From Knoellia sp. S7-12 (GTDB lineage: Bacteria > Actinomycetota > Actinomycetes > Actinomycetales > Dermatophilaceae): a stretch of 64,000 nucleotides of DNA. The notes under the pieces were generated by a model, which saw nothing but the letters and a program-made list of their open reading frames with translations, was not told the origin of the DNA and made no database searches. The DNA lies in contig NZ_CP155449.1 in NCBI RefSeq assembly GCF_040518285.1, positions 1,550,001-1,614,000 on the forward strand, given 5' to 3'. Position numbers and translations under genes: made by a program. Of the stretch, positions 1-64,000 are shown piece after piece (within the stretch, counting starts at the first letter, position 1; each line of letters starts with the position of its first letter).

Positions 1-344
1 ATGCCATGGAGCTCCTGACGGACCGCATCCCCAGCGGCTCCCTCGCCGCCGTGCACCTGTTCTTCCCCGATCCATGGCCCAAGAACAAGCACTCCAAGCG
101 GCGTTTCGTGCAGCAGCACACGCTCACGATGCTTGGCGACCGGCTCGAGCCCGCCGGTGTGCTGCGCATCGCCACGGACCACGAGGTGTATGCCGCCCAC
201 GTCCGTCAGCAGGTGAGTCACCACGATGGGTGGCAGATCGTCGAGGGGGAGCGACCGCCGTGGCGCCCACAGGACGGGTTCGAGGCCAAGGGTCTGCGGG
301 CGGGCCGCAGCATCCACGAGTTCACGCTCACGAAGGCCAGCTGA
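1..344 (+). CDS. trmB: tRNA (guanine-N7)-methyltransferase, C-terminal part
   Basis: The reading frame is open at the left edge, so only the C-terminal ~113 residues are in the window. TrmB methylates G46 in the variable loop of tRNA using S-adenosylmethionine. The motif FFPDPWPKNKHSKRR is the family signature just after the SAM-binding fold, and it is followed by LRIATDHEVYA, which matches the strand and helix carrying tRNA-contacting residues. The stop codon is followed directly by a short direct repeat of CTGACGCAAGG. The next gene is a tRNA on the opposite strand. Identification is secure; the true start lies outside the window. Confidence 0.93.
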   Translation, partial: AMELLTDRIPSGSLAAVHLFFPDPWPKNKHSKRRFVQQHTLTMLGDRLEPAGVLRIATDHEVYAAHVRQQVSHHDGWQIVEGERPPWRPQDGFEAKGLRAGRSIHEFTLTKAS

Positions 345-432
345 CGCAAGGTCAACTGACGCAAGGCCGGACTGACTGCGCGGGCTGGACACACCAGCAC
401 GCGCAGCTGTGCCGGGCAGAGTCACACGAGGG

Positions 433-506
433 TCGGGCTGACAGGATTTGAACCTGCGACATCTTCGTCCCAAACGAAGCGCGCTACCAAGCTGCGCCAC
501 AGCCCG
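433..506 (-). tRNA. tRNA-Pro (anticodon TGG)
   Basis: On the minus strand a 74-nt cloverleaf is readable. A 7-bp acceptor stem pairs CGGGCTG (506-500) with CAGCCCG (440-434), with discriminator A at 433. The anticodon stem CTTCG/CGAAG encloses loop TTTGGGA with anticodon TGG. The T-arm GGTTCAAATCC is present. CCA is not encoded. A TAnnnT element (TACAGT on the minus strand, 521-516) sits about 10 nt upstream and could be the -10. Confidence 0.96.
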
Positions 507-635
507 TTCGTCCGCACTGTATCGGACGGACCATCAACACCTGACCTGCGTCAGCCGATTTCGGATCCTGCGCAGGCGGCCATTAGGCTAACCTCGGCTC
601 CGAACCGGTCGACTCACGTCGACCGCAACGAGTGC

Positions 636-709
636 GCGGGCGTAGCTCAATGGTAGAGCCCCAGTCTTCCAAACTGACTACGCGGGTTCGATTCCCGTCG
701 CCCGCTCCA
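636..709 (+). tRNA. tRNA-Gly (anticodon TCC)
   Basis: A cloverleaf of 71 nt plus an encoded CCA (707-709). The acceptor stem pairs GCGGGCG with CGCCCGC, the D-arm is TAGCTCAATGGTAGAGC, the anticodon loop CTTCCAA carries TCC at 668-670, and the T-arm is GGGTTCGATTCCC. A TAGGCT (584-589) about 47 nt upstream could be the -10. A strong hairpin with a T-run follows at once (715-756). Confidence 0.97.
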
Positions 710-714
710 CACAC

Positions 715-756
715 AGGTATGCCGCCCACTCAGCAGAGTGGGCGGCATACCTTTTT
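715..756 (+). terminator. Intrinsic terminator after tRNA-Gly, built from inverted GTATGCCG words
   Basis: A perfect 17-bp stem (715-731 with 736-752), loop AGCA, then TTTTT. The arms begin with AGGTATGCCG and end with its complement. The element is the typical hairpin-plus-U-run and also carries an inverted pair of the octamer that is over-represented across the window. Confidence 0.9.
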
Positions 757-783
757 GCGCTGTGGACGTCGTGTTGCTGGACG

Positions 784-1731
784 TCAGGCGCGGAAGGCGA
801 GCCAGGCGTCACTCATGCGCTCCGCCTGACCCTGCGTGAACATGTTCATGCACGAGTCCTGCGTGTAGTCCATGAAGTTGTGAATCGGGTCGAGACCCGG
901 AGCGGTGCACGTGTCGGCGCCGATCGGGCAGTTGAACTGCGGGACCGCCTCACGCGGGGTGTCGGCGACGAAGTCACCCGCCGCCGAGCAGCCGTGGGCG
1001 AAGGTGTGCTCGAGCATCATCCAGTGGCCGACCTCGTGTGTGAGGGTGTCACCGAGCGAGTACTTGCCGGCGGTGCCACCGGGCATCGACTCGTCGAGCA
1101 TGACCACGCCGTCGATGTAGTCGCGGCCGTTGTTGTTGACACCCTTGGGGAAGTAGGCCCAGCCGAGCAACCCGCCACCGATGTCGGCGACGTAGACGTT
1201 GAGCGTCTTCGAGTCACCTACATGGAGCGCCCTCTTCATGTCGCGCTCGACCTTGCCGGGCGTGACGGTGTTCCAGACGGGGTTGACCGTCCACGTCGTC
1301 TTGGTGAGGTCGAAGCGGAACGGGGTGTCGGCGGCGTCCGGAGCCGTCACACCTGCGAAGGAGTCGTTGAGGACGTCGACCTGGTCGGCGATCATCGTCT
1401 CGAGGCGAGCCTTGCCGGCCGCGTCGAGGGTGCCCTTGGAGATGACGTGGAAGATCGTCGGGATCGTCACGGAGCCTGCGGCCATGAGCGGGCTGTCCTT
1501 GATGACGCCGTAGGCGTTGGCCTCACTCTTGTTGTAGAGCAGGGGCTCCTTGGCGCTCTTGGCGTCGTCGCGCACTCGAGCGGCGGAGGTGGCGCCGACA
1601 GCCGGGTCGCACTCGGCGACGGCGGGGGATGGTGCCGAGGCCGCACTCACGGTGGCGGGAGCAGAGACGGCAAACGTTGACGCTGCGAGCGCGATGACGC
1701 CGAGCGCAGGACGGATGAGACGTCGTGACAT
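784..1731 (-). CDS. Secreted zinc metalloprotease, pappalysin/M43 family
   Basis: A 315-residue exported protease. The N-terminus has basic residues followed by a hydrophobic stretch and small residues (about 1-31), a signal peptide. The zinc site HEVGHWMMLEH lies at about 231-241, with three zinc ligands (two His and the final His) and the catalytic Glu. The C-terminal FMDYT segment is the Met-turn of the metzincins, followed by a Cys-containing MFTQGQ segment usual in M43B (cytophagalysin) members. AGGAGA sits 6 nt before the ATG. It stands alone between the tRNA-Gly terminator and tig. It probably degrades extracellular protein; the natural substrate cannot be read from sequence. Confidence 0.9.
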   Translation of the reverse strand: MSRRLIRPALGVIALAASTFAVSAPATVSAASAPSPAVAECDPAVGATSAARVRDDAKSAKEPLLYNKSEANAYGVIKDSPLMAAGSVTIPTIFHVISKGTLDAAGKARLETMIADQVDVLNDSFAGVTAPDAADTPFRFDLTKTTWTVNPVWNTVTPGKVERDMKRALHVGDSKTLNVYVADIGGGLLGWAYFPKGVNNNGRDYIDGVVMLDESMPGGTAGKYSLGDTLTHEVGHWMMLEHTFAHGCSAAGDFVADTPREAVPQFNCPIGADTCTAPGLDPIHNFMDYTQDSCMNMFTQGQAERMSDAWLAFRA

Positions 1732-2001
1732 GGGTTCTCCTCAGGGATGGCGGCCCGTTCGGCCCGCTGCCGGGACGCTACCCCCGACGGTCGCCCCTGT
1801 GGGCGACTACGACCGAGACGATTCGGCCCACGTGGCGCGTGCCGTTAGCATGTTCGCGAGTATGACTTCTTCGGTATGCCGTGTGCTTCCGCCCCGCTGA
1901 CCGCGGGCCAGTGCTTGCCACCGGCAGTCCGAACCTGATCTCAACCCGCGAGGTGCGCCTCGCAATCATCCAGTGATCCCAACACGTGCGGAGTGCCTGA
2001 A

Positions 2002-3378
2002 GTGAAGAGTGCCGTCGAGACCCTCAGCCCGACCCGGGTGAAGCTCATCGTCGAGGTGACGTTCGACGAGTTGAAGCCTGACCTCGACGCGGCGTACCAG
2101 ACGATCGGATCCCAGATCCAGATCCCCGGTTTCCGCAAGGGCAAGGTTCCCGCTCGCATCATCGACCAGCGCGTCGGCCGTGGCGCCGTCGTGCAGGAGG
2201 CCGTCAACGAGGCCCTCCCGCGCTTCTTCGCGGAGGCCGTTGACGCCGAGGGCATCAAGGCCATCGGCTCGCCCGACGTCGACGTCACCGCCGTGCCCCT
2301 CGAGGACGGCCAGGACCTCGAGTTCACCGTCGAGACCGACGTGCGCCCCGAGATCGAGCTGCCCGAGCTCGACGGCATCGAGGTCGAGGTCGACGAGGTC
2401 AAGGCCACCGACGAGGACATCGAGGAGCGCCTCACCACGCTCCGTCAGCGCTTCGGCACCCTCACGGCCGTCGAGCGCGCCGTCGAGACCGGCGACGTCC
2501 TCTCCATCGACCTCAAGGCCGTCATCGACGACGAAGAGATCGACAGCGTCGAGGGCGTCACCTACGAGGTCGGCTCGGGCAACATGCTCGAGGGCCTCGA
2601 CGACGCCGTGCTCGGCGCCAACTCCGGCGACACCAAGACCTTCACCGCACCGCTCGCCGGTGGCGACAGCGAGGGCCAGGACGCCGAGTGCACCGTCACC
2701 GTCCAGTCCGTCAAGACGCGCGAGCTTCCCGAGCTCGACGACGACTTCGCCCAGCTCGCCTCGCAGTTCGACACCTTCGAGGAGCTGCGTGCCGACATCG
2801 TCACGCAGGCCGAGCAGGCCAAGAAGTTCGAGCAGGGTGTCCAGGCCCGCGACAAGGTTCTCGAGCACCTGCTCGAGGTGACCGAGGTGGCCGTGCCCGA
2901 GGGCATCGTCGAGGCCGAGGTCACGAGCCACCTCGAGGGCGAGGACCGTCTCGAGGACGACACCCACCGCGCCGAGGTCGACGAGAGCACCCGCAAGGCG
3001 CTCAAGGGTCAGTTCCTGCTTGACGCCCTTGCCGAGAAGCTCGAGATCGAGGTCGAGCAGCCCGAGCTCATCGAGTACCTCATCATGAGCGCGCAGCAGT
3101 ACGGCATGGACCCGAACCAGTTCGCCCAGGCCATCGACCAGCAGGGCCAGGTGCCCGCCATGGTCCAGGAAGTCTCCCGCCGCAAGGCGCTGGCCGCGGT
3201 CCTCGAGAAGGCTGTCGTCACCGACACCGCCGGCAACAAGATCGACCTCAACGAGCTCGTGCCCCAGGCCGACGTCGTCGAGCCCGAGCTTGAGGACGAG
3301 GCTGACCTCGAGGAGCTCTCGGACGAGGTCGACACCGACACCGTCGAGACCGAGAACGAAGAGCCCGCCAAGGCCTGA
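2002..3378 (+). CDS. tig: Trigger factor, ribosome-associated chaperone
   Basis: Trigger factor binds near the ribosome exit tunnel and assists folding of nascent chains, with peptidyl-prolyl isomerase activity. The ribosome-binding N-terminal domain contains the GFRKGKVP signature at about residues 41-48. An FKBP-like domain follows at about 155-240 and a helical C-terminal domain after it, ending in a strongly acidic tail. I chose GTG at 2002 because it gives the family's usual MKSAVETLSPTRVKL start and GGAG (1990-1993) lies 8 nt upstream. An in-frame GTG at 1993 is the alternative (three residues longer). It heads a proteostasis neighbourhood with clpP1, clpP2 and clpX. Confidence 0.96.
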   Translation: MKSAVETLSPTRVKLIVEVTFDELKPDLDAAYQTIGSQIQIPGFRKGKVPARIIDQRVGRGAVVQEAVNEALPRFFAEAVDAEGIKAIGSPDVDVTAVPLEDGQDLEFTVETDVRPEIELPELDGIEVEVDEVKATDEDIEERLTTLRQRFGTLTAVERAVETGDVLSIDLKAVIDDEEIDSVEGVTYEVGSGNMLEGLDDAVLGANSGDTKTFTAPLAGGDSEGQDAECTVTVQSVKTRELPELDDDFAQLASQFDTFEELRADIVTQAEQAKKFEQGVQARDKVLEHLLEVTEVAVPEGIVEAEVTSHLEGEDRLEDDTHRAEVDESTRKALKGQFLLDALAEKLEIEVEQPELIEYLIMSAQQYGMDPNQFAQAIDQQGQVPAMVQEVSRRKALAAVLEKAVVTDTAGNKIDLNELVPQADVVEPELEDEADLEELSDEVDTDTVETENEEPAKA

Positions 3379-3394
3379 CGCTTCCCGCTCCACC

Positions 3395-3444
3395 ACGACG
3401 TATGCCGTGTGCTCACCGCGAGGTGAGCACACGGCATACGTCGT
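3395..3444 (+). terminator. Perfect 23-bp hairpin after tig, inverted GTATGCCG pair
   Basis: Arms 3395-3417 and 3422-3444 are perfectly complementary around a GCGA tetraloop. No T-run follows, so it is either a Rho-independent terminator of the U-poor actinobacterial kind or an RNA-stabilising 3' hairpin. Both arms contain the octamer GTATGCCG/CGGCATAC. Confidence 0.75.
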
Positions 3445-3495
3445 TCTCGCAGGTCAGAGGTTGCTTCTCGGCTCGATCCGTGATGAGGGTGGGGC

Positions 3496-3963
3496 ATGAG
3501 CAACGACACGCAGATCACCGTTTCGCGCACGATCGACGCGCCCGCCCAAGCCATCTTCGACGTTTTGAGCAACCCGCAACGACACCCCGACCTCGACGGC
3601 TCGGGTTTTGTCCGGTCGGTCGAACAGGCCGACCGCATCCAGAAGGTTGGCGACGTGTTCACCATGAACATGACGGGCGATCACATGGGTGGCGACTACC
3701 AGACCGACAACCACGTGACCGGCTACGACGAGAACTCCCTGCTGGCGTGGCAGTCCACTCCTGCAGGCACCGAGCCCTTCGGCTGGGAATGGGTCTGGCG
3801 GCTGGAGCAGCAAGGGCCCGACCAGACGCTCGTGACCCACACCTATGACTGGTCGAAGGTCACCGACAAGGAGATCCTGCAGAAGGTGAAGTTCCCGCTC
3901 GTGTCCGAGGGTCAGCTGGACAACACGCTCGCCAAGCTCGCGGAGACCTCAGCCGGGTCCTGA
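3496..3963 (+). CDS. SRPBCC (START-like) family protein
   Basis: 155 residues that look like the Bet v 1/START-like helix-grip fold. The start (TVSRTIDAPAQAIFDVLSNPQRHPDLDGSG) is the typical opening strand and helix of polyketide-cyclase/dehydrase-type SRPBCC proteins, and the C-terminal helix (about 120-150) would close the hydrophobic pocket. Members bind or modify small hydrophobic ligands; no catalytic residue can be assigned. A G-rich tract (GAGGGTGGGG) precedes ATG 3496. Its last 15 nt overlap the 3' end of the convergent lacI-type gene. Confidence 0.75.
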   Translation: MSNDTQITVSRTIDAPAQAIFDVLSNPQRHPDLDGSGFVRSVEQADRIQKVGDVFTMNMTGDHMGGDYQTDNHVTGYDENSLLAWQSTPAGTEPFGWEWVWRLEQQGPDQTLVTHTYDWSKVTDKEILQKVKFPLVSEGQLDNTLAKLAETSAGS

Positions 3964-5010
3964 CGTCGTGTCACCGATGCGGAGCGAGACCTCAAAGGTC
4001 TCGCTCCGCGGTGATTCACCGGCCAGAGCACGCCGCGTGAGGTCGCCGAGGAGACGGCCCTTGGACTCACCGGGCTGATCGATCGTCGTCAGCTGACGGT
4101 CGAGCCACGAGAGGTCGACCCCGTCGAATCCGGTCACCGAGACGTCCTGCGGCACCCGCAGGCCCAGACTCTCAGCGGCGCGAATCACGCCTGCTGCCAA
4201 CAGATCCGACTGGGCGACGATGCCGGTGGGCCGGGCGGTGGGCGCAACGTCGAGCAGGAGCCGCCCTGCGTTCTCGCCCTCCGCGACATCCGGCTGGGCC
4301 GCCTCGACGAGAGGACTCGCGGGGTCGGCGACGTCGAGGAACCCGAGTGCGCGGTCGCGTGCATCCGGGTATGCCGCCCGCTCAAGTTCCGCTGCCTCGA
4401 TGCGGTGAGTGGACCGGCGCGGTCCGATCGGCATGAGGACGTGGGCGACCCGGGTGTGGCCGAGATCGACGAGGTGACGGGTTGCCGCGGCGGAGGCGCC
4501 ACGTTCGTCGACGACGACATGAACGACCTGGTCATGGACAGGTGCCCCGGCGCCGATCAGGGGGATGCGGCGAGCCAGGAGGTGGTCGACGAGGGGGCTG
4601 TCGGTGCGACCACAGAGGGGGAAGATCGCGGCGTCGATCGCGTGGGCGGCGAGGGGGTTGGGGGCGCTGTCTCCGTGGTCGGCCAGGAGCAGCATGCTCG
4701 TACCCATGGCATCCAGTTCCTGGGCGAGCCCGTCGAGCACGGCGAGGGCAAACGGGTCGCGGAACGCGTGGAGCAGTCGGTCCTCGACGATGACGGCGAC
4801 AGTGCCCGCTCGGCCCTGGCGCAGCGAGCTCGCCAACGGATCGGGACCGGCGTAGGCGAGTTCAGCCGCGGCGGCGTGCACGCGCTCGGCGGTCGCCGCA
4901 GCAACGGGACCCTTGCCGCTGAAGACGAGCGAGGCCGTGCTGATCGAGACGCCAGCCCGCTCGGCGACGTCACGCAGCGTGACCTTGCGCGTTTGACGAG
5001 AAGGGCTCAT
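3949..5010 (-). CDS. LacI-family transcriptional regulator
   Basis: 353 residues from ATG 5010. The N-terminal helix-turn-helix VTLRDVAERAGVSISTASLVFSGK is the LacI DNA-binding signature, followed by the hinge region (VAAATAERVHAAAAELAY) and a periplasmic-binding-protein-like ligand domain ending near VSVTGFDGVDLSWLDRQLTTIDQP, the usual LacI C-subdomain motif. It is divergent from an MFS transporter, the expected regulator/transporter arrangement; the ligand is probably a sugar or related solute. A perfect 16-bp palindrome just upstream (5023-5038) is the likely operator. A longer open frame to 5067 exists but would swallow the operator. Confidence 0.92.
   Translation of the reverse strand: MSPSRQTRKVTLRDVAERAGVSISTASLVFSGKGPVAAATAERVHAAAAELAYAGPDPLASSLRQGRAGTVAVIVEDRLLHAFRDPFALAVLDGLAQELDAMGTSMLLLADHGDSAPNPLAAHAIDAAIFPLCGRTDSPLVDHLLARRIPLIGAGAPVHDQVVHVVVDERGASAAATRHLVDLGHTRVAHVLMPIGPRRSTHRIEAAELERAAYPDARDRALGFLDVADPASPLVEAAQPDVAEGENAGRLLLDVAPTARPTGIVAQSDLLAAGVIRAAESLGLRVPQDVSVTGFDGVDLSWLDRQLTTIDQPGESKGRLLGDLTRRALAGESPRSETFEVSLRIGDTTSGPG
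3979..4009 (+). terminator. 13-bp hairpin between convergent genes
   Basis: GCGGAGCGAGACC (3979-3991) pairs perfectly with 3997-4009 around loop TCAAA. It lies just after the SRPBCC stop and inside the last codons of the convergent LacI-family gene, so it probably terminates the SRPBCC transcript. There is no T-run. Confidence 0.55.
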
Positions 5011-5022
5011 GGGGACGAGACT

Positions 5023-5038
5023 ATCGAATCGATTCGAT
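5023..5038. promoter_or_regulatory. Candidate LacI-family operator
   Basis: The sequence ATCGAATCGATTCGAT is a perfect 16-bp palindrome with a central CG step, as in LacI/GalR-family operators. It lies 13 nt before the start of the LacI-type gene and about 110 nt before the divergent MFS gene. Autoregulation and control of the transporter are inferred. Confidence 0.65.
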
Positions 5039-5061
5039 CGCATGTCCCCACCTTGCCATCT

Positions 5062-5119
5062 CCGCACCTACTGCACCGTAAGTGGGACAATCACCCCCCT
5101 TACGGTGCAGTAGGTGCGG
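5062..5119. repeat. 21-bp perfect inverted repeat in the lacI/MFS divergent region
   Basis: Positions 5062-5082 and 5099-5119 are exact reverse complements separated by 16 nt. The second arm ends 28 nt before the MFS start codon, so it would be transcribed in its leader. It could be a second operator pair, a leader hairpin or an attenuator. It does not contain the window-wide octamer. Confidence 0.7.
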
Positions 5120-5147
5120 GCATAACCCACGAGAGAGACCCGAGCCC

Positions 5148-6434
5148 GTGACCACCTCCGCCACCCTGCCCCGTGAACGCGTCGTCAGCGCCCGCACCGC
5201 CGTCTTCGTCGTCTTCGCGCTCGCTGGCATCGCCTTCGCGTCGTGGGCCTCGCGGATCGCGGATGCCAAGTCGACGCTCGACCTCACTGCGGGCCAGCTC
5301 GGAGCAACGCTCTTCGCGATGTCGGCCGGCTCGCTGCTGGCCATGCCCTCGACCGGGCGCATCGCCGAGCGGATAGGCGTCGTCAACACCATCCGCGTCG
5401 GCATGATCATCGGGATCGTCGGCTTCGCCACGATCGGCGCGGGTGTCGACTTCGCCGAGTCCCGACTCGTCGTCGGGGCCGGGCTCTTCCTCATCGGCAG
5501 CGGCGTCGGGGTCTGGGACGTCGCCATGAACCTTGAGGGAGCGAGCGTCGAGCGACTTCTCGGCCAGACCGTCATGCCTCAGTTCCACGCCGCTTTCAGC
5601 GGGGGGACCGTCGCCTCGGCGCTCGTGGGCTCCGCCATGTCGTGGGCCAAGGTGCCCCTCCTGCCGCACCTCCTGGTCTCCGCGCTGCTGGTCACCGGCG
5701 CCGGGTTCTGGGCGATGCGCGCCTTCCTGCCGCGCGATCTCGAAGAGGCGGAGGCTGCAGCCGAGCAGGCTGCGGCAGGGCCCGCCGAGGTTGCGGTGGG
5801 TGCCGGAGCGACCGATGCCTCGACGACAACGCGCCAGCGGTCGGCCTGGCTCGAGCCCCGCACCCTTCTCATCGGTCTCGTCACCCTCGTCGCCGCCTTC
5901 ACCGAGGGCACCGCCAACGACTGGCTCGCGGTCGCCTTCGTCGAGGGCCACGACCTGCCGGCCTGGGCGGGCGTCCTGGGCTTCGCGACCTTCCTGTCCT
6001 TCATGACCATCGGTCGGCTGCTGGGCACCAGATGGCTCGACACCTACGGCCGCGTCCCCGTCCTTCGGGCCACGTTCGCGCTCGCCGTCATCGGATCCGT
6101 GCTCGTCATCTTCGGAGCGCCGTGGATGGCCTTCATCGGCGCCGCGATCTGGGGTGTCGGTGTCTCGCTCGGCTTCCCCGTCGGCATGAGTGCCAGCGCC
6201 GACGACCCGAAGCGCGCAGCGGCACGCATGTCGGTCGTCGCCACCATCGGCTACCTCGCCTTCATTGCGGGACCGCCCGCGCTCGGCTTCCTCGGCGACC
6301 ACGTCGGTGTCCTGCGCAGCCTGCTCGCCGTGGGCACGATGGCGTTGCTGGTCCAGGTCATCCTCGAGTACGTGCGCGAGCCGGCACCCGACGCGACCAC
6401 AGCGGTACCGGCAGCTGCGCGCGAGGTCGGCTGA
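5148..6434 (+). CDS. MFS transporter
   Basis: 428 residues from GTG 5148 (GAGAGAG 10 nt upstream). About 12 hydrophobic helices with a polar, Ala/Glu-rich loop in the middle (about 200-245), the standard 6+6 major facilitator layout. The first helix pair and the conserved segment [16 protein letters not shown] between helices 2 and 3 are characteristic of MFS proteins, here resembling the fucose-permease/YbjJ-like group. Substrate is unknown; the divergent LacI-type regulator suggests a carbohydrate or a related solute. An octamer word sits just after the stop. Confidence 0.85.
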
Positions 6435-6559
6435 CCGGCATACGCCGCTCGCTTTTGTGCTCAGGGCGAACACGGGCCGGGACCGGGAGTGTGGGGGTGG
6501 AGCCGCGCGTTAAGGTCAGCGAAAGGCAAGACCCCACATCACGGCAGGAGCAGATCAGC

Positions 6560-7183
6560 GTGAGCAGCAACGAAATCGTCGCAGCCGGACCGGGCGACAA
6601 GCTCGGGCTCGATGACAGCATCTACAACCGCCTCCTCAAGGAGCGGATCATCTTCCTCGGCTCCGAGGTGCGCGATGACAACGCCAACGCGATCTGCGCG
6701 CAGATGCTCCTGCTTGCCGCGGAGGACTCCGACAAGGACATCTGGCTCTACATCAACAGCCCCGGTGGCTCGGTGACCGCAGGCATGGCGATCTTCGACA
6801 CCATGCAGTGGGTCCCCAACGACGTCGCCACGGTGGCGATGGGCATGGCTGCCTCGATGGGGCAGTTCCTCCTGTCGGCAGGCACCCCCGGCAAGCGCCA
6901 CGCGACGCCGCACGCGCGCGTCATGATGCACCAGCCCTCGGGCGGCATCGGTGGCACCGCGTCCGACATCAAGATCCAGGCCGAGCAGCTCCTGCACATC
7001 AAGAAGCAGATGGCCGAGCTCATCGCCGACCACACCGGTCAGACGCCGGAGCAGATTGAGGAAGACTCCGACCGGGACCGTTGGTTCACGGCACAGGAGG
7101 CCAAGGAGTACGGCTTCGTCGACCACGTGTTCTCGCGTGCGGACCAGGCTGGCAGCTCATCCGACAACCCGGTCACCGACTGA
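6560..7183 (+). CDS. clpP1: ATP-dependent Clp protease proteolytic subunit, first copy
   Basis: 207 residues. Serine peptidase that forms the double-heptamer Clp core. The catalytic triad is visible: Ser99 in GMAASMGQ, His124 in MMHQPSGG and Asp near 173 in DRDRW; the [11 protein letters not shown] and KEYGFVD motifs are in place. AGGAG (6546-6550) is 9 nt before GTG 6560. It is 26 nt upstream of clpP2, and clpX follows 1.5 kb later after a single inserted gene. In Actinobacteria ClpP1 and ClpP2 form a mixed complex that is usually essential. A much longer in-frame opening upstream is only the absence of stops in GC-rich DNA. Confidence 0.95.
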
Positions 7184-7209
7184 CCCGGCGACCAGGAGAC
7201 CCAAGAGAT

Positions 7210-7875
7210 ATGAACGCGAACCACCCCACCCAAGGACGACTCAGCGTGCCCCATTCGATGAGCCCGTCGAGCCGCTACATCCTTCCGCAGTTCGAGGAGC
7301 GAACCTCCTACGGCATGAAGCGGACCGACCCCTACACGAAGCTCTTCGAGGACCGCATCATCTTCCTCGGCGTGCAGGTCGACGACGCGTCCGCTGACGA
7401 CGTCATCGCCCAGCTCATCGTGCTCGAGTCCCAGGACCCGGACCGCGACATCCTCATGTACATCAACAGCCCCGGTGGCTCGTTCACGGCGATGACCGCG
7501 ATCTACGACACGATGCAATACATCCGGCCCGACGTGCAGACGTTCGTCATCGGTCAGGCGGCTTCGGCTGCCGCGGTGCTGCTCGGCGCGGGTGCCCCGG
7601 GCAAGCGTTATGCCCTGCCCAACGCACGCGTCCTCATCCACCAGCCGGCGATCGAGGGCACGGGCGGTATGGCCTCCGACCTTGAGATCCAGGCCAACGA
7701 GGTGCTGCGCATGCGTGGCTGGCTCGAGGACACCATCGCCCACCACGCGAGTCGTGACGTCGCACTCGTCCGCAAGGACATCGAGCGCGACAAGATCCTC
7801 TCCGCCGCCCAGGCCAAGGAGTATGGCCTGATCGACGAGGTGCTCGAGTCGCGCAAGGCCGCCAACGAGGACTGA
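7210..7875 (+). CDS. clpP2: ATP-dependent Clp protease proteolytic subunit, second copy
   Basis: 221 residues. Triad Ser in GQAASAAAV, His in LIHQPAIEG and Asp in IERDKILSA, so this copy is also catalytically complete. It has a longer N-terminal extension than ClpP1 (about 35 residues before the DPYTKLFEDRIIFLG core), which in the family is a processed propeptide. ATG 7210 follows clpP1 closely and GGAG is at 7195-7198, so the two form an operon. It pairs with ClpP1 and is fed by ClpX and other Clp ATPases. Confidence 0.95.
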   Translation: MNANHPTQGRLSVPHSMSPSSRYILPQFEERTSYGMKRTDPYTKLFEDRIIFLGVQVDDASADDVIAQLIVLESQDPDRDILMYINSPGGSFTAMTAIYDTMQYIRPDVQTFVIGQAASAAAVLLGAGAPGKRYALPNARVLIHQPAIEGTGGMASDLEIQANEVLRMRGWLEDTIAHHASRDVALVRKDIERDKILSAAQAKEYGLIDEVLESRKAANED

Positions 7876-7893
7876 TCCTCGGGTCTCGCACAG

Positions 7894-7937
7894 CGCAGGT
7901 ATGCCGTCCGCTCACCTGAGCGGGCGGCATACCTGCG
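7894..7937 (+). terminator. Hairpin after clpP2, inverted GTATGCCG pair
   Basis: Arms starting CGCAGGTATGCCG (7894 onward) and ending CGGCATACCTGCG (to 7937) pair over about 20 bp with one G-T wobble and a 4-nt loop. It lies 19 nt after the clpP2 stop, so it most likely ends the clpP1-clpP2 transcript. Confidence 0.75.
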
Positions 7938-7966
7938 TCCGGGGCCGGATCTGGATCTGGGGCCTG

Positions 7967-8030
7967 CCGCGCATGTCGTTCTCGCTGCGGCACGTCGTCC
8001 TGGCGCCATGCGCCATCGAGAACGACATGC
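7967..8030. repeat. Structured repeat, copy A (upstream of nuclease gene)
   Basis: A 64-nt element starting CCGCGCATGTCGTT. Its ends form a perfect 14-bp inverted repeat (7971-7984 with 8017-8030). It is closely related to a second copy at 9091-9154 on the other side of the same gene, in the same orientation. Confidence 0.7.
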
Positions 8031-8124
8031 CTGGACGAGAACTGGCGATCTCGCCGCCTCAGCCGCCGCCAGGCCTGTGGATATCTCCGCGGCCGGTTCG
8101 CGAGATCCTGTCAGGCTCGACGGC

Positions 8125-9084
8125 ATGCTCGGTGCCGCTGCTCCCCTCCCGTTTGACCCCGGGACCCTCCGTCTGGCGTCGGACCTGCGTCGCAGCGGCA
8201 TCGAGCCCTCCCGTGGTCCCTGGCACCACGTGCGCCGCGGCGTCTGGATCGATGGTGCGGTCTGGGCGACCCTGGACCCCACCCAGTGGCACGCTGCTTT
8301 CGTCCATGCCACGGCACTGCTGCGCAGGCTCGATGAACCCATGGTGTGCGCGGTCGAGGCCGCTGCAGCAGTCTGGGGCCTGCCGCGGATCGAGAACTGG
8401 CCAGGATTCGTCAGGCACCACGTGACCGAGCGTCGGGTGCGCGGTTCGATCCTGCTGCGCCCATATCTCGGTGCCGAGGTCGACCCAGTCCAAGAACAGG
8501 GACTGCTGGTGACTCCAGTGGCTCGCACGGTGGTTGATCTGGCCCGGACAGGCTCCGTGTTCACTGCCGTGGCCGCGGCCGACCATGCCCTCAGACATGG
8601 ACTGTGCACTCCGGGGGAGCTTGAGGACGAGGTGCGCTCGATTCCGCCCAGGGCCGCAGGTCGCGTTCGGGCGGCCCTGGTGCGCGACCTTGCCGACCCC
8701 CTCAGCATGTCGCCGGGGGAGAGCCTCTCTCGGGTCCAGATGTTCCGGCTCAACCTGCCAAGGCCGCAGCTACAGCACGAAGTGCATGACGACGACGGCC
8801 TGGTTGGGGTCGTGGACTTCTGGTGGGAAGGCGTCGTGGGGGAGTTCGACGGGAAGATGAAGTACCGCGTCCCCGACGGTGCCAGCGCGGAGGAAGCCAC
8901 GGAGATCGTCTGGCGAGAGAAGAAGCGTGAGGACCGGCTACGGCGCAGGGCTGCGGTGGGCCGCTGGATCTATCGCGAGGCATTGCAGCCCCACGTTCTG
9001 GCGCGGATTATTGCGCAGGCCGGGGTCACGCCGGTGGCCCGTCCGCGATGGTTCGATCTGCGGTCGGGCAACGCCGCAGGCTGA
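8125..9084 (+). CDS. AbiEi-like/DUF559-type putative endonuclease
   Basis: 319 residues from ATG 8125. The N-terminal half (residues 15-130) resembles the winged-helix and AbiEi antitoxin-like region seen in many actinobacterial multi-copy proteins (LRRSGIEPSRGPWHHVRRGVW). The C-terminal part has VVDFWWEGVVGEFDGKMKY followed by EEATEIVWREKKREDRLRR, the order of acidic and Lys residues expected of a PD-(D/E)xK nuclease fold related to DUF559. CAGGCT seven nt before the ATG could be the -10 of a leaderless transcript, supporting this start. No partner gene is adjacent. It is bracketed by two copies of a structured repeat and separates clpP2 from clpX, which are normally closer. Its role (defence, mobility or DNA repair) is unknown. 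Confidence 0.6.
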   Translation: MLGAAAPLPFDPGTLRLASDLRRSGIEPSRGPWHHVRRGVWIDGAVWATLDPTQWHAAFVHATALLRRLDEPMVCAVEAAAAVWGLPRIENWPGFVRHHVTERRVRGSILLRPYLGAEVDPVQEQGLLVTPVARTVVDLARTGSVFTAVAAADHALRHGLCTPGELEDEVRSIPPRAAGRVRAALVRDLADPLSMSPGESLSRVQMFRLNLPRPQLQHEVHDDDGLVGVVDFWWEGVVGEFDGKMKYRVPDGASAEEATEIVWREKKREDRLRRRAAVGRWIYREALQPHVLARIIAQAGVTPVARPRWFDLRSGNAAG

Positions 9085-9090
9085 CCCGGT

Positions 9091-9154
9091 CCGCGCATGT
9101 CGTTCCCGCCGCGGCACGTTGTTCCAATGCCGTGCGCCAGCGAGAACGGCGTGC
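9091..9154. repeat. Structured repeat, copy B (downstream of nuclease gene)
   Basis: Begins with the same CCGCGCATGTCGTT as copy A (7967-8030) and aligns with it across its length with scattered substitutions and a one-base gap. Changes in the outer arms are G-U compatible, so the hairpin is kept at RNA level. It begins 6 nt after the nuclease gene's stop codon. Confidence 0.7.
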
Positions 9155-9382
9155 GCGGTCGGGGCCTGCAGGTCCCGTGCCCGGCACGGTGGCGCGAGGA
9201 CCGCAGGGAGGGTTCTGCCCTGAGCGGACAAGGGCGACTCGCGCCGTGTCGGGGGCGTTCAATGGGTGGTGTCGGCGTTGCTGCGAGGTAGCGTCGGTTG
9301 CGTCGCCCAAGGGCCGTCGGCTTGTAGGCACGCCGATGCAACGGAGCGGCACACCACCGTCTGGATGAAGGGACCTAGCCAA

Positions 9383-10657
9383 GTGGCACGAGTCGGAGAG
9401 ACCAGCGATCTGCTGAAGTGCTCGTTCTGTGGCAAGTCCCAGAAGCAGGTCAAGAAGCTCATCGCCGGACCGGCGGTCTACATCTGCGACGAGTGCATCG
9501 AGCTCTGCAACGAGATCATCGAAGAAGAACTGGCGGAGTCCTCGGACCTCGGCGGCCTCGACGAGCTCCCCAAGCCCAAAGAGATCTTCGACTTCCTGCA
9601 GCAATACATCATCGGCCAGGACGTCGCCAAGCGATCGCTCGCAGTGGCCGTCTACAACCACTACAAGCGCATCCAGGCTGGTGAGGGTGTCGGCAAGAAG
9701 GACGCCGACCACGTCGAGATCTCCAAGTCCAACATCCTGCTCATCGGGCCGACGGGCTGTGGCAAGACCTACCTCGCGCAGACGCTGGCCAAGATGCTCA
9801 ACGTCCCGTTCGCCATCGCTGACGCGACCGCACTGACCGAGGCCGGCTACGTCGGTGAGGACGTCGAGAACATCCTCCTCAAGCTCATCCAGGCCGCGGA
9901 CTACGACGTTAAGAAGGCCGAGACCGGGATCATCTACATCGACGAGGTCGACAAGATCGCCCGCAAGAGCGAGAACCCGTCGATCACCCGTGACGTCTCC
10001 GGTGAGGGCGTGCAGCAGGCCCTGCTCAAGATTCTCGAGGGCACGACCGCCAGCGTCCCGCCGCAGGGCGGTCGCAAGCACCCGCACCAGGAGTTCATCC
10101 AGATCGACACGACCAACGTGCTCTTCATCGTGGGTGGCGCATTCGCCGGCCTTGAGAAGCTCATCGAGTCGCGCAGCGGCAAGAAGGGTCTGGGCTTCGG
10201 CTCCGAGCTGCACAACCCCAAGGACCTCGCCGAGTCGATCCACGAGGTCATGCCCGAGGACCTGATGAAGTTCGGTCTCATCCCCGAGTTCATCGGTCGC
10301 CTGCCTGTCATCACGACCGTCTCGCCCCTCGACATTCCTGCACTCACCGAGATCCTCACCGAGCCGCGCAACGCCCTCGTGAAGCAGTACCAGAAGATGT
10401 TCCGCATCGACGGGGTCGAGCTGGAGTTCACCGACGAGGCCGTTGTCGCCATCGCCGAGCAGGCCCAGGCGCGCGGCACCGGCGCCCGTGGCCTGCGCGC
10501 GATCATGGAGGAGGTCCTTCTCCCCGTGATGTTCGACGTGCCCAGCGATGACGAAATCACCAAGGTGGTCGTCACCGACGAGGTCGTCCGCAAGAACGTC
10601 CTGCCAACGATCGTGCGCCGCGATGCCGGCCCCAAGCGTCGGAAGCGCACGGCCTGA
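9383..10657 (+). CDS. clpX: ATP-dependent Clp protease ATP-binding subunit ClpX
   Basis: 424 residues. AAA+ unfoldase that feeds substrates to ClpP. An N-terminal zinc-binding domain has CSFC and CDEC (about residues 13-38). Walker A GPTGCGKT lies near 121-128, Walker B in [10 protein letters not shown], the pore loop in the GYVGED region, and the ClpP-docking IGF-type loop region is in the GLGFGSE part. The start GTG 9383 has AAGGGA 9 nt upstream. Its neighbours clpP1 and clpP2 are the expected partners. The 3' end overlaps a hemerythrin-domain gene by four bases. Confidence 0.97.
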
Positions 10658-11166
10658 GCGCCCCCTCGAGCGACGCCGACCGGGACCGAACCCTGGCCTG
10701 GTCGGTTGAGTTGCGTGCCGTCCACGGCCGCCTCCGTCGCGCGCTGGACCTGGCCCGTGAGTCCATCGACTCTGCATCGGACCCAGAGTCTGATGCAGGT
10801 TCCGACTCGGGCGAGATTGCCGCAGACCTGCTCATCTACTGCCACGGTTTCTGCGCGGCCCTGGACGGCCATCACCGCAGCGAGGACAAAGGACTGTTCC
10901 CGCAGATCGCTGCCAGTAGTCCCGAGCTGGCTCCTGTCCTGGCCAAACTCAGCCAGGACCACAGCATGATGGCCCACCTCATCGGAGGGCTCCAGAAGGC
11001 ACTCACGTCCGGCGCCGACCGCGAGACACTCCACGGCCACCTCGACGGGATCGGAGCCATCATGGAGAGCCATTTCCGCTACGAGGAACGGTCACTCCTC
11101 ACCGTGCTGGACGGCATGCCTCTCACGCTCGGGCGACGCGACGCCTTCGGCGCGATCGTCGACTGA
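10654..11166 (+). CDS. Hemerythrin (HHE) domain-containing protein
   Basis: About 170 residues of four-helix-bundle sequence with His and Glu placed as in hemerythrin cation-binding domains: [26 protein letters not shown] and SHFRYEE. These domains bind a di-iron centre and oxygen or NO. The start is uncertain. No ATG or GTG precedes the domain; TTG 10711 would cut into the first helix ([11 protein letters not shown]). CTG 10654 overlaps the clpX TGA as CTGA and has GGAAG 8 nt upstream, so I prefer it as an unusual coupled start. Confidence 0.75.
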
Positions 11167-11210
11167 CGCAAACTTTGGCGTATGCCGCCCGCTCACCCGG
11201 CGCCTGCGTG

Positions 11211-11765
11211 TCACCGACGTTCTGCGCCGGGAGCGGTGACGATCCGGGGCCGGTCCTGCGCGCGCGCCAGCACGAAGGCGAGGGCGAGAGTCGCCACCGA
11301 GGCGAGCGCGGCATACGTGATCACGGGGACCCCGGAAGGTGCGTCAGTCGACTGGGCCACGAGAAGCACCCACACCGGAAGGGCCAAGCCGATCACGGTG
11401 AGTCCGCGGCGAGTCCAGCGCAGCAGGGTCGCGCGGGGGAGCGGAGCGGCCGGTGGTAGTGCGGCCGCCAGTGCGGCGGCGAGATGGATCGTCAGCAGCG
11501 CCACGGTGGTGATCCCGGTCAGCGCCCAGTCGCGCACATCGGCGGGAACCTCCGTGCTCGACAGCCAGTTCGCTCCGTGCAGGGCGAGGAGCAACGCCGT
11601 GAGGCGGGACGCCGGGTCCAACGCCACGAACGGCGTGAGGAAGATGAGGATGCCGGCTCCGACGAGTGTGCCCGCGGGGGTGGCGAACGCGGCGAGGAGG
11701 GCCAGGCCGACCGACAACGTCGCGATGAGGACTCGCAGAGCCTTGTGTGACGGGGAGAGCGTCAT
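11211..11765 (-). CDS. Hypothetical integral membrane protein of MoxR/DUF58 operon
   Basis: 184 residues with about five predicted membrane helices (about 11-30, 34-52, 85-104, 119-136, 146-163). No domain is recognised. It is the last gene of a five-gene minus-strand operon (DUF4129, small membrane protein, MoxR, DUF58, this gene), and its ATG overlaps the DUF58 stop as ATGA, which implies translational coupling. Such partners of MoxR/DUF58 systems are often variable membrane proteins. Confidence 0.7.
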   Translation of the reverse strand: MTLSPSHKALRVLIATLSVGLALLAAFATPAGTLVGAGILIFLTPFVALDPASRLTALLLALHGANWLSSTEVPADVRDWALTGITTVALLTIHLAAALAAALPPAAPLPRATLLRWTRRGLTVIGLALPVWVLLVAQSTDAPSGVPVITYAALASVATLALAFVLARAQDRPRIVTAPGAERR

Positions 11766-13267
11766 CGCGTCACCAGCCGCGGAGAGCGTCGCTGGCGGCC
11801 GATGTCGCGCAGGACGAGGTCAAGGGTCCCCGGACCCGCCCACGTGACGATGGGGACGCCGCTGAGCCGGGTGCGGGCCATCTCTCGGGAACGCTCCATG
11901 AGTCGGAGGCGCCAGGCCAGCCGCGCGCTGGTCGACACCTCCAGCTCGGGGACGAGTCCGGCGAGTTCGTCATCACTGAGCAGGGCGTCGGCCATGGACT
12001 GGGGCAGTGTGTCGACGACCACCGTGGAGGTGCCACGACGCGCGAGGGCGGAGGCATGTGCGAGGACCTCGACCGACACGGCCGGGGTGAGGAAGACGAC
12101 GAGCGTGCCGACCGAGACGGGGTGGCGCAGTTGGCCCTGCAGGCGCTTGGCATCGATGACCCCACCGTCCGCGACGCGTACTCGCGCCAGCACGTCGAGG
12201 AGTCGTCGCAACTGGTTGATGCCGAGTCCGGGTGAGAGTCGTGGGCTTCGGGTTGCCCCGAGAACCTGGAGTCCGACGCGGTCGCCAGCACGCAGGTAGT
12301 GCTCGGCCACCGCCGCTGCCGCACGCACACCATTGTCGAGGCTGCTGGCGTCACCGTGAATGCCCGAGCTGCGCCCGAGGTCCTGCATGGCGTCGACGAG
12401 GAGGAGGATCTCGCTGTCCTCGTCTGCATGGGTCGTCGTGACGTGCAGCTCGCCAGTGCGGACAGACAGGGGCCAGTGGATACGGCGCAGTTTGTCGCCG
12501 AATCGGAAGGCCCTGACGTCAGCGATCTCTGCTCCGTCGCCCTGACGCCGAGAGCGACTGCGGCCCACAAGTCCGTCGGGGTCCGGCACTGCTGACCGAG
12601 CCGAGAAGGCCTCTGGCAGTGGGACGGTCGGCACAACAGGAGCCTGGACGGCCCTGGGCTCCCAGCTGAACGCACCGAAGGCACTGCCCACCGCCACGGT
12701 GACGGGGCCGAAGGAACGCAAGCCCCAGCGGGTGCTCTGGCACAGCACGTCGAGCTGCCGTGCGGACCGCCCGGCGGGGTCTCCTAGGACGCTGGGGTCG
12801 CTGGGGTCGCTGGGGTCGCTCGGGTCGCTCGAGTCGCGCGAGCCGCCCATCTCACCCAAGTCGCCAACCGCGACCGACAGGCTCCTGGGGGTGTAGCGGG
12901 TGAACGCCGTCTCGGTGACCGCCATCCCGACGTCCTCGACACCGGGACCGGGCTCCACTGTCATCGTCCACGCCGTCGTCTGTCCCTCGCGCAGCACCGT
13001 GTGCCGCAGCCAGCAGTGGGCGATGGGTGGCATCGTCGGGCGTCGCACCAGCGACCACGCTGCGACGATCACGAGCGGACTGCCGAGAGCGACGGCGTCG
13101 GGGCGACGCAGGGCGACGCCGAGCGCGACGAGCGACAGGCCGAGGACGACCGAGCGCGCGAGGGCTGGAGTCGCCCGCCATCTCGCCGCGAGCTGGCTCC
13201 CCTCGGGTCCCACCGTCGGGATCGAGCGCTCGCTCCCGCCCTCTCGGACGGGGTCCGGCTGTCTCAC
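11762..13267 (-). CDS. DUF58 domain-containing protein
   Basis: 501 residues. Two hydrophobic segments near the N-terminus (about 36-70), a Ser/Asp/Pro-rich insert, then the DUF58 core with the hallmark EIADVRAFRFGDKLRRIHW at roughly residues 245-263, followed by a von Willebrand A-like fold (EILLLVDAMQDLG and STVVVDTLPQ). DUF58 proteins are partners of MoxR AAA+ ATPases and act at the membrane in maturation of other proteins or cell-envelope processes. GTG 13267 overlaps the moxR stop as GTGA. A 9-bp tandem repeat encodes the DPS repeats in the insert. Confidence 0.85.
   Translation of the reverse strand: MRQPDPVREGGSERSIPTVGPEGSQLAARWRATPALARSVVLGLSLVALGVALRRPDAVALGSPLVIVAAWSLVRRPTMPPIAHCWLRHTVLREGQTTAWTMTVEPGPGVEDVGMAVTETAFTRYTPRSLSVAVGDLGEMGGSRDSSDPSDPSDPSDPSVLGDPAGRSARQLDVLCQSTRWGLRSFGPVTVAVGSAFGAFSWEPRAVQAPVVPTVPLPEAFSARSAVPDPDGLVGRSRSRRQGDGAEIADVRAFRFGDKLRRIHWPLSVRTGELHVTTTHADEDSEILLLVDAMQDLGRSSGIHGDASSLDNGVRAAAAVAEHYLRAGDRVGLQVLGATRSPRLSPGLGINQLRRLLDVLARVRVADGGVIDAKRLQGQLRHPVSVGTLVVFLTPAVSVEVLAHASALARRGTSTVVVDTLPQSMADALLSDDELAGLVPELEVSTSARLAWRLRLMERSREMARTRLSGVPIVTWAGPGTLDLVLRDIGRQRRSPRLVTR
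12789..12837. repeat. 9-bp tandem repeat inside the DUF58 gene
   Basis: About five units of GGGGTCGCT-like sequence, the last ones degenerate. In the gene they encode Ser-Asp-Pro repeats in the linker between membrane segments and DUF58 domain. Length change in steps of 9 bp would keep the frame. Confidence 0.7.
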
Positions 13268-14235
13268 GAGGAAGAGATCGGTGAGGGAGTGGGGACGCTC
13301 GAGAGGATCGAGGAAACGACGCTTTCGGCGCTGACGTCGTTGATCCAGAGCTCGGGGCGCACGGTCACCCGGTGGTCGAGCGCGGAGTGCGCGACCGCCT
13401 TCACGTCCTCGGGGGTGACGTAGTCACGGCCGAGGATCACGGCATACGCCCGGCTGGTCAGCATGAGCGCGAGGGAGCCACGTGGCGAAGCGCCGAGGAC
13501 GAGGCTGGCATGCGAGCGCGTCGCCGCGGCAAGGCGTACGCAATAGCGTCCGATGCCCTCGTCCACGGTGACGGTCTCCACGGCGTGTTGCATCGCGACG
13601 AGCCCGGCGGCGTCGGTCACGGCCGGCACGGTCTGCGCCTCCTGCTGCCGCTCGACCCGGCGCCGCAGAACCTCCCACTCCTCGCCCGAGGTGGGATAAC
13701 CGAAGGAGATACGCAACAGGAACCGGTCGAGCTGGGCTTCTGGCAGCGGATAGGTGCCTTCGTACTCCACGGGGTTCGCGGTGGCGAGCACGTGGAAGGG
13801 GCGCGCCAGCGCAAACGTCTCGCCCTCCACGGTGATCTGCCCCTCCTGCATGGCCTCGAGGAGCGCCGACTGAGTCTTGGGAGGCGTGCGGTTGATCTCG
13901 TCGGCAAGGAGCAATTCGGTGAAGAGCGGCCCGCGCCGGAACGCGAACTCCTGGGTGCGCTGGTCATAGATGAAGGCACCGGTGAGATCACTCGGTAGCA
14001 GGTCGGGGGTGAACTGAGCGCGCGCGAAGTCGAGCCCGAGGGCCTGCGCGAACGACCGAGCGGCGAGGGTCTTGCCGAGACCGGGGAAGTCCTCCAAGAG
14101 GATGTGTCCGCCGGCCAGGACACCTGCGAGGACGAGTTCGAGGCTGGCTCGATTGCCCACGACGGCGCGCTCGACCGCGGCAAGAATGTGCGCCGCGCGA
14201 TCGGTGACCTCGGGCAGCGTGGGGGTGTCAGTCAC
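13264..14235 (-). CDS. MoxR-family AAA+ ATPase
   Basis: 323 residues. Walker A region LLEDFPGLGKT at about residues 45-55, Walker B in LLLADEINRTPPKTQSALLEAMQE, sensor 1 LATANPVEYEGTYPLPEAQLDRF and the AAA-lid region with RDYVTPEDVKAVA, all diagnostic for MoxR. MoxR ATPases act as chaperones that activate or remodel partner complexes, here most likely the DUF58 protein whose gene follows with GTGA overlap. GTG 14235 directly follows the upstream gene's stop, with GGAGGA just before it inside that gene. Confidence 0.93.
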   Translation of the reverse strand: MTDTPTLPEVTDRAAHILAAVERAVVGNRASLELVLAGVLAGGHILLEDFPGLGKTLAARSFAQALGLDFARAQFTPDLLPSDLTGAFIYDQRTQEFAFRRGPLFTELLLADEINRTPPKTQSALLEAMQEGQITVEGETFALARPFHVLATANPVEYEGTYPLPEAQLDRFLLRISFGYPTSGEEWEVLRRRVERQQEAQTVPAVTDAAGLVAMQHAVETVTVDEGIGRYCVRLAAATRSHASLVLGASPRGSLALMLTSRAYAVILGRDYVTPEDVKAVAHSALDHRVTVRPELWINDVSAESVVSSILSSVPTPSPISSS

Positions 14236-14766
14236 TCATTCCTCCTCGAGCGTGCTGATGAACGATGTGAGCTGGGCGGCGCTCACGGGCCGCGGGGTCG
14301 GAGACGTCAGGTATGCCGTGAGATCGGGTCCCAGCGCCGCGGCCACCTCCTCGAGGTGGTCGGTGTCACCCTCGTGCACTCCGCCTGGGTCGGCGAGCGG
14401 AGCGTGTCCTCCTCGCACGAGCTGCGCGTCGGCGACGGACAGCACGCTGTCCCGGAGCTCTCGCTGGGCATCCACATCGCCGGTGATCGCGGCGTCGATG
14501 GTTCGCGCGATCCAGGTCACCCGATGGTCGTTCCCGCGCGGTCGCACTTCGCTGCCGGCGCTCGTCGTCCAGTCGACGCCGGCGTTCTCGCGCACGAGCC
14601 AGACGCTGATGGCGACCAGGGCGAGAAGCATGGCAGTGGAGGCGAGGAGCAGGGACGGTCTGCCCAGCACGGGTGCGACAACCACGAGTGCGCCCAGCAG
14701 ACTCGCAGCGGCCACCGTGAGCGTCACGGGGCGACTCCGCAGGAGTTCTGCCGCGCGAGACCTCAT
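14236..14766 (-). CDS. Hypothetical membrane protein between DUF4129 and moxR
   Basis: 176 residues with two N-terminal membrane helices (about 15-31 and 37-57) and a mostly polar remainder ending in Glu residues. I do not recognise a family. It occupies the place where many actinobacterial MoxR operons have a DUF4350-type protein, but no clear DUF4350 sequence signature can be seen. ATG 14766 overlaps the upstream stop as ATGA. Confidence 0.7.
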   Translation of the reverse strand: MRSRAAELLRSRPVTLTVAAASLLGALVVVAPVLGRPSLLLASTAMLLALVAISVWLVRENAGVDWTTSAGSEVRPRGNDHRVTWIARTIDAAITGDVDAQRELRDSVLSVADAQLVRGGHAPLADPGGVHEGDTDHLEEVAAALGPDLTAYLTSPTPRPVSAAQLTSFISTLEEE

Positions 14767-15482
14767 GGGGTCTTGCCCAACGTGCGCTCGGGAGCCGTCA
14801 GCAGTGGACGCTCGAGGTCGTGACGGATCTGTCGCAGCGCCGATCGCGCCGTTTCGCGCTGTGGCTCGCCGATGGGGTGCGCGGAGAAGCGGGCCTCGCG
14901 ATAGACGTCGGCGAGCCGCGCGAGGGACTCCAAATCGACGTCATGCCGCTCAAGCACGGCCTTCACGAGTTCGGCCGGCGTGCGCGACGTGTCGTCGCCG
15001 ACGCCCACCAGCTGTGCCGTGTGCTCCAGGGCCAGCCACGCATTGATCACCGCCTCGCCGGAGGCGCCGCGCTCGAGTTGGGCCTCGCTTCTGGTAAGGC
15101 CGGCTCGGAGGACATCGGGCAGGACCTCGCCGCGAACGTCGTCCTTCGCGGCGACATCGCTGCCGCGCAGTCGGTCGATGAGGTTCCGGACGAGCCAGAC
15201 AATCACGAGGAGCACCACGGCCCCGGCGAGAACCAGCAGCAGCCGACCCGTCCAGGTGATGAGGGACTGGACCACGTGGCTGTCCCCGAACCTCTCCAGG
15301 TACAGTCCCTGCAACAGCCCCGGGTCCTCGCCCACCTCGAAGTCGACGGGCGGACCTGCCTCCCCCGGGTCTACCACGGACGAAGAGGGTGAGAGCTGGG
15401 TCGGGCCCGCGCCGGAGACCAACGCAGCGAAGAACAGCGTGATCGCGGTTCCCACCGCCCAGGCGCCATCGCCTCGACCCAT
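14763..15482 (-). CDS. DUF4129 domain-containing membrane protein
   Basis: 239 residues from ATG 15482 (GTG 15488 is possible, two residues longer). An N-terminal hydrophobic segment (about 10-26), a central membrane helix (about 81-104) and a cytosolic C-terminal domain with GEAVINAWLALEHTAQLVGVGDDTSRTPAELVKAVL, typical of DUF4129, which is often found as the tail of transglutaminase-like proteins. It is the first gene of the MoxR/DUF58 operon and is divergent from a C39-like peptidase gene. Confidence 0.8.
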   Translation of the reverse strand: MGRGDGAWAVGTAITLFFAALVSGAGPTQLSPSSSVVDPGEAGPPVDFEVGEDPGLLQGLYLERFGDSHVVQSLITWTGRLLLVLAGAVVLLVIVWLVRNLIDRLRGSDVAAKDDVRGEVLPDVLRAGLTRSEAQLERGASGEAVINAWLALEHTAQLVGVGDDTSRTPAELVKAVLERHDVDLESLARLADVYREARFSAHPIGEPQRETARSALRQIRHDLERPLLTAPERTLGKTP

Positions 15483-15590
15483 GCTCACGAGGTTACGCCG
15501 GATGGTGCGTGCGCCAACCCTCTTTCGCGGTCGCCATTCGGTTGCCGCAAGGGGTGGCGGTCGAGGGACGGCACGGGCAAGGATGGCCAT

Positions 15591-16280
15591 GTGGCCACGG
15601 CATACCGACTTCGCGCTGGTGACACGGGTCCGGTGCAACAGTCTCCGGCGACGTGTGGCTCCGCCTGCCTGACCGTGGCACGGATGCTCGTGGACCCGGT
15701 CTTTGCCAGCTGGGTACGCACCGGCACCCCTCACCTGCCCGGCTCGCCGGAGGGAGACACGGAAGCGGCGCGGTTCGCGGCCTACGAACGCGTGGTCATG
15801 CAGCGGACCAACGGCATCTTCGGTGCACACCATCGACTCAACACGCCTTGGCCACGAGCACTGGGCACACCGCCCTGGGGCGCGAAGCGAGAGCTTGAAT
15901 ACGGTGCGGCCACCGCGGGCACCCGCTATGACGTCGACACTGTCCGTCAGCTGGCCGACGAGAGCCTGCGGGATGCCTTCGAGCACCTCGTTGACGTCGT
16001 CGCGGAGGGAGAGCCCGGCCTGCTCTATGTCGGCAATTCGTATCTGCCGCGTCACGTCGTTCTCGTCCTGGCGGGTGACGGTGACCGGGTGCTCGACGTC
16101 TATGACCCCGGCACCGGTCGTGTCGACCATCTGCGTCGCGACACCGTCGTCCAGCGGCGGATTGCCCTGAGCGGCTGGCAGGTCCCGTGGTTCATCGTCC
16201 AACCGACCGGTCACCGACGGGTGCGGATCTTCTCGGCCGCACCGTCCCGGGGCCGGGTGCGTGCGACGTCAGGTGCGTGA
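15591..16280 (+). CDS. Peptidase C39-like protein
   Basis: 229 residues with no signal peptide. QQSPATCGSACLTVARM places an oxyanion-hole Gln (16/17) and nucleophile Cys22; RHVVLVLAG gives His155 and DVYDPGTG gives Asp172, the order and spacing of a papain-like C39 peptidase. No ABC-transporter domain is attached and no bacteriocin-like gene is visible nearby. AAGGA sits 7 nt before GTG 15591. The last 12 nt overlap the convergent lysoplasmalogenase gene. The activity is predicted from motif order only. Confidence 0.6.
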   Translation: MATAYRLRAGDTGPVQQSPATCGSACLTVARMLVDPVFASWVRTGTPHLPGSPEGDTEAARFAAYERVVMQRTNGIFGAHHRLNTPWPRALGTPPWGAKRELEYGAATAGTRYDVDTVRQLADESLRDAFEHLVDVVAEGEPGLLYVGNSYLPRHVVLVLAGDGDRVLDVYDPGTGRVDHLRRDTVVQRRIALSGWQVPWFIVQPTGHRRVRIFSAAPSRGRVRATSGA

Positions 16281-16976
16281 CCCGAGCTGGCGGAGCACGC
16301 CGAGGGTGATGAGCAGGATCGCGCTGAGGTAGGTCACCATGATCCAGAAGCCGGGCAGGGGTACGTCCACCGACGGCACGAACTCGCCCACGGCGATGAG
16401 CGCGTCAGAGACGAGGAACAGTGCCCCGCCGATGCCGGCAAGACGGTGAACACCGGCTGACAGCAACGCCATCAGTGCCAGTGCCGCGGCATACGCAGCG
16501 ATCCCGACGGTCAGCGTCCCGGCGCGTGGTGCGCACACGAGCACCATCACGACCGCCACCGCTGCATAGCCCCACGCCCAACGGCTTCCCAGCAGGGACT
16601 CCCGACGCCACGGCCAGAACCCGGCGATGAACAGGGCGTGCGCCACGAGGAACGACCCCATGAGAGCGATAAATGAGACCGATCCGGGCACGACGTCCGG
16701 CAGCGTGTCTCCGACCCACGAGAACACGAGGCCCGCCGCCGTGAAGCGAGCCAGCCGCGACCGCAATCCGGTCTGGGCGGCGAGAGCCAACAGCAGCCAC
16801 GGCACCGCGACCCACTGGGTCGCGTTCGCGAGCGGCTCGGCACGGGCCAGGTGGGCACCGAGGTGCACCACAACGACGACGGCGTATGCCGTGAGCGCAC
16901 CTCCCGCTCCTGGCGTGAGTCGCGTGCCGGGTGAGGTGGCGGGCACCGTGGCCGGAACTGGTGCTGCGGCGCTCAC
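16269..16976 (-). CDS. Lysoplasmalogenase, YhhN/TMEM86 family
   Basis: 235 residues with about eight membrane helices. The conserved segments SWVGDTLPDV, MGSFLVAHALFIAGFWPW and the late LFLVSDALIAV are those of the YhhN family, whose studied members cleave the vinyl-ether bond of lysoplasmalogens. ATG 16976 overlaps the valS stop by four bases, so it is translated with valS. Family membership is clear; the enzyme activity in this organism is inferred. Confidence 0.85.
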   Translation of the reverse strand: MSAAAPVPATVPATSPGTRLTPGAGGALTAYAVVVVVHLGAHLARAEPLANATQWVAVPWLLLALAAQTGLRSRLARFTAAGLVFSWVGDTLPDVVPGSVSFIALMGSFLVAHALFIAGFWPWRRESLLGSRWAWGYAAVAVVMVLVCAPRAGTLTVGIAAYAAALALMALLSAGVHRLAGIGGALFLVSDALIAVGEFVPSVDVPLPGFWIMVTYLSAILLITLGVLRQLGSRT

Positions 16977-19633
16977 GACTGCGGCTTGGGCTTCTCCACG
17001 GGGATGAGCTCGACGTCGCTCGCGCCCCAGGTGTCAGCCGCAACGAGGTCGAGCGTGCCGGTGATCTTGCCGGCCGAACGCAGGTCCTGCTCGCCCGCAC
17101 GAACGAAGTAGAGGAGCGCCTCGGGTCCGGCCAGGGTCATCCGAGCGACCTCGGCGCGCATCGACAGCTTGGCTTCCGACTTGCTCTTGCGCACCGTCGC
17201 CAGCGCGGCACCGACCGCACCGAGCATCGCCGGGTCGACGGCCTCGCCAGCGACAGCGACCTCGTCGGGCGTCGGCCACGTCGTGACGTGAACCGAGCCG
17301 TCGTGCCACCACGACCACACCTCTTCGGTGACGTAGGGGAGGAAGGGCGCGAGCAGGCGCAGGAGGACGTCGAGCGCGATCCGCAACGTGGCCCGGGCCG
17401 ATGCTGCCTCGGCGTCACCCTGAGCACCGTAGGCGCGGTCCTTGACGAGCTCGAGGTAGTCGTCGCAGAAGGTCCAGAAGAAGGTCTCCGTCACCTCGAG
17501 CGAACGGGTGTAGTCCCACGACTCGAAGCCGGCGGTCGCCTTCTCGACGACCTCCCGCAGACCGGCGAGCAGGGCGCGGTCGAGCGGGTTGGTCACGTGC
17601 GAGGCCAGCTCGCCGTCGACCTCCCCGAACGAGAGCGCGAACTTCGACGCGTTGAGCACCTTGATCGCGAGGCGGCGGCCGACCTTCATCTGGCCGACGT
17701 CATAGGCCGCGTCCGCACCGAGGCGCCCGGAGGCCGCCCAATAACGAACGGCGTCGGCGCTGTGCTCACGCAGCACGTCCTCGGGCGTGACGACGTTGCC
17801 CTTGGACTTGCTCATCTTCTTGCGGTCGGGGTCGAGGATCCAGCCGCTGATGGCGGCGTTGGTCCACGGCACGGTGCCGTGCTCGAAGTGTGAGCGCACG
17901 GCGGTCGCGAAGAGCCAGGTGCGGATGATGTCGTGAGCCTGCGGGCGCACGTCCATCGGGAAGACCTTGTCGAACACCGGATCCGTTGTGACAGAACCGG
18001 ACTCATCCACTCGGCGCCATCCCGCGGCGATCTGCGGCGAGAGGGACGACGTCGCCCAGGTGTCGAGCACGTCGGCGTCGCCGATGAATCCACCCGGTTG
18101 GTCGCGCTGGGACTCGTCGAAACCTTCGGGGGCCTGGGCCGCAGGGTCCACGGGCAGCGACGCCTCGGACGGCACGATCACCTGGTCCCACAGCGGCTCA
18201 CCATCGGCGTCGAGCGGATACCAGACCGGAATCGGCACACCGAAGAAGCGCTGACGCGACACGAGCCAGTCACCGTTGAGGCCACTGACCCAGTTCTTGT
18301 AGCGAGCGCGCATGAAGTCAGGGTGGAAGGCGATCTCGTCACCGCGGCCGACCAGGGCGGCGTTGAGTTCGGCGTCGCGACCACCGTTGCGGATGTACCA
18401 CTGCCGCGAGGTGACGATCTCGAGCGGCTTCTCACCGCGCTCATAGAAGTTGGCCTTGCGCTGCGTCGCCTTGGGCTCGCCGTCGAGGTCGCCGGACTCG
18501 CGCAGAGCCGCCACGACGGTTTCGCGTGCCGAGTGGACGGTCTTGCCGGCAAGCTCGCCAAACAGGTCGGCGCCGGGCCCGCTCGCAAGCCACTCAGGCG
18601 TCTCCGCCTGGATGCGGCCCTGACGGGTGATGACCGAACGCGTCGGCAGCTGCAGCTCGCGCCACCAGATGACGTCGGTGAGGTCGCCGAAGGTGCAGCA
18701 CATCGCGATGCCCGCACCCTTGCCCATCTCGGCCATGGGGTGAGCGACCACGGGCACCTCGACACCGAACAGCGGCGAGGTGACCGTGGAACCGAAGAGG
18801 CCGGCATACCTCTCGTCGTCCGGGTGCGCGATGAGCGCGACGACCGAGGGGATGAGTTCGGGACGCGTCGTCTCAACGACAACCGACCGTCCGCCCTCTG
18901 TTGTCGACTGGAACGCGACACGGTGATAGGCGCCGGGGTAGTCACGCGCCTCGAGCTCGGCCTGTGCCACAGCAGTCTGGAAGGTCACGTCCCACAGCCC
19001 AGGAGCCTCAGCCTGGTAGGCCTCGTCGCGAGCGAGGTTGCGCAGGAACGCCTGCTGCGCCGTCGCGCGGGAGTGGTCGTCGATCGTGCGATAGGAGATG
19101 TCCCAGTCGAAGGACTGCCCGAGGCGACGGAACAGCGACTCGAACGCCTTCTCGTCCTCGACGGTCAACTCGTCGCACAACTCGATGAAGTTCTGGCGCG
19201 AGATCGGCATCGCATCGCCGGCGCGCAGGCTCTTGGCGTCGCCGCGGTGGGGCGGCTCGAACGACGGGTCGTGGGGGAGCGAGGCGTCGCCGCGCACCCC
19301 GTAGTAGTTCTGCACCCGCTTCTCGGTCGGCAGGCCGTTGTCGTCCCAACCGATCGGATAGAACACGTTGAATCCGACCATCCGCTTGTAGCGCGCCATG
19401 CAGTCGGTGTGCGTGTAGGAAAAGATATGACCCATGTGCAGGCTGCCCGACGCGGTCGGCGGGGGCGTGTCGATCGAGAAGACCTGCGACCGGCCACCCT
19501 CCAGCGCTGCCTCGCGGTCGAACGCATAGGTCTGCTGGTCCGCCCATACCTGCCCCCACTTGTCCTCGAGGCCGTCCAGCGAGGGGCGCTCCGGGATGGT
19601 GGCAGCGCGAGATGGCGTGAGGTCAGCAGGCAT
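16973..19633 (-). CDS. valS: Valyl-tRNA synthetase
   Basis: 886 residues. Class I synthetase that charges tRNA-Val. HIGH-type motif HMGH at residues 66-69 and KMSKS near 605, with the CP1 editing domain between (AYHRVAFQSTTEGG and ETTRPELIPS). The length and the PTASGSLHMGHIFSYTHTD motif fit the shorter archaeal-like ValS type; the C-terminal coiled-coil arm of the E. coli type appears absent. The stop overlaps the downstream lysoplasmalogenase start. An octamer word lies in the gene at 18804 and another just upstream at 19686. Confidence 0.96.
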   Translation of the reverse strand: MPADLTPSRAATIPERPSLDGLEDKWGQVWADQQTYAFDREAALEGGRSQVFSIDTPPPTASGSLHMGHIFSYTHTDCMARYKRMVGFNVFYPIGWDDNGLPTEKRVQNYYGVRGDASLPHDPSFEPPHRGDAKSLRAGDAMPISRQNFIELCDELTVEDEKAFESLFRRLGQSFDWDISYRTIDDHSRATAQQAFLRNLARDEAYQAEAPGLWDVTFQTAVAQAELEARDYPGAYHRVAFQSTTEGGRSVVVETTRPELIPSVVALIAHPDDERYAGLFGSTVTSPLFGVEVPVVAHPMAEMGKGAGIAMCCTFGDLTDVIWWRELQLPTRSVITRQGRIQAETPEWLASGPGADLFGELAGKTVHSARETVVAALRESGDLDGEPKATQRKANFYERGEKPLEIVTSRQWYIRNGGRDAELNAALVGRGDEIAFHPDFMRARYKNWVSGLNGDWLVSRQRFFGVPIPVWYPLDADGEPLWDQVIVPSEASLPVDPAAQAPEGFDESQRDQPGGFIGDADVLDTWATSSLSPQIAAGWRRVDESGSVTTDPVFDKVFPMDVRPQAHDIIRTWLFATAVRSHFEHGTVPWTNAAISGWILDPDRKKMSKSKGNVVTPEDVLREHSADAVRYWAASGRLGADAAYDVGQMKVGRRLAIKVLNASKFALSFGEVDGELASHVTNPLDRALLAGLREVVEKATAGFESWDYTRSLEVTETFFWTFCDDYLELVKDRAYGAQGDAEAASARATLRIALDVLLRLLAPFLPYVTEEVWSWWHDGSVHVTTWPTPDEVAVAGEAVDPAMLGAVGAALATVRKSKSEAKLSMRAEVARMTLAGPEALLYFVRAGEQDLRSAGKITGTLDLVAADTWGASDVELIPVEKPKPQS

Positions 19634-19746
19634 GGGCGTGATTCTCCCAGAACCTCACCAGTGCTCCCAACCGGGTTCCTTTGCGGCGTATGCCGCCCGC
19701 TCGCCGCCGCGACCGTCTCACCTTCCGATCGCGGACGTCCGGGGGC

Positions 19747-20961
19747 TCAGCTTTCGGTCGGCTTGCGCAGCATCCGGGCCATGGCGAGACCCAGGACCGT
19801 GGCGGCGACACCGAGGAGGAGCCACTGGACGGCCGCTCGGTCGGGCGCACGGGGGTCGCGGGCGGGGGTGAGGTCGATGGTCGAGACCTTGGGTGGCGAC
19901 GTGACCCGCGGCGCAGCTCCGGGTGCCACAGGACCCGCAACACTGTTGTCGAGAACGGCTGTCATCGCCTCGTAGGGCTGGACGACACCCCATCCGGACA
20001 CGTTGTCCCGCACCGTGCGCGAGCCCCGCGATGCGGTGGCCTCGAGGCGGTAGGTGATGTCGGCCGATGTGGCCTTGGGGAAGGCCTGGCGCAGGAGGGC
20101 CGCCGCGCCGCTGACATAGGCCGTGGCATAGCTGCTCGACTGCTGCGCCTCCGAGAAGACGCAGTCGCCCCAGGATCGGAAGGTCGTGATGACGTTGTCG
20201 CCCGGTGCCGCGAGGTCGACCTGAGGTCCGCGGATGGAGTTTTCGGAGACGACATCGTTGGGACCCGAGGCCGCGACGCCGATCACGCCGGAGTAGCCGG
20301 CCGGGAAGCGCAGGCCGTCCTTGGTCTCAGCTGCCTGCTCGCGATTGCCACCGGAGGCCACGACGACGATGCCGGCCCTGACGGCGGAGGCGATGGCTGC
20401 GCGGACGTCGGGACGGTTTGATGTCGTGGACAGCGAAAGGTTGATGACGTCGGCTCCGGCAGAGACGGCATACGCAATGCCCTTGGCCAGGTTGGCCGAC
20501 CGCTGTTGCTCCTCGTCCCCGCCCTCGCCGCCGGTGATCTTGACGGGCAGGATCTGGGAGTCCTTGGCGACTCCGATCACGCCCGACTTCTCACCGATGT
20601 CGCGTGCGGCGATGATGCCGGCGAGGGCGGTGCCGTGGCCGTTCTCGTCGGTGGTCGCGGCACCCCCGACGAAGCTCTTGCCCGGGAGCACCGAGCCCCT
20701 GGGGAAGTGAATGTTGTTGGCCGAGACGCCGGAGTCCACGATGGCGACGACGACACCCTTGCCCGTCGCGAGCGGCCAGGACTGGGTCGCGCCGAGTCGG
20801 GCCAGGGCTGGTGGGGCATCCGGGACGAAGCGCGTCTGGCCCTCGGTGCACGCTCGCGCCTCGGCGTGAGCCGCCGGTGTGCCTGCGGGGGCAACGAGAC
20901 CGCTCGCCACCAGCCCGAGCGCGCCGAGCGTGGCGGCGATCCCGATCCGACGACGAGTCAC
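19747..20961 (-). CDS. mycP: Type VII secretion mycosin (S8 subtilisin-like protease), first copy
   Basis: 404 residues from GTG 20961. Signal peptide (about 6-33), subtilisin catalytic Asp in VVVAIVDSGVSA, His in ENGHGTALAG and Ser in SSSYATAYVSG, and a C-terminal membrane helix (WLLLGVAATVLGLAMARML). This is the mycosin layout: a membrane-anchored protease on the outer face that associates with the ESX core. GTG overlaps the eccB stop as GTGA, so eccD, eccB and mycP form one operon. A second, more divergent mycosin is at 25145. Confidence 0.93.
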   Translation of the reverse strand: MTRRRIGIAATLGALGLVASGLVAPAGTPAAHAEARACTEGQTRFVPDAPPALARLGATQSWPLATGKGVVVAIVDSGVSANNIHFPRGSVLPGKSFVGGAATTDENGHGTALAGIIAARDIGEKSGVIGVAKDSQILPVKITGGEGGDEEQQRSANLAKGIAYAVSAGADVINLSLSTTSNRPDVRAAIASAVRAGIVVVASGGNREQAAETKDGLRFPAGYSGVIGVAASGPNDVVSENSIRGPQVDLAAPGDNVITTFRSWGDCVFSEAQQSSSYATAYVSGAAALLRQAFPKATSADITYRLEATASRGSRTVRDNVSGWGVVQPYEAMTAVLDNSVAGPVAPGAAPRVTSPPKVSTIDLTPARDPRAPDRAAVQWLLLGVAATVLGLAMARMLRKPTES

Positions 20962-22298
20962 GACGCGGCGGTCACGGTGGTCTGGGCGCCCTTGACGCTG
21001 AGGACCGGGCCGGTGCGGAACAGCTCGGCCCACGACTGGGGCACCGGGGCGACGTCCGAGGACTGATAGCCGAGTCGTTGCAGCAGATCAGGTGTCGAAC
21101 CGTCGATCGCGTAGGCGGTGCCGGTCTGGTCGATTGCCATCAACGGACCTGCGTTCAGAGAGCCGGCGCCGACGGCGCGGACCAAGGATCCGGTGCCCAG
21201 ATCGACCGCCACCTTGCTGACGCCCGGCTCCGGTCTCACCGTCTCGGACGTGGACAGGTTCACCGTGGGCCGCGTGCCGCTGGCCGCAGTGAGGCTCGCA
21301 CAAGGGGTGTCGTCGACGAGGGTCGGCAGGGAGGTCGGCCATGCCCCCGGGGCGACGCGCTGCGGTTGCACCTTGAGCTGGGTCACTTGGGCAGGTGTCA
21401 CCGGGAGGTCCTCGGTATTGCTGCCTGAGCCGATCCGGTAGAGGGCGTGGGCGAGGTCCGGCAGCGGTTCGAGCTCACCAGCCGTGTTGACGAGATAGCG
21501 GCGCGCTGCCTGGCCGCTGTTGCCGACCGCAAGGACTGAGCCAACGGTGGCCCCTGGCGGCAGTCCCGGCGCGGCCTTGCCGAAACCGGGAATGCTCAGA
21601 GGTGCGAGTGCCGGCCCGAGGGCGAACAGGTTGGTCCACACGGCCGGCGCCTGCCGTGGCGGGCGGCCGTCAAGGCTGAGCGCCAGCGTGACGGCGGAGA
21701 GCTGGGCCGCCGACACCGGATAGCGCATCCCGCCAGCGATGACGAACGCCTGGCTGCCGGTCATCACCACGGACGCGCCCGGTGCGGTCGGCGTGCTCTT
21801 GGCTGATGCACCCACTGCGGTCGACACACCACCCTCGGTGCCGAGGCACGAGACCCACCCGCTGTTGGTCAGGGACTTGGGCGGAGTGAGGGAGTCGGGT
21901 GCTCCGAGAATGCCGATCGTGCTGCCGCGCTTCTGGGTGGCGAGCTTGTCGTCGGCCACGGTGATGACTTCGAAGCTGTTGGCCGGGATGAGGAGGCGGG
22001 CGCTCGTGGTGTTGAGGACCGGGTGCAGCGTCTTCTTGATGGAGACGTAGCGGGCACCGCTCGTCTTGGCGATGACGAGCTTGTTGTCGCCCCAGTTGTC
22101 CGGCAGGGAGCCCTTGAGCCACCCGAAGGCGAGACTGCCGATGACGAGCACGATGGTGAGGGCGAGCCCGCCGATGACGGCCTTCATCGGCCGGTGCGGC
22201 TCGACCTCACGACCTCCCGGAGCGCCGCTGACGAACGCGGTCGTCAGGCGACGCTTGCTGAATGACTGGGCCTCGACGAGGTCCTTCTTGGTGGCCAT
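20958..22298 (-). CDS. eccB: Type VII secretion protein EccB
   Basis: 446 residues. A short cytosolic N-terminus ending in a conserved basic segment (SFSKRRLTTAFVSG), one membrane helix (about 38-60) and a long extracytoplasmic part with repeated R1-R4-like segments. EccB is a core component of the ESX membrane complex and is proposed to hydrolyse ATP outside the membrane. It sits 9 bp downstream of eccD and overlaps mycP by four bases, as expected of a core operon. Confidence 0.93.
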   Translation of the reverse strand: MATKKDLVEAQSFSKRRLTTAFVSGAPGGREVEPHRPMKAVIGGLALTIVLVIGSLAFGWLKGSLPDNWGDNKLVIAKTSGARYVSIKKTLHPVLNTTSARLLIPANSFEVITVADDKLATQKRGSTIGILGAPDSLTPPKSLTNSGWVSCLGTEGGVSTAVGASAKSTPTAPGASVVMTGSQAFVIAGGMRYPVSAAQLSAVTLALSLDGRPPRQAPAVWTNLFALGPALAPLSIPGFGKAAPGLPPGATVGSVLAVGNSGQAARRYLVNTAGELEPLPDLAHALYRIGSGSNTEDLPVTPAQVTQLKVQPQRVAPGAWPTSLPTLVDDTPCASLTAASGTRPTVNLSTSETVRPEPGVSKVAVDLGTGSLVRAVGAGSLNAGPLMAIDQTGTAYAIDGSTPDLLQRLGYQSSDVAPVPQSWAELFRTGPVLSVKGAQTTVTAAS

Positions 22299-22307
22299 CG
22301 CCTGACC

Positions 22308-23639
22308 TCAGAGGAGCCCGACGGCGAAAGCCGCCAAAGGCATGAGAGTAACGAGGGCGACACCCTCGGCCGCGTCGGCGATCCGGCCGAGCTGGACGCG
22401 GGTGCGGGGCAGGACGAGGGCCATCCCCACGACGAGGGCGGCGGCGAGCGCGAGGGCCAGCGCGAGGATCGGTCTCCACTCGGGGTGGGTGTGGGCTGCA
22501 GCGACGGCGGCGACGGCCACACCGGCCACTCCCGCGATCATCGCGATGAGCACGGTCGTGCGGGTCCTGCTGTGGCGGGTCCGCAGCAACGTGGCCACGA
22601 AGCCGACGAAGGTCAGCAGCGCGCCCGCCACGCCCGCTGCGACGAGCTGGGGTGTGCAGAGGATCATCACGCCCGCACTCGCCACACCGAGAGCGATCAT
22701 GAGTTCATGGCCGGCGGCGACCTGGCTCTTCACCCGGTCGCGCTCCACCTCGGGGGTGTCGCCGAAGATCTCGACGTCGGACTTGGGCGGGTGAGTCGTG
22801 AGGCGGCTCGATGACAGGCCCACCCAGGGGAGGACGTTGCCGACGATCGCGGCGATGACGAAGGTGACTGCAGCAACCGACGTGATGCCCCATCCGACGT
22901 AGTGGCTCAGCGCGCCGAGCGCCACCATGGCCAGGCCCACCGCGGCGGTCGCGCCGACGAGGAGCTGGTGGTGGGTCACGGCCACGGCACCGAGCACCCC
23001 GACCACGGCCACGCCGACACCGGCATACAGGAGGCCTTCGCCCCACAGGGGGGCGTCGGGCATGGCCGCATAACCGGACACACCGGCATACGCCACGGCG
23101 GTGAGCGCGAGGGCGACCGCAGCGGAAGGCTGACTGCGCACATGGGCGAGGACCGCCGCAGCTCCGACGAGCAACAGCGCGCAGACGCCGGCGAGGGCCG
23201 AGATGAGGATGCCGCTGTCGCGTGCCGTGAAGAGCGCGTATGCCGCGGCGAGGAAGAGGACGACCGCCGCACCGACCGCTGTGCCTGCGCTGTGTGAAGG
23301 GGTCCACGGCGTGAACTGGGTCTCGACCAGGTCGGCGACCGCCTCGACGACGTCGTCATAGACCTTCTCGTCGTCGGGTCGGTTGGGCTCGAGAGCAAGG
23401 ACTGAACCGTCCTCAATGCCCTGTGCCGCAAGGCTTCTGTCACCCTCGATGATCTGGCCATCGGACCGGACGAGGCGATAGCCCATGCTGGCCGAGTGGG
23501 CGTCGAGGACGCCGAGCTCGCGCGCCAGATCAGGGATCACCTCGGCGACCGGGATGGAGCCCGGGATGCCGAGGTCGGCCCGTCGCGTCCCTGATGTCAC
23601 GGACAGCCTGACGAGTGACGTCGCCGTGCTCTGACTCAC
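22308..23639 (-). CDS. eccD: Type VII secretion integral membrane protein EccD
   Basis: 443 residues from GTG 23639, with GGGGAGG about 9 nt upstream. An N-terminal ubiquitin-like (YukD) domain (about 1-85: LVRLSVTSGTRRADLGIPG to EDGSVLALEPN) is followed by a linker and about 11 membrane helices. EccD forms the membrane barrel of the ESX pore. It is the first gene of the eccD-eccB-mycP operon and is divergent from the WXG100 pair. A second EccD-like protein is at 28169. Confidence 0.92.
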   Translation of the reverse strand: MSQSTATSLVRLSVTSGTRRADLGIPGSIPVAEVIPDLARELGVLDAHSASMGYRLVRSDGQIIEGDRSLAAQGIEDGSVLALEPNRPDDEKVYDDVVEAVADLVETQFTPWTPSHSAGTAVGAAVVLFLAAAYALFTARDSGILISALAGVCALLLVGAAAVLAHVRSQPSAAVALALTAVAYAGVSGYAAMPDAPLWGEGLLYAGVGVAVVGVLGAVAVTHHQLLVGATAAVGLAMVALGALSHYVGWGITSVAAVTFVIAAIVGNVLPWVGLSSSRLTTHPPKSDVEIFGDTPEVERDRVKSQVAAGHELMIALGVASAGVMILCTPQLVAAGVAGALLTFVGFVATLLRTRHSRTRTTVLIAMIAGVAGVAVAAVAAAHTHPEWRPILALALALAAALVVGMALVLPRTRVQLGRIADAAEGVALVTLMPLAAFAVGLL

Positions 23640-23861
23640 GAGTGTGATCCTCCCCGGTGGTGCATGCCCTGGTCCGCCCCGCCGCAGCGGAGATCGCACC
23701 CGAGCATAGACGGGGAGTTCTCCCCATGGCTTAGCACTGGGTCCCCCCGTATGGTCTTCCTTGTCAGGACTTCGGGGGAACAGCTACACCGGGGTCCAAC
23801 CACCAGGAGTGGTCGGTAGGACCACCGAGGTCCATTGGACCATCGACAGAAGGGAAGTGAC
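23640..23861. promoter_or_regulatory. Divergent promoter region of the type VII locus
   Basis: A 222-bp gap between eccD (minus) and the first WXG100 gene (plus). It contains GGGGAG TT CTCCCC (23712-23725), GGTCCA T TGGACC (23829-23841) and nested GGTCC/GGACC and ACCAC/GTGGT arms at about 23798-23828. These are candidate operators or leader hairpins; no specific regulator can be named and I cannot place a confident -10/-35. Confidence 0.4.
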
Positions 23862-24182
23862 ATGGGCAACACGACACACAGCGTTGGCGCTGGCGCCATC
23901 GCCAAAAGTGCCAGCATCGTCGATCAGACGAGGACCGACCTCAAGACCAAGCTCGGCACCCTGCAGGGGCAGATGGAAGAGGTGAAGGCGCACTGGGAGG
24001 GTGCAGGCGCCGGTGCCTTCCAGAACGTTCAGAACGCGTGGACGGTCCAGGCGAAGGACCTTGTCGACATCCTCGACAACTTCCGCGAGAACCTCGTGTC
24101 CAACGACAAGCAGTACACCGCAGACGACCAGGGCGCATCCGACATGCTCAGCAAGTACACGTCGCAGATGGGTGGTAAGTGA
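23862..24182 (+). CDS. WXG100 family type VII secretion target, first of pair
   Basis: 106 residues, two predicted helices joined by a W-x-G turn (HWEGAGAGAF at about 44-53). Near the C-terminus YTADD fits the YxxxD/E export signal of ESX substrates. AGGGAAG lies just upstream of ATG 23862. The next WXG100 gene starts in the stop codon of this one, so the two are translated as a unit and probably form a heterodimer like EsxA-EsxB. They are divergent from eccD-eccB-mycP. Confidence 0.92.
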   Translation: MGNTTHSVGAGAIAKSASIVDQTRTDLKTKLGTLQGQMEEVKAHWEGAGAGAFQNVQNAWTVQAKDLVDILDNFRENLVSNDKQYTADDQGASDMLSKYTSQMGGK

Positions 24183-24475
24183 TGAGTGGCCAGAACATCA
24201 AGGTTGCCGGTGGCGGCCTCGACACGCTGATCGACGCCATGGTCAAGGGTGTCAACGACCTCAAGTCCAAGGTCACCGACATGGAAAACGACATGAAGCC
24301 CCACATGGGCGAGTGGGAAGCCGGCTCCAAGCTGGCCTTCGAAGATGTCAAGCGCAAGTGGAACGGTGAGGTCGAGGACCTCAACCAGCTGCTCCTCGAC
24401 ATCAAGACTGCTGTCCAGCAGTCCAAGGAGGCTTACCTCGCTGGTGAGCTCAAGAACAAGAACAGCTGGGGCTGA
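24182..24475 (+). CDS. WXG100 family type VII secretion target, second of pair
   Basis: 97 residues. The ATG overlaps the previous stop (TGATG). Two helices, a W-containing turn (GEWEAGSKLAF, then KWNGEV), and YLAGE near the C-terminus as a YxxxE export signal. It is the likely heterodimer partner of the preceding protein. A 14-bp hairpin follows it and probably ends or attenuates the transcript. Confidence 0.9.
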   Translation: MSGQNIKVAGGGLDTLIDAMVKGVNDLKSKVTDMENDMKPHMGEWEAGSKLAFEDVKRKWNGEVEDLNQLLLDIKTAVQQSKEAYLAGELKNKNSWG

Positions 24476-24500
24476 CCTCTCGGTCATGCACAGCTGGGTC

Positions 24501-24533
24501 CGTGCCGACACCCCGAGCCGGGGTGTCGGCACG
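24501..24533 (+). terminator. 14-bp hairpin after the WXG100 pair
   Basis: CGTGCCGACACCCC (24501-24514) pairs perfectly with 24520-24533 around a GAGCC loop, 25 nt after the second WXG100 stop. There is no T-run, so it may be a terminator, a partial attenuator or an mRNA stabiliser that raises esx mRNA over the downstream genes. Confidence 0.6.
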
Positions 24534-24553
24534 GCCTGCGTCACAGCGACGCG

Positions 24554-24580
24554 ACGTAGTGACGCCATAACGTAGTGACG
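24554..24580. repeat. 11-bp direct repeats before the third plus-strand T7SS gene
   Basis: ACGTAGTGACG occurs at 24554-24564 and again at 24570-24580, a 16-bp period. The pair is 23 nt before ATG 24603 and could be a binding site for an activator or repressor acting on the promoter of the downstream substrate genes. Confidence 0.45.
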
Positions 24581-24602
24581 ATGCATATCTGGGGAGGAAG
24601 CC

Positions 24603-25148
24603 ATGGCCGGTGACGAGATCAACTACCCGACTGAGCACATGAGGACGGTGGGCAAGAACGCTCACCAGGAATGGGGCGCCGACACTGACGCGACGCACAC
24701 CACCCTCAACGAGGCGATGGCGGCGAAGGACTCGTTCGGGAACATTGCCGCACTCGCGCAGTACGGCTCCGTCTTCGAGCAGGTCAAGAACGTCTACGTC
24801 GAGGCCATCGCGGGGGCGAAGACCGACCTCCTGGCTGTCGCCGAAGGGATCACGAACTCGGCCAAGAACACCCAGAACCAGGACGATGCCGCCGAGGCGG
24901 CGCTCGTGGCGCTCTGGCAGAACTGGGAGCGTGGCCCGCTCGAGAACGAAAGCCGGAGGGACGAGGCTGCGGCAACGCCTGAGGCCCAGGCAGCGGCGGC
25001 GGCCACCGACGAGGCCGAGGCCGCGACGGGTGTCTCGCCCGAATCGGAAGAGCCCGCAGTCGACGCAGGGCCCAACCCCGACACGCGCGCCGATGGCGAG
25101 CTGCCAGCCACCACCGGATCCGGGCCCGAAGCGAACCCTGTTCCGTGA
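24603..25148 (+). CDS. Hypothetical T7SS-locus protein, possible secreted substrate
   Basis: 181 residues. The first ~110 are mostly helical (EHMRTVGKNAHQEWGADTDATHTTLNEAM onward), resembling small ESX-associated substrates of the EspC kind, but without a clear YxxxD/E motif. The last ~65 residues are disordered, rich in Ala, Glu and Pro. GGAGG is 5 nt before ATG 24603. Its stop overlaps the next gene's GTG as GTGA, coupling it to a mycosin. Function unknown; context suggests a substrate or substrate chaperone. Confidence 0.65.
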   Translation: MAGDEINYPTEHMRTVGKNAHQEWGADTDATHTTLNEAMAAKDSFGNIAALAQYGSVFEQVKNVYVEAIAGAKTDLLAVAEGITNSAKNTQNQDDAAEAALVALWQNWERGPLENESRRDEAAATPEAQAAAAATDEAEAATGVSPESEEPAVDAGPNPDTRADGELPATTGSGPEANPVP

Positions 25149-26605
25149 CCATGGCTGCCCACGCGATCCGACGAGCCATTCCGGGTGCCAAGGCGACCGT
25201 GCTCGGCCTTGCCACGGTGACGAGCGTGCTCGTCGCCGCACCCCAGGCGTCGGCGGATCAGCTCGACGACGGACAGTGGTGGCGGACCGCCATGGGGGTC
25301 GCCGAACTGCAGACCAGAGGGGCCGGTGAGGGCATCACCATTGCCCTGATCGACGGGCCGATCGACCAGAGGGTCCCCGAGCTCAAGGGGCGCGTGGCGT
25401 CCACCAGAACCGAATGCCTCACCGATGACGGGGGGGCGCAGAAGTCGTCTGTCGCTGGGCCGGACGCAGAGCACGCGACCATGATGGCTTCCCTCCTCGT
25501 CGGCAGCGGCACGGGCACCGCGGCGGGCGGGCGCGGTGTGGCCGGCATCGTCCCGAACGCGACCTTGCGGCACTATGCCGTCGCCTTTGCCGGGCCCCCG
25601 TCAGCCCCGGAAGACCTCCGGTGCATCCTCAAGGGCAGCTCAAGCAACGCCACGGATCTCGCGACCGCCCGGGCGATCCGCCAGGCCGTCAAGGACGGCG
25701 CCAAGATCATCAGCATCAGTCTCACGACGGACTACACGAGCGACTACGTCCCCGCGCTGCTCGAGGCCTACAAGGCGGGGGCGATCGTCGTTGCGTCGAC
25801 CAACAACGATCGACGCAACGTGTTCTGGCCGGCGATTGGCAATGGCGTGGTCACCGTGACCCATGTGGACGCCAAGGGCAATCTCGACAACAGCGCGCCA
25901 CGAGGGAGTTCGCTGGTCGACCTCACGGCACCCGGCACCAAGATCGCGGCTGGTGGGTGGCGTTCCTCGGGCTGGCGCAGCGACGTCATTGCGGACGGGA
26001 GCTCGCAGGCCACGGCCATCACGGCCGGAGGCCTGGCGGCAGTGTGGTCCGCGCACCCCAACGCGACCGGCAACCAGGTGCTCCAGGCGGCGAAGGACGC
26101 AGTCGGCGTCCGCTCTGAGAACGGCAAATTCCTCACGTGGTTCCGTCGGGTGGGCACCGGTCTGCCCAAGTCCACCGTCAAGACCGAGTCCTATGGCTAT
26201 GGGATCTTCTCCCCGGCCGATGCGGTCAAGCTCGATGTCGAGAAGTTGCCCGATACGAATCCTTTGGTGACGGACCGGCCCGTCGACGACCCGACAGCCG
26301 CAGAGATCGCTCAGGCGACTGCACCCAGCTCCACGCCTTCACGCTCAGTGACCTCGTCGGCAGGCAGTTCCGCGGCGACCACGACCGCCCCCGATGTCGC
26401 CGAGGGCGCGGCGTCGGAACCCACGACCACTGACTCCCAGCAGTCGGTGCTGCCGTGGCTCGGTGCTGGCCTGCTCATCCTCCTGGGCGGCGTCGGCTTC
26501 ATCGCGTGGCGACGACGTTCCTCTCGACTCAACTCACCCGTGAACGACCCAGAGGCAGCGGCGGATGGGGCCGCTGCCACGACGAAGGAGAACACTCATG
26601 CGTGA
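25145..26605 (+). CDS. Second mycosin-like S8 serine protease
   Basis: 486 residues. Signal peptide (to about 37), Asp in IALIDGPID, His in AEHATMMASLL, Ser in DGSSQATAITAGGLAAV, so the triad looks complete although the motifs differ from the first mycosin. A Ser/Thr-rich spacer precedes a C-terminal membrane helix (VLPWLGAGLLILLGGVGFIAW). GTG 25145 overlaps the upstream stop; ATG 25151 is an alternative. Being encoded with candidate substrates rather than with the core genes, it may process those substrates. Confidence 0.82.
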   Translation: MTMAAHAIRRAIPGAKATVLGLATVTSVLVAAPQASADQLDDGQWWRTAMGVAELQTRGAGEGITIALIDGPIDQRVPELKGRVASTRTECLTDDGGAQKSSVAGPDAEHATMMASLLVGSGTGTAAGGRGVAGIVPNATLRHYAVAFAGPPSAPEDLRCILKGSSSNATDLATARAIRQAVKDGAKIISISLTTDYTSDYVPALLEAYKAGAIVVASTNNDRRNVFWPAIGNGVVTVTHVDAKGNLDNSAPRGSSLVDLTAPGTKIAAGGWRSSGWRSDVIADGSSQATAITAGGLAAVWSAHPNATGNQVLQAAKDAVGVRSENGKFLTWFRRVGTGLPKSTVKTESYGYGIFSPADAVKLDVEKLPDTNPLVTDRPVDDPTAAEIAQATAPSSTPSRSVTSSAGSSAATTTAPDVAEGAASEPTTTDSQQSVLPWLGAGLLILLGGVGFIAWRRRSSRLNSPVNDPEAAADGAAATTKENTHA

Positions 26606-28115
26606 TCCAGACGCACCTCGTCCCGATCCGGTTCTGAACGACAAGGCCAAGCACTACGAGCGAGAACTGCACAAGATCTTCGCCGTGGACACGGCGGCGA
26701 TCTGGCTCACGTGGGACGACTGGAAGACAGCAGAGACCAAGGTCTCTGCTTTGGCCAAGGCCGTCCGAACGACGAAGCGGTCGTTGCAGGAGCCCAGCGG
26801 TGAGAAGGGCTGGAGCGGGCCGGCCGCCGACGTGGCCTACGACAGCCTCGACCGGCTCAGCACGTCCCTCGACGATCGTTCGCGCGAGATCGCCGACGTC
26901 AAGAGCAGCCTCGACGATGTCTACAAGGCGGTGAACCTCGCGAAGGATGAGTTCAACAGCAAGGTGAACTCGATCTCGACCTGGGTGGATGCCGGCGCTC
27001 ACAAGAAGCTGCCGGACGGCGCCCCGCCCAATGCCAGCATCGACACCTACGGAGTCACCGACGCAGCAGCTGTGTCGGCCGAGGAGGACAAGAAGTGGGA
27101 AGAGCGCAACCAGGCGGCAAAGGCTGTTCTTGACGCACTGGGCGCGGACACCCAGGCCGCGTCGGCCAAGATGCCGATCGACACCACGGGGGACTCCGAG
27201 ACCCCCTACAGCAACCAGGGTCCGGCCGCCAACAACCACACGTCGGGGACGGCCAGCCAGTCGAGTTCCGCTGGCTACATCTCGGGCGGCCAAGCGGTGG
27301 TGACCGGGCAGCTTCATCCGGTTGACAGCAATGGCAACAACGGGGGGGATGACGTCATCCAGCATCCTCCCGAGCCCGAAGATCCTGTAGTGATCGTCTG
27401 CGAATTGCCGCCTGATCGTCTGCCTGACGGAGAAGACGTGGGGCTCGACCCGATCAGCTCCGACGGTCCCGTCACGGGGACGACCGGAGTGACACCCGGT
27501 GACGGCCCCTCGGGCTCGCAGGGCGGCTACCCCTCAGGTGGCGGAGGAGTCAGCGCAGGCGGGGTTGCGGCCGGAGGGATCGGCGGGGCCGCTGGGCTCG
27601 GCGGGCTGCTCCGCGGTCGTGCCGGCGGCGGAATGCTCTCCTCCGGTGGCACGCCTCGCGGCGGTGCTAGCTCCGCCCGGAGCAACGGTGCGGGCGCGCG
27701 TGGTGCGGCCGGCGGGCGACCTGGAGCAGCAGTGGGGCGCCCCGGTGGCGCCCAGATGGTCCCCGGCGGCGGCGGAACATCCGCAAGGGGAGGGTCGTCA
27801 GCTCGCGGTAGCGCTGTCAAGGGCGCAACCAGCTCGGGTCGCTACGGCGTTCCCAAGCTGGGCGCGGGCAACGGCGCGGTTCCTGCCGGTGGCGGGCAGT
27901 CGGGCAAGGGCGCGAGCAAGACCACCGGCACCGGCAAGGCCGGAGGTCGTGGCGGAGCCGGTCGTGGCGGTGCCTCGATGGGTGCAGCCGCAGGTGGCGG
28001 TGGTCGCAAGGGTGACAAGAAGGACCAGCCCCAGGACGTCGAGAAGCTGACGCACGAGGACGAAGAGGCCTGGTTCGAGGGGACTGAAGAGTCCAGCCCC
28101 CAGGTCTGGGAGTGA
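26598..28115 (+). CDS. Large WXG-like T7SS-locus protein with Gly/Arg-rich tail
   Basis: 505 residues from ATG 26598 (GAAGGAG 7 nt upstream), overlapping the mycosin gene by 8 bp. Residues ~1-190 are helical and include a GWSGPAADVAYDSLD segment, so a W-x-G and a YxxxD motif occur close together. Residues ~290-475 are a low-complexity Gly/Ala/Arg/Ser region, and the last ~35 are acidic and end in EEAWFEGTEESSPQVWE, which looks like a recognition tail. I infer a secreted effector or PPE-like scaffold of the ESX system; no enzymatic domain is seen. Confidence 0.65.
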   Translation: MRDPDAPRPDPVLNDKAKHYERELHKIFAVDTAAIWLTWDDWKTAETKVSALAKAVRTTKRSLQEPSGEKGWSGPAADVAYDSLDRLSTSLDDRSREIADVKSSLDDVYKAVNLAKDEFNSKVNSISTWVDAGAHKKLPDGAPPNASIDTYGVTDAAAVSAEEDKKWEERNQAAKAVLDALGADTQAASAKMPIDTTGDSETPYSNQGPAANNHTSGTASQSSSAGYISGGQAVVTGQLHPVDSNGNNGGDDVIQHPPEPEDPVVIVCELPPDRLPDGEDVGLDPISSDGPVTGTTGVTPGDGPSGSQGGYPSGGGGVSAGGVAAGGIGGAAGLGGLLRGRAGGGMLSSGGTPRGGASSARSNGAGARGAAGGRPGAAVGRPGGAQMVPGGGGTSARGGSSARGSAVKGATSSGRYGVPKLGAGNGAVPAGGGQSGKGASKTTGTGKAGGRGGAGRGGASMGAAAGGGGRKGDKKDQPQDVEKLTHEDEEAWFEGTEESSPQVWE

Positions 28116-28153
28116 CGTCAACCCAGCAGTGAGCTGACGCAGGTCAGCGACTC

Positions 28154-28192
28154 ATCCGGCGGATGGCCTCAACCCGAGGTCATCCGCCGGAT
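28154..28192. terminator. Bidirectional hairpin between convergent T7SS genes
   Basis: ATCCGGCGGATG (28154-28165) pairs with 28181-28192; an inner CCTC/GAGG and one G-T pair extend it to about 17 bp with a small loop. It overlaps the last codons of the minus-strand EccD-like gene and follows the plus-strand gene ending at 28115, so it can serve both directions. Confidence 0.65.
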
Positions 28193-29818
28193 TGCTTCGA
28201 CCCCACCTGCGGCGACGATGCCCAGGGGCAGGGACAGGGCAACGGTCAGGGTCTCGATCGAGTCGGCGAACCGAGACATCCGAGTGGACCGGTAGCCCTT
28301 CACGATGGCACTGGCGCTCACCACACTGATCCAGGCGATGCCTGTCGCCACGAGGAAGACCACGAGCGTTGCGCCGGACCAGCCGGTGGCGAGCAGGGCG
28401 AGGGCGGCAGCCAGCAACAGGGCACCGCACGCGGCAAGCATGCTGTAGCGCGGCAGACGGTCGCGCACCGAGCGGGACTGGTAGCCGCAGGCGAGCGCGG
28501 CCACGACGAGGACGGCCACCGACCCCCAACTCGTCACGGTGTCACGCACCGGTGTCGTCACGAGGAGCCAGCCGCTCACGGCTGTCGCGAGCGAGAGGTA
28601 TGCCGTACCGATCGCCACGATCTCGCGGGCCGCCTCGAACCGCGCCCGCATGTCGCCGCGCGAGATCCGCTTCCGACGACCGGCGCCCCGTTCGCGGACG
28701 GACCAGATCGTCGTGGCGAGGCGCTCCGTGTCGACCAGCTGGTTGAGGTCGACGGTGAGGCTCGTGGTCGGCAGGAGGCGCATCAGCAGTGGGCCGAGCC
28801 CGGTCACCAGCGCCGCGATCGCGGGACCCGGCCAGTCGAGGACCGTGCCGAGCCCAACAAGCAGACCCAGGCCGCCGATCGCCGACATCACGGTCCTGTC
28901 ACCGGGGGAGTCGACCGCGACGCGGGTGCGGGTGATGGCAAGAGCAAGGACGGCCACGGCGCAGCCGGCCACCACGGCCACCGACGCCCGGCCGGGGGAC
29001 TCCGGTAGGGGGAGCGTCAGCCCAGCGGCGAGCCCGAGCGCCGGCGCTGTGGCGGCGGCAGCGAATTGGTGCGACCTCTGTGTGCTGAGGGCAGCCAGAC
29101 CGATGGCGCCGGCAGCAAGGAGTCCTGCGGCGACCGTGGGCATCCAGGCAGTCGTGACGCCCCAGATGGTGGAGGGCTCCGACGAGCCGTCGACGGAGTG
29201 CGCGAGGCTCCACGCGGCGACCAGGCTGATGACGGCACCGAAGGCGGCCGCGAGCCAGATCAGCTGGGCGGCGGTCGAGGGCAGGGGTGCTGGCGTCGAC
29301 ATCGACGTCCGGCCGCGGGCTGCAGCGGTCCGAGGCGCCGTCTGGGGAGCCGCCCGGTGGGCCCCCAGACTCGACCGCGGAGCGGTGACGTCGGAGGCCT
29401 CAGCCACGGCAGCGTGTCCGCGGCGGTGGGTCGACTCATCGACGTCCGGACGGACAGGGATATCGGCCTCCGCGCGGTGACGTCCACCCGACCCGGCCGG
29501 AGCGCCGCTACCGGAGGCGCGGGCGCCTCCCGCTCCGCGACCGCGGTCGAGGTTGAGAATGTCGCGGGTGATCGCATGCGTCGTCACCGGCACCACGCTG
29601 AGGACGGACCCGGTGGGCACCGACTCGTCGAATGTGTCGTGCGGGCCCAGGATGCGACCGCTGGGAGTCGCAATGGCATGCGGGTTGGCGCGGGAAGCGA
29701 TGCCAAGGACCGACAGCACCTCCGTGACCTGCGCGCCGAAGGGCACGACGAGGTCATAGCGGCGTCCGCCTGCAGTGAGGCTGATCTGGAGCCCCGCGCT
29801 CGCGTCCGTACCCGGCAT
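28169..29818 (-). CDS. Second EccD-like T7SS integral membrane protein
   Basis: 549 residues from ATG 29818, preceded by AGGAGGGG. An N-terminal ubiquitin-like domain (about 8-85: LQISLTAGGRRYDLVVPFGAQ onward), a ~100-residue polar linker rich in Ala and Arg, and about 11 membrane helices (190-545). The plan is that of EccD but the sequence is clearly different from the EccD at 22308, and the linker is longer. It is transcribed away from eccC. It may pair with the first EccD to form a mixed membrane barrel. Confidence 0.78.
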   Translation of the reverse strand: MPGTDASAGLQISLTAGGRRYDLVVPFGAQVTEVLSVLGIASRANPHAIATPSGRILGPHDTFDESVPTGSVLSVVPVTTHAITRDILNLDRGRGAGGARASGSGAPAGSGGRHRAEADIPVRPDVDESTHRRGHAAVAEASDVTAPRSSLGAHRAAPQTAPRTAAARGRTSMSTPAPLPSTAAQLIWLAAAFGAVISLVAAWSLAHSVDGSSEPSTIWGVTTAWMPTVAAGLLAAGAIGLAALSTQRSHQFAAAATAPALGLAAGLTLPLPESPGRASVAVVAGCAVAVLALAITRTRVAVDSPGDRTVMSAIGGLGLLVGLGTVLDWPGPAIAALVTGLGPLLMRLLPTTSLTVDLNQLVDTERLATTIWSVRERGAGRRKRISRGDMRARFEAAREIVAIGTAYLSLATAVSGWLLVTTPVRDTVTSWGSVAVLVVAALACGYQSRSVRDRLPRYSMLAACGALLLAAALALLATGWSGATLVVFLVATGIAWISVVSASAIVKGYRSTRMSRFADSIETLTVALSLPLGIVAAGGVEAIRRMTSG

Positions 29819-29958
29819 ACCGGCCCCTCCTGCTCCTCCACAACGCCTCGGTCTCATCGAAGGATAGGCGGCGGAAGCGATTCGTGGTGCGCCGCCCTCC
29901 ACCCACTCGGCGGTCTCGGGATACGTTGGGTCTGGTATCAGCACTCGGGGAGGAAAGC

Positions 29959-32900
29959 GTGACCGCGACAGTCGGAGGGACACGGCAGGAGGCGCCGTCG
30001 GTCCCGACGGGACGAATCGTCCTGCAACCACCGCCGGAGATCACCCCTGCCGAGGGACTCAGCAACACCCTCATGCAGGCGGTACCCATGCTCGGCAGCG
30101 TGGGCTCGATGGGCTTCGTAGCGCTGTCATCGCCCGGCCCACGAGGCATCATCGGCGCAGGAATGTTCCTCGTGGCCTCGCTCGGGTTCGTCTTCTCGAG
30201 CGGTCTGCGCACCCGTCAGCAGCACAACGCCGAGGTCATCTCCAACCGACGTGAGTACCTCGCCTATCTCGCGGAGGTCCGCGGCACCGTCCGTGACGCC
30301 GCCGCGAAGCAGCGCGAGGCCGGACTGTGGAACTACCCCGCGCCGGCCTCCCTCGCCCTGCTCGCCGAGGAGAAGAGCCGCGTCTGGGAGCGACTGCCCA
30401 AGGACGAGGACTTCCTCCATGTGCGCATGGGCACGACGTCGCAGCCTCTGTGCCTGACCCTCGAACCCGCCGAGACCCCGCCTCTGGCACAGCTCGATCC
30501 GGTCGCCGCCTCCGGGTTGCACCGGCTGCTCACGACCCACCGCGTGCAGCAGGGCCTGCCAGCCTCTGTCTCGATGTCGGCCTGGTCGAGGATCCAGATC
30601 ACCGGAGAGGCCGCCCCCGCGCGGGCGCTGGCCCGCTCGCTCGTCGTCAACGCGGCTGTCATGCACTCGCCGGACACCCTCATCGTTGCAGCACTGACCA
30701 GCCCCGACTCGCGGGACGAGTGGGACTGGCTCAAGTGGCTGCCCCACGCCCTCAGCCCGCGCGAGCGCGATGCGATCGGGCCCATGCGGCTCGTGGCCGA
30801 GTCGATCGACGAGCTGCTCGAGCTCCTGCCCGACGACGTGACCGATCGACCTCGTTTTGGTCCGAGCAGTCAGGCGCCCACGCCCCACGTGCTCGTCATC
30901 GTCGATGGTGCCCGGCTTCCGCGTCACAACCCGCTCGTCACCGACGACGGCGTCCTCGGGGTGACGGTGCTCGACGTTCCGGATCAGTGGGGTGAGCTTG
31001 ACTCGACGTCGACCCTGCGCCTCGCGGTGGACGCGTCACAGCAGGGTATGCCGACCGGTCAGGTTCCGTTCGAGATCCTCAGCCTCAGCCGTGGCGGCGC
31101 CAGAGGCCTCGCCGACCAGATGAGTGTGACGCAGGCCGAGGCCACAGCACGCCGACTCGCCCCGATGTTCGTCAGTGGCGAGATCGAGGTGCGTGACGCC
31201 CTCACCTCGAGCACCGAGCTCGTCGACCTCCTCGGCCTCGGTGACGTCCGCGACTTCGATCCGACGACCGCGTGGCGCCCTCGACTGCAGCGCGACCGAC
31301 TTCGTGTGCCGATCGGCGTCGGCGCCAGCGGCCAGGTGGTCGCGCTCGACATCAAGGAATCCGCTCAACAGGGCATGGGTCCGCACGGGCTCGTCATCGG
31401 TGCCACGGGTTCGGGCAAGTCCGAGCTCCTGCGCACGCTCGTCCTCGCGCTCGCGATGACCCACTCCTCGGAACAGCTCAACTTCGTCCTCGTCGACTTC
31501 AAGGGTGGTGCGACGTTCGCCGGGATGGCCGACATGCCGCACGTGTCCGCCGTCATCACCAACCTCGGTCAGGAGCTCACGCTCGTCGAGCGCATGCAGG
31601 ACGCCCTGCAGGGAGAGATGACGCGGCGTCAGGAGCTCCTCCGTTCGGCCGGCAACTTCTCCAATGTCACGGACTACGAGAAGGCACGTGCCGGGGGCGC
31701 CGACCTCGAACCGTTGCCCGCCCTACTCATCGTCGCCGATGAGTTCTCGGAGCTGCTCTCGGCCAAGCCCGAGTTCGCCGACCTGTTCGTCGCCATCGGT
31801 CGACTTGGTCGGTCCCTGTCGATGCACCTGTTGCTCTCGTCGCAGCGACTCGAGGAAGGACGCCTGCGCGGGCTCGAGTCCCACCTGTCGTACCGCATCG
31901 GTCTGCGCACCTTCTCGGCCGGTGAGTCGCGCACTGTCATCGGTGTGCCCGACGCCTACGAACTGCCGCCCATCCCGGGTCTGGGCTACCTCAAGCCCGA
32001 CCAGACCACGCTGCTCAAGTTCAAGGCGGCATACGTTTCCGGACCGCCCAAGGGGCGTCGCCGACAGGCAGCGGCCGGTGGCACCGGCTCCAACATGCAG
32101 GTGCTGCCGTTCACGTCCAGCAAGGCCGTGTCCGTCATGCCACGCGTCGAGGAAGCGCCTCAGCCCGACCACGAGGCCGAGGAGACCCGGGCCGTGTTCG
32201 ACATCGCTGTCGCACGCATGAAGGGCCATGGCCGTCCGGCCCACCAGGTGTGGCTGCCGCCCCTCGACGTCCCCAACTCCATGGACCAGCTGTTGGGCGA
32301 CCTGGCACCGGATCCGCAGTTGGGTCTCGTGAGCAAGCGTTGGCGGGCCCAGGGCTCCTACGTCATCCCCATGGGCGTCGTCGACCGCCCACTCGAGCAA
32401 CGGCGTGAGCTGATGGTCCTGCGCCTGGGTGGCGCCGCCGGACACGTAGCCGTTGTCGGTGGACCGCGGACGGGCCGCAGCACCTTCGCCCGAACCCTGG
32501 TCAGCTCCTTGGCACTCACGACCACACCTCTCGAGACCCAGATCTATGTCCTCGACTTCGGCGGTGGCACGTTCACCCCCTTCGCCGGGCTGGCGCACAT
32601 CGCCGGTGTGGCGAACCGCAACGAGCCCGACGTTGTGCGTCGAACCGTCGCCGAGATCACCGGGATCATCGACAAGCGCGAGGCCTACTTCCGCGCCAAC
32701 GGCATCGACTCCATCGAGACCTACCGCAGTCGGCGGGCCGAGGGTCGAGTGAACGATGGATACGGCGACGTCTTCCTCGTTGTCGACGGCTGGCCGACGA
32801 TCCGGGCGGAGTTCGACGAGCTCGAACAGACGATCAGCGGTATCGCTGGCCGCGGGCTCACCTTCGGGATCCACGTCATCATCACGACGTCACGCTGGAT

Positions 32901-33927
32901 GGACTTCCGCATGCAGATCCGTGACGTCCTCGGCACCCGGGTCGAGCTCGGCCTCGGTGACCCCGGCGACTCCGAGATCGACCGCAAGGTGTCCGCCAAC
33001 GTGCCCAAGGGGCGACCCGGACGAGGCATCACGACGACCAAGCACCACTTCCTTGCGGGCATCCCGCGGATCGACAACTCGGGCAGTGTCGAGGACCTGG
33101 GCGATGGCGTCGAGGACATGGTCGCCAAGGTGTCGGCTGCCTGGACGGGTCCTCGTGGCCCCAAGCTCCGCCTCCTGCCGGAGGAGATCTCGCTCGAGGC
33201 CATTCGCGCGCAGGCTGGGGCCGGCGACAAGCGGGTGCTCCTCGGCATCAACGAGAGCAACCTCGAGCCGGTGGGCGTCAACGTGGCGGAGGAGTCTCAC
33301 CTCTATCTCTTCGGGGACAGCGACTCGGGCAAGTCGGCCATGCTGCGCGGCTACGCGAGCGAGATCGCTCGGCTCTACACGCCGGACGAGGCCAAGCTGT
33401 TCGTCGTTGACTACCGGCGTGCTCTGCTCGGCGAGCTGCCGAACGACCACGTCGCCGAATACATGACGACCGAGGACCAGGTGACCGCCGAGATCGAGGG
33501 CCTGACAGCCTTCCTGCGCACCCGGCTTCCCGGGCCGGATGTCACGCCGGAACAGCTGCGTGCGCGTTCGTGGTGGACGGGCTCTGAGGCGTTCATCCTC
33601 GTGGACGACTACGACCTCGTCGTCACCTCTGCAGGTTCACCGCTGCGCCCACTCATCCCGCTCCTTGCGCAGGCAGCGGACGTCGGCCTTCACCTCGTGG
33701 TGACACGACGCTCTGGTGGTGCCTCCAGGGCGAGCTACGAGCCGGTCCTCCAAGCGCTGCGCGACCTCGCGAGTCCGGGCATCATGCTCAGCACGGCGCC
33801 CGACGAGGGTGCGCTGGTCGGCAACATCAAGGGTTCGCTGCAGCCGCCGGGCCGAGGCCGCCTCGTGACGCGGGACCAGGGCAATCAGGTCGTCCAGCTG
33901 GGTTGGCTCCCGGCCCAGCACTCGTGA
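29959..33927 (+). CDS. eccC: Type VII secretion ATPase, fused EccCa/EccCb
   Basis: 1322 residues from GTG 29959 (GGGGAGG 5 nt upstream). Two membrane helices near residues 40-85, then the DUF domain and three FtsK/SpoIIIE-type ATPase domains. D1 has an intact Walker A GATGSGKS (about 481) and Walker B LLIVADEFSEL. D2 has GGPRTGRST (about 834), with Arg in place of the Walker Lys, and VVDGWP lacking the catalytic Glu. D3 has GDSDSGKS (about 1119) with FILVDDYD. One active domain with degenerate D2/D3 is usual for EccC, which uses D2-D3 to bind substrate C-terminal signals. It is the motor of the secretion system. Confidence 0.96.
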   Translation: MTATVGGTRQEAPSVPTGRIVLQPPPEITPAEGLSNTLMQAVPMLGSVGSMGFVALSSPGPRGIIGAGMFLVASLGFVFSSGLRTRQQHNAEVISNRREYLAYLAEVRGTVRDAAAKQREAGLWNYPAPASLALLAEEKSRVWERLPKDEDFLHVRMGTTSQPLCLTLEPAETPPLAQLDPVAASGLHRLLTTHRVQQGLPASVSMSAWSRIQITGEAAPARALARSLVVNAAVMHSPDTLIVAALTSPDSRDEWDWLKWLPHALSPRERDAIGPMRLVAESIDELLELLPDDVTDRPRFGPSSQAPTPHVLVIVDGARLPRHNPLVTDDGVLGVTVLDVPDQWGELDSTSTLRLAVDASQQGMPTGQVPFEILSLSRGGARGLADQMSVTQAEATARRLAPMFVSGEIEVRDALTSSTELVDLLGLGDVRDFDPTTAWRPRLQRDRLRVPIGVGASGQVVALDIKESAQQGMGPHGLVIGATGSGKSELLRTLVLALAMTHSSEQLNFVLVDFKGGATFAGMADMPHVSAVITNLGQELTLVERMQDALQGEMTRRQELLRSAGNFSNVTDYEKARAGGADLEPLPALLIVADEFSELLSAKPEFADLFVAIGRLGRSLSMHLLLSSQRLEEGRLRGLESHLSYRIGLRTFSAGESRTVIGVPDAYELPPIPGLGYLKPDQTTLLKFKAAYVSGPPKGRRRQAAAGGTGSNMQVLPFTSSKAVSVMPRVEEAPQPDHEAEETRAVFDIAVARMKGHGRPAHQVWLPPLDVPNSMDQLLGDLAPDPQLGLVSKRWRAQGSYVIPMGVVDRPLEQRRELMVLRLGGAAGHVAVVGGPRTGRSTFARTLVSSLALTTTPLETQIYVLDFGGGTFTPFAGLAHIAGVANRNEPDVVRRTVAEITGIIDKREAYFRANGIDSIETYRSRRAEGRVNDGYGDVFLVVDGWPTIRAEFDELEQTISGIAGRGLTFGIHVIITTSRWMDFRMQIRDVLGTRVELGLGDPGDSEIDRKVSANVPKGRPGRGITTTKHHFLAGIPRIDNSGSVEDLGDGVEDMVAKVSAAWTGPRGPKLRLLPEEISLEAIRAQAGAGDKRVLLGINESNLEPVGVNVAEESHLYLFGDSDSGKSAMLRGYASEIARLYTPDEAKLFVVDYRRALLGELPNDHVAEYMTTEDQVTAEIEGLTAFLRTRLPGPDVTPEQLRARSWWTGSEAFILVDDYDLVVTSAGSPLRPLIPLLAQAADVGLHLVVTRRSGGASRASYEPVLQALRDLASPGIMLSTAPDEGALVGNIKGSLQPPGRGRLVTRDQGNQVVQLGWLPAQHS

Positions 33928-33973
33928 CGTCACGTCTGTCTGCATCGCCGGACAGCAACCCAGAGGAACGGTC

Positions 33974-34393
33974 ATGACCACTCAGAGACGCGAGGCACTT
34001 CGCCTCATGGGTGCACTCGCGATGGCGATCGTGGGCGGAGCAGTCGCGTTCATGGCGCCGTCCGCCGTGACCCCGGGCACCCCGGAGTCGGCAGGCGTCG
34101 TGTGGCGGATGGGCGCCGTGGGCGGCGTCGTGGCCTGCCTCCTCGTCGCGGGGTCCTGCGTAGTGCGTTTGCAAGGACGGCAGGCCACCGCGCTCGCGCA
34201 GGCAGCGACCCTCCTGGGGTGGGTCGCGATTGTGGTTCTGCTCCTGGGAGGGATCTACGGGGTCGTCACCGATGTGCCAGCAGGTGATGCCATGGGAATG
34301 TCCTTCATCGTTGCCATCCCGGCCGCCGCGGCTGTGGTGCTCTCGTGGGTGGGACGCGGACTGACAGACAGATCCGACCTGGAGGACGCGTAG
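33974..34393 (+). CDS. Hypothetical four-helix membrane protein next to eccC
   Basis: 139 residues with about four membrane helices (about 11-31, 45-64, 75-93, 104-124) and short polar ends. No known domain. It is 46 bp after eccC in the same direction, with AGGAAC before ATG 33974. Its place could correspond to the missing EccE, but it is far shorter than EccE and lacks its large extracytoplasmic domain, so I do not call it eccE. Confidence 0.65.
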   Translation: MTTQRREALRLMGALAMAIVGGAVAFMAPSAVTPGTPESAGVVWRMGAVGGVVACLLVAGSCVVRLQGRQATALAQAATLLGWVAIVVLLLGGIYGVVTDVPAGDAMGMSFIVAIPAAAAVVLSWVGRGLTDRSDLEDA

Positions 34394-34455
34394 GGCGCGC
34401 ACTCCACCCCGGTGCAGGGCGCTCCATCGAGACGCGTGCAGAACCACGACGGGAA

Positions 34456-34473
34456 CCTACGGCGCCGTAGGCT
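34456..34473 (+). promoter_or_regulatory. Leaderless promoter with palindrome before plsC-like gene
   Basis: TAGGCT (34468-34473) lies 7 nt before ATG 34481, the spacing expected when transcription starts at the A of the start codon. A perfect 16-bp palindrome, CCTACGGCGCCGTAGG (34456-34471), overlaps this -10, so a dimeric repressor bound here would block the promoter. No ribosome binding site is seen, which fits a leaderless mRNA. Confidence 0.55.
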
Positions 34474-34480
34474 AGACCCC

Positions 34481-35245
34481 ATGGAACCCGTCTACACCCC
34501 GGTCATCACCACCGCTCGTGCCGTGTTCGCGGCTCAGGGGCTGAAGTTCAGGATCGAGGGCGCAGACAACGTCCCGCGCGTCGGTGGTGCAGTCATGGCG
34601 ATCAACCACACCGGCTACTTCGACTTCACGTATGCCGGGCTGGCTGCGATCGACTCGAAGCGTCTCGTGCGTTTCATGGCCAAGAAATCGATCTTCTCCC
34701 ACCGTGTCGCCGGACCACTCATGCGCGGCATGAAGCACATTCCGGTCGACCGCAGGGATGGTCGTGGCTCGTTCAACCGTGCCGTGCAGTCGCTCAAGGA
34801 CGGCGAGATCGTCGGCGTCTTCCCCGAGGCGACGATGTCACGCTCGTTCGAGCTCAAGGAGTTCAAGCCGGGTGCCGTCCGTATGGCCCAGGAAGCCGGA
34901 GTCCCGATCCTGCCGACGACCATCTGGGGCTCGCAGCGTGTGTGGAGCAAGAACACTCCCAAGCACCTGAAGCGCAGCAAGATCCCCATCTTCATCACCG
35001 TCGGTAACCCGATCCACGTCGACCCCGCCGAGAACCGCGTCGAGGCCACAAAACGCCTTCAGGCCGTCATGGAGGCACAGCTCCACGCCCAGCAGGCGGC
35101 CTACCCGCCCATGACCGGCGACGACCTCGTTTTCCTCCCGGCACGCTTGGGCGGCAAGGCCCCGACTCCCGAAGAGGCCAAGGCCGAGGACGAGCACGAC
35201 ATGACCCGCACCGTCGACAAGTTCAACAAAGGCCGCAACACCTGA
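34481..35245 (+). CDS. 1-acyl-sn-glycerol-3-phosphate acyltransferase
   Basis: 254 residues. The NHTGYFD motif gives the catalytic H-x4-D at about residues 41-46, and GVFPEATMSRSFEL is the second conserved block binding glycerol phosphate. PlsC-type enzymes acylate lysophosphatidate to phosphatidate at the membrane. The soluble-looking sequence with a Glu/Lys-rich C-terminus is typical of actinobacterial paralogs. It appears leaderless (TAGGCT 7 nt before the ATG). It lies between the T7SS locus and the catabolic cassette. Confidence 0.9.
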   Translation: MEPVYTPVITTARAVFAAQGLKFRIEGADNVPRVGGAVMAINHTGYFDFTYAGLAAIDSKRLVRFMAKKSIFSHRVAGPLMRGMKHIPVDRRDGRGSFNRAVQSLKDGEIVGVFPEATMSRSFELKEFKPGAVRMAQEAGVPILPTTIWGSQRVWSKNTPKHLKRSKIPIFITVGNPIHVDPAENRVEATKRLQAVMEAQLHAQQAAYPPMTGDDLVFLPARLGGKAPTPEEAKAEDEHDMTRTVDKFNKGRNT

Positions 35246-35293
35246 CCCACTGGTCGCGTGTTGCCCCGTCGGGGTCCGAGAGGTGTGCGGGTG

Positions 35294-37024
35294 TCAGCGG
35301 TTGATGACCGGGAGCACTAGTCGGCTGGGGTGGGTGCCGCCGTGGTGGACGGTGGTGTCCGCGACGACCATGTCTTCCAACGCCTCGGAGGAGATGACAC
35401 CCCCGGTGTTGGAGTTGCGGTCGTAGTGCGGGAAGTTGCTCCCGGACATGTCCAACCGGATGCGGTGGCCGGGCAGGAAGACGTTCGAGGTGACCGACAT
35501 CTTGACGCTGACCTCGTAGACATCCCCCGGGGTCATCAGTTCGGGCTCTGAGAGGCTGTTGCGGTACCGCAGACGCAGGATCCCGTCACACAGGTTGATC
35601 GCCCGCCCGTCGGGAAAGACATCGACGAGCTTGGCGCTGATGTCGGTATCCACGGTGGACGCCGACACGAAGACCTTCAGCTCGACGAACCCGGTGACCT
35701 CGACCGGCTCGGTGAGGACCGGACCGGTGTAGCAGAGCACGTCGGGGCGGCTGTCGACCACCCGCTGGTCGACCGGGCCGATCAGACCGGGCAGGGACGG
35801 CAACAAGGCGCCTCCCGCAGTCGGTACGGGGTCGCGGGGGTCGTAGCGGAATCCGTCGCTGCCCTCGACGGCCGGGGCCTCGGACTGAAGAGCGCCGTCG
35901 CCGCCGCGGGTGTTCGCCGAGCCTCCACTGGTCAGGTGGAAGTCGTTGTACTGGGTGTCGGGCAGGGGCCAATCGGCCTCGTCGCGCCACTGGTCGATGC
36001 CCATGACGAAGATCCGCACCCGGGGAGCAGGCATCGCGGGGGCCTGCTTCTTCAGCATCTCGTCGAAGAAGGGGACGTGGTCCATGCCGAGGTCCCCGGC
36101 CGCGGCCAGACCGAAGAAGCGGTCCGGGAACTGTCCGGTCAGGTTGATGTGGTCCCAAGGGCCGATCACCAGCCGGGATTCCTCCCGGGCCCGCTGCGAT
36201 CCCGCTCCGGTGCGGATGCGGACAAAGTCGGCGACCTGCTCGTGGACCTTGAGGTCGTACCAGCCGCCGGTCTCCAGCACCGGGACGGTGACCTCGTTCA
36301 GGCGCGTGGACCAGTCCTGAGCCTTCCAGTAGTCGTCGAAGTCGGGGTGGGCCAGCCACTCGTCCAGCCAGCATCCCTGCCCTAGAACCGGCCGTGCGGT
36401 GACCGGTGTCGGATCGTTGAGGGCCAAGGGATCGAGCAGTGAACCGAAGAGCTGCATCATCCGGGACGGGTCGGTGGTCTCGCCTGTCACGAGTGACCGT
36501 TGCTGGGCGTTGGCGAGCATGAACGCGCTCCACCAAGTGACAAGGCTCAGACACAGGGCCCCACCCTGGGAGTACCAAAGCCCGGCGTGCCAGTTCGTCG
36601 AGGTCACGGTGGGGGCAATGGCTGTCAGGGCGGGGTTGTCTCCCAGGGCCAGGGCGAACTGCGTCATGCCCAGGTAGGAGGCCCCGTAGGCGCCAACGGT
36701 GCCGTCGAACCACTCCTGCTCGGCCAGCCACGCCATGGTGTCCTCACCGTCGGCGATCTCGTTGACCTTGGGGCTGAACTCCCCCTCGGACTGGAACGTG
36801 CCCCGGGCATCCTGCATGACCACCGCGTAGCCGGCGTTGACGAAGGACAGGAAAAGGGGAATCGGAGTGCCGGGCGCGCCGGAGGCGCCGGGCGCGTCCT
36901 TGTCGTAGGGGTTGCGGACCAGCAGGGTCGGTGCCGTCCCCTCTGCGGGCCGCCACACGTTGGCGCGCAGGGTCACCCCGTCGCGGGTGGTCATGGGGAC
37001 GTTGCGCTCGTAGATGTGGGACAT
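35294..37024 (-). CDS. CocE/NonD family ester hydrolase (cocaine-esterase-like)
   Basis: 576 residues, close to the length of Rhodococcus cocaine esterase. Alpha/beta-hydrolase nucleophile Ser116 in GASYLG, acid in GGWYDLKV and His in GPWDHINLTG; a C-terminal jelly-roll domain contains DRNSNTGGV, shared with CocE. Such enzymes hydrolyse aryl or acyl esters or amides. No signal peptide, so it acts inside the cell. AGGAG is just before ATG 37024. It is the last gene of an operon with an SDR, an enoyl-CoA hydratase and an acyl-CoA ligase, which suggests stepwise breakdown of an ester. The actual substrate is unknown. Confidence 0.85.
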   Translation of the reverse strand: MSHIYERNVPMTTRDGVTLRANVWRPAEGTAPTLLVRNPYDKDAPGASGAPGTPIPLFLSFVNAGYAVVMQDARGTFQSEGEFSPKVNEIADGEDTMAWLAEQEWFDGTVGAYGASYLGMTQFALALGDNPALTAIAPTVTSTNWHAGLWYSQGGALCLSLVTWWSAFMLANAQQRSLVTGETTDPSRMMQLFGSLLDPLALNDPTPVTARPVLGQGCWLDEWLAHPDFDDYWKAQDWSTRLNEVTVPVLETGGWYDLKVHEQVADFVRIRTGAGSQRAREESRLVIGPWDHINLTGQFPDRFFGLAAAGDLGMDHVPFFDEMLKKQAPAMPAPRVRIFVMGIDQWRDEADWPLPDTQYNDFHLTSGGSANTRGGDGALQSEAPAVEGSDGFRYDPRDPVPTAGGALLPSLPGLIGPVDQRVVDSRPDVLCYTGPVLTEPVEVTGFVELKVFVSASTVDTDISAKLVDVFPDGRAINLCDGILRLRYRNSLSEPELMTPGDVYEVSVKMSVTSNVFLPGHRIRLDMSGSNFPHYDRNSNTGGVISSEALEDMVVADTTVHHGGTHPSRLVLPVINR

Positions 37025-37105
37025 CAGGTCTCCTCGTTGAGAACTATGGGGCGCACCACTCGGTGCCAGGCGGTTGTCGTGCTGTGTTGCTCTTTGGGGA
37101 CGGGA

Positions 37106-37864
37106 TCAGCGGATGGAAGAGCCGATGGAGATACCGCCGTCGACGTCGAGGACGACGCCGGTGATGTAGCCCGCGGCCTCAGACGCCAGGAACGCGGCGG
37201 CTTCGGAGATGTCGGTGGGCTGCCCGGTGTGGCGCATGGGGACCTTGGCGGTCAGCTTGTCCCGGGCGGGGCCGTTCATCGAGGCCAGCATCGGGGTCTC
37301 GATGAGGCCCGGGGCGATGGCGTTGGCGGTGATGCCGTGGCGGGCGCCTTCCAGGGCCAGGGTGCGGGTCAGCCCGACGAGGCCGGCTTTGGCGGCGACG
37401 TAGTTGGACTGCCCGAAGTTCCCCCGCCAGGACATGGAGGAGAAGCTGACGATCCGGCCGTAGCCGCGTTCCTTCATGCCGGGGAAGACGGCGCGAGCGC
37501 AGTAGAAGGAGCCCCCGAGGCTGACGTCCAGGACCGCACGCCAGTCGACGTCGGTGATGTCCTCTAGGCGGTTGTCCCGGATAATGCCAGCGTTGTTGAC
37601 CAGCACATCGATGCCTCCGGTGTCGGCCTGCACGGAGGCGACCCACGCGTTGACGTCGGCGGAGACAGTCACGTCGAGGACGTCGGTCCGAACCGCGCCG
37701 GCACCCTGGTCACGGATGCCACTACCGGCTGTGGCGAGGGCCTGCTCCGAGACGTCGGCCAGGACCACGGTGGCGCCCTCGGCGGCGAACCGTTGTGCCA
37801 TGCCCAGACCCAGCCCTTGGGCGGCGCCGGTGACGGCGACGACCCGGCCTTCGTAGCGATTCAT
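37106..37864 (-). CDS. SDR-family NAD(P)-dependent oxidoreductase
   Basis: 252 residues. Rossmann signature TGAAQGLGLG, NNAG, catalytic Ser in FSSMSW and Tyr-x3-Lys in NYVAAKAG, as in FabG-like alcohol/ketone reductases. The C-terminus lacks added domains. ATG 37864 overlaps the upstream gene's TGA (TGATG). In the cassette it would oxidise the alcohol released by the esterase or a beta-hydroxyacyl intermediate; which of these cannot be told from sequence. Confidence 0.9.
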   Translation of the reverse strand: MNRYEGRVVAVTGAAQGLGLGMAQRFAAEGATVVLADVSEQALATAGSGIRDQGAGAVRTDVLDVTVSADVNAWVASVQADTGGIDVLVNNAGIIRDNRLEDITDVDWRAVLDVSLGGSFYCARAVFPGMKERGYGRIVSFSSMSWRGNFGQSNYVAAKAGLVGLTRTLALEGARHGITANAIAPGLIETPMLASMNGPARDKLTAKVPMRHTGQPTDISEAAAFLASEAAGYITGVVLDVDGGISIGSSIR

Positions 37865-38658
37865 CAACCGGTGCCTCCCGAGGTGTGAGGGGTGAGGAAC
37901 GACTCCAGGGCGGCGGCGACCGGTTGGGTGGTCCAGTTGCAGGCGAAGGCGTCGAGCTCGGCCTGCAGGGCGTACGCGGGCTCGGCTCCGGTGATGCGGT
38001 GCAACAGGCCCTTGAGAGCGGACTGGGAGGGGCCGGCGGTGGCCGCGAGTTGCGCGCAGACGTCCATGGCTGCGTCCTCCAGCTCGGCCTCGGGGACGAC
38101 TCGGTCGAGCCAGCCGCTGGCGGTGAAGGCGGTGGCGGGGAGCAGTTCGCCGGTCAGCAGCAGCCGCCGGGCCAGACTGTGGCCGACGGCCGTCGGCAGC
38201 CGGACGCTGGACCCGCCGGCGGGCAACAGGCCGTGGCTCAGATGGCCGTCGCCGATCAGCGTGGTGTCCGCGGCGACCACCAGGTCACACGCCAGGGCCA
38301 GTTCCAGGCCGCCGGCGACGGCGTGCCCGTGCAGGACCGCGACCCACGGGGTGGCTGCCGCGGAGATCTGGGTGAAGCACGCCGACACGTCCTCGAGGAA
38401 CCGCACCGGGTGGGTGCCTCCGCGGTCACATGCGAGGAACTCGTTGAAGTCGCCGCCGGCGCAGAAGCTCCGTCCGGCACCGCTGACGGCTACGACCTTG
38501 GTGCCGGGGTCGGCGTCGGCGTCAGTGACCTGCTCGGTGAGGGCGGCGATGAGTGCTGCGTCCAGGGCGTTGCGCCGCTCGGGCCGGTTGAGGGTCAGCC
38601 ACCGCACGTCACCGCGCTGGTCGACGAGCACCGGGTGGGTGGTCGGGGGTGCGCTCAC
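37864..38658 (-). CDS. Enoyl-CoA hydratase/isomerase family protein
   Basis: 264 residues from GTG 38658. Crotonase fold: NRPERRNALD, oxyanion-hole segments GRSFCAGGDF and HGHAVAGGLELALACDL. The second catalytic Glu position is followed by GDGHLSHGLLPAGGSS, so this member may be a hydratase, isomerase or hydrolase. GTG overlaps the acyl-CoA ligase stop as GTGA. It is translationally coupled on both sides within the cassette. Confidence 0.88.
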   Translation of the reverse strand: MSAPPTTHPVLVDQRGDVRWLTLNRPERRNALDAALIAALTEQVTDADADPGTKVVAVSGAGRSFCAGGDFNEFLACDRGGTHPVRFLEDVSACFTQISAAATPWVAVLHGHAVAGGLELALACDLVVAADTTLIGDGHLSHGLLPAGGSSVRLPTAVGHSLARRLLLTGELLPATAFTASGWLDRVVPEAELEDAAMDVCAQLAATAGPSQSALKGLLHRITGAEPAYALQAELDAFACNWTTQPVAAALESFLTPHTSGGTG

Positions 38659-40316
38659 GCGACACCGCCCGGTCGGCTGCGGAGGAGGTAGCGCTGGAGC
38701 TTGCCGCTGGGGGTCTTGGGCAGCGAGTCGTGGAAGTGCACGGTGCGTGGGTAGGCGTGCGCGGCGTAGCGAGTCTTGACCAGCTGTTGCAGCTCGACGG
38801 CGAGCTCGGGGGTGCCTGGGGTGCCCTCGCGGAGCACCACGTGGGCCTCGATGACTTCGCCGCGCACCTCGTCGGGAGCAGCGACGACGCAACACTCCAC
38901 GACGGCGGGATGCTGGACCAACACTGACTCGATCTCAAAGGGTCCGATCCGGTACCCGGCCATGATGATCACGTCGTCGTCCCGTGAGGCGAAGAAGAAG
39001 TCCCCGTCGGCATCGGCCCGGCTCGAGTCCCCGGTGAGGTACCTGCGCCGGTCGGGGCTGAACTTGGAGTCCGCCTGCCCCGGAGTCTGGTACTCGGTGA
39101 ACGTCATCGCCGGGCTCGCCGGGACGTCGACCGCGACCCGGCCCAGCACGCCGGGTCCTGCCGGCTCGTCAGTGTCCTCGGCCAGCACGGTCAGTTCCCA
39201 GCCGGGGATGGCGCGGCCCATGGAGCCGGGCTTGAGCGGGCGGGCGAGGTCGGGGTGGTGGCAGTTGGCCAGCACCATGCCGACCTCGGTCTGCCCGAAG
39301 TGGTCGTGTACCTGCAGTCCCAGGGCGCTTGCTGCCCACTCGTTGACCTCGGGGGTCAGCGGTTCACCGGCGCTGGACAACCGCTGCAGGGCCAGCCCGG
39401 AGGGCACCGGGACCGAGGAGGAGCGCAGGCCGCGGTACACCGTCGGGGCGGCGGCGAAGTCCGTGACCCGCTGCTCGGCCAGCACCCGCCACGTGCCCTC
39501 CACGGAGAAGCCGCCGGAGACCAGCACCGTCGACAGCCCCGCGGACAGCGGGGCGGCGACAGCTGAGTACAGGCCGTAGGCCCAGCCGGGGTCCGCCGCG
39601 CACCAGTAGGTGCTCTCCCCGGTGACGGCCAGCCCGAACTCCAAGTACCCTTGCCAACCGGCCAAGTACGCGACGGGGTGCACCACGCCCTTGGGCTTGC
39701 CCGTGGTCCCCGAGGTGAACATGTGCACGAGCGGGCCATCGCCTCCCACGGCGACTCGAGGCAGCGGTTCCGCTGACGCGGCGGCAGCGACATCGGCCAG
39801 CAGTAGGTCACCGTCGTGCTCGGGTGCCTCGACTCCGGTGACCAGGATGCGGCGGTCGAGGTCTTCGGCCAGGTCGGGGCCGGGCACGAGCTTGGCTCGC
39901 TGGCCGGGGTCGACGACGATGAGCTGGCACCCCGAGCCCTCCAAGCGCATCGCGATGGCCTGCGGGGCGAAGGCGGTGAACAGCGGGACGTACACCCCGC
40001 CCAGCCGCCAGATCGCCACGATCAGCACCACCAGGTCGGTGCTCTTGTCCATCAGGGTCGCCACCCTGTCCCCGCGCCCGACCCCGAGCCCGGCCAGGGC
40101 CCGGGCGCAACGGGTGGACCGCTCGGCCAGCTCGCCGTAGGTCAGGACCTCAGCGGCACCGGTCGCGTCGACAACGGTGAGCGCGACCGCGTCGGCGGGG
40201 TGGTCGTCACAAAGCAGCGCCGCGACGTCAGCAGTCGGGTCGGTGAACCGGGCATGAAGCTCGAGAACGCGGGCCTCGACAGTTGCGTCGACGGCCGACG
40301 ATGGGAATGACGGCAA
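38655..40316 (-). CDS. Acyl-CoA synthetase (AMP-forming)
   Basis: 553 residues. ATP-binding loop MFTSGTTGKPKGVVHP, adenylate-forming YLTGDSSRADADGDFFFASRDDDVI, and C-terminal domain with catalytic Lys in TPSGKLQRYLL. The PGWAYGLYSAVAAPLSAG segment resembles acetyl- and medium-chain or aryl-acid CoA ligases. It activates a carboxylic acid as CoA thioester and is the first gene of the operon, divergent from a TetR-type regulator. Confidence 0.9.
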   Translation of the reverse strand: MPSFPSSAVDATVEARVLELHARFTDPTADVAALLCDDHPADAVALTVVDATGAAEVLTYGELAERSTRCARALAGLGVGRGDRVATLMDKSTDLVVLIVAIWRLGGVYVPLFTAFAPQAIAMRLEGSGCQLIVVDPGQRAKLVPGPDLAEDLDRRILVTGVEAPEHDGDLLLADVAAAASAEPLPRVAVGGDGPLVHMFTSGTTGKPKGVVHPVAYLAGWQGYLEFGLAVTGESTYWCAADPGWAYGLYSAVAAPLSAGLSTVLVSGGFSVEGTWRVLAEQRVTDFAAAPTVYRGLRSSSVPVPSGLALQRLSSAGEPLTPEVNEWAASALGLQVHDHFGQTEVGMVLANCHHPDLARPLKPGSMGRAIPGWELTVLAEDTDEPAGPGVLGRVAVDVPASPAMTFTEYQTPGQADSKFSPDRRRYLTGDSSRADADGDFFFASRDDDVIIMAGYRIGPFEIESVLVQHPAVVECCVVAAPDEVRGEVIEAHVVLREGTPGTPELAVELQQLVKTRYAAHAYPRTVHFHDSLPKTPSGKLQRYLLRSRPGGVA

Positions 40317-40355
40317 CGGAAACTCCTAGGCGATCGAGGGCTGACTTGAGCCGCA

Positions 40356-40387
40356 TTGGGTACGATACACGGCACGTAAGTACCCAA
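40356..40387. promoter_or_regulatory. Candidate TetR operator between ligase and regulator genes
   Basis: TTGGGTAC (40356-40363) and GTACCCAA (40380-40387) form perfect 8-bp arms with a 16-bp spacer that itself contains a TACG/CGTA pair. It is 40 bp before the acyl-CoA ligase start and 30-odd bp before the regulator, the usual place for a TetR-family site that controls both. Confidence 0.6.
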
Positions 40388-40416
40388 GTCAATACCCTGA
40401 TGCGAGGATGTCCTGC

Positions 40417-41130
40417 ATGACGATGCGGATGCCTTCGATACCGTGGTCCGGTGACGCATCGATGAGCGAAAACCCCGCGCACCAGGCCGACGTGACCCGG
40501 GTGCGAGCGGCCGCGGCGGTGCCGGGGAACTCGGTGCGTCGCCGTCGAGTCGATCCGGAACGCCGCTCCCAGCTGCTGATCGCTTTGGAGGACCTGGTGC
40601 TGCGGGAGGGGTTCACCGCCCTCAGCGTCGATGACATGGCCCGGCGGCTGCGCTGCTCGAAGGCGACGCTGTACAGCGTCGCCAGCAGCAAGGAGCAGTT
40701 GGTCATCGCCTTGACCAAGCACTTCTTCCGCCAGGCCACCGAGGAGATCGAGGAGGCCGTCAGCGCAGTCGAGGACCCTCGACTGCGGATCTCGACGTAC
40801 CTCGCCGGAGTGGGGACGGCGATGAGTCGCTGCTCGCCGGTCTTCTACACCGACATGGTGGGGTACGCCCCCACCGCGGACGTGTATGCCGCCAACTCCG
40901 ACGCCGCGGCCCGTCGGGTCCGCGAGCTCATCGACTCCGGTGTGCGGGCTGGGGCGTTGCGCGCGGTGGACGGGACCTTCGCCGGCCAGCTCGTCGCGCT
41001 GGCCATCGAGGGAATCCAGTCCGGCGCTCTGCTCAGCCCTACCGGCCTGAGCGCCGGTCAGGCGTACACCGAGATGGCTGACCTGCTGCTCCACGGCCTC
41101 AACGCCACTCCTGGCCACACGCCCGACTGA
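40417..41130 (+). CDS. TetR-family transcriptional regulator
   Basis: About 237 residues. The helix-turn-helix LSVDDMARRLRCSKATLYSVASSKEQLV is preceded by an unusually long polar N-terminus (about 40-45 residues). Start is uncertain: ATG 40417 has GAGG 9 nt upstream; ATG 40408 and ATG 40462 (giving MSENPAHQ) are in frame. The C-terminal ligand domain ends near LLLHGLNATPG. It is divergent from the CoA ligase and probably represses the catabolic operon until its ligand (likely an acyl-CoA or substrate) binds. It carries the only octamer word of the cassette (40887). Confidence 0.88.
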   Translation: MTMRMPSIPWSGDASMSENPAHQADVTRVRAAAAVPGNSVRRRRVDPERRSQLLIALEDLVLREGFTALSVDDMARRLRCSKATLYSVASSKEQLVIALTKHFFRQATEEIEEAVSAVEDPRLRISTYLAGVGTAMSRCSPVFYTDMVGYAPTADVYAANSDAAARRVRELIDSGVRAGALRAVDGTFAGQLVALAIEGIQSGALLSPTGLSAGQAYTEMADLLLHGLNATPGHTPD

Positions 41131-41168
41131 CGGCCCCAGCCCACCGCACCAAGTCGATCGGTGGAGGC

Positions 41169-41708
41169 TTAGACGGGGTGACCGAGATGTGCGAGGGCTT
41201 GGCGCAGGAGGACTCCGTGGCCGCGTTCCATCTCGGCGAGGACGCCCGGGGCAAGGGCTTCGTCGGGGGTGAGCCAGGCAAGGTCGAGGGCGTCCTGCTG
41301 TGGGGCGCAGTCGCCCGAGACAGGGACTACGAACGCGAGTGAGACGGCGTGCTGGCGCGGGTCGTGGAAGGGCGTCACGCCGGGGGTGGGGAAGTACTCG
41401 GCCACGGTGAACGGGACAGGCGAGGTGGGGACCTGTGGCAGGGCCATGGGGCCGAGGTCCTTCTCGAGGTGCCGGAGGAGGGCGTCACGGACGCGCTCGT
41501 GATAGAGCACGCGGCCGGAGACGAGCTCGCGCTGGATGTCTCCGTCGCTGGAGGCTCTCAGCAGCAGGCCCACCGCTGAGACGGCCCCGCGCTCGTCGAC
41601 CCGGACCGGGACGGCGTCGACATAGAGGATCGGCAGGCGCTCACGGGCGTTGTCGAGCTCTTCGCGGCTCAGCCAGGCGGGTGTGCTGTCGACTTCGAGG
41701 GGACCCAT
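41169..41708 (-). CDS. NUDIX-like family protein (DUF4916 type)
   Basis: 179 residues that follow the Nudix fold order. The Nudix box can be traced at SGRVLYHERVRDALLRHLEKDLG, but the REUxEE core reads RHLEKD, so two metal-binding Glu positions are changed. The family is common in Actinobacteria as a degenerate Nudix protein and probably binds rather than hydrolyses nucleotides. It sits next to, but does not overlap, the B12 uptake operon. Confidence 0.75.
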   Translation of the reverse strand: MGPLEVDSTPAWLSREELDNARERLPILYVDAVPVRVDERGAVSAVGLLLRASSDGDIQRELVSGRVLYHERVRDALLRHLEKDLGPMALPQVPTSPVPFTVAEYFPTPGVTPFHDPRQHAVSLAFVVPVSGDCAPQQDALDLAWLTPDEALAPGVLAEMERGHGVLLRQALAHLGHPV

Positions 41709-41738
41709 GGTCGCGATTGTGCCAAAGGGCAGCGGCGG

Positions 41739-42611
41739 TCAGTGAGGGGTGTCCGACCCGGCGATCCGTGCTGCGGTGAACTCGACGGGTGCCTCGAATG
41801 CCGCCTTGCGTGCGGCGCGGCGCAGGGTGCGCAGCACGACGCTGCCGGTGAGGGCCACGAGAACGATGTTGGTGATCGCGCGGCCGATGTCCCAGCCGAG
41901 GGAGGTCGCGAAGGAGTAGACGAGGAAGCGGTGCAGGTTGTCGACGAGCGGAGCGCCGGCAACGAAGGAGAGGGCGCCCTCGAGGCCGGTCGTGAACGGC
42001 CAGAACATGAGGTTGAGGGCGACTCCATAGAGCACCCCGGACACTGCTCCGTATGCCGCGAGGAGAGCGATCTCGGCCTTCCCCTTGAGCGGTGGCAGCA
42101 GTCCGGCACCCAGGCCCACCCATGCCGCGCCGAGCATCTGGAACGGCAGCCAGGGGCCGACGCCTCCGGTGATGAGCGAGGAGGCGAAGAGTGTCGTCGC
42201 GCCGAGGACGAAGCCAAACCCGGCGCCGAAGACGCGGCCGCCGAGGATGAGGAGGAAGAAGACGGTCTCGAGTCCCGCAGTCCCGGCGCCCACGGGCCGC
42301 AGGGCGGCGCCGACGGCGGACAGGACGCCCAGCATGGCGATCGCCTTGACGTCGAGCCCGCCCTCGGAGATCTCGGCGAGGACGACGGCGAGCAGCAGAG
42401 GCATGAGCAGCGAGAAGAGCAGGGGTGCGTCGGTCGAGTGGCCGAAGGTCGTCCCGGGGTCGACGATGAGCGGCCACCCGAAGGCAACGACTCCGGCGAG
42501 GCTCACGGCGGTGATGGCCGCGATGGAGCGCGGTCGCAACCGGATTGCTCGGATTCGAGCCGCCGGCGCCGCCCGGGTCTCCGGTGGCGGGGGAGTGGCG
42601 AGCGCGGTCAC
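41739..42611 (-). CDS. ECF transporter S (substrate-binding) component
   Basis: 290 residues from GTG 42611, with about eight hydrophobic segments after a polar N-terminus. The layout and Gly-rich helices (GGRVFGAGFGFVLGATTLF, GVGPWLPFQMLGAAWVG) match actinobacterial ECF S components. GTG overlaps the ATPase stop as GTGA. In a riboswitch-controlled operon with T and A components, the ligand is most likely cobalamin. It is longer than most S components (about 180-200 residues). Confidence 0.8.
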   Translation of the reverse strand: MTALATPPPPETRAAPAARIRAIRLRPRSIAAITAVSLAGVVAFGWPLIVDPGTTFGHSTDAPLLFSLLMPLLLAVVLAEISEGGLDVKAIAMLGVLSAVGAALRPVGAGTAGLETVFFLLILGGRVFGAGFGFVLGATTLFASSLITGGVGPWLPFQMLGAAWVGLGAGLLPPLKGKAEIALLAAYGAVSGVLYGVALNLMFWPFTTGLEGALSFVAGAPLVDNLHRFLVYSFATSLGWDIGRAITNIVLVALTGSVVLRTLRRAARKAAFEAPVEFTAARIAGSDTPH

Positions 42612-44224
42612 GAAGGCACCCCCACGGCATACCGGACGTCGTCGACGGTGAGCCACGGCTGGGGTGCGGTGATCTTGGCGACCTGCGGGGCGAAGGCCGG
42701 GCTCGAGACGACGACGTCGGCGGTGGGGCCGTCGGCGACGAGCTCACCGGCCGCCATGACGACCACCCGGTCGGCGGTCTCGGCGACGAACTCGACGTCG
42801 TGCGTCGACACCACCACGCACCGACCCCGCTGCGTGAGGGCGTGCAGTGCGCTTCTCAGGGCCGCCTTGCCGGAGTAGTCGAGACCGCGGGTGGGCTCGT
42901 CGAGAAGGAGGACAGGTGGGTCGGCGGTGAGCTGGACGGCGAGGACGACCGCGAGCCGTTGTCCTTCGGACAGGTCGCGAGGGTGACGATCGTCGGGTAT
43001 GCCGGGTGCCAGGTTGTCGAGCAGGCTGCGACAGGTGCCGGGCTGGCGACCGCTCTCGCGGTCAGCCTGGTGGCACTCGGCGCCGACCGAGTCGAGATAC
43101 AGGAGGTCGGCAGCGGACTGGGGGACGAGACCGACATGGCCGCGTCGTTCGGCGGCATCGAGCTGGTGCACGTCGACGGTCGTTGAGTCGGGGTTCGTCA
43201 CGCGCACGCTGCCCGAACGGAGCGCGCCTGACCCCTGCAGGCCCCAGAGGAGCGAGGACTTGCCGGCACCGTTGCGACCCATGAGTGCGGTGATCTCCCC
43301 ACCACGCAGCGAGAGGTCGACATCGGCGACGGCGACCACGGTGTCGTGCTGGATGACGATGTCCTTGGCCACGACGAGAAGCGGGCCGTCGGGCGGTGTC
43401 GTCTGCCGGGACGCGACGGGGAGCGAACGCCACTCAGAGGCACGTCGGCGGGCATCGCGCACCGACAGCGGCAGGGGCGACCAGCCGGCCCAGCGACCGA
43501 GCTCGATGACGGGCGGTGCGACGTCGGCTTCGATCATCATGTGCGCCGGATCACCCTGTGAGACAACGCCATCGAGGCCTACGTGGACGACGGTGTCGGC
43601 ATATTGGAGGACGCGTTCGATGCGGTGCTCCGCCACGATGACCGTGACTGCCAGGTCGTGGACGAGGCGGGTGATGGTGGCGAGGACGTCCTCGGCGCCC
43701 GTCGGATCCAAGGCCGACGTCGGCTCGTCGAGGACGATGACCTTGGGGTGGGCAGTGAGGACCGAGCCAATGGCAACGCGTTGCTGTTGGCCCCCCGAGA
43801 GCTCGCTCAGGGCGGCGCCGCGCAGTTCAGCGATACCCAGGACGTCGAGCGTCTCCTCAACCCGTTTGCGCATCGTCGACGCGGACAGGCCGAGCTGCTC
43901 CATGCCGTAGGCGAGCTCCTCCTCGACCGTGTCCGTGACGAAGCCGGCAAGCGGGTCCTGGCCGACGACACCCACGAGATCGGCGAGGTCGCGCGGGCGG
44001 TGGTCGCGGGTGTCACGCCCGTGGATGCGGACGTGCCCGGCGAGGGTCCCGCCGGTGAAGTGGGGGACATGACCGGTGATCGCCCCGAGCAGGGTCGACT
44101 TGCCCGAGCCGGTGCGGCCGACGACGAGCACGAGCTCGCCCTCGTCGATGCTCAGGGTGACGTCACGCAGCACCGGTTGGGTGGCGCCGTCGAAGGTCAC
44201 CGTGACCCGGTCGAGTTCGATCAC
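42608..44224 (-). CDS. ECF transporter ATPase, two fused nucleotide-binding domains
   Basis: 538 residues from GTG 44224. First domain: GRTGSGKST, signature LSGGQQQRVAIG and Walker B VIVLDEPTSALDP. Second domain: GRNGAGKSS and LLLDEPTRGLDY, but its signature is altered (LSEGQRLAVVLAV). The fusion replaces separate EcfA1 and EcfA2. It powers import through EcfT and the S component. Overlaps both neighbours by GTGA. Confidence 0.9.
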   Translation of the reverse strand: MIELDRVTVTFDGATQPVLRDVTLSIDEGELVLVVGRTGSGKSTLLGAITGHVPHFTGGTLAGHVRIHGRDTRDHRPRDLADLVGVVGQDPLAGFVTDTVEEELAYGMEQLGLSASTMRKRVEETLDVLGIAELRGAALSELSGGQQQRVAIGSVLTAHPKVIVLDEPTSALDPTGAEDVLATITRLVHDLAVTVIVAEHRIERVLQYADTVVHVGLDGVVSQGDPAHMMIEADVAPPVIELGRWAGWSPLPLSVRDARRRASEWRSLPVASRQTTPPDGPLLVVAKDIVIQHDTVVAVADVDLSLRGGEITALMGRNGAGKSSLLWGLQGSGALRSGSVRVTNPDSTTVDVHQLDAAERRGHVGLVPQSAADLLYLDSVGAECHQADRESGRQPGTCRSLLDNLAPGIPDDRHPRDLSEGQRLAVVLAVQLTADPPVLLLDEPTRGLDYSGKAALRSALHALTQRGRCVVVSTHDVEFVAETADRVVVMAAGELVADGPTADVVVSSPAFAPQVAKITAPQPWLTVDDVRYAVGVPS

Positions 44225-45348
44225 GCCGCCACCCCCGTTCCTGCCGCAACAACTCGGGCTTGGCCACGGGTGGCGGGGGCCGGGGGAGTCGGGGTGAGGA
44301 AGGCGGGCAGGGCGGCCACGAGGAAGCCGGCCACAGCAATGAGGGGGAGGGCGGGCACAGCAAGGGGGCTGACCTGCATACCCAAGGATGCGGCATCGCC
44401 GCGGGCGACGAGGTGCACCGCCACGGCAGCGGCGAGACCCGATGCGACGGTGAGCCACTCCGGCCAGCGCCACGGATCGGGGCGATAGGTCGATCGAGCG
44501 TTGGCACGTCCACCAAGCCAGATCCCGGTGAGCGACAACGCAATTCCAACGGCGAGAACGGGCGCACCGAGCCAATCAGGCGTCGTCGCATCGAGGATCC
44601 CGTAGATCCCGACGGCGCTCGCGAGGAGCCCGCCCAAGGTGCAGGTGGCCGTGACTTGGCGCTGCGCCGACGTGACCTCGCGGCGACGGCCGTAGCCGCG
44701 CGAGTCCATGGCGGACGCGAGGAGCAGCGACCGGTCGAGGGTGTCCTCGAGGACGGGGAGGGCGATGCGAGGGAGGGCGCGGACACCGCGGGCCGTGTCG
44801 CCACGCAGGGCGCGAGCCCTCATGACGCGCTGGACGCTCTCGGCGAGCTGGGGTGCGACCGTGATCGTGACGACGACTGCAGAGCCGATCTCGCTCAGGG
44901 CGCCGGGCAGGCTGCGCAGCAGTCGCTTGGGGTTGGCCAAAGAGTTGGCGGCGCCGATGCACGCGATCATCACGGCGAGCCGCAGCCCGTCAGTGACGGC
45001 GGCGAGCAGGCCCTCAAGGCGGACGTCGCCGAGGATGTCGATGCCCGCGGCCCAGGACGGGAGCCTCACCTCCGGAAGCGGAAGCACGATGGTCTCGCCG
45101 AACTTCAGGCCGACGAGGACGTGGAGCAGGGTGCGCACCCCGACGATGAAGACACCGAGCCAGAGATAGAGGCGGAACGACTTTGCCCAGGGAGAGCTGC
45201 CCCGTCGCGACGTGACGACGAGGGCGGCCACCCCCAGTGCGGTGAAGAGCAGGAAGGGGTTGTTCACCGTGCTCACGGCAATGGCGAGCCCGATGGCCCA
45301 CCCCCACCATGCCGCGGGGTGCACGGCGCGTGGCAGGAGCGGGCTCAT
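44221..45348 (-). CDS. ECF transporter T component (CbiQ-like)
   Basis: 375 residues. About five to eight membrane helices and the two coupling motifs ARALRG (near 185) and AMDSRGYG (near 220) that bind the ATPases. The C-terminal third contains extra membrane helices beyond the usual EcfT length. It links the S component to the fused ATPase in a B12-regulated operon. Confidence 0.9.
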   Translation of the reverse strand: MSPLLPRAVHPAAWWGWAIGLAIAVSTVNNPFLLFTALGVAALVVTSRRGSSPWAKSFRLYLWLGVFIVGVRTLLHVLVGLKFGETIVLPLPEVRLPSWAAGIDILGDVRLEGLLAAVTDGLRLAVMIACIGAANSLANPKRLLRSLPGALSEIGSAVVVTITVAPQLAESVQRVMRARALRGDTARGVRALPRIALPVLEDTLDRSLLLASAMDSRGYGRRREVTSAQRQVTATCTLGGLLASAVGIYGILDATTPDWLGAPVLAVGIALSLTGIWLGGRANARSTYRPDPWRWPEWLTVASGLAAAVAVHLVARGDAASLGMQVSPLAVPALPLIAVAGFLVAALPAFLTPTPPAPATRGQARVVAAGTGVAA

Positions 45349-45369
45349 GGGCGCATCACCAGGGACGCA

Positions 45370-46290
45370 TCACGGTGTGGGTGTTGGTGTGGCCGCGGCG
45401 GCGCGACGTCGTTGCAGAGCGACGGCGCCGATGGCCGTCGCGAGGGCGAGGAGCAGGACGCCACCACCGACGAGTCGGCCGGTGCTGCCCGAGCCTGCGC
45501 CGCCCGAGCCAGAGCTGCCTGAACTGGTGCTTGGTGGCTCCTGCGCGCTCACCGTGTCCTGTGCCGTGGCGGACGCGCTCGGGGTGGCGGACGCGCTGGC
45601 ACTCGAGGCAGAGGCAGAGGCAGAGGCAGAGGCGGACGCTGACGCCGCTGCGGATGCAGCGGCTGATGCAGCCGACGAAGTTGTGATGGCCGCCCTACGG
45701 GCTGCGGCGCTGGTCGAGACCGGCGTCGGAGCCGTCCCGCCACGCGGTGCGCTCGTCGTCGACCTCGGCGCAGCGGTGGTGGGTCTTGGTGCGGCGGTGG
45801 TCGGCTTCGGCTTGGCCGTGGTCGGCTTCGGGGCGGGTGCCGGGGCTGGGGACGGCGGCCTCACCGATGGGGCCGCGCCGGAGCCGAATCGGAACCCGAC
45901 CGACGACCCCGGCCTGGGGTCGAAGCTCGCAGCACCGTTCTGGCTGTAGGTCCACGACCCACCGGCCGGCGCATGGAAGAACGCCCAGTAGCCGCTCGCC
46001 GGTGGGGTGCGGGCGCAGTTGGCGTTGGGGTAGCCGTTGATCTGGCAGACGAATCCCGGCTGGGTCTGCACCTGGGTCACCGAGGCCACGGACTGGAGTG
46101 CGCTCATCGCGCTGCGGGGGTCGCCCGACGCGCAACGGGTTGAGGTGCCGGTCGAGGACTGGATCACGACGGTGACACCGGAGTTGCCCGAGCAGGCAGC
46201 CGCCTGAGCCGGAGCGGCCGCCCCGACGAGGCCAGCGGCCATCAGGGCTGCGCCGGTGGCGACAGTGAGGAGGCGACGAGTCAGGGTCAC
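45370..46290 (-). CDS. Secreted surface protein, SCO2322/DUF4430-like
   Basis: 306 residues from GTG 46290. Signal peptide (to AQA near 28), then a ~90-residue beta-rich domain with FVCQINGYPNANCARTPP and GYWAFFHAPAGGSWTYSQNG, similar to the transcobalamin C-terminal (DUF4430-like) domain and the SCO2322 family. A long Pro/Thr/Ser/Ala stalk follows and a C-terminal membrane anchor (GGGVLLLALATAIGAVAL). It overlaps the PFTB-repeat gene by GTGA. I infer that it forms part of a surface cobalamin receptor. Confidence 0.78.
   Translation of the reverse strand: MTLTRRLLTVATGAALMAAGLVGAAAPAQAAACSGNSGVTVVIQSSTGTSTRCASGDPRSAMSALQSVASVTQVQTQPGFVCQINGYPNANCARTPPASGYWAFFHAPAGGSWTYSQNGAASFDPRPGSSVGFRFGSGAAPSVRPPSPAPAPAPKPTTAKPKPTTAAPRPTTAAPRSTTSAPRGGTAPTPVSTSAAARRAAITTSSAASAAASAAASASASASASASASSASASATPSASATAQDTVSAQEPPSTSSGSSGSGGAGSGSTGRLVGGGVLLLALATAIGAVALQRRRAAAATPTPTP
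45605..45634. repeat. 6-bp tandem repeat in the surface-protein stalk
   Basis: Four exact GAGGCA units and one GAGGCG, encoding the Ser-Ala repeats of the stalk on the minus strand. Slippage would change stalk length without frameshift. Confidence 0.75.
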
Positions 46291-47843
46291 AGGTGAGCGC
46301 CCCGACGACGTGCGAACAGGATGGTTGCGGCGCCAGCCAGCAGGAGCAGGGCGGCAAGGCCCAACGGACCCGCGACCGAGGCGCCGGTGTAGGCCAGGCC
46401 AGCTCCAGTGCCGGGCATCGTCGTGCCGGCCGGGCCGGACGGCTTTGTGGTCGGAGCAGCGGTGACGGGTGCAGTCGTGGTGGGAGCAGTCGTCGGCGTC
46501 ACGGTGGGCGTGACCGTCGGTGTCGCCGAGACGGTCGGGGTGGGTGACGGGCCGGCGCACGCCAAGACGGGGGCCGAGCTCTTCGCTCCCTCGGCAGTGA
46601 CGTCGAGGAGCGAGCTTCCCGCGAGCCCGAGGGTCGCCTGTGGGGTGGAGCGGAGCAGCTGGTCGTAGGCCTTCTGGTCAGTCGGGGACTTCAGGAGCGT
46701 GACCTGGTCGGCCGCGGTGAAGGCGATGCCTCCTCGCAGGGCGGGAGGCGCGGTGCAGTCGAACTGCAGGCCGGCAAGGAAGGACTGGGCCTTGGCCAGC
46801 TCCTCCGCATAGCCACCGGCAGCGAAGGCCTGAGCCGCGACGCCGACGGTGTTGGAGTTCGACTGTCCATCCTGGTTGAGCAGACCTCCGTCGGCTGACT
46901 GCTTGCCGGCGAGGAAGTCGAGGGTCCTGATCGTGGCGGCGTCCTCGGTGCCATAGCGGCCGACGAGGGCCTGGGCCGCGAACGCGGTCGCGTCCAGGTC
47001 GCTGACACAGGTGGTCGCGTCGACGTCACCTCGGAACCCGCCGTCCGCGCACTGCTGGTCGAGGAGGAAGTCCATCGCCACGTCGGGGACCTCGCCGGTC
47101 GCGCGCCCCACGCCGATGAGAGCCAGTGACTGGCCGATGGTGTTGGAGTAGTCGCAGACGTCGTAACCACAGCCAGTGGCAGGCAGGTCCGAGAAGCGGC
47201 CCGGCTCAGCAGCGCCCAGCGAGTCGTTGAGGAGGACGTCGACCAGGTCCACGCCACCGAAGTCGTTGACGTCGCCACCGTGAGCCACGACGCCAAGGAG
47301 CGCCTTGCCCGCCGGGCCCGCATAGAGCGAGTCGAAGTCGGTCCCGATGTAGCCGCCGACGTTGTCCTCGACGTAGGCGAACGCGTCGTCGGCACCGCTG
47401 AGGCCCACCTTGGTGCCATCGAGGCCAAGGATCGCGTCGACGGTGTTGCCACCGTCGAAGAAGGTGGAGTCGGGGTAGTTGTAGTGGTCACCGTTCGCGG
47501 CCAGCGTGCGCACCATGAAACCGCCGGCGTATGCCGCCTGCTCACTGGCGGTGCCAGCGATCCGCTTTGCGCTGAGCGAAGAAACACCGAACGGTGAGCT
47601 CTTGAGCGTCGTCGCGGAGGGCGATGTGCTTGGCGACGGCGCCGCTGGCGCAGCCTTCGTCGGGGTCGGCGTGGGAGTCGTGGTCACAGTGGAGCTCGGC
47701 GTCGGGGCCGGGGCGCTGCTCGCGGAGACGGTCGGGCTGGGAGTCGGAGTTGTCTCGGCAACGGCGACGGACGGCATACCCAAAGTGAGCGCAGCCAGCG
47801 CGATGGGCGCGGCGACGCGCACGCGAAGAGCGGAGCGGAGCAT
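46287..47843 (-). CDS. Cell-wall-anchored PFTB/prenyltransferase-repeat protein, intrinsic-factor-like
   Basis: 518 residues from ATG 47843. Signal peptide, Thr/Pro-rich linker (about 32-80), then an alpha/alpha-barrel-like region with repeats such as LLDQQCADGGF and LAGKQSADGGLLNQDGQSNSNTVGVAAQAFAA, the pattern of prenyltransferase/squalene-cyclase repeats also used by human intrinsic factor and transcobalamin. A second Thr/Pro stalk leads to LAYTG, a membrane helix and RRR, a class E sortase signal (LAxTG). It is the first gene behind a cobalamin riboswitch and is followed by a DUF4430-like protein and an ECF transporter, so a B12-binding surface role is inferred. Confidence 0.82.
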   Translation of the reverse strand: MLRSALRVRVAAPIALAALTLGMPSVAVAETTPTPSPTVSASSAPAPTPSSTVTTTPTPTPTKAAPAAPSPSTSPSATTLKSSPFGVSSLSAKRIAGTASEQAAYAGGFMVRTLAANGDHYNYPDSTFFDGGNTVDAILGLDGTKVGLSGADDAFAYVEDNVGGYIGTDFDSLYAGPAGKALLGVVAHGGDVNDFGGVDLVDVLLNDSLGAAEPGRFSDLPATGCGYDVCDYSNTIGQSLALIGVGRATGEVPDVAMDFLLDQQCADGGFRGDVDATTCVSDLDATAFAAQALVGRYGTEDAATIRTLDFLAGKQSADGGLLNQDGQSNSNTVGVAAQAFAAGGYAEELAKAQSFLAGLQFDCTAPPALRGGIAFTAADQVTLLKSPTDQKAYDQLLRSTPQATLGLAGSSLLDVTAEGAKSSAPVLACAGPSPTPTVSATPTVTPTVTPTTAPTTTAPVTAAPTTKPSGPAGTTMPGTGAGLAYTGASVAGPLGLAALLLLAGAATILFARRRGAHL

Positions 47844-47934
47844 GTGGGGTACAGCCTTCCTCAACGGTTCGAAGACGTCTGCCCGAACCCGAGTCACCGG
47901 CTGTCCGGGCTCCGTCCCGTGACCTCGACGGGTG

Positions 47935-48062
47935 ATGTGGAGCCGATCGCGCCTGCGAGGAGGTCCGGCTCGCCACCCTCACGGGAGGCCTACGGTTGCG
48001 GGTCAGCGCCGGAGTTGGACCGGCTTTCCCCCGCGGACGCGGTTGGTGTCACCGAAGACTCG
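47935..48062 (-). ncRNA. Cobalamin (B12) riboswitch
   Basis: On the minus strand the segment from about 48060 to 47940 contains the conserved core: GGTGACACC, then GGGGGAAAGCCGG (around 48034-48022), TCCAACTCCGGCGC, GACCCGCAACCGT (to about 47992), and a 3' part GCGAGCCGGACC before the gene. These match the cobalamin riboswitch core in order and spacing; the 3' B12 box is less perfect. Downstream (47910-47945) GGCTCC/GGAGCC and CCCGT/ACGGG hairpins form a possible expression platform. It controls the surface-protein/ECF operon. Confidence 0.88.
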
Positions 48063-48074
48063 GCGACGCTGGCG

Positions 48075-48103
48075 AGTCTAACGCGCTCGTGGGCGCCACC
48101 CAA
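48075..48103 (-). promoter_or_regulatory. Promoter of the B12 riboswitch transcript
   Basis: Minus strand TTGGGT (48103-48098), 17-bp spacer, TAGACT (48080-48075), about 7 nt before the predicted riboswitch start. The plus strand has its own TAGACT (48111-48116) only 30 bp away for the ileS leader. Confidence 0.55.
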
Positions 48104-48110
48104 CTGCCGT

Positions 48111-48360
48111 TAGACTGGGCTCACAGGCGTTCGAGCCGTCATCAGCGGCGAGCCTCCGGAAGAACAGTGCCCCCGCAAGGGGCGCTCATTAGAACCGGAC
48201 GCATGGGTCACGTCACGACCTTGGACAAGAGCGGTTGTATATCCAGGTCACAGTGCGTTCGGACCTTGGAATGCAGCAAGCGGGGTGGTACCGCGGTGCC
48301 TCCGGGATCGATCCCGGTGACGTCGTCCTCGGTCAGCAGGAACGACCAGCAGAGGACGAG
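48111..48360 (+). ncRNA. T-box leader of ileS
   Basis: The canonical T-box GGGTGGTACCGCG is at 48283-48295. Upstream is stem I, with ATC (48141-48143), an isoleucine codon, exposed in a small hairpin (GCCGT/GCGGC) as the candidate specifier. Downstream, GTCGTCCTC (48322-48330) can pair with GAGGAC (48352-48357), the ileS ribosome-binding site, so regulation is probably translational, as in other actinobacterial ileS T-boxes. TAGACT (48111-48116) is the likely -10. Confidence 0.9.
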
Positions 48361-48366
48361 ACGACG

Positions 48367-51300
48367 ATGACCTACCCCCAGGTCTCCACCGCCGGCGAGC
48401 AGCCGGAGCCGGGCACCCAGAGCGTGCCCTCGAGCCCCCGCTTCCCGCAGATCGAGGAGGCCGTCCTCGCCTACTGGGACGCCGACGGCACCTTCCAGGC
48501 CTCGATCGAGCAGCGCGACGCCGGCGAGAACGGTGACAACGAGTTCGTCTTCTATGACGGACCGCCCTTCGCCAACGGTCTGCCGCACTACGGCCACCTG
48601 CTCACCGGCTACGTCAAGGACCTCGTCCCGCGCTACCAGACGATGCGTGGCCGCCGGGTCGAGCGCCGCTTCGGCTGGGACACGCACGGTCTGCCCGCCG
48701 AGCTCGAGGCGATGAGCCAGCTCGGCATCAAGACCAAGGACGAGATCCTCGAGCTCGGCATCGAGAAGTTCAACGACGCCTGCCGGTCCTCGGTCCTCCG
48801 GTACACCGACGAGTGGCGCGACTACGTCACCCGCCAGGCGCGCTGGGTCGACTTCGACAACGACTACAAGACGCTCAACGCGCCCTACATGGAGTCGGTC
48901 ATGTGGGCGTTCAAGTCGCTCTATGACAAGGGCCTGGTCTATGAGGGCTTCCGCGTCCTGCCCTATTGCTGGAACGACCAGACGCCGCTGTCCAACCACG
49001 AGCTGCGCATGGACGACGAGGTCTACCAGCAGCGCCAGGACCCCGCCGTCACCGTCGGATTGCGGCTCGAGACAGGCGAACTCGCGCTGATCTGGACGAC
49101 GACGCCGTGGACTCTGCCGAGCAACCTCGCGATCATGGTCGGCACCGACATCGACTACGTCGTCGTGACGTCTGACTTCACGGGCACGACGGAGCGCTAC
49201 GTCATCGCGGAAGCCCGCTTGGCGGCATACGCCAAGGATCTGGGTCTCGAAGCTGGGACGCTCGACGACGCGATCGTGGAGCGGCTCAAGGGTGCCGACC
49301 TGCTCGGGCGCAGCTACACACCGCCGTTCTCCTACTACGCCGGTCACGAGAACGCGTTCCGCGTCGTCGAGGCCGACTTCGTCACGACGACCGACGGCAC
49401 CGGCCTCGTGCACAGCGCCGGCGCGTTCGGTGAGGAGGACAAGGTCATCACCGACCGCGAGGGCATCGAGCCGGTCATGCCGGTCGGTGCTGACGGTGCG
49501 TTCACCTTCCCCGTGGCCGAGTACGAAGGCCTGCTCGTGTTCGACGCCAATGCGCCGATCATCGACCACCTCAAGGCGGCGACGCGTGGTTCGGGCGAGT
49601 TGGGGTCGGTGACCGCCGGCACGGTGTTGCTGCGTCGCGAGACCTATGACCACTCCTACCCGCACTGCTGGCGCTGTCGGCAGCCGCTCATCTACAAGGG
49701 TGTGTCGTCCTGGTTCGTCGAGGTGACGAAGTTCAAGGAGCGCATGGTCGAGCTCAACCAGCAGATCGAGTGGGTGCCCGAGCACGTCAAGGACGGACAG
49801 TTCGGCCGCTGGCTCGAGAACGCCCGCGACTGGTCGATCACGCGAAATCGCTTCTGGGGCAGCCCTGTTCCCGTGTGGCAGTCCGACGACCCGGCCCACC
49901 CGCGCATCGACGTCTACGGCTCGTTCGAGGAGATCGAGCGCGACTTCGGGCGTCTGCCGCTCAATGCGCAGGGCGAGCCTGACCTGCACCGTCCGTTTGT
50001 TGACTCACTCACTCGACCCAACCCCGACGACCCCACCGGGAAGTCGACGATGCGCCGCGTCGAGGACGTGTTGGATGTCTGGTTCGACTCGGGCTCGATG
50101 AGCTATGCCCAGGTGCACTACCCGTTCGACAATGCCGAGTGGTTCGAGCACCACTTCCCGGCCGACTTCATCGTCGAATACATCGGGCAGACGCGCGGCT
50201 GGTTCTACATGCTGCACATCCTGTCGACGGCGCTCTTCGACCGGCCGGCGTTCAGCTCGGTGATCTCGCACGGCATCGTCCTGGGCTCCGACGGCCAGAA
50301 GATGTCGAAGTCGCTGAAGAACTACCCGGACGTGCGCGAGGTCTTCGACCGTGACGGCGCCGATGCGATGCGCTGGTTCCTCATGGCCTCACCGATCCTG
50401 CGTGGTGGCAATCTCATCGTCACCGAGGAGGCCATCCGCGAGGGCGTGCGCCAGGTCCAGATCCCGCTGTGGAACAGCTGGTACTTCTTCTCCCTCTACG
50501 CCAACGCCTACGGCGCCGATGGCACGGGGTATGCCGCGTCGTCGTCGACCGCGTCCGCCGCACCGTTGGACCGTTATCTGTTGGCGAAGCTGCGCCAGCT
50601 CGTCGAGACGACGACGGCTCAGCTCGATGGCCTCGATGTCGCCGGTGCGTGTGACTCGGTGCGTGGGTTCGTCGACGTGCTCACCAACTGGTACATCCGC
50701 CGGTCGCGAGAACGCTTCTGGGACACCGCTTCCAGCGATGCGGCCGATGGGTCTGACGCCGACACACGCGCCGCGTTCGACACGCTCCACACGACGCTCG
50801 AAGTCCTGACGCGGGTCACGGCCCCCCTGCTGCCGCTCGTGTCGGAAGAGATCTGGCGTGGTCTCACGGGGGAGCGCTCGGTGCACCTCACCGACTGGCC
50901 GTCCCCGGAGGAGCTGCCGGCCGACGACGAGCTCGTCGCGCGGATGGACCAGGCGAGAGTCATCTGCTCGGTGGCCTCGTCGCTGCGCAAGTCCGAGAGG
51001 CTGCGGGTGCGACTGCCGCTGCGCGACCTCACCGTCGTCGTGCCCGATGCTGCAGCGCTGCGAGAATTCGCCGCGATCATCGCCGACGAGGTCAACGTCC
51101 GTCAGGTGACACTGCTGGACCTCGACTCCGCGGGCGAGAGCGACTTCGGGGTGACCCAGAAGCTCACCGTCAACGCTCGGGTCGCGGGTCCGCGGCTCGG
51201 GCGTGAGGTGCAGACCGCGATCAAGGGATCGAAGTCCGGTGACTGGTCGGTGGCCGAGGACGGCACCGTCATCAGTGGCGGCCTTGAGCTCGTCGAGGGC

Positions 51301-51690
51301 GAGTACTCCCTCGAGACCGTCGTCGAGGGTGGTGGCGAGGCGTCCCGTGCGACCGCGGTCCTGCCCGGTGGCGGGTTCGTGGTACTCGACACCGAGGTCA
51401 CGCCTGAGCTGGCGGCCGAGGGTCTGGCGCGCGACGTCATCCGCGCGGTGCAGCAGGCCCGCCGTGAGGCCGGCCTCGACGTGAGCGACCGCATCTCCCT
51501 GACCGTGACCGGGTCGCAGGTCGTATGGGAGGCGACAGTGGCGCACCAGGCGCTCATTGTCGAGGAGACCCTCGCGACCCAGTTCGGTTCTGCGCCCCAG
51601 CTCGACGCGATCCCGGCCGGTGACAACGCCACCGAGGCCACGGTCGGCGACGGCGAAGCGGTCCGGATCCTCGTCACGAAACTCGCCTGA
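48367..51690 (+). CDS. ileS: Isoleucyl-tRNA synthetase
   Basis: 1107 residues from ATG 48367. Class I synthetase with HIGH-type HYGH at 74-77, KMSKS near 646, and a CP1 editing domain between. The length and the sequence [26 protein letters not shown] place it in the long eukaryote-like IleRS type found in many Actinobacteria. GAGGA precedes the start and is the sequence hidden by the T-box leader. Upstream frame extension is part of the T-box RNA, not protein. Confidence 0.96.
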
Positions 51691-51706
51691 CCGGCATACC
51701 CCGGGA

Positions 51707-51795
51707 CCGTTTCCCGGGGGCGGCGGGAAACGGGTCCGGAGCAAGGGAACAGTTCCCTTGCTCCGGACCCGTTTTCCGGGGGCGGCGGGAATGGG
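51707..51795. terminator. Nested, mutually exclusive hairpins after ileS
   Basis: A perfect 23-bp stem (51728-51750 with 51752-51774), extending to about 27 bp with one wobble, and an alternative hairpin in which CCGTTTCCCG (51707-51716) pairs with CGGGAAACGG (51724-51733). The segment CCGGGGGCGGCGGGAA occurs on both sides. It may be the ileS terminator; the two structures share an arm and cannot form together. Confidence 0.6.
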
Positions 51796-51853
51796 GAGCC
51801 GTGTGGTCGGGCTCAGGTCGGCTCAAATCTACGGCTGGGTAACATCCATCGCC

Positions 51854-52759
51854 ATGGACACGCCGTGGGAGATCATCAGCAACCCGTTCCACGACCCGGT
51901 GACGTTTGCGCTGCCCTTCTTCGCGCTGTTCATCGTGCTCGAGCTGTTCTCGCTGAAGTACCTCGACGACCACGACGACCAGCCACGCATGGGCTACTCG
52001 AAGCCCGACACCGCGTCCAACCTCGCAAGCGCCGTCGGGTCGGTCGTCATCAACCTCGGTGCCCGCTTTGCCGCGCTCTTCCTCTACTTCGCGCTGTGGT
52101 CGGTGGCGCCGTGGCAGATGGATGCCAGCAACCCGTGGACCTGGGTCTTCACCCTGCTCGCCGTCGACCTGCTCTGGTACGCCTATCACCGGGCCAGTCA
52201 TCGCATCCGCATCCTGTGGGCAGCGCACCAGGCGCACCACTCGTCGGTCTACTTCAACTACTCGGTGGCGCTGCGACAGAAGTGGAACCCGTGGGGTGAG
52301 CTGCTGTTCTGGACGCCGCTCCCGTTGCTCGGTGTGCCGCCGTGGATGATCTTCTTCGCGTTCTCCCTCAACCTCATCTACCAGTTCTGGGTGCACACCG
52401 AGACGATCCCCAAGCTGTGGGCCCCGTTCGAGTTCGTCTTCAACACCCCGAGCCATCACCGGGTCCACCACGCGAGCCAGAAGCAGTACCTCGATCGCAA
52501 CTACGCCGGCATCCTCATCATCTGGGACCGCATCTTTGGGTCCTACGCCGAGGAGGAGGACGCCCCGGTCTACGGGCTCACGGTGCCGGTGACGACACAC
52601 AACCCGTTCCGCCTCCAGTACGGCGAATTCCTCGCAGCGGTGCGCGACGTGCGTGGTGCCCGGTCGTGGCGCGACCGCGCGGGTTACCTCTTCGCCCCAC
52701 CCGGATGGAAGCCGGGGGAGCCGACCCTTCCTCCGGAGTCCGAAGCGGTCACCCGCTGA
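51854..52759 (+). CDS. Sterol desaturase/fatty acid hydroxylase family protein
   Basis: 301 residues. Four or so membrane helices and the His-box set HRASH, HQAHH and HHRVHH, which bind a di-iron centre in this family of membrane oxygenases. Substrates range from fatty acids to carotenoids and sterols; this one cannot be assigned. TAACAT 8 nt before ATG 51854 suggests a leaderless promoter. Confidence 0.88.
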   Translation: MDTPWEIISNPFHDPVTFALPFFALFIVLELFSLKYLDDHDDQPRMGYSKPDTASNLASAVGSVVINLGARFAALFLYFALWSVAPWQMDASNPWTWVFTLLAVDLLWYAYHRASHRIRILWAAHQAHHSSVYFNYSVALRQKWNPWGELLFWTPLPLLGVPPWMIFFAFSLNLIYQFWVHTETIPKLWAPFEFVFNTPSHHRVHHASQKQYLDRNYAGILIIWDRIFGSYAEEEDAPVYGLTVPVTTHNPFRLQYGEFLAAVRDVRGARSWRDRAGYLFAPPGWKPGEPTLPPESEAVTR

Positions 52760-52795
52760 CGTCCGCACCTCGGTGCGCCGCCCTAGTGTGGGCGG

Positions 52796-53269
52796 GTGCC
52801 CGAGCCCATCCGACGTGTCCCCGGTGACCTGCTCGTGCACCTGCGTCGAGCTCGCGACCATGTCGACCGTCACTTCGCCGACGAGCTCGACCTCGACGAG
52901 CTGGCGGGGATCGCGCGGCTCAGCAAGTTCCACTTCCTCCGGTCGTTCGCCAGCGTCTATGGGCTCACCCCACTTGCCTATCTCGGTGAGCGTCGTGTCG
53001 AGCGGGCGCAGGACCTGCTCCGAACTACGAACCTCACGGTGACCGAGGTGTGCCACGCCGTCGGCTATTCGAGTCTCGGCTCGTTCAGCAGTCGGTTCCG
53101 CGAGATCGTCGGCGAGACTCCCAGCGCCTTTCAGGCTCGGTATGCCGTGGGCGGCGCCCCTCGCATCCCGGGCTGCTGGGTCTTCATGACCGGCGTCGTC
53201 GAGAAGCGCGCTGAACCTGGAACTGGAGCGGACGGCATACCGAGCAATTCGGGAGAAGCGCGGCACTGA
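52796..53269 (+). CDS. AraC-family regulator (DNA-binding domain only)
   Basis: 157 residues from GTG 52796. Two helix-turn-helix motifs (LDLDELAGIARLSKFHFLRSF and VTEVCHAVGYSSLGSFSSRFREIVGETPSAF) make up the AraC DNA-binding domain; there is no separate ligand domain. TAGTGT lies 6 nt before the start, so the mRNA may be leaderless. It is followed 23 bp later by a VOC gene, a recurring actinobacterial pair in which the VOC protein may be the effector-linked enzyme. Confidence 0.88.
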   Translation: MPEPIRRVPGDLLVHLRRARDHVDRHFADELDLDELAGIARLSKFHFLRSFASVYGLTPLAYLGERRVERAQDLLRTTNLTVTEVCHAVGYSSLGSFSSRFREIVGETPSAFQARYAVGGAPRIPGCWVFMTGVVEKRAEPGTGADGIPSNSGEARH

Positions 53270-53292
53270 CTCTGCGGCATACCTTCGATCTC

Positions 53293-53736
53293 ATGATCAC
53301 CAACGTCTCCCTCGTGTCCGTCTGGGTGAAGGATCTCGATGAGTCCCTCGCCTTCTACACCGACGTCCTCGGCTTCGCCGCCGGCGACGACATCACTCTC
53401 GGGGAGGACTTCCGGTGGGTCACGGTGACGCACCCGTCCCAGCCCGAGCTCCAGCTCCATCTCACGACGCCGAGCAAGCCGCTGTCCGACGACCTCATCG
53501 CAGCAATGCAGCGCGCCCAGGCTGAGGGCGGACTTCCTGGCGTGGGACTACATGTTGATGACTGCCACAAGACCGTGGAGGACCTCAAGGCCAAGGGCGT
53601 CGAGTTCCTCCAGGAGCCCGAGGATCGTCCCTATGGTGTCGAAGCGCTCATGCGCGACAACTCCGGCAACTGGATGGTCCTCGTCGAGCCGCGCGAGTTC
53701 ACGCCCGAGGACTTCGAGGGCGTCACCTTCGACTGA
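53293..53736 (+). CDS. VOC (glyoxalase/bleomycin resistance) family protein
   Basis: 147 residues with two beta-alpha-beta-beta-beta modules: SLVSVWVKDLDESLAFYTDVLGF at the start and VGLHVDDCHKTVEDLKAKGVEF, then EALMRDNSGNWMVLVEP. VOC proteins bind metal and catalyse or sequester small molecules. TACCTT (53280-53285) lies 7 nt before the ATG and overlaps an octamer word, so the gene has its own leaderless promoter besides the upstream AraC gene. Confidence 0.88.
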   Translation: MITNVSLVSVWVKDLDESLAFYTDVLGFAAGDDITLGEDFRWVTVTHPSQPELQLHLTTPSKPLSDDLIAAMQRAQAEGGLPGVGLHVDDCHKTVEDLKAKGVEFLQEPEDRPYGVEALMRDNSGNWMVLVEPREFTPEDFEGVTFD

Positions 53737-53840
53737 CCCTTTCTCCGCCCATTGCTCGTTCGCGCGCTCTGGGCTGGGCAGGCGAACGGGCAAGAGGTCG
53801 GGTGTCAGGGAGCCGGTGTCAGGGCTGCGAGAATGGGCTC

Positions 53841-55232
53841 ATGGCACCGGCTCCCGACTCTTCCCAGCGCGAAGCTGCGCGCAGCCTCGAGATCATGCAG
53901 CGGCTGCGTGAGGTCGAGGAGTCGATCCTCGCCCGCGCACCCGAGCACGACCTCGAGCCCTCACTCGACCGCATCCAGGCCGTCATGGAGCTCGCGGGAG
54001 ACCCCCAGCGCACCTACCCGGTCATCCACCTCACGGGGACCAACGGCAAGACGACGACAGCTCGGGTCATCGAGTCGATCCTGCGTGAGATGGGCCTGAC
54101 GACAGGGCGATTCACATCTCCGCACATGCACACCATGCTCGAGCGGATCGCCATCGGTGGGCGTCCGATCGAGGCCGAGAAGTTCCTGCGCACCTACGCC
54201 GAGGTCATCCCGCTGATCGACCTTGTTGACGCGAGGTCGGCAGAGAACGACGAACCGCGCATGACCTACTTCGAGGTGCTTGTCGCCGTGGCCTATGCCG
54301 CGTTTGCCGACGCCCCGGTCGACGTCGCCATCATCGAGGTGGGCATGGGCGGCAGCTGGGACGCGACCAACGTGGCCGACGGCGTCGTCTCGGTCATCAC
54401 TCCGATTGCCCTGGACCACCAGCACTTCCTCGGCAACACCGTGGGCGCCATCGCCCTCGAGAAGGCCGGGATCATCAAGGCCGACGGCATCGCGATCTCC
54501 GCGCAGCAGAATGACCCCGCCGTTGCCGCGATCCTGGCCGAGCGCGCCGAAGAAGTGGGCGCCCAGATCGCTCTCGAGGGTGAGCAGTTCGGCCTCGAGA
54601 GCGCCGACGTCGCCGTCGGTGGCCAGGCCCTCACCGTGCGTGGACTCGCGGCGAGCTATCCCGAGCTCTTCCTGCCGTTCCACGGCACGCACATGGCGCA
54701 GAACGCCACCCTCGCCATCGCCGCCGTCGAGGCCTTCATCGGCGGTGGGGAGCAGGAGCTGGACCTCGACGTCCTCAAAGCAGGTCTCGCCGCAGCCACC
54801 TCACCGGGCCGGCTCGAGGTCGTGCGTCGCAGCCCCACCGTTCTCGTCGACGCCGCACACAATCCGGCCGGCGCGATCGCCCTGCGTGACGGTCTGCAGG
54901 AGGCCTTCACCTTCACCAAGCTCGTCGGCGTCGTCGCGATCCTCAAGGACAAGGACGCCTCCGAGATGCTCGAGATCCTCGAGCCGGTTCTCGACGAGGT
55001 CATCATCACGCGCACCACGTCAGCGCGGGCCATGCGCCCCAACGACCTCGGCGAGATCGCCAAGGGGATCTTCGGCGAGGCTCGGGTGAGCGTGGTCGAC
55101 GACCTCCCGGACGCCCTCGACCGTGCAGCGGGCATTGCCGATGAGAGCGGCGTCGGTGGGGGAGTCCTCGCGACCGGCTCGGTCATCACCGCCGCCGAGG
55201 TCCGCATGTTGCTGGGCGTCACCGAAGTCTGA
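53841..55232 (+). CDS. folC: Folylpolyglutamate/dihydrofolate synthase
   Basis: 463 residues from ATG 53841. Mur-ligase fold with P-loop LTGTNGKTTTARVIESIL (about 64-81), FTSPHMHTMLERI, MGGSWDATNV and DAAHNPAGA, all diagnostic for FolC, which adds glutamate to folates. GAGAAT 6 nt before the ATG may be the -10 of a leaderless mRNA. In many Actinobacteria folC is followed directly by DUF4233 and ndk; here those two lie 3.3 kb further on. Confidence 0.95.
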   Translation: MAPAPDSSQREAARSLEIMQRLREVEESILARAPEHDLEPSLDRIQAVMELAGDPQRTYPVIHLTGTNGKTTTARVIESILREMGLTTGRFTSPHMHTMLERIAIGGRPIEAEKFLRTYAEVIPLIDLVDARSAENDEPRMTYFEVLVAVAYAAFADAPVDVAIIEVGMGGSWDATNVADGVVSVITPIALDHQHFLGNTVGAIALEKAGIIKADGIAISAQQNDPAVAAILAERAEEVGAQIALEGEQFGLESADVAVGGQALTVRGLAASYPELFLPFHGTHMAQNATLAIAAVEAFIGGGEQELDLDVLKAGLAAATSPGRLEVVRRSPTVLVDAAHNPAGAIALRDGLQEAFTFTKLVGVVAILKDKDASEMLEILEPVLDEVIITRTTSARAMRPNDLGEIAKGIFGEARVSVVDDLPDALDRAAGIADESGVGGGVLATGSVITAAEVRMLLGVTEV

Positions 55233-55245
55233 CCAGAGCCGATCC

Positions 55246-55375
55246 ACCTCCCACTTCTTGCAAGCGTGGGGCAATCCGTCGGATCCTCGGACTGATTGCG
55301 CAATACGTCGGCCCCGGCGGATTGCGCAAGAAGTGGGGCAATCCGACGGATTGCGCAATAAGTCGGGGGTACGTG
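55246..55375. repeat. Cluster of direct and inverted repeats after folC
   Basis: GATTGCGCAA occurs three times (near 55294, 55320 and 55349) followed by similar AxGTxGG ends; GGGCAATCCG occurs near 55269 and 55337; CCCACTTCTTGC (55250-55261) is inverted at 55326-55337; and GCAATCCG-A-CGGATTGC (55339-55355) is a perfect palindrome. It lies between the convergent folC and CDF genes. Confidence 0.7.
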
Positions 55376-55382
55376 GGGACTC

Positions 55383-56060
55383 TCAGTCGAGGGGTTCGCC
55401 GGCCAGGGCCTTGGCGGCCAGGTGCTCCTCGCTCGCGACCTCCCACACCTCCGCGGCGGCGTGAACACCCAGAGCGACGATCGCGAGCCCTAGGACGAGG
55501 TCCGGCCACCCAGAGCCCGTCCACAGCGTCACCAGTCCCATCGCGATGATGGCGAGATTGACCAGCACGTCGTTGCGAGCAGACAGGTATGCCGCCCGCG
55601 ACAGGCTCCCTCCCACCGTCCGGACTCGCGCAAGAAGCCACGCGCACAAGCCGTTGACGAGGGCTGCCGAACCGGCGGTCAGCACCAGCCAGCCGACATC
55701 CGGCGGGGGCGGATCGCCCCACTTGGCCACCGCCTGCCACACCGCGGCTGCGGCAGGGACGAGCAGGATGCCCGCCATGACCTGGCCGGCAACGGCGCGA
55801 TGTCGGGCGCCCCACCCGAGGGCCAGAGCGATGAGCAGGCTGATGGCTGTGTCCTCGAGGCAGTCAACACTGTCCGCGAAGAGCGCGACCGAGCCGATCG
55901 CCAATGCCATCGAGGCCTCGACCCAGAACCACGCGAAGTTGATCCCGGCGACGACGAGCACGACCCGACGCAGTCTGGAAGGCGAGGGCAGGGGCGCACG
56001 TGAGCGTGATCGTGAGGGCGCTGGGAGGGGCACTGGTCCATCCAACCAGCGGACTGGCAC
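55383..56060 (-). CDS. CDF-like cation efflux transporter
   Basis: 225 residues from GTG 56060. Six membrane segments are visible. The second contains SVALFADSVDCLEDT, the Asp-rich metal site of cation diffusion facilitators, and a later helix SARNDVLVNLAI holds the second pair. The C-terminal cytosolic domain is missing or very short, so it is a minimal CDF-type protein. Metal specificity is unknown. Confidence 0.75.
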   Translation of the reverse strand: MPVRWLDGPVPLPAPSRSRSRAPLPSPSRLRRVVLVVAGINFAWFWVEASMALAIGSVALFADSVDCLEDTAISLLIALALGWGARHRAVAGQVMAGILLVPAAAAVWQAVAKWGDPPPPDVGWLVLTAGSAALVNGLCAWLLARVRTVGGSLSRAAYLSARNDVLVNLAIIAMGLVTLWTGSGWPDLVLGLAIVALGVHAAAEVWEVASEEHLAAKALAGEPLD

Positions 56061-56091
56061 ACGCGGGCGGGTCCGCGTGGTGGCGCACTTA

Positions 56092-58239
56092 CTAGGGGAG
56101 AGTGATCGCGATGCCAGTGGTTGACTGGCCGTCGGTCAGCGTGATCGGCGTCGCCAGGGCGAGAGGGACGCTGCCGCTCCAGCAGTATTCGGTGCTTGTC
56201 ATCGAGCGGGCGGCGCACGCCAGGACCGTTCCCGGATGGACTCGTGCCGACCAGATGCCCGTGGAGAAGTTGGGAAGCGCGATCCCGAACCGAGTGCCGT
56301 TGGCTCGGTAGAGGTTCACACGTGTGGCAGTGCTGAGGGGTGCAGAGGTTCCACTGGCGACCTTCACCCTTAGCTCGGCGAGGGCTTCTGCCTCAAGGTT
56401 GATGTTGGTCGCGGAGCCTGCCGCCACGGAGATCGTTTTGGCGCCCGCTGCTGCCAGGGTGGCCGGCTGAATCGAGTTGGCTCGCTGCACATCCGGGTAC
56501 CACTCTCCCGCGAGCCCGAAAGGCGTGGCTGTCGTCGAGGTCGGGTTGCCGAGCTGCACGTAGTACTCACCTGCCGCGACTCGCGGGACGTTCCACTGCC
56601 CACTGACGACGGAAGCGTCGTACTGGCGCTTGTCGCTGTTGCGGATCAGCGTGACGATCGCGCTCGTCAGAGGCCGACCGGTGTAGTCCGTCGCGGCGCC
56701 CTGAACGGTCCCGGCCGGTTCCAGAACGATGTCTGTCCCCGCAACGCGCTCGCCAAGGGCCAGAGCGAAGGTCGTGGGGTGGACCCACGACGGGTGACAC
56801 CCGTCGGCGTATGCCGGGTCCGGCTCCCCGAACGCCCCGGCTCGAGCACAGGGCGTCACAGTTTCGCGGCCCAGCGGCAACGTGAGGTTGTACGAGCCGT
56901 CAGCCCCGCTGCGTGCGTTCCCGCCGTCGTCGGGTGCGGGCATGACCCAGGCACCGGAGATCCCGCGACCGACGTTGTCGATGACGCGCCCCGTCGCCGC
57001 CCTTTCGCCAGTGACCCAGCCCACCAGGTCGACGACCACGTCCACCGATGCCGCAGCGCCACCGTTGGTCACGGTGATGTCGTTGTCTTGGCGTGCGACA
57101 ACCAGGTTGGTCGTGGCCCGGCCCGCGACGTAGTTCACTGCCGAGGTGGGGTTCTGCGCGATGTTGTTCGCGCTCACGGTCAAGTGACCGGCGCCGCTGG
57201 CGCCGGTGGCCGTGACGGCCAGCACCGCCGCGCTGGCTCCCTCGGGTCGGCCAGAACGATCGAGGGTCAGGGTCTCTCCGCGCCGGAGCGGCCCTGCGAT
57301 GCGCGTGTCCCAGATGCGGGTGGGTGACACGGGCACGACACCGGCAAGGGTGCGGGCGCCATCCCCGGAGCGAGTCCATCCGAAGGCGTCGACGATGAGG
57401 TGAATGGGTCGGGAGGAAGCGTTGTATGCCGTCACCGCACCTGTGGCGCTCAACCTGGCGAGGGTGAGGGCGGCCCGTGTGTCGGCGGGGCCGAAGTTCA
57501 GGTTCGAGGTCAGTGGTCGAGACGTACCGGCGGCGTGGACCGTGAGATGTCCCGCGGCCATCGTCTGGGTCGCGGTGAAGTTGAGCCACGCTGCACCGAC
57601 CCCAGTGGAGGGGACGCCCCCACGCCCGGCGATCTGGACGTTGATGGCGCCGTGACTCGGAATGGTGACCCGCGCGCGGGTGTCCAGGAGGCGGCTCGGG
57701 AAGATCGTCTTCGTGGTCCCGGCGACGGTTGCGGGACCGGGCATCACGAAGCTCTGCACGTCAAGGATCACGTGGGTCGTCCCCGGGGAGGCATTCTTCA
57801 CGGAGATGCAGCCCACGACGCCGAGTTCGACCACGGCCAGGTTGGACGTGGTCGACCCCGCACTGAAGTTGAGGTTCGAGACGGAGGGCTGGTCGTGGCC
57901 GGCACTAAACGCGGTGAGGTGACCCGCCCTCGTGGGGGACACCGCAGTCATGTTGACGACAAGAGCTGCTGCCTCAGTCGGCACCCTCCGGCCGGTCACG
58001 CAGGCCATCCGCACTTCACCGGCGGCCAGTGGGCGCTCGGCTCGCGAGTCATACATCCGGAACGGCGACACGGTGCCGACGATGCCGGTGGCCGCCGGTT
58101 CGATCCGGGGCGTACTGGTCGACGTCGACGCGGCCGGGATCGGGGTCGTCGGAGCACCCGAGGCGCTCGGGGTGCCGGCCAAGAAGCCGAGCGAGACGAT
58201 CGCCATCGCGGTCGTCAATGCCCATCGACGAGTTCTCAT
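56092..58239 (-). CDS. Large secreted protein with three repeats and Cna-like domains
   Basis: 715 residues with a signal peptide (to about 28). Three divergent repeats of ~105-115 residues start with xRMYDSR, SRLLDTR and TRIWDTR (near 60, 180 and 308) and each ends with a short VxDVQSF/VDAFGW/VDLVGW segment. Two carboxypeptidase-regulatory-like (Cna B type) domains follow: GRVIDNVGRGISGAWV and GTVQGAATDYTGRPLTSAIV. No enzymatic domain or wall-anchor is seen. It is probably an extracellular or surface adhesive/binding protein. Confidence 0.8.
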   Translation of the reverse strand: MRTRRWALTTAMAIVSLGFLAGTPSASGAPTTPIPAASTSTSTPRIEPAATGIVGTVSPFRMYDSRAERPLAAGEVRMACVTGRRVPTEAAALVVNMTAVSPTRAGHLTAFSAGHDQPSVSNLNFSAGSTTSNLAVVELGVVGCISVKNASPGTTHVILDVQSFVMPGPATVAGTTKTIFPSRLLDTRARVTIPSHGAINVQIAGRGGVPSTGVGAAWLNFTATQTMAAGHLTVHAAGTSRPLTSNLNFGPADTRAALTLARLSATGAVTAYNASSRPIHLIVDAFGWTRSGDGARTLAGVVPVSPTRIWDTRIAGPLRRGETLTLDRSGRPEGASAAVLAVTATGASGAGHLTVSANNIAQNPTSAVNYVAGRATTNLVVARQDNDITVTNGGAAASVDVVVDLVGWVTGERAATGRVIDNVGRGISGAWVMPAPDDGGNARSGADGSYNLTLPLGRETVTPCARAGAFGEPDPAYADGCHPSWVHPTTFALALGERVAGTDIVLEPAGTVQGAATDYTGRPLTSAIVTLIRNSDKRQYDASVVSGQWNVPRVAAGEYYVQLGNPTSTTATPFGLAGEWYPDVQRANSIQPATLAAAGAKTISVAAGSATNINLEAEALAELRVKVASGTSAPLSTATRVNLYRANGTRFGIALPNFSTGIWSARVHPGTVLACAARSMTSTEYCWSGSVPLALATPITLTDGQSTTGIAITLP

Positions 58240-58322
58240 GTCTTCCCCTCACACCGCAGGGCCCACTCGAACCTGCTGGGGCAGAGCGTAGGGCCATCCG
58301 TCGGGCGGCATACCCTCGTTGC

Positions 58323-58589
58323 ATGCATCCGATCACCAAACTGGTCCTCATCATCGCCATCGCGGCGCTGGCGTTCTGGCTCGTGACGAAGCTGCGTGAG
58401 AGCACGCGTGGCGACAAGGTCAACTTCCGGCCGGTCGAGGACCTGCCGCTCGAGGTGCAGCAGTCCATCGATCTCGCCCTCGCCAAGGGCAAGAAGATCA
58501 CCGCGATCAAGCTCTACCGGCAGGCCACCAAGGCGCCACTCGAGGCAGCCAAGGCCGCGATCGACGTGCGGGAGTGGAAACGCGGATGA
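58323..58589 (+). CDS. Small membrane protein with ribosomal L7/L12-like C-terminal domain
   Basis: 88 residues. One N-terminal membrane helix (about 6-22), then PLEVQQSIDLALAKGKKITAIKLYRQATKAPLEAAKAAID, which resembles the alpha-helical C-terminal domain of ribosomal protein L7/L12. TACCCT (58311-58316) 6 nt before the ATG, overlapping an octamer word, suggests leaderless expression. Its ATG-downstream end overlaps the DUF4233 start by ATGA, so they are co-translated. Role unknown. Confidence 0.75.
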   Translation: MHPITKLVLIIAIAALAFWLVTKLRESTRGDKVNFRPVEDLPLEVQQSIDLALAKGKKITAIKLYRQATKAPLEAAKAAIDVREWKRG

Positions 58590-58981
58590 GGCGGCTTCCC
58601 CTCTTTGGACAGATGGGCAAGATGACCTGGCGGATGCTCGCGAGCGTGCTCGGCAGCCAGGCGCTGGTGATCCTGCTGGGCGCCCTGCTCGCCCGCGGCA
58701 CGGCCATCGCGCAGGGTGACGACAACTCCGGGACCCTCCTCTGGGCGGGGTGCGCGCTGGCGGTCCTCGCCTTTGTCGCCGCCGGACTCCTTCGCGGACC
58801 GCTCGGGCTTCCGCTCGGCTGGCTCGTCCAGCTGCTCACCTGGCTCAGCGCCTTCCTCGTCCCCGCCATGATTGGCGTCGGCCTCATCTTCACCGGGCTC
58901 TGGGTCCTCTGCCTCATCAAGGGTCGAGAGGTCGACGCCATGATGGCGGCCCGCGCACGCGACGCCGAGACCGCTCGCTAG
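58586..58981 (+). CDS. DUF4233 domain-containing membrane protein
   Basis: 131 residues from ATG 58586. Four membrane helices and conserved RRLPLFGQMGKM and MIGVGLIFTGLWVLCLIKGREVD segments. DUF4233 is an actinobacterial membrane protein usually found between folC and ndk; here it keeps ndk but is separated from folC. ATG overlaps the previous stop as ATGA, and its stop TAG overlaps the TAGGCT -10 of ndk. Confidence 0.85.
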   Translation: MRRLPLFGQMGKMTWRMLASVLGSQALVILLGALLARGTAIAQGDDNSGTLLWAGCALAVLAFVAAGLLRGPLGLPLGWLVQLLTWLSAFLVPAMIGVGLIFTGLWVLCLIKGREVDAMMAARARDAETAR

Positions 58982-58991
58982 GCTGACCCGC

Positions 58992-59414
58992 GTGACCATC
59001 GAACGCTCGCTCGTCCTCGTCAAGCCTGACGGCTACGCCCGCGGTCTCTCGGGGGAGGTGCTGCGTCGGATCGAAGCCAAGGGATACACCCTGGTTGCTC
59101 TGGCCGTGACCAGCCCGACCCGCGAGATGCTCGCCGCCCACTACGCCGAGCACGAGGGCAAGCCGTTCTATGAGCCGCTCCTCGAGTTCATGTCGTCCGG
59201 CCCGGTGACCGCTGCGGTCATCGAGGGTCAGGGCTGCATCCCCGGCTTCCGCTCGCTCGCCGGTGCAACGAACCCGACCGAGTCGGCCCCCGGCAGCATC
59301 CGCGGGGATCTGGGCCGCGACTGGGGCGCGAAGGTCCAGAAGAACATCGTCCACGGATCCGACTCCCCGGAGTCGGCCGCGCGCGAGATCGCGATCTGGT
59401 TCCCGCAGCTCTGA
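58992..59414 (+). CDS. ndk: Nucleoside diphosphate kinase
   Basis: 140 residues from GTG 58992. Transfers the gamma phosphate between NTPs and NDPs. The active site NIVHGSDS holds the phosphorylated His near 118, and LVKPDGYARGL at the start is the family's ATP-binding segment. TAGGCT (58979-58984) lies 7 nt before GTG, so the mRNA is probably leaderless. The gene ends a folC-DUF4233-ndk block interrupted by three genes. Confidence 0.97.
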   Translation: MTIERSLVLVKPDGYARGLSGEVLRRIEAKGYTLVALAVTSPTREMLAAHYAEHEGKPFYEPLLEFMSSGPVTAAVIEGQGCIPGFRSLAGATNPTESAPGSIRGDLGRDWGAKVQKNIVHGSDSPESAAREIAIWFPQL

Positions 59415-59539
59415 CGGCTCCGGACTCGCCGCGACCATTCACGAGAATGGCTTGTTTTCATCGGGCAGAACCGCCGGTAGCGCTCTAGGTTGAGGACTCG
59501 CGGCCCACCAGGCCGCCTTCCCTTGATGAAGGAGCGGGT

Positions 59540-61633
59540 ATGAGGATCACTCGAGTTGGGCCGGGGGTGCTGGCCACGGTTGCGCTGGCAGCCGCCGGCC
59601 TCGCAGGCACGGGAGCCGCCACCGCGGCACCCCAGCCCAAGGCGCAGGACGACAAGGTGCAGATCGTCACCGTCCATGCGGCCACGCAGAAGGAGCGCTC
59701 GGCGGTCAACGCCCTGGGCCTCGACACCACGGAGCACGCCGACACCACCGGCGTCGACGTCGTGCTGCACGAAGCGGCTGACGTGGCCAAGCTGCGCGCG
59801 TCGGGCAAGAAGTGGACGGTGAAGGTTGCCGACCTCGCTGCCGTGGAGCGGGCCAACAAGGCCAAGGACAAGGCGTATGCCGCGAGCGTGGCCGAGTCCG
59901 AGCTCCCCAGCGGTCGCACTGGCTATCGCCAGCTCGCCGACTACAACTCCGAGATGGCGGCGCTGGCCGCGAAGTACCCGACGAAGGTCAAGCCGCTGAC
60001 CCTGGCGAACCCGTCCGTGCTCGGCAAGCCCATCCAGGGCATCGAGATCACCGACAACGCAGCCAACACCAAGGACGGCAAGCCGGTCTTCCTCCTCATG
60101 GGCGCCCACCACGCCCGCGAGTGGCCGTCGTCCGAGCACTCGCTGGAGTTCGCCTACGACCTCCTCGAGAGCGGCGACGCACGCAACGCCGGCCTGCTCA
60201 AGAGCATGCGCACGATCGTCGTCCCCGTGGTCAACGTCGACGGGTTCGAGATCTCGCGAAAGGCAGCGCCGCTGGGGAACTTCTCGCGGTTCGACTACGA
60301 GATGAAGCGCAAGAACTGCGCCATCAGTGCCACCACCCCCGTGCAGTTCACCACCGGCCCGTGCGACAACAACCTGGCCGGACGGCTGCGGGGCACCGAC
60401 CCCAACCGCAACTATCCCGGATTCTGGGGTGGTCCCGGCGCCGACTTCGAGTGGGACAGCGACACCTACCGCGGTGACGGCCCGGGCAGCGAGCCCGAGG
60501 TCGACGCCGTGCGCAAGCTCGTCAGCTCACGTCAGGTGACCAACCTCATCACCAACCACACGTACAGCAACCTCATCCTGCGTCCGCCGTCGCTGGCCTC
60601 GACGGGCTTCAGCCCCGACGAGCTCAAGTACCGCGCGCTCGGAGCCTCGATGGCCGAGCACAACGACTACGCCAACATCCCGTCGTTCGGTCTCTACGAC
60701 ACGTCGGGCTCGACCGAGGACTGGAGCTACTGGAACACCGGTGGTCTCGGCTTCACCTTCGAGATCGGCACGGAGGGCTTCCACCCGCCGTACCAGACCG
60801 GAGTGGTCGCGGAATACGCCGGTCTCGCCCCCGCGGCCGGAGCAGGCAAGGGCGGCAACCGTGCGGCTTACTACCGCATGGCAGCTGCCACGGTGGACAA
60901 GACGCTGCACTCGACGATCACGGGCAAGGCGCCGGCCAACACCGACCTCACGATCCGCAAGACCTACCAGGGCATGACCTCACCGGTCATCGCACCGGAC
61001 GGCTCCGTGGGAGCACCGATCCCGTTCACCGACGTCCTCACCTCGTCGCTCGCGGGCAAGGGTGGCTCGTTCTCGTGGGCGGTCAACCCCTCGACCCGAC
61101 CGATCGTCGCCGGTCGCTACGGTCGTGACGCGGTGGCGCCGCAGCAGCCCAGCTCACCGATCGCCAACCCGGCTGGTCTCCCGCCGGTCGGCGGCTCGGA
61201 GTTCTCGAACGTCACCATCCAGGGTCTTCCGACCTACGACAACGGCAAGGTGCTCTTCACCTTCGGTTGGCAGGGTCCCAACCCCGATCCGAACGTTGAC
61301 TGGGACTTCTTCATCTACGACTCGGCTGGCAACCAGGTCGCGTCGGCAGCAACCCTGGCCAACCCGGAGATCGCGGCCGCTCTTGACCCGGTGCCCGGTG
61401 GCTACCGTGTCGAGGCTGTGAACTACGGCGGCGGTTCGGCTGCTGACTGGACCGGCACGATGTCCTTCCAGGCGCCGGACCCGGCCATCGTCACGGGCGT
61501 CAAGGAGACGTGGAACCTCACCTGCGAGAACAAGCAGGGCAAGGTCCTCGGCACCCGCAGCATCGTCGTCGACCGCGGCGAGTCCGTTGACGTCGGCAAC
61601 CCCTGCAACCGGGGCAAGAACCCCAAGCAGTGA
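59540..61633 (+). CDS. Secreted zinc carboxypeptidase, M14 family
   Basis: 697 residues. Signal peptide ending near ATAA (about 30) and a propeptide-like segment, then an M14 carboxypeptidase domain: HHAREWPS (zinc ligands His and Glu), NLITNHTYSNL (third ligand His) and FTFEIGTEG with the catalytic Glu. The C-terminal ~200 residues form a separate beta-rich domain that includes NVTIQGLPTYDNGKV. GGAG is 5 nt before ATG 59540. It releases C-terminal amino acids from extracellular peptides, alongside the M43 protease at 784. Confidence 0.92.
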   Translation: MRITRVGPGVLATVALAAAGLAGTGAATAAPQPKAQDDKVQIVTVHAATQKERSAVNALGLDTTEHADTTGVDVVLHEAADVAKLRASGKKWTVKVADLAAVERANKAKDKAYAASVAESELPSGRTGYRQLADYNSEMAALAAKYPTKVKPLTLANPSVLGKPIQGIEITDNAANTKDGKPVFLLMGAHHAREWPSSEHSLEFAYDLLESGDARNAGLLKSMRTIVVPVVNVDGFEISRKAAPLGNFSRFDYEMKRKNCAISATTPVQFTTGPCDNNLAGRLRGTDPNRNYPGFWGGPGADFEWDSDTYRGDGPGSEPEVDAVRKLVSSRQVTNLITNHTYSNLILRPPSLASTGFSPDELKYRALGASMAEHNDYANIPSFGLYDTSGSTEDWSYWNTGGLGFTFEIGTEGFHPPYQTGVVAEYAGLAPAAGAGKGGNRAAYYRMAAATVDKTLHSTITGKAPANTDLTIRKTYQGMTSPVIAPDGSVGAPIPFTDVLTSSLAGKGGSFSWAVNPSTRPIVAGRYGRDAVAPQQPSSPIANPAGLPPVGGSEFSNVTIQGLPTYDNGKVLFTFGWQGPNPDPNVDWDFFIYDSAGNQVASAATLANPEIAAALDPVPGGYRVEAVNYGGGSAADWTGTMSFQAPDPAIVTGVKETWNLTCENKQGKVLGTRSIVVDRGESVDVGNPCNRGKNPKQ

Positions 61634-61670
61634 CGCACGAGTCGCCTTGCGAAGGGTGACAACAATGCCA

Positions 61671-61708
61671 AGGTATGCCGTCCGCGCACGTGCGCGGACG
61701 GCATACCT
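61671..61708. terminator. Perfect 38-nt palindrome after the carboxypeptidase gene
   Basis: Positions 61671-61708 equal their own reverse complement, with arms of AGGTATGCCG and its complement at the two ends. It lies 37 nt after the stop and before the leaderless mreB. It is the third clear inverted pair of the octamer at a gene end without a T-run. Confidence 0.75.
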
Positions 61709-61829
61709 GCGTCTGTGGCCCTTGCGTCCGCAGTTCTGGTGACCCCACCGTCACATTGCCGCACGCAAGGTCAGGGGAGACGCGTGTTGGGCTGGGTCGG
61801 GCACCGGCAGCCCGCGTAGCATCGCGAAC

Positions 61830-62861
61830 GTGGCTGGACTGGACCGATGGATGCGCGGGCGTGACCTCGCGATCGACCTCGGGACCGCCAACACGGTGAT
61901 CTATGAGCGGGGTCGCGGGGTCGTCCTCGACGAGCCGTCGGTCGTGGCCGTGCGCACCGGGACCTCTCAGCTCCTCGCCGCCGGGCACCGCGCCAAGGAG
62001 ATGCTTGGCCGCACGCCCGACTCGGTCAGTGCCATCCGCCCGCTACGTGACGGAGTCATCTCCGACGCCGACGTCACCGAGCGGATGCTGCGCTGGTTCG
62101 TCGACCAGGTGTCGCCGTCCAAGATCTTCCGCCCGCGCATGGTCGTGTGCGTGCCGAGCGACATCACGAGCGTCGAACGTCGTGCCCTCGAGGACTCCAC
62201 CCTGCGTGCTGGTGCGCGGCGAGTCCATGTCATCGAGGAGCCGATGGCGGCTGCGATCGGAGCCGGCCTCCCCATCGAGGAGACCAACGCCTCGATGGTC
62301 GTCGACCTCGGTGGTGGCACGACCAACGTCGCCGTCATCAGCCTCGGCGGCATCGTCACGTCACGTTCGATCCGCATCGGTGGTGATGAGGTCGACGAGG
62401 CGATCATCGCGCACGTGAAGTCCGAGTACTCCCTGCTCATGGGCGAACGCAGCGCCGAGCAGATCAAGGTCGCGGTCGGCTCGGCGTTCCCGATGCGCGA
62501 GGAGCTCAGCGAGCGGGTGCGCGGTCGTGACCTCGTGACCGGTCTGCCCAAGACGGTGTCGATCTCGTCGGTCGAGGTCCGCCGTGCCATCGAGACGCCC
62601 GTGCTGCAGATGGTCGAGTTGGCGCGGGCCGTCCTCGACGTGTGCCCACCCGAGCTCGCGGGCGACATCCTCGACCGCGGAATCACTCTCACCGGCGGTG
62701 GTGCGCTGTTGCGCGGGCTCGCCGAGCGGATGCACCACGAGCTGGGTGTCCCGGTCGTCGTCGCCGACGACCCGCTGCGCGCCGTCGCCCGGGGTGCGGG
62801 CAAGTGCATCGAGGAGTTCGACACCCTGCACCGCGTCCTCGTCGACAACCGTCGGCTGTGA
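61830..62861 (+). CDS. mreB: Rod shape-determining protein MreB
   Basis: 343 residues from GTG 61830. Actin fold: phosphate-1 loop LAIDLGTANT, connect-1 and phosphate-2 VVDLGGGTTNVAV, adenosine motif GITLTGGGALLRG. MreB directs cell-wall synthesis. TAGCAT (61817-61822) is 7 nt before the GTG, so leaderless. It overlaps mreC by GTGA. The rod-shape operon here is complete up to mreD. Confidence 0.94.
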   Translation: MAGLDRWMRGRDLAIDLGTANTVIYERGRGVVLDEPSVVAVRTGTSQLLAAGHRAKEMLGRTPDSVSAIRPLRDGVISDADVTERMLRWFVDQVSPSKIFRPRMVVCVPSDITSVERRALEDSTLRAGARRVHVIEEPMAAAIGAGLPIEETNASMVVDLGGGTTNVAVISLGGIVTSRSIRIGGDEVDEAIIAHVKSEYSLLMGERSAEQIKVAVGSAFPMREELSERVRGRDLVTGLPKTVSISSVEVRRAIETPVLQMVELARAVLDVCPPELAGDILDRGITLTGGGALLRGLAERMHHELGVPVVVADDPLRAVARGAGKCIEEFDTLHRVLVDNRRL

Positions 62862-63697
62862 AGGGCGACGCGTCCGACCGTCGACGCCGTCGGTTCGTCG
62901 CGCTCGCAGTGCTCGTGACCCTGGCGCTCGTGCTCGTCGACCTCGTCGGTGGTCCGGGGCCGGGACTGCTGCGGCGCGGCGCTGCCACCGTCCTCGGTCC
63001 GCTCGAGCGCGTGCTCGCTCCCGGAGGTCGCCCCGGTGAGGAGGACCTGCGGCGCGAGAACGACCGTTTGGCCAGCGAGCTGCGTGAGGCCGAACTGGCA
63101 GGCGGCGATGCAGCTGCCCTGAAGTCTCTGCTGGCGGCACCGTCCACCGCTGGGGCCCGCGTCGTCCCGGCGCGGGTCGTCGGGGTTGGTGCACCCGGCC
63201 CTCAGGGCATCGTCCGCATCACCATCGATGTCGGTAGCCGCGACGGCGTCACCGCTGACCGCACCGTCGTCTCCGGCAACGGGCTGGTGGGCCGCGTGGC
63301 GGCGGTGGCGCCCTGGACGAGCGACATCTTCGTCGTCGGAGGGCCGGAGGTCTCTGTTGGTGTGCGCGTCGGGGCGTCAGGCGCGCTCGCCACCGTCGGA
63401 GGGACCGCCGCCTCAGCGGCCGAGCGGGACACCGGGGAGCTCGGGATCAGCCTCGTCCAGACTGGCGCGCTGCGCGTTGGCGACGAGGTGCGCACTCTTG
63501 GCAGCGTCGATGGCCGCCCGTTCGTCCCAGGTGTCCTCGTCGGCACCGTCAGTGCGGTCGAACCACGACGCGGCCGGCTCGCGGCGTCGGGCACCCTGCG
63601 ACCTGCCGTCGACGTCGGTGCGCTCTCGGTCGTCGGCGTGCTTCTCACCGGACCGCGTGCCACCCCACGGGCGACGGTCACCGGGGGAGCGCCGTGA
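62858..63697 (+). CDS. mreC: Rod shape-determining protein MreC
   Basis: 279 residues from GTG 62858. One N-terminal membrane helix (about 13-33), a coiled-coil segment (EEDLRRENDRLASELREAELAG), and a periplasmic-like beta domain with RVVPARVVGVGAPGP, SRDGVTADRTVVS and GNGLVGRVAAV, the MreC pattern. Links MreB to peptidoglycan synthases. Overlaps both neighbours by GTGA. Confidence 0.92.
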   Translation: MKGDASDRRRRRFVALAVLVTLALVLVDLVGGPGPGLLRRGAATVLGPLERVLAPGGRPGEEDLRRENDRLASELREAELAGGDAAALKSLLAAPSTAGARVVPARVVGVGAPGPQGIVRITIDVGSRDGVTADRTVVSGNGLVGRVAAVAPWTSDIFVVGGPEVSVGVRVGASGALATVGGTAASAAERDTGELGISLVQTGALRVGDEVRTLGSVDGRPFVPGVLVGTVSAVEPRRGRLAASGTLRPAVDVGALSVVGVLLTGPRATPRATVTGGAP

Positions 63698-64000
63698 CCG
63701 TGTCGGGGGTGGCGCTGCGTGGCGCACTCCTGCTCGTTGGCGCCGTCCTCGCCGTGACCCTCGGCGCTCGGCACCTCGCGCCTCTGCCCGACCTCGTCCT
63801 CGTCGTCGTCGCGTCGGCAGCATTGCGCTCGGGGCCCCGGGTCGGCCTGATCACGGGCCTGGTCGGCGGTTGGCTTCTTGATCTCCTGCCGCCGGGCTCG
63901 GCCGTGCTCGGCACCCAAGCCCTCCTGTATGCCGTGTGTGGCCTTCTCGTCGGCCTCGCCCGGCGTCCCGGTCACGTGTCGTTGGTGTGGGTCGTCGCCG
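63694..64000 (+). CDS. mreD: Rod shape-determining protein MreD, partial
   Basis: Starts at GTG 63694 (overlapping the mreC stop) and stays open to the window edge; about 102 residues are visible. It is highly hydrophobic: LRGALLLVGAVLAVTLGARHLAPLP, then VLVVVASAALRSGPRVGLITGLVGGWLLDLLPPG, typical of MreD membrane helices. An octamer word is at 63927. Confidence 0.85.
   Translation, partial: MTVSGVALRGALLLVGAVLAVTLGARHLAPLPDLVLVVVASAALRSGPRVGLITGLVGGWLLDLLPPGSAVLGTQALLYAVCGLLVGLARRPGHVSLVWVVA

What the first reader, a model, noticed from the sequence alone, without database searches (positions are those of the whole stretch)
188..63934. GTATGCCG: a DNA-uptake-sequence-like word, hugely over-represented
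Reading by eye I find about 48 copies of GTATGCCG or CGGCATAC. Plus strand: near 188, 717, 1876, 3400, 4371, 7899, 11180, 14311, 16884, 19686, 23239, 28598, 31047, 34629, 40887, 42049, 42996, 47527, 50527, 53140, 55587, 56807, 57424, 59875, 61672, 63927. Minus: near 744, 3433, 6436, 7926, 11310, 13440, 15599, 16487, 18804, 20467, 23022, 23083, 29813, 32028, 42625, 47775, 49223, 51692, 53234, 53276, 58306, 61700. At about 69% GC one expects about 2-3 on both strands. Strand use is balanced (about 26 versus 22), which argues against Chi- or KOPS-like polarity. In genes the word forces rare codons (TAT-GCC for Tyr-Ala, GCA-TAC for Ala-Tyr) in a genome that normally uses GC-ending codons, so selection seems to act on the DNA. 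Spacing of about 1.3 kb, presence in genes, and inverted pairs at gene ends (next finding) mirror the uptake sequences of Neisseria and Haemophilus. If real, this would be a DUS/USS-like system, or another genome-wide recognition word, in an actinobacterium.
Basis: partly seen in the sequence, partly recalled or inferred. Interest (0 to 1): 0.93.

Follow-up and report, generated by a model that had tools for sequence, protein, structure and literature searches.

The report
DNA self-recognition word in actinobacteria
The genome of a soil bacterium (Knoellia) carries thousands of copies of one eight-letter DNA word, with related words in related genera, which looks like the tags that some other bacteria use to recognise and take up DNA of their own kind, but in a branch of bacteria for which I found no report of such tags.

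Summary
Confirmed. GTATGCCG occurs exactly 48 times in the window (26+/22-) against about 1 expected, and 2,805 times in the 4.16-Mb genome (reversed word: 79). The genus is Knoellia (Dermatophilaceae). Selection acts on the DNA: the word is 10-fold above codon shuffles inside genes, denser between genes, and kept between species (38 of 42 aligned sites versus 6 of 30 one-mismatch words). It shows no strand polarity, pairs into hairpins behind genes, and is depleted in a mobile insert. All 9 Knoellia and 12 of 27 other family genera sampled carry over 900 copies; others use variants (GTATGNCG, GGATGCCG, GTATGCGG), and a second family has its own ten-letter word, GGATGCCTCG. Copy number, dialects, hairpin pairs and scarcity in mobile DNA match the uptake sequences of Neisseriaceae and Pasteurellaceae. 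ComEA, ComEC and Flp/Tad genes are present, but no type IVa pilin in this genome. Best reading: a DNA-uptake-sequence system with a non-ComP receptor, not reported for actinobacteria in the papers I could search. Against it: no excess of one-mismatch forms, competence genes do not track the word, this strain's Flp pilin gene is interrupted. Receptor and uptake are untested.

The parts
188..195 (+). word GTATGCCG, genic
717..724 (+). word, left arm of hairpin (17 pairs), between tRNA-Gly and a convergent gene
743..750 (-). word, right arm of hairpin
1874..1881 (+). word, intergenic
3400..3407 (+). word, left arm of hairpin (23 pairs)
3432..3439 (-). word, right arm of hairpin
4369..4376 (+). 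word, genic
6436..6443 (-). word one base behind a stop codon
7899..7906 (+). word, left arm of hairpin (21 pairs, two G-U)
7925..7932 (-). word, right arm of hairpin
11180..11187 (+). word, intergenic, 13 bp behind a gene
11309..11316 (-). word, genic
13440..13447 (-). word, genic, identical in all 7 other Knoellia aligned there
14311..14318 (+). word, genic, identical in all 7 other Knoellia aligned there
15598..15605 (-). word, intergenic
16487..16494 (-). word, genic
16884..16891 (+). word, genic
18802..18809 (-). word in a class I (I/L/M/V type) tRNA synthetase gene, identical in all 8 other Knoellia
19688..19695 (+). word, intergenic
20466..20473 (-). word, genic
23021..23028 (-). word, genic
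23084..23091 (-). word, genic
23238..23245 (+). word, genic
28598..28605 (+). word, genic
29813..29820 (-). word overlapping a gene start
31046..31053 (+). word, genic
32027..32034 (-). word, genic
34630..34637 (+). word, genic
40884..40891 (+). word, genic; not alignable in the relatives
42051..42058 (+). word, genic; kept in 1 of 6 relatives aligned
42625..42632 (-). word, genic
42997..43004 (+). word, genic
47529..47536 (+). word, genic
47772..47779 (-). word, genic, identical in all 7 other Knoellia aligned there
49223..49230 (-). word, genic
50529..50536 (+). word, genic
51692..51699 (-). word one base behind a stop codon
53140..53147 (+). word, genic
53233..53240 (-). word, genic
53275..53282 (-). 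word, intergenic, 5 bp behind a gene; not conserved
55587..55594 (+). word, genic
56809..56816 (+). word, genic; not alignable in the relatives
57424..57431 (+). word, genic; not alignable in the relatives
58306..58313 (-). word, intergenic, 9 bp before a gene
59875..59882 (+). word, genic; not kept in the relatives aligned
61673..61680 (+). word, left arm of hairpin (17 pairs)
61699..61706 (-). word, right arm of hairpin
63927..63934 (+). word, genic

Best explanation
GTATGCCG is the uptake (self-recognition) sequence of a natural-transformation system in Knoellia and relatives. A surface DNA receptor on the Flp/Tad competence pilus, or in the pilus-ComEA-ComEC path, prefers double-stranded DNA that carries the word in either orientation. 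DNA of the same lineage is then taken up and recombined more often than foreign DNA, so words spread and are kept wherever genes tolerate them, above all between genes and in hairpins behind genes. Change of the receptor's preference gives dialects in sister genera. Shown: copy number, lack of polarity, DNA-level selection, conservation, hairpin pairs, dialects, scarcity in mobile DNA, presence of comEA/comEC/Tad genes.
For: 48 copies versus about 1; 2,805 genome-wide, balanced; 21 of 36 family genomes above 900 copies, none of 22 in other families; order draw: 14 of 24 family genomes, none of 273 others. Codon shuffles 17.4 versus 179. Site conservation in the nearest relative 38/42 versus 6/30 for one-mismatch words, p 9e-10. 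Balanced strands in 9 stretches. A nearly excluded on both flanks. Dialects counted in whole genomes: GGATGCCG 3,816 and 3,949; GTATGDCG 3,747 and 4,011; GTATGCGG 1,204; GGATGCCTCG 389-1,549 copies in 6 of 6 genomes of a genus in another family. Mobile inserts: 25 words in 161 kb and 5 in 73 kb versus 71 per 100 kb in own core DNA; phage TJE1 2 in 49 kb, its reversed word also 2. ComEA-ComEC operon and two Tad clusters; in Micrococcus luteus, an actinobacterium, genes of two tad clusters are required for transformation (PMC4322843, passages).
Against: No transformation experiment. The com and Tad genes are present also in family members without any clear word, so gene presence does not track the word. 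One-mismatch words are not in excess (222 versus 210), unlike H. influenzae and N. gonorrhoeae (PMC1939737, passages). Of 17 genes around comEC of G006 none was both common in word-bearers and absent from the rest of 71 loci. In this very strain the Flp pilin gene is interrupted. A codon-like control set of 8-mers is itself fairly conserved (55% in G006).
Confidence: 0.7

Rival explanations
1. HIP1-like word: a DNA methylase or repair process that happens to favour GTATGCCG creates and keeps the sites, without any uptake role; dialects follow changes of methylase.
For: HIP1 of cyanobacteria is also massively iterated and is replaced in related genomes by other words, each with its methylase (PMC4390886, abstract and passages). 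One-mismatch words are not in excess here.
Against: HIP words are palindromic; GTATGCCG, its variants and GGATGCCTCG are not. The passages I read do not speak of hairpin pairs behind genes. The inserts, which live in the same cell, are poor in the word; a resident repair process should act on them too, but their age is unknown.
Confidence: 0.12
2. Chi-like word: it modulates the main recombination nuclease (AddAB/RecBCD/AdnAB type) during double-strand-break repair.
For: Eight bases, GC-rich, high copy number, conserved; Chi words differ between bacterial groups (recalled).
Against: No strand polarity in 9 stretches, whereas Chi is polar (recalled); one copy per 1.35 kb of core DNA, several-fold denser than E. 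coli Chi (recalled); variants within one family; hairpin pairs.
Confidence: 0.08
3. A genome-wide site for a chromosome-structure, segregation or conjugation protein (KOPS, matS, SMC or TraB type).
For: Present in each core stretch sampled along the chromosome.
Against: No polarity and no regional confinement in the samples; thousands of copies; sharp word with variants in sister genera.
Confidence: 0.06
4. Composition, codon use or terminator sequence alone.
For: Part of the intergenic copies are in hairpins.
Against: Codon shuffles 17.4 versus 179; 179 of 243 core copies are inside genes; relatives of like GC have 0-1.7 per 100 kb.
Confidence: 0.01

Closest known systems
DNA uptake sequence (DUS) of Neisseriaceae, receptor ComP (PMC3630211, passages; PMC3868556, search listing only)
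   Same: Thousands of copies, in genes and in the permissive regions between them, inverted pairs able to form hairpins at terminators, family-limited dialects around a shared core, some family members without an obvious word.
   Different: Actinobacteria, no outer membrane; no type IVa pilin motif (N_methyl) in this genome or in 34 of 36 family genomes, hence no ComP there; 8-bp core GTATGCCG; uptake not tested.
Uptake signal sequence (USS) of Pasteurellaceae (PMC2346458, abstract; PMC1626085, search listing only)
   Same: Abundant short word spread genome-wide in and between genes.
   Different: Unrelated word; none of the AT-rich flanking blocks that I recall for USS; one-mismatch words not in excess; no bias to gene ends inside genes, which the abstract reports for Pasteurellaceae.
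HIP1 of cyanobacteria (PMC4390886, abstract and passages)
   Same: Massively iterated 8-mer with alternative words in related genomes.
   Different: HIP1 is palindromic and tied to methylases; this word is not palindromic.
Micrococcus luteus Flp/Tad-dependent transformation (PMC4322843, passages)
   Same: ComEA, ComEC and two Tad clusters are present here too.
   Different: The term 'uptake sequence' does not occur in the two M. luteus papers searched for it.

Membership tests
DNA uptake sequence (works like DUS/USS) | short word in hundreds to thousands of copies, far above expectation | tested here: met
DNA uptake sequence (works like DUS/USS) | both strands, no replichore polarity | tested here: met
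   counts in 9 stretches 26/22, 32/36, 34/37, 9/6, 6/6, 5/6, 7/7, 8/8, 7/7; not all 2,805 places seen
DNA uptake sequence (works like DUS/USS) | selection on DNA, not on codons | tested here: met
   179 versus 17.4 (max 28)
DNA uptake sequence (works like DUS/USS) | inverted pairs as hairpins behind genes | tested here: met
   4 in the window; in the own DNA 15 close pairs (<60 bp), about 10 expected from the mean gap, and 10 of the 15 convergent
DNA uptake sequence (works like DUS/USS) | dialects in related genera | tested here: met
DNA uptake sequence (works like DUS/USS) | scarce in mobile DNA | tested here: met
   only two inserts of one element family and one phage were looked at
DNA uptake sequence (works like DUS/USS) | excess of one-mismatch forms (H. 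influenzae, N. gonorrhoeae; PMC1939737) | tested here: not met
   222 versus 210; 65 per 100 kb versus 63, 80 and 75 in three word-free relatives of like GC
DNA uptake sequence (works like DUS/USS) | host is naturally competent; word raises uptake | not testable with these tools
   needs experiment; comEA, comEC, Tad genes present, Flp pilin gene interrupted in this strain
Neisserial DUS/ComP system | ComP-type type IVa minor pilin receptor | tested here: not met
   no N_methyl match in own genome or in 34 of 36 family genomes; the model is 27 positions long, so misses are possible
Chi | polar orientation relative to replication | tested here: not met
   samples
HIP1 | palindromic word | tested here: not met
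   sequence itself
HIP1 | cognate methylase | not tested
   no methylome or methylase survey made

The most novel reading that the evidence does not exclude
An old, order-wide system of uptake-sequence dialects in high-GC Gram-positive bacteria, built on Flp/Tad competence pili instead of type IVa pili, most of its words sharing the core ATGCC (GTATGCCG, GGATGCCG, GGATGCCTCG in a second family), which partitions gene exchange among actinobacterial genera; mobile elements in turn attack it by inserting in the Flp pilin gene.
Probability: 0.45. Interest if true: 0.93.

Novelty: new variant of a known kind. Interest (0 to 1): 0.87.

Why it matters
Self-specific DNA uptake by a genomic word is known to me only from two Gram-negative families. 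A further case in Gram-positives with another pilus type would show that uptake words evolve repeatedly, would give a new receptor class to find, and would make it testable whether biased uptake alone produces such words. It would also offer a practical route: adding the word to DNA may make Terrabacter, Phycicoccus, Ornithinimicrobium and other environmental actinobacteria transformable, and word-poor tracts mark mobile DNA.

Tried and rejected
Composition and codon use: rejected. Polarity (Chi, KOPS): not seen. Dispersed repeat or mobile-element remnant: no conserved flank beyond weak preferences such as A-exclusion at -1 and +9. Type IVa pilus or ComP: not found. A word-specific gene beside comEC: of 17 genes of one locus (G006) compared with 71 loci, some occur in a few word-bearers only, none in most of them alone. 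Presence of comEC, Flp pilin or TadA as predictor of the word: fails, 57, 57 and 58 of 58 genomes have them. ComEC tree (37 rows): a weakly supported group (80/92) of 13 rows around Knoellia all carry some dialect, other word-bearers are scattered, and losses or independent gains cannot be told apart with its 10 open forks. Candidate word GTACGCCG in G030: 77 in genes versus 19 (max 33) in shuffles, but no denser between genes; left as a weak candidate. GGATGCCG in G009: 1,336 copies, about twice the density in other family genomes, weak; this word exceeds its reversed control about twofold in most genomes. De novo words in single 20-kb stretches of three other families (G040, G041, G043): no word of comparable count; the strongest 10-mer, CCCGAGGCGG in G041 (9 versus 0.35), was not followed. 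A 20-kb stretch of G297 did not show GGATGCCTCG among its top words although its genome holds 387; nor did the G183 stretch, whose top word is parS-like. A literal search for the octamer in papers found 3,142 papers; the 20 listed are unrelated by title. Paper searches for uptake words in actinobacteria listed no report of one among the rows shown (7, 12, 12, 10, 12, 12, 10; several lists were cut); no bioRxiv preprints and few subscription papers are held.


Full report
OBSERVATION. The window holds exactly 48 GTATGCCG, 26 on + and 22 on -. Dinucleotide shuffles give 0.94 (max 4), second-order Markov 1.35. The six top 8-mers listed are this word and shifted forms of it. The genome (G000, one contig, 4,163,720 bases; window = 1,550,001-1,614,000) holds 1,406 + 1,399 copies; the word read backwards has 33 + 46.

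WHERE IT IS. Of 58 genomes searched, all 9 Knoellia hold 1,971-3,277 copies; of 27 other genera of the family (one genome each) 12 hold more than 900 and 15 hold 11-293; 22 genomes of 19 other families of the order hold at most 167 (that genome's reversed control: 184), some of them two- to fourfold above their own small control. A wider draw of 297 genomes gave 14 of 24 family genomes above 900 and none of 273 others (maximum 177, control 135). Named word-bearers, from 14-22 kb around comEC: Knoellia subterranea, K. remsis, K. koreensis, Phycicoccus elongatus Lp2, Pedococcus cremeus, Humibacillus xanthopallidus, Intrasporangium oryzae, Terrabacter sp. Root85, Terracoccus sp., Ornithinimicrobium cavernae, Flexivirga endophytica, Nostocoides jenkinsii; with none in 13-22 kb: Phycicoccus jejuensis, Janibacter melonis, Kribbia dieselivorans, Intrasporangium flavum.

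SELECTION ON DNA. I called genes in 504 kb of own DNA with a simple codon-usage caller. Leaving out a 161-kb insert, 342.5 kb hold 243 words: 179 in genes (0.58 per kb), 59 between (1.73 per kb), 5 across an edge; relative to the gene 93 face forward and 86 backward, and all six frame and orientation classes occur, though the two that read Tyr-Ala and Ala-Tyr prevail (79 and 62 of 179); there is no trend along genes. Synonymous-codon permutation within genes gives 17.4 (max 28) for 179. The flanks are weak: A is nearly excluded just before (7 of 243; 6 of 329 in other Knoellia) and just after (4 of 243; 2 of 329) against about 15% background. One-mismatch words are not in excess: 222 versus 210, and 65 per 100 kb versus 63, 80 and 75 in three word-free relatives of similar GC. 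So recognition is sharp; this departs from the graded excess described for H. influenzae and N. gonorrhoeae (PMC1939737, passages read), though in Kingella oralis allowing one mismatch adds only 21% (PMC3630211, passages read).

CONSERVATION. Window sites were aligned to stretches of eight other Knoellia. Against the nearest, G006 (82% identity), 38 of 42 aligned sites are identical, versus 31% of all 8-mers, 55% of 82 codon-like control 8-mers, 6 of 30 one-mismatch words (p 9e-10) and 15 of 40 reversed or reversed-one-mismatch words; between genes 13 of 14 versus 29% of 8-mers. In the others 28/39, 27/41, 22/32, 13/21, 20/27, 13/21 and 9/14 are kept; against one-mismatch words p is below 0.001 in six of the eight relatives, 0.02 in G001 and 0.2 in G003. 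Three of the 48 sites are not alignable in any relative.

ARRANGEMENT. Orientation is balanced in nine own stretches. Spacing is near random (CV 0.96). Close pairs (<60 bp) number 15, against about 10 from the mean gap (my arithmetic), and 10 of the 15 are convergent. The four in the window lie directly behind genes and pair over 17, 23, 21 (two G-U) and 17 positions, beyond the word itself, with 4-base loops; only the first has a T-run. Neisserial DUS form such inverted pairs (PMC3630211).

DIALECTS. Blind word discovery in 14-60 kb per genome, then whole-genome counts, found variants: GGATGCCG 3,816 (G024) and 3,949 (G033), reversed control 392 and 289, weaker 1,336 in G009 (control 310); in other genomes this word runs about twice its control. 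GTATG[AGT]CG stands beside GTATGCCG in G011 (3,747, control 884), G034 (4,011, control 617), G012 (2,147, control 765), G019 (1,641, control 638), and less in G025 and G013. GTATGCGG has 1,204 in G027 (control 107), 433 and 459 in G019 and G025. GAATGCCG stands beside GTATGCCG in G020 (14 kb only); G023 uses a longer CGTATGCCGCTG (17 of 20 copies). Codon shuffles do not explain the variants: GGATGCCG in G033 83 versus 13 (max 19), GTATGCGG in G027 13 versus 2 (max 5). In all, 25 of 36 family genomes show some dialect (G009 counted, though weak); 11 show none that is clear. In another family (f19, unnamed) the 10-mer GGATGCCTCG has 389-1,549 copies in 6 of 6 genomes of one genus (reversed control 1-4), 121-387 in 4 of 12 genomes of a second, 22-65 in the rest of that family, and at most 42 in every genome outside it; in G055 genes 32 are seen where codon shuffles give 1.3 (max 6). 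It shares the core ATGCC; whether this is descent or chance I cannot say.

MOBILE DNA. In G000 the Flp pilin gene (DUF4244) is interrupted by about 161 kb (not checked against reads) that holds 25 words where 114 would be expected at core density. A serine recombinase lies at one end and a separate Tad cluster at the other. A second Knoellia (G001) has a related insert (63-75% identity over the longer blocks) in the same part of the gene, with recombinase relatives and 5 words in 73 kb. The phage TJE1 of Nostocoides (Tetrasphaera) jenkinsii has 2 GTATGCCG in 49 kb and 2 reversed words; a 22-kb stretch of that species has 12 and 3.

MACHINERY. ComEA (SLBB + helix-hairpin-helix) and ComEC are adjacent and overlap. 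There are two Tad clusters, one with Flp pilin, TadE and a TadE/G-like protein (seen intact in G006), one with TadE/F-like proteins at 1.401-1.405 Mb of G000 (apart from its ATPase named by reading, Pfam not run). In Micrococcus luteus, an actinobacterium, genes of two such clusters are required for transformation, and comEA and comEC homologues are present (PMC4322843 and PMC6370729, passages). No type IVa pilin motif was found in G000; G013 and G032 of the family have it. The competence genes are nearly universal in the genomes searched and do not single out word-bearers.

VERDICT. It works like DUS/USS by six tested features, fails one (graded mismatch excess), and the defining functional test is open. 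It is not a ComP system. I rate uptake at 0.7, a HIP-like methylation process at 0.12, Chi at 0.08. The facts mended on checking (insert count 25, hairpin lengths, G023 17 of 20) do not change these odds.

LIMITS. Gene calls are simple; orientation was judged from samples, not from all 2,805 places; the dialect survey used one genome for each genus outside Knoellia; the mobile-DNA test rests on two inserts and one phage; novelty rests on seven searches of an open-access library, of which I saw the listed rows.

Noticed in passing
own genome G000:C1 680,895-842,452 (loci L119-L128); G001:C78 4,023-77,064 (L284-L287): A serine-recombinase element family sits inside the Flp pilin gene of two Knoellia species (161 kb and 73 kb); the G000 insert carries its own Tad pilus cluster and aromatic-degradation genes. 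It recalls prophages that interrupt competence genes such as comK (recalled).
   Followed up: partly
G055, G265 and other genomes of family f19 (L288-L293, L304): A second, different over-represented word, GGATGCCTCG, in another family of the order, with the same DNA-level signature.
   Followed up: partly
G030 (L055, L154, L176, L298-L301): GTACGCCG fourfold above codon shuffles in a family member without GTATGCCG: possible further dialect.
   Followed up: partly
Kribbella loci L251, L253, L261: GTACGTCG 20-26 copies in 22 kb where about 3 are expected by a second-order model.
   Followed up: no
G041 (L308): CCCGAGGCGG 9 copies in 20 kb where 0.35 are expected by a second-order model.
   Followed up: no
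G053:C1 28,082-31,265: A regular array with a 61-base period that contains GTATGCGG, CRISPR-like in spacing.
   Followed up: no
window 20958-22298: EccB gene of a type VII (ESX) secretion locus.
   Followed up: no
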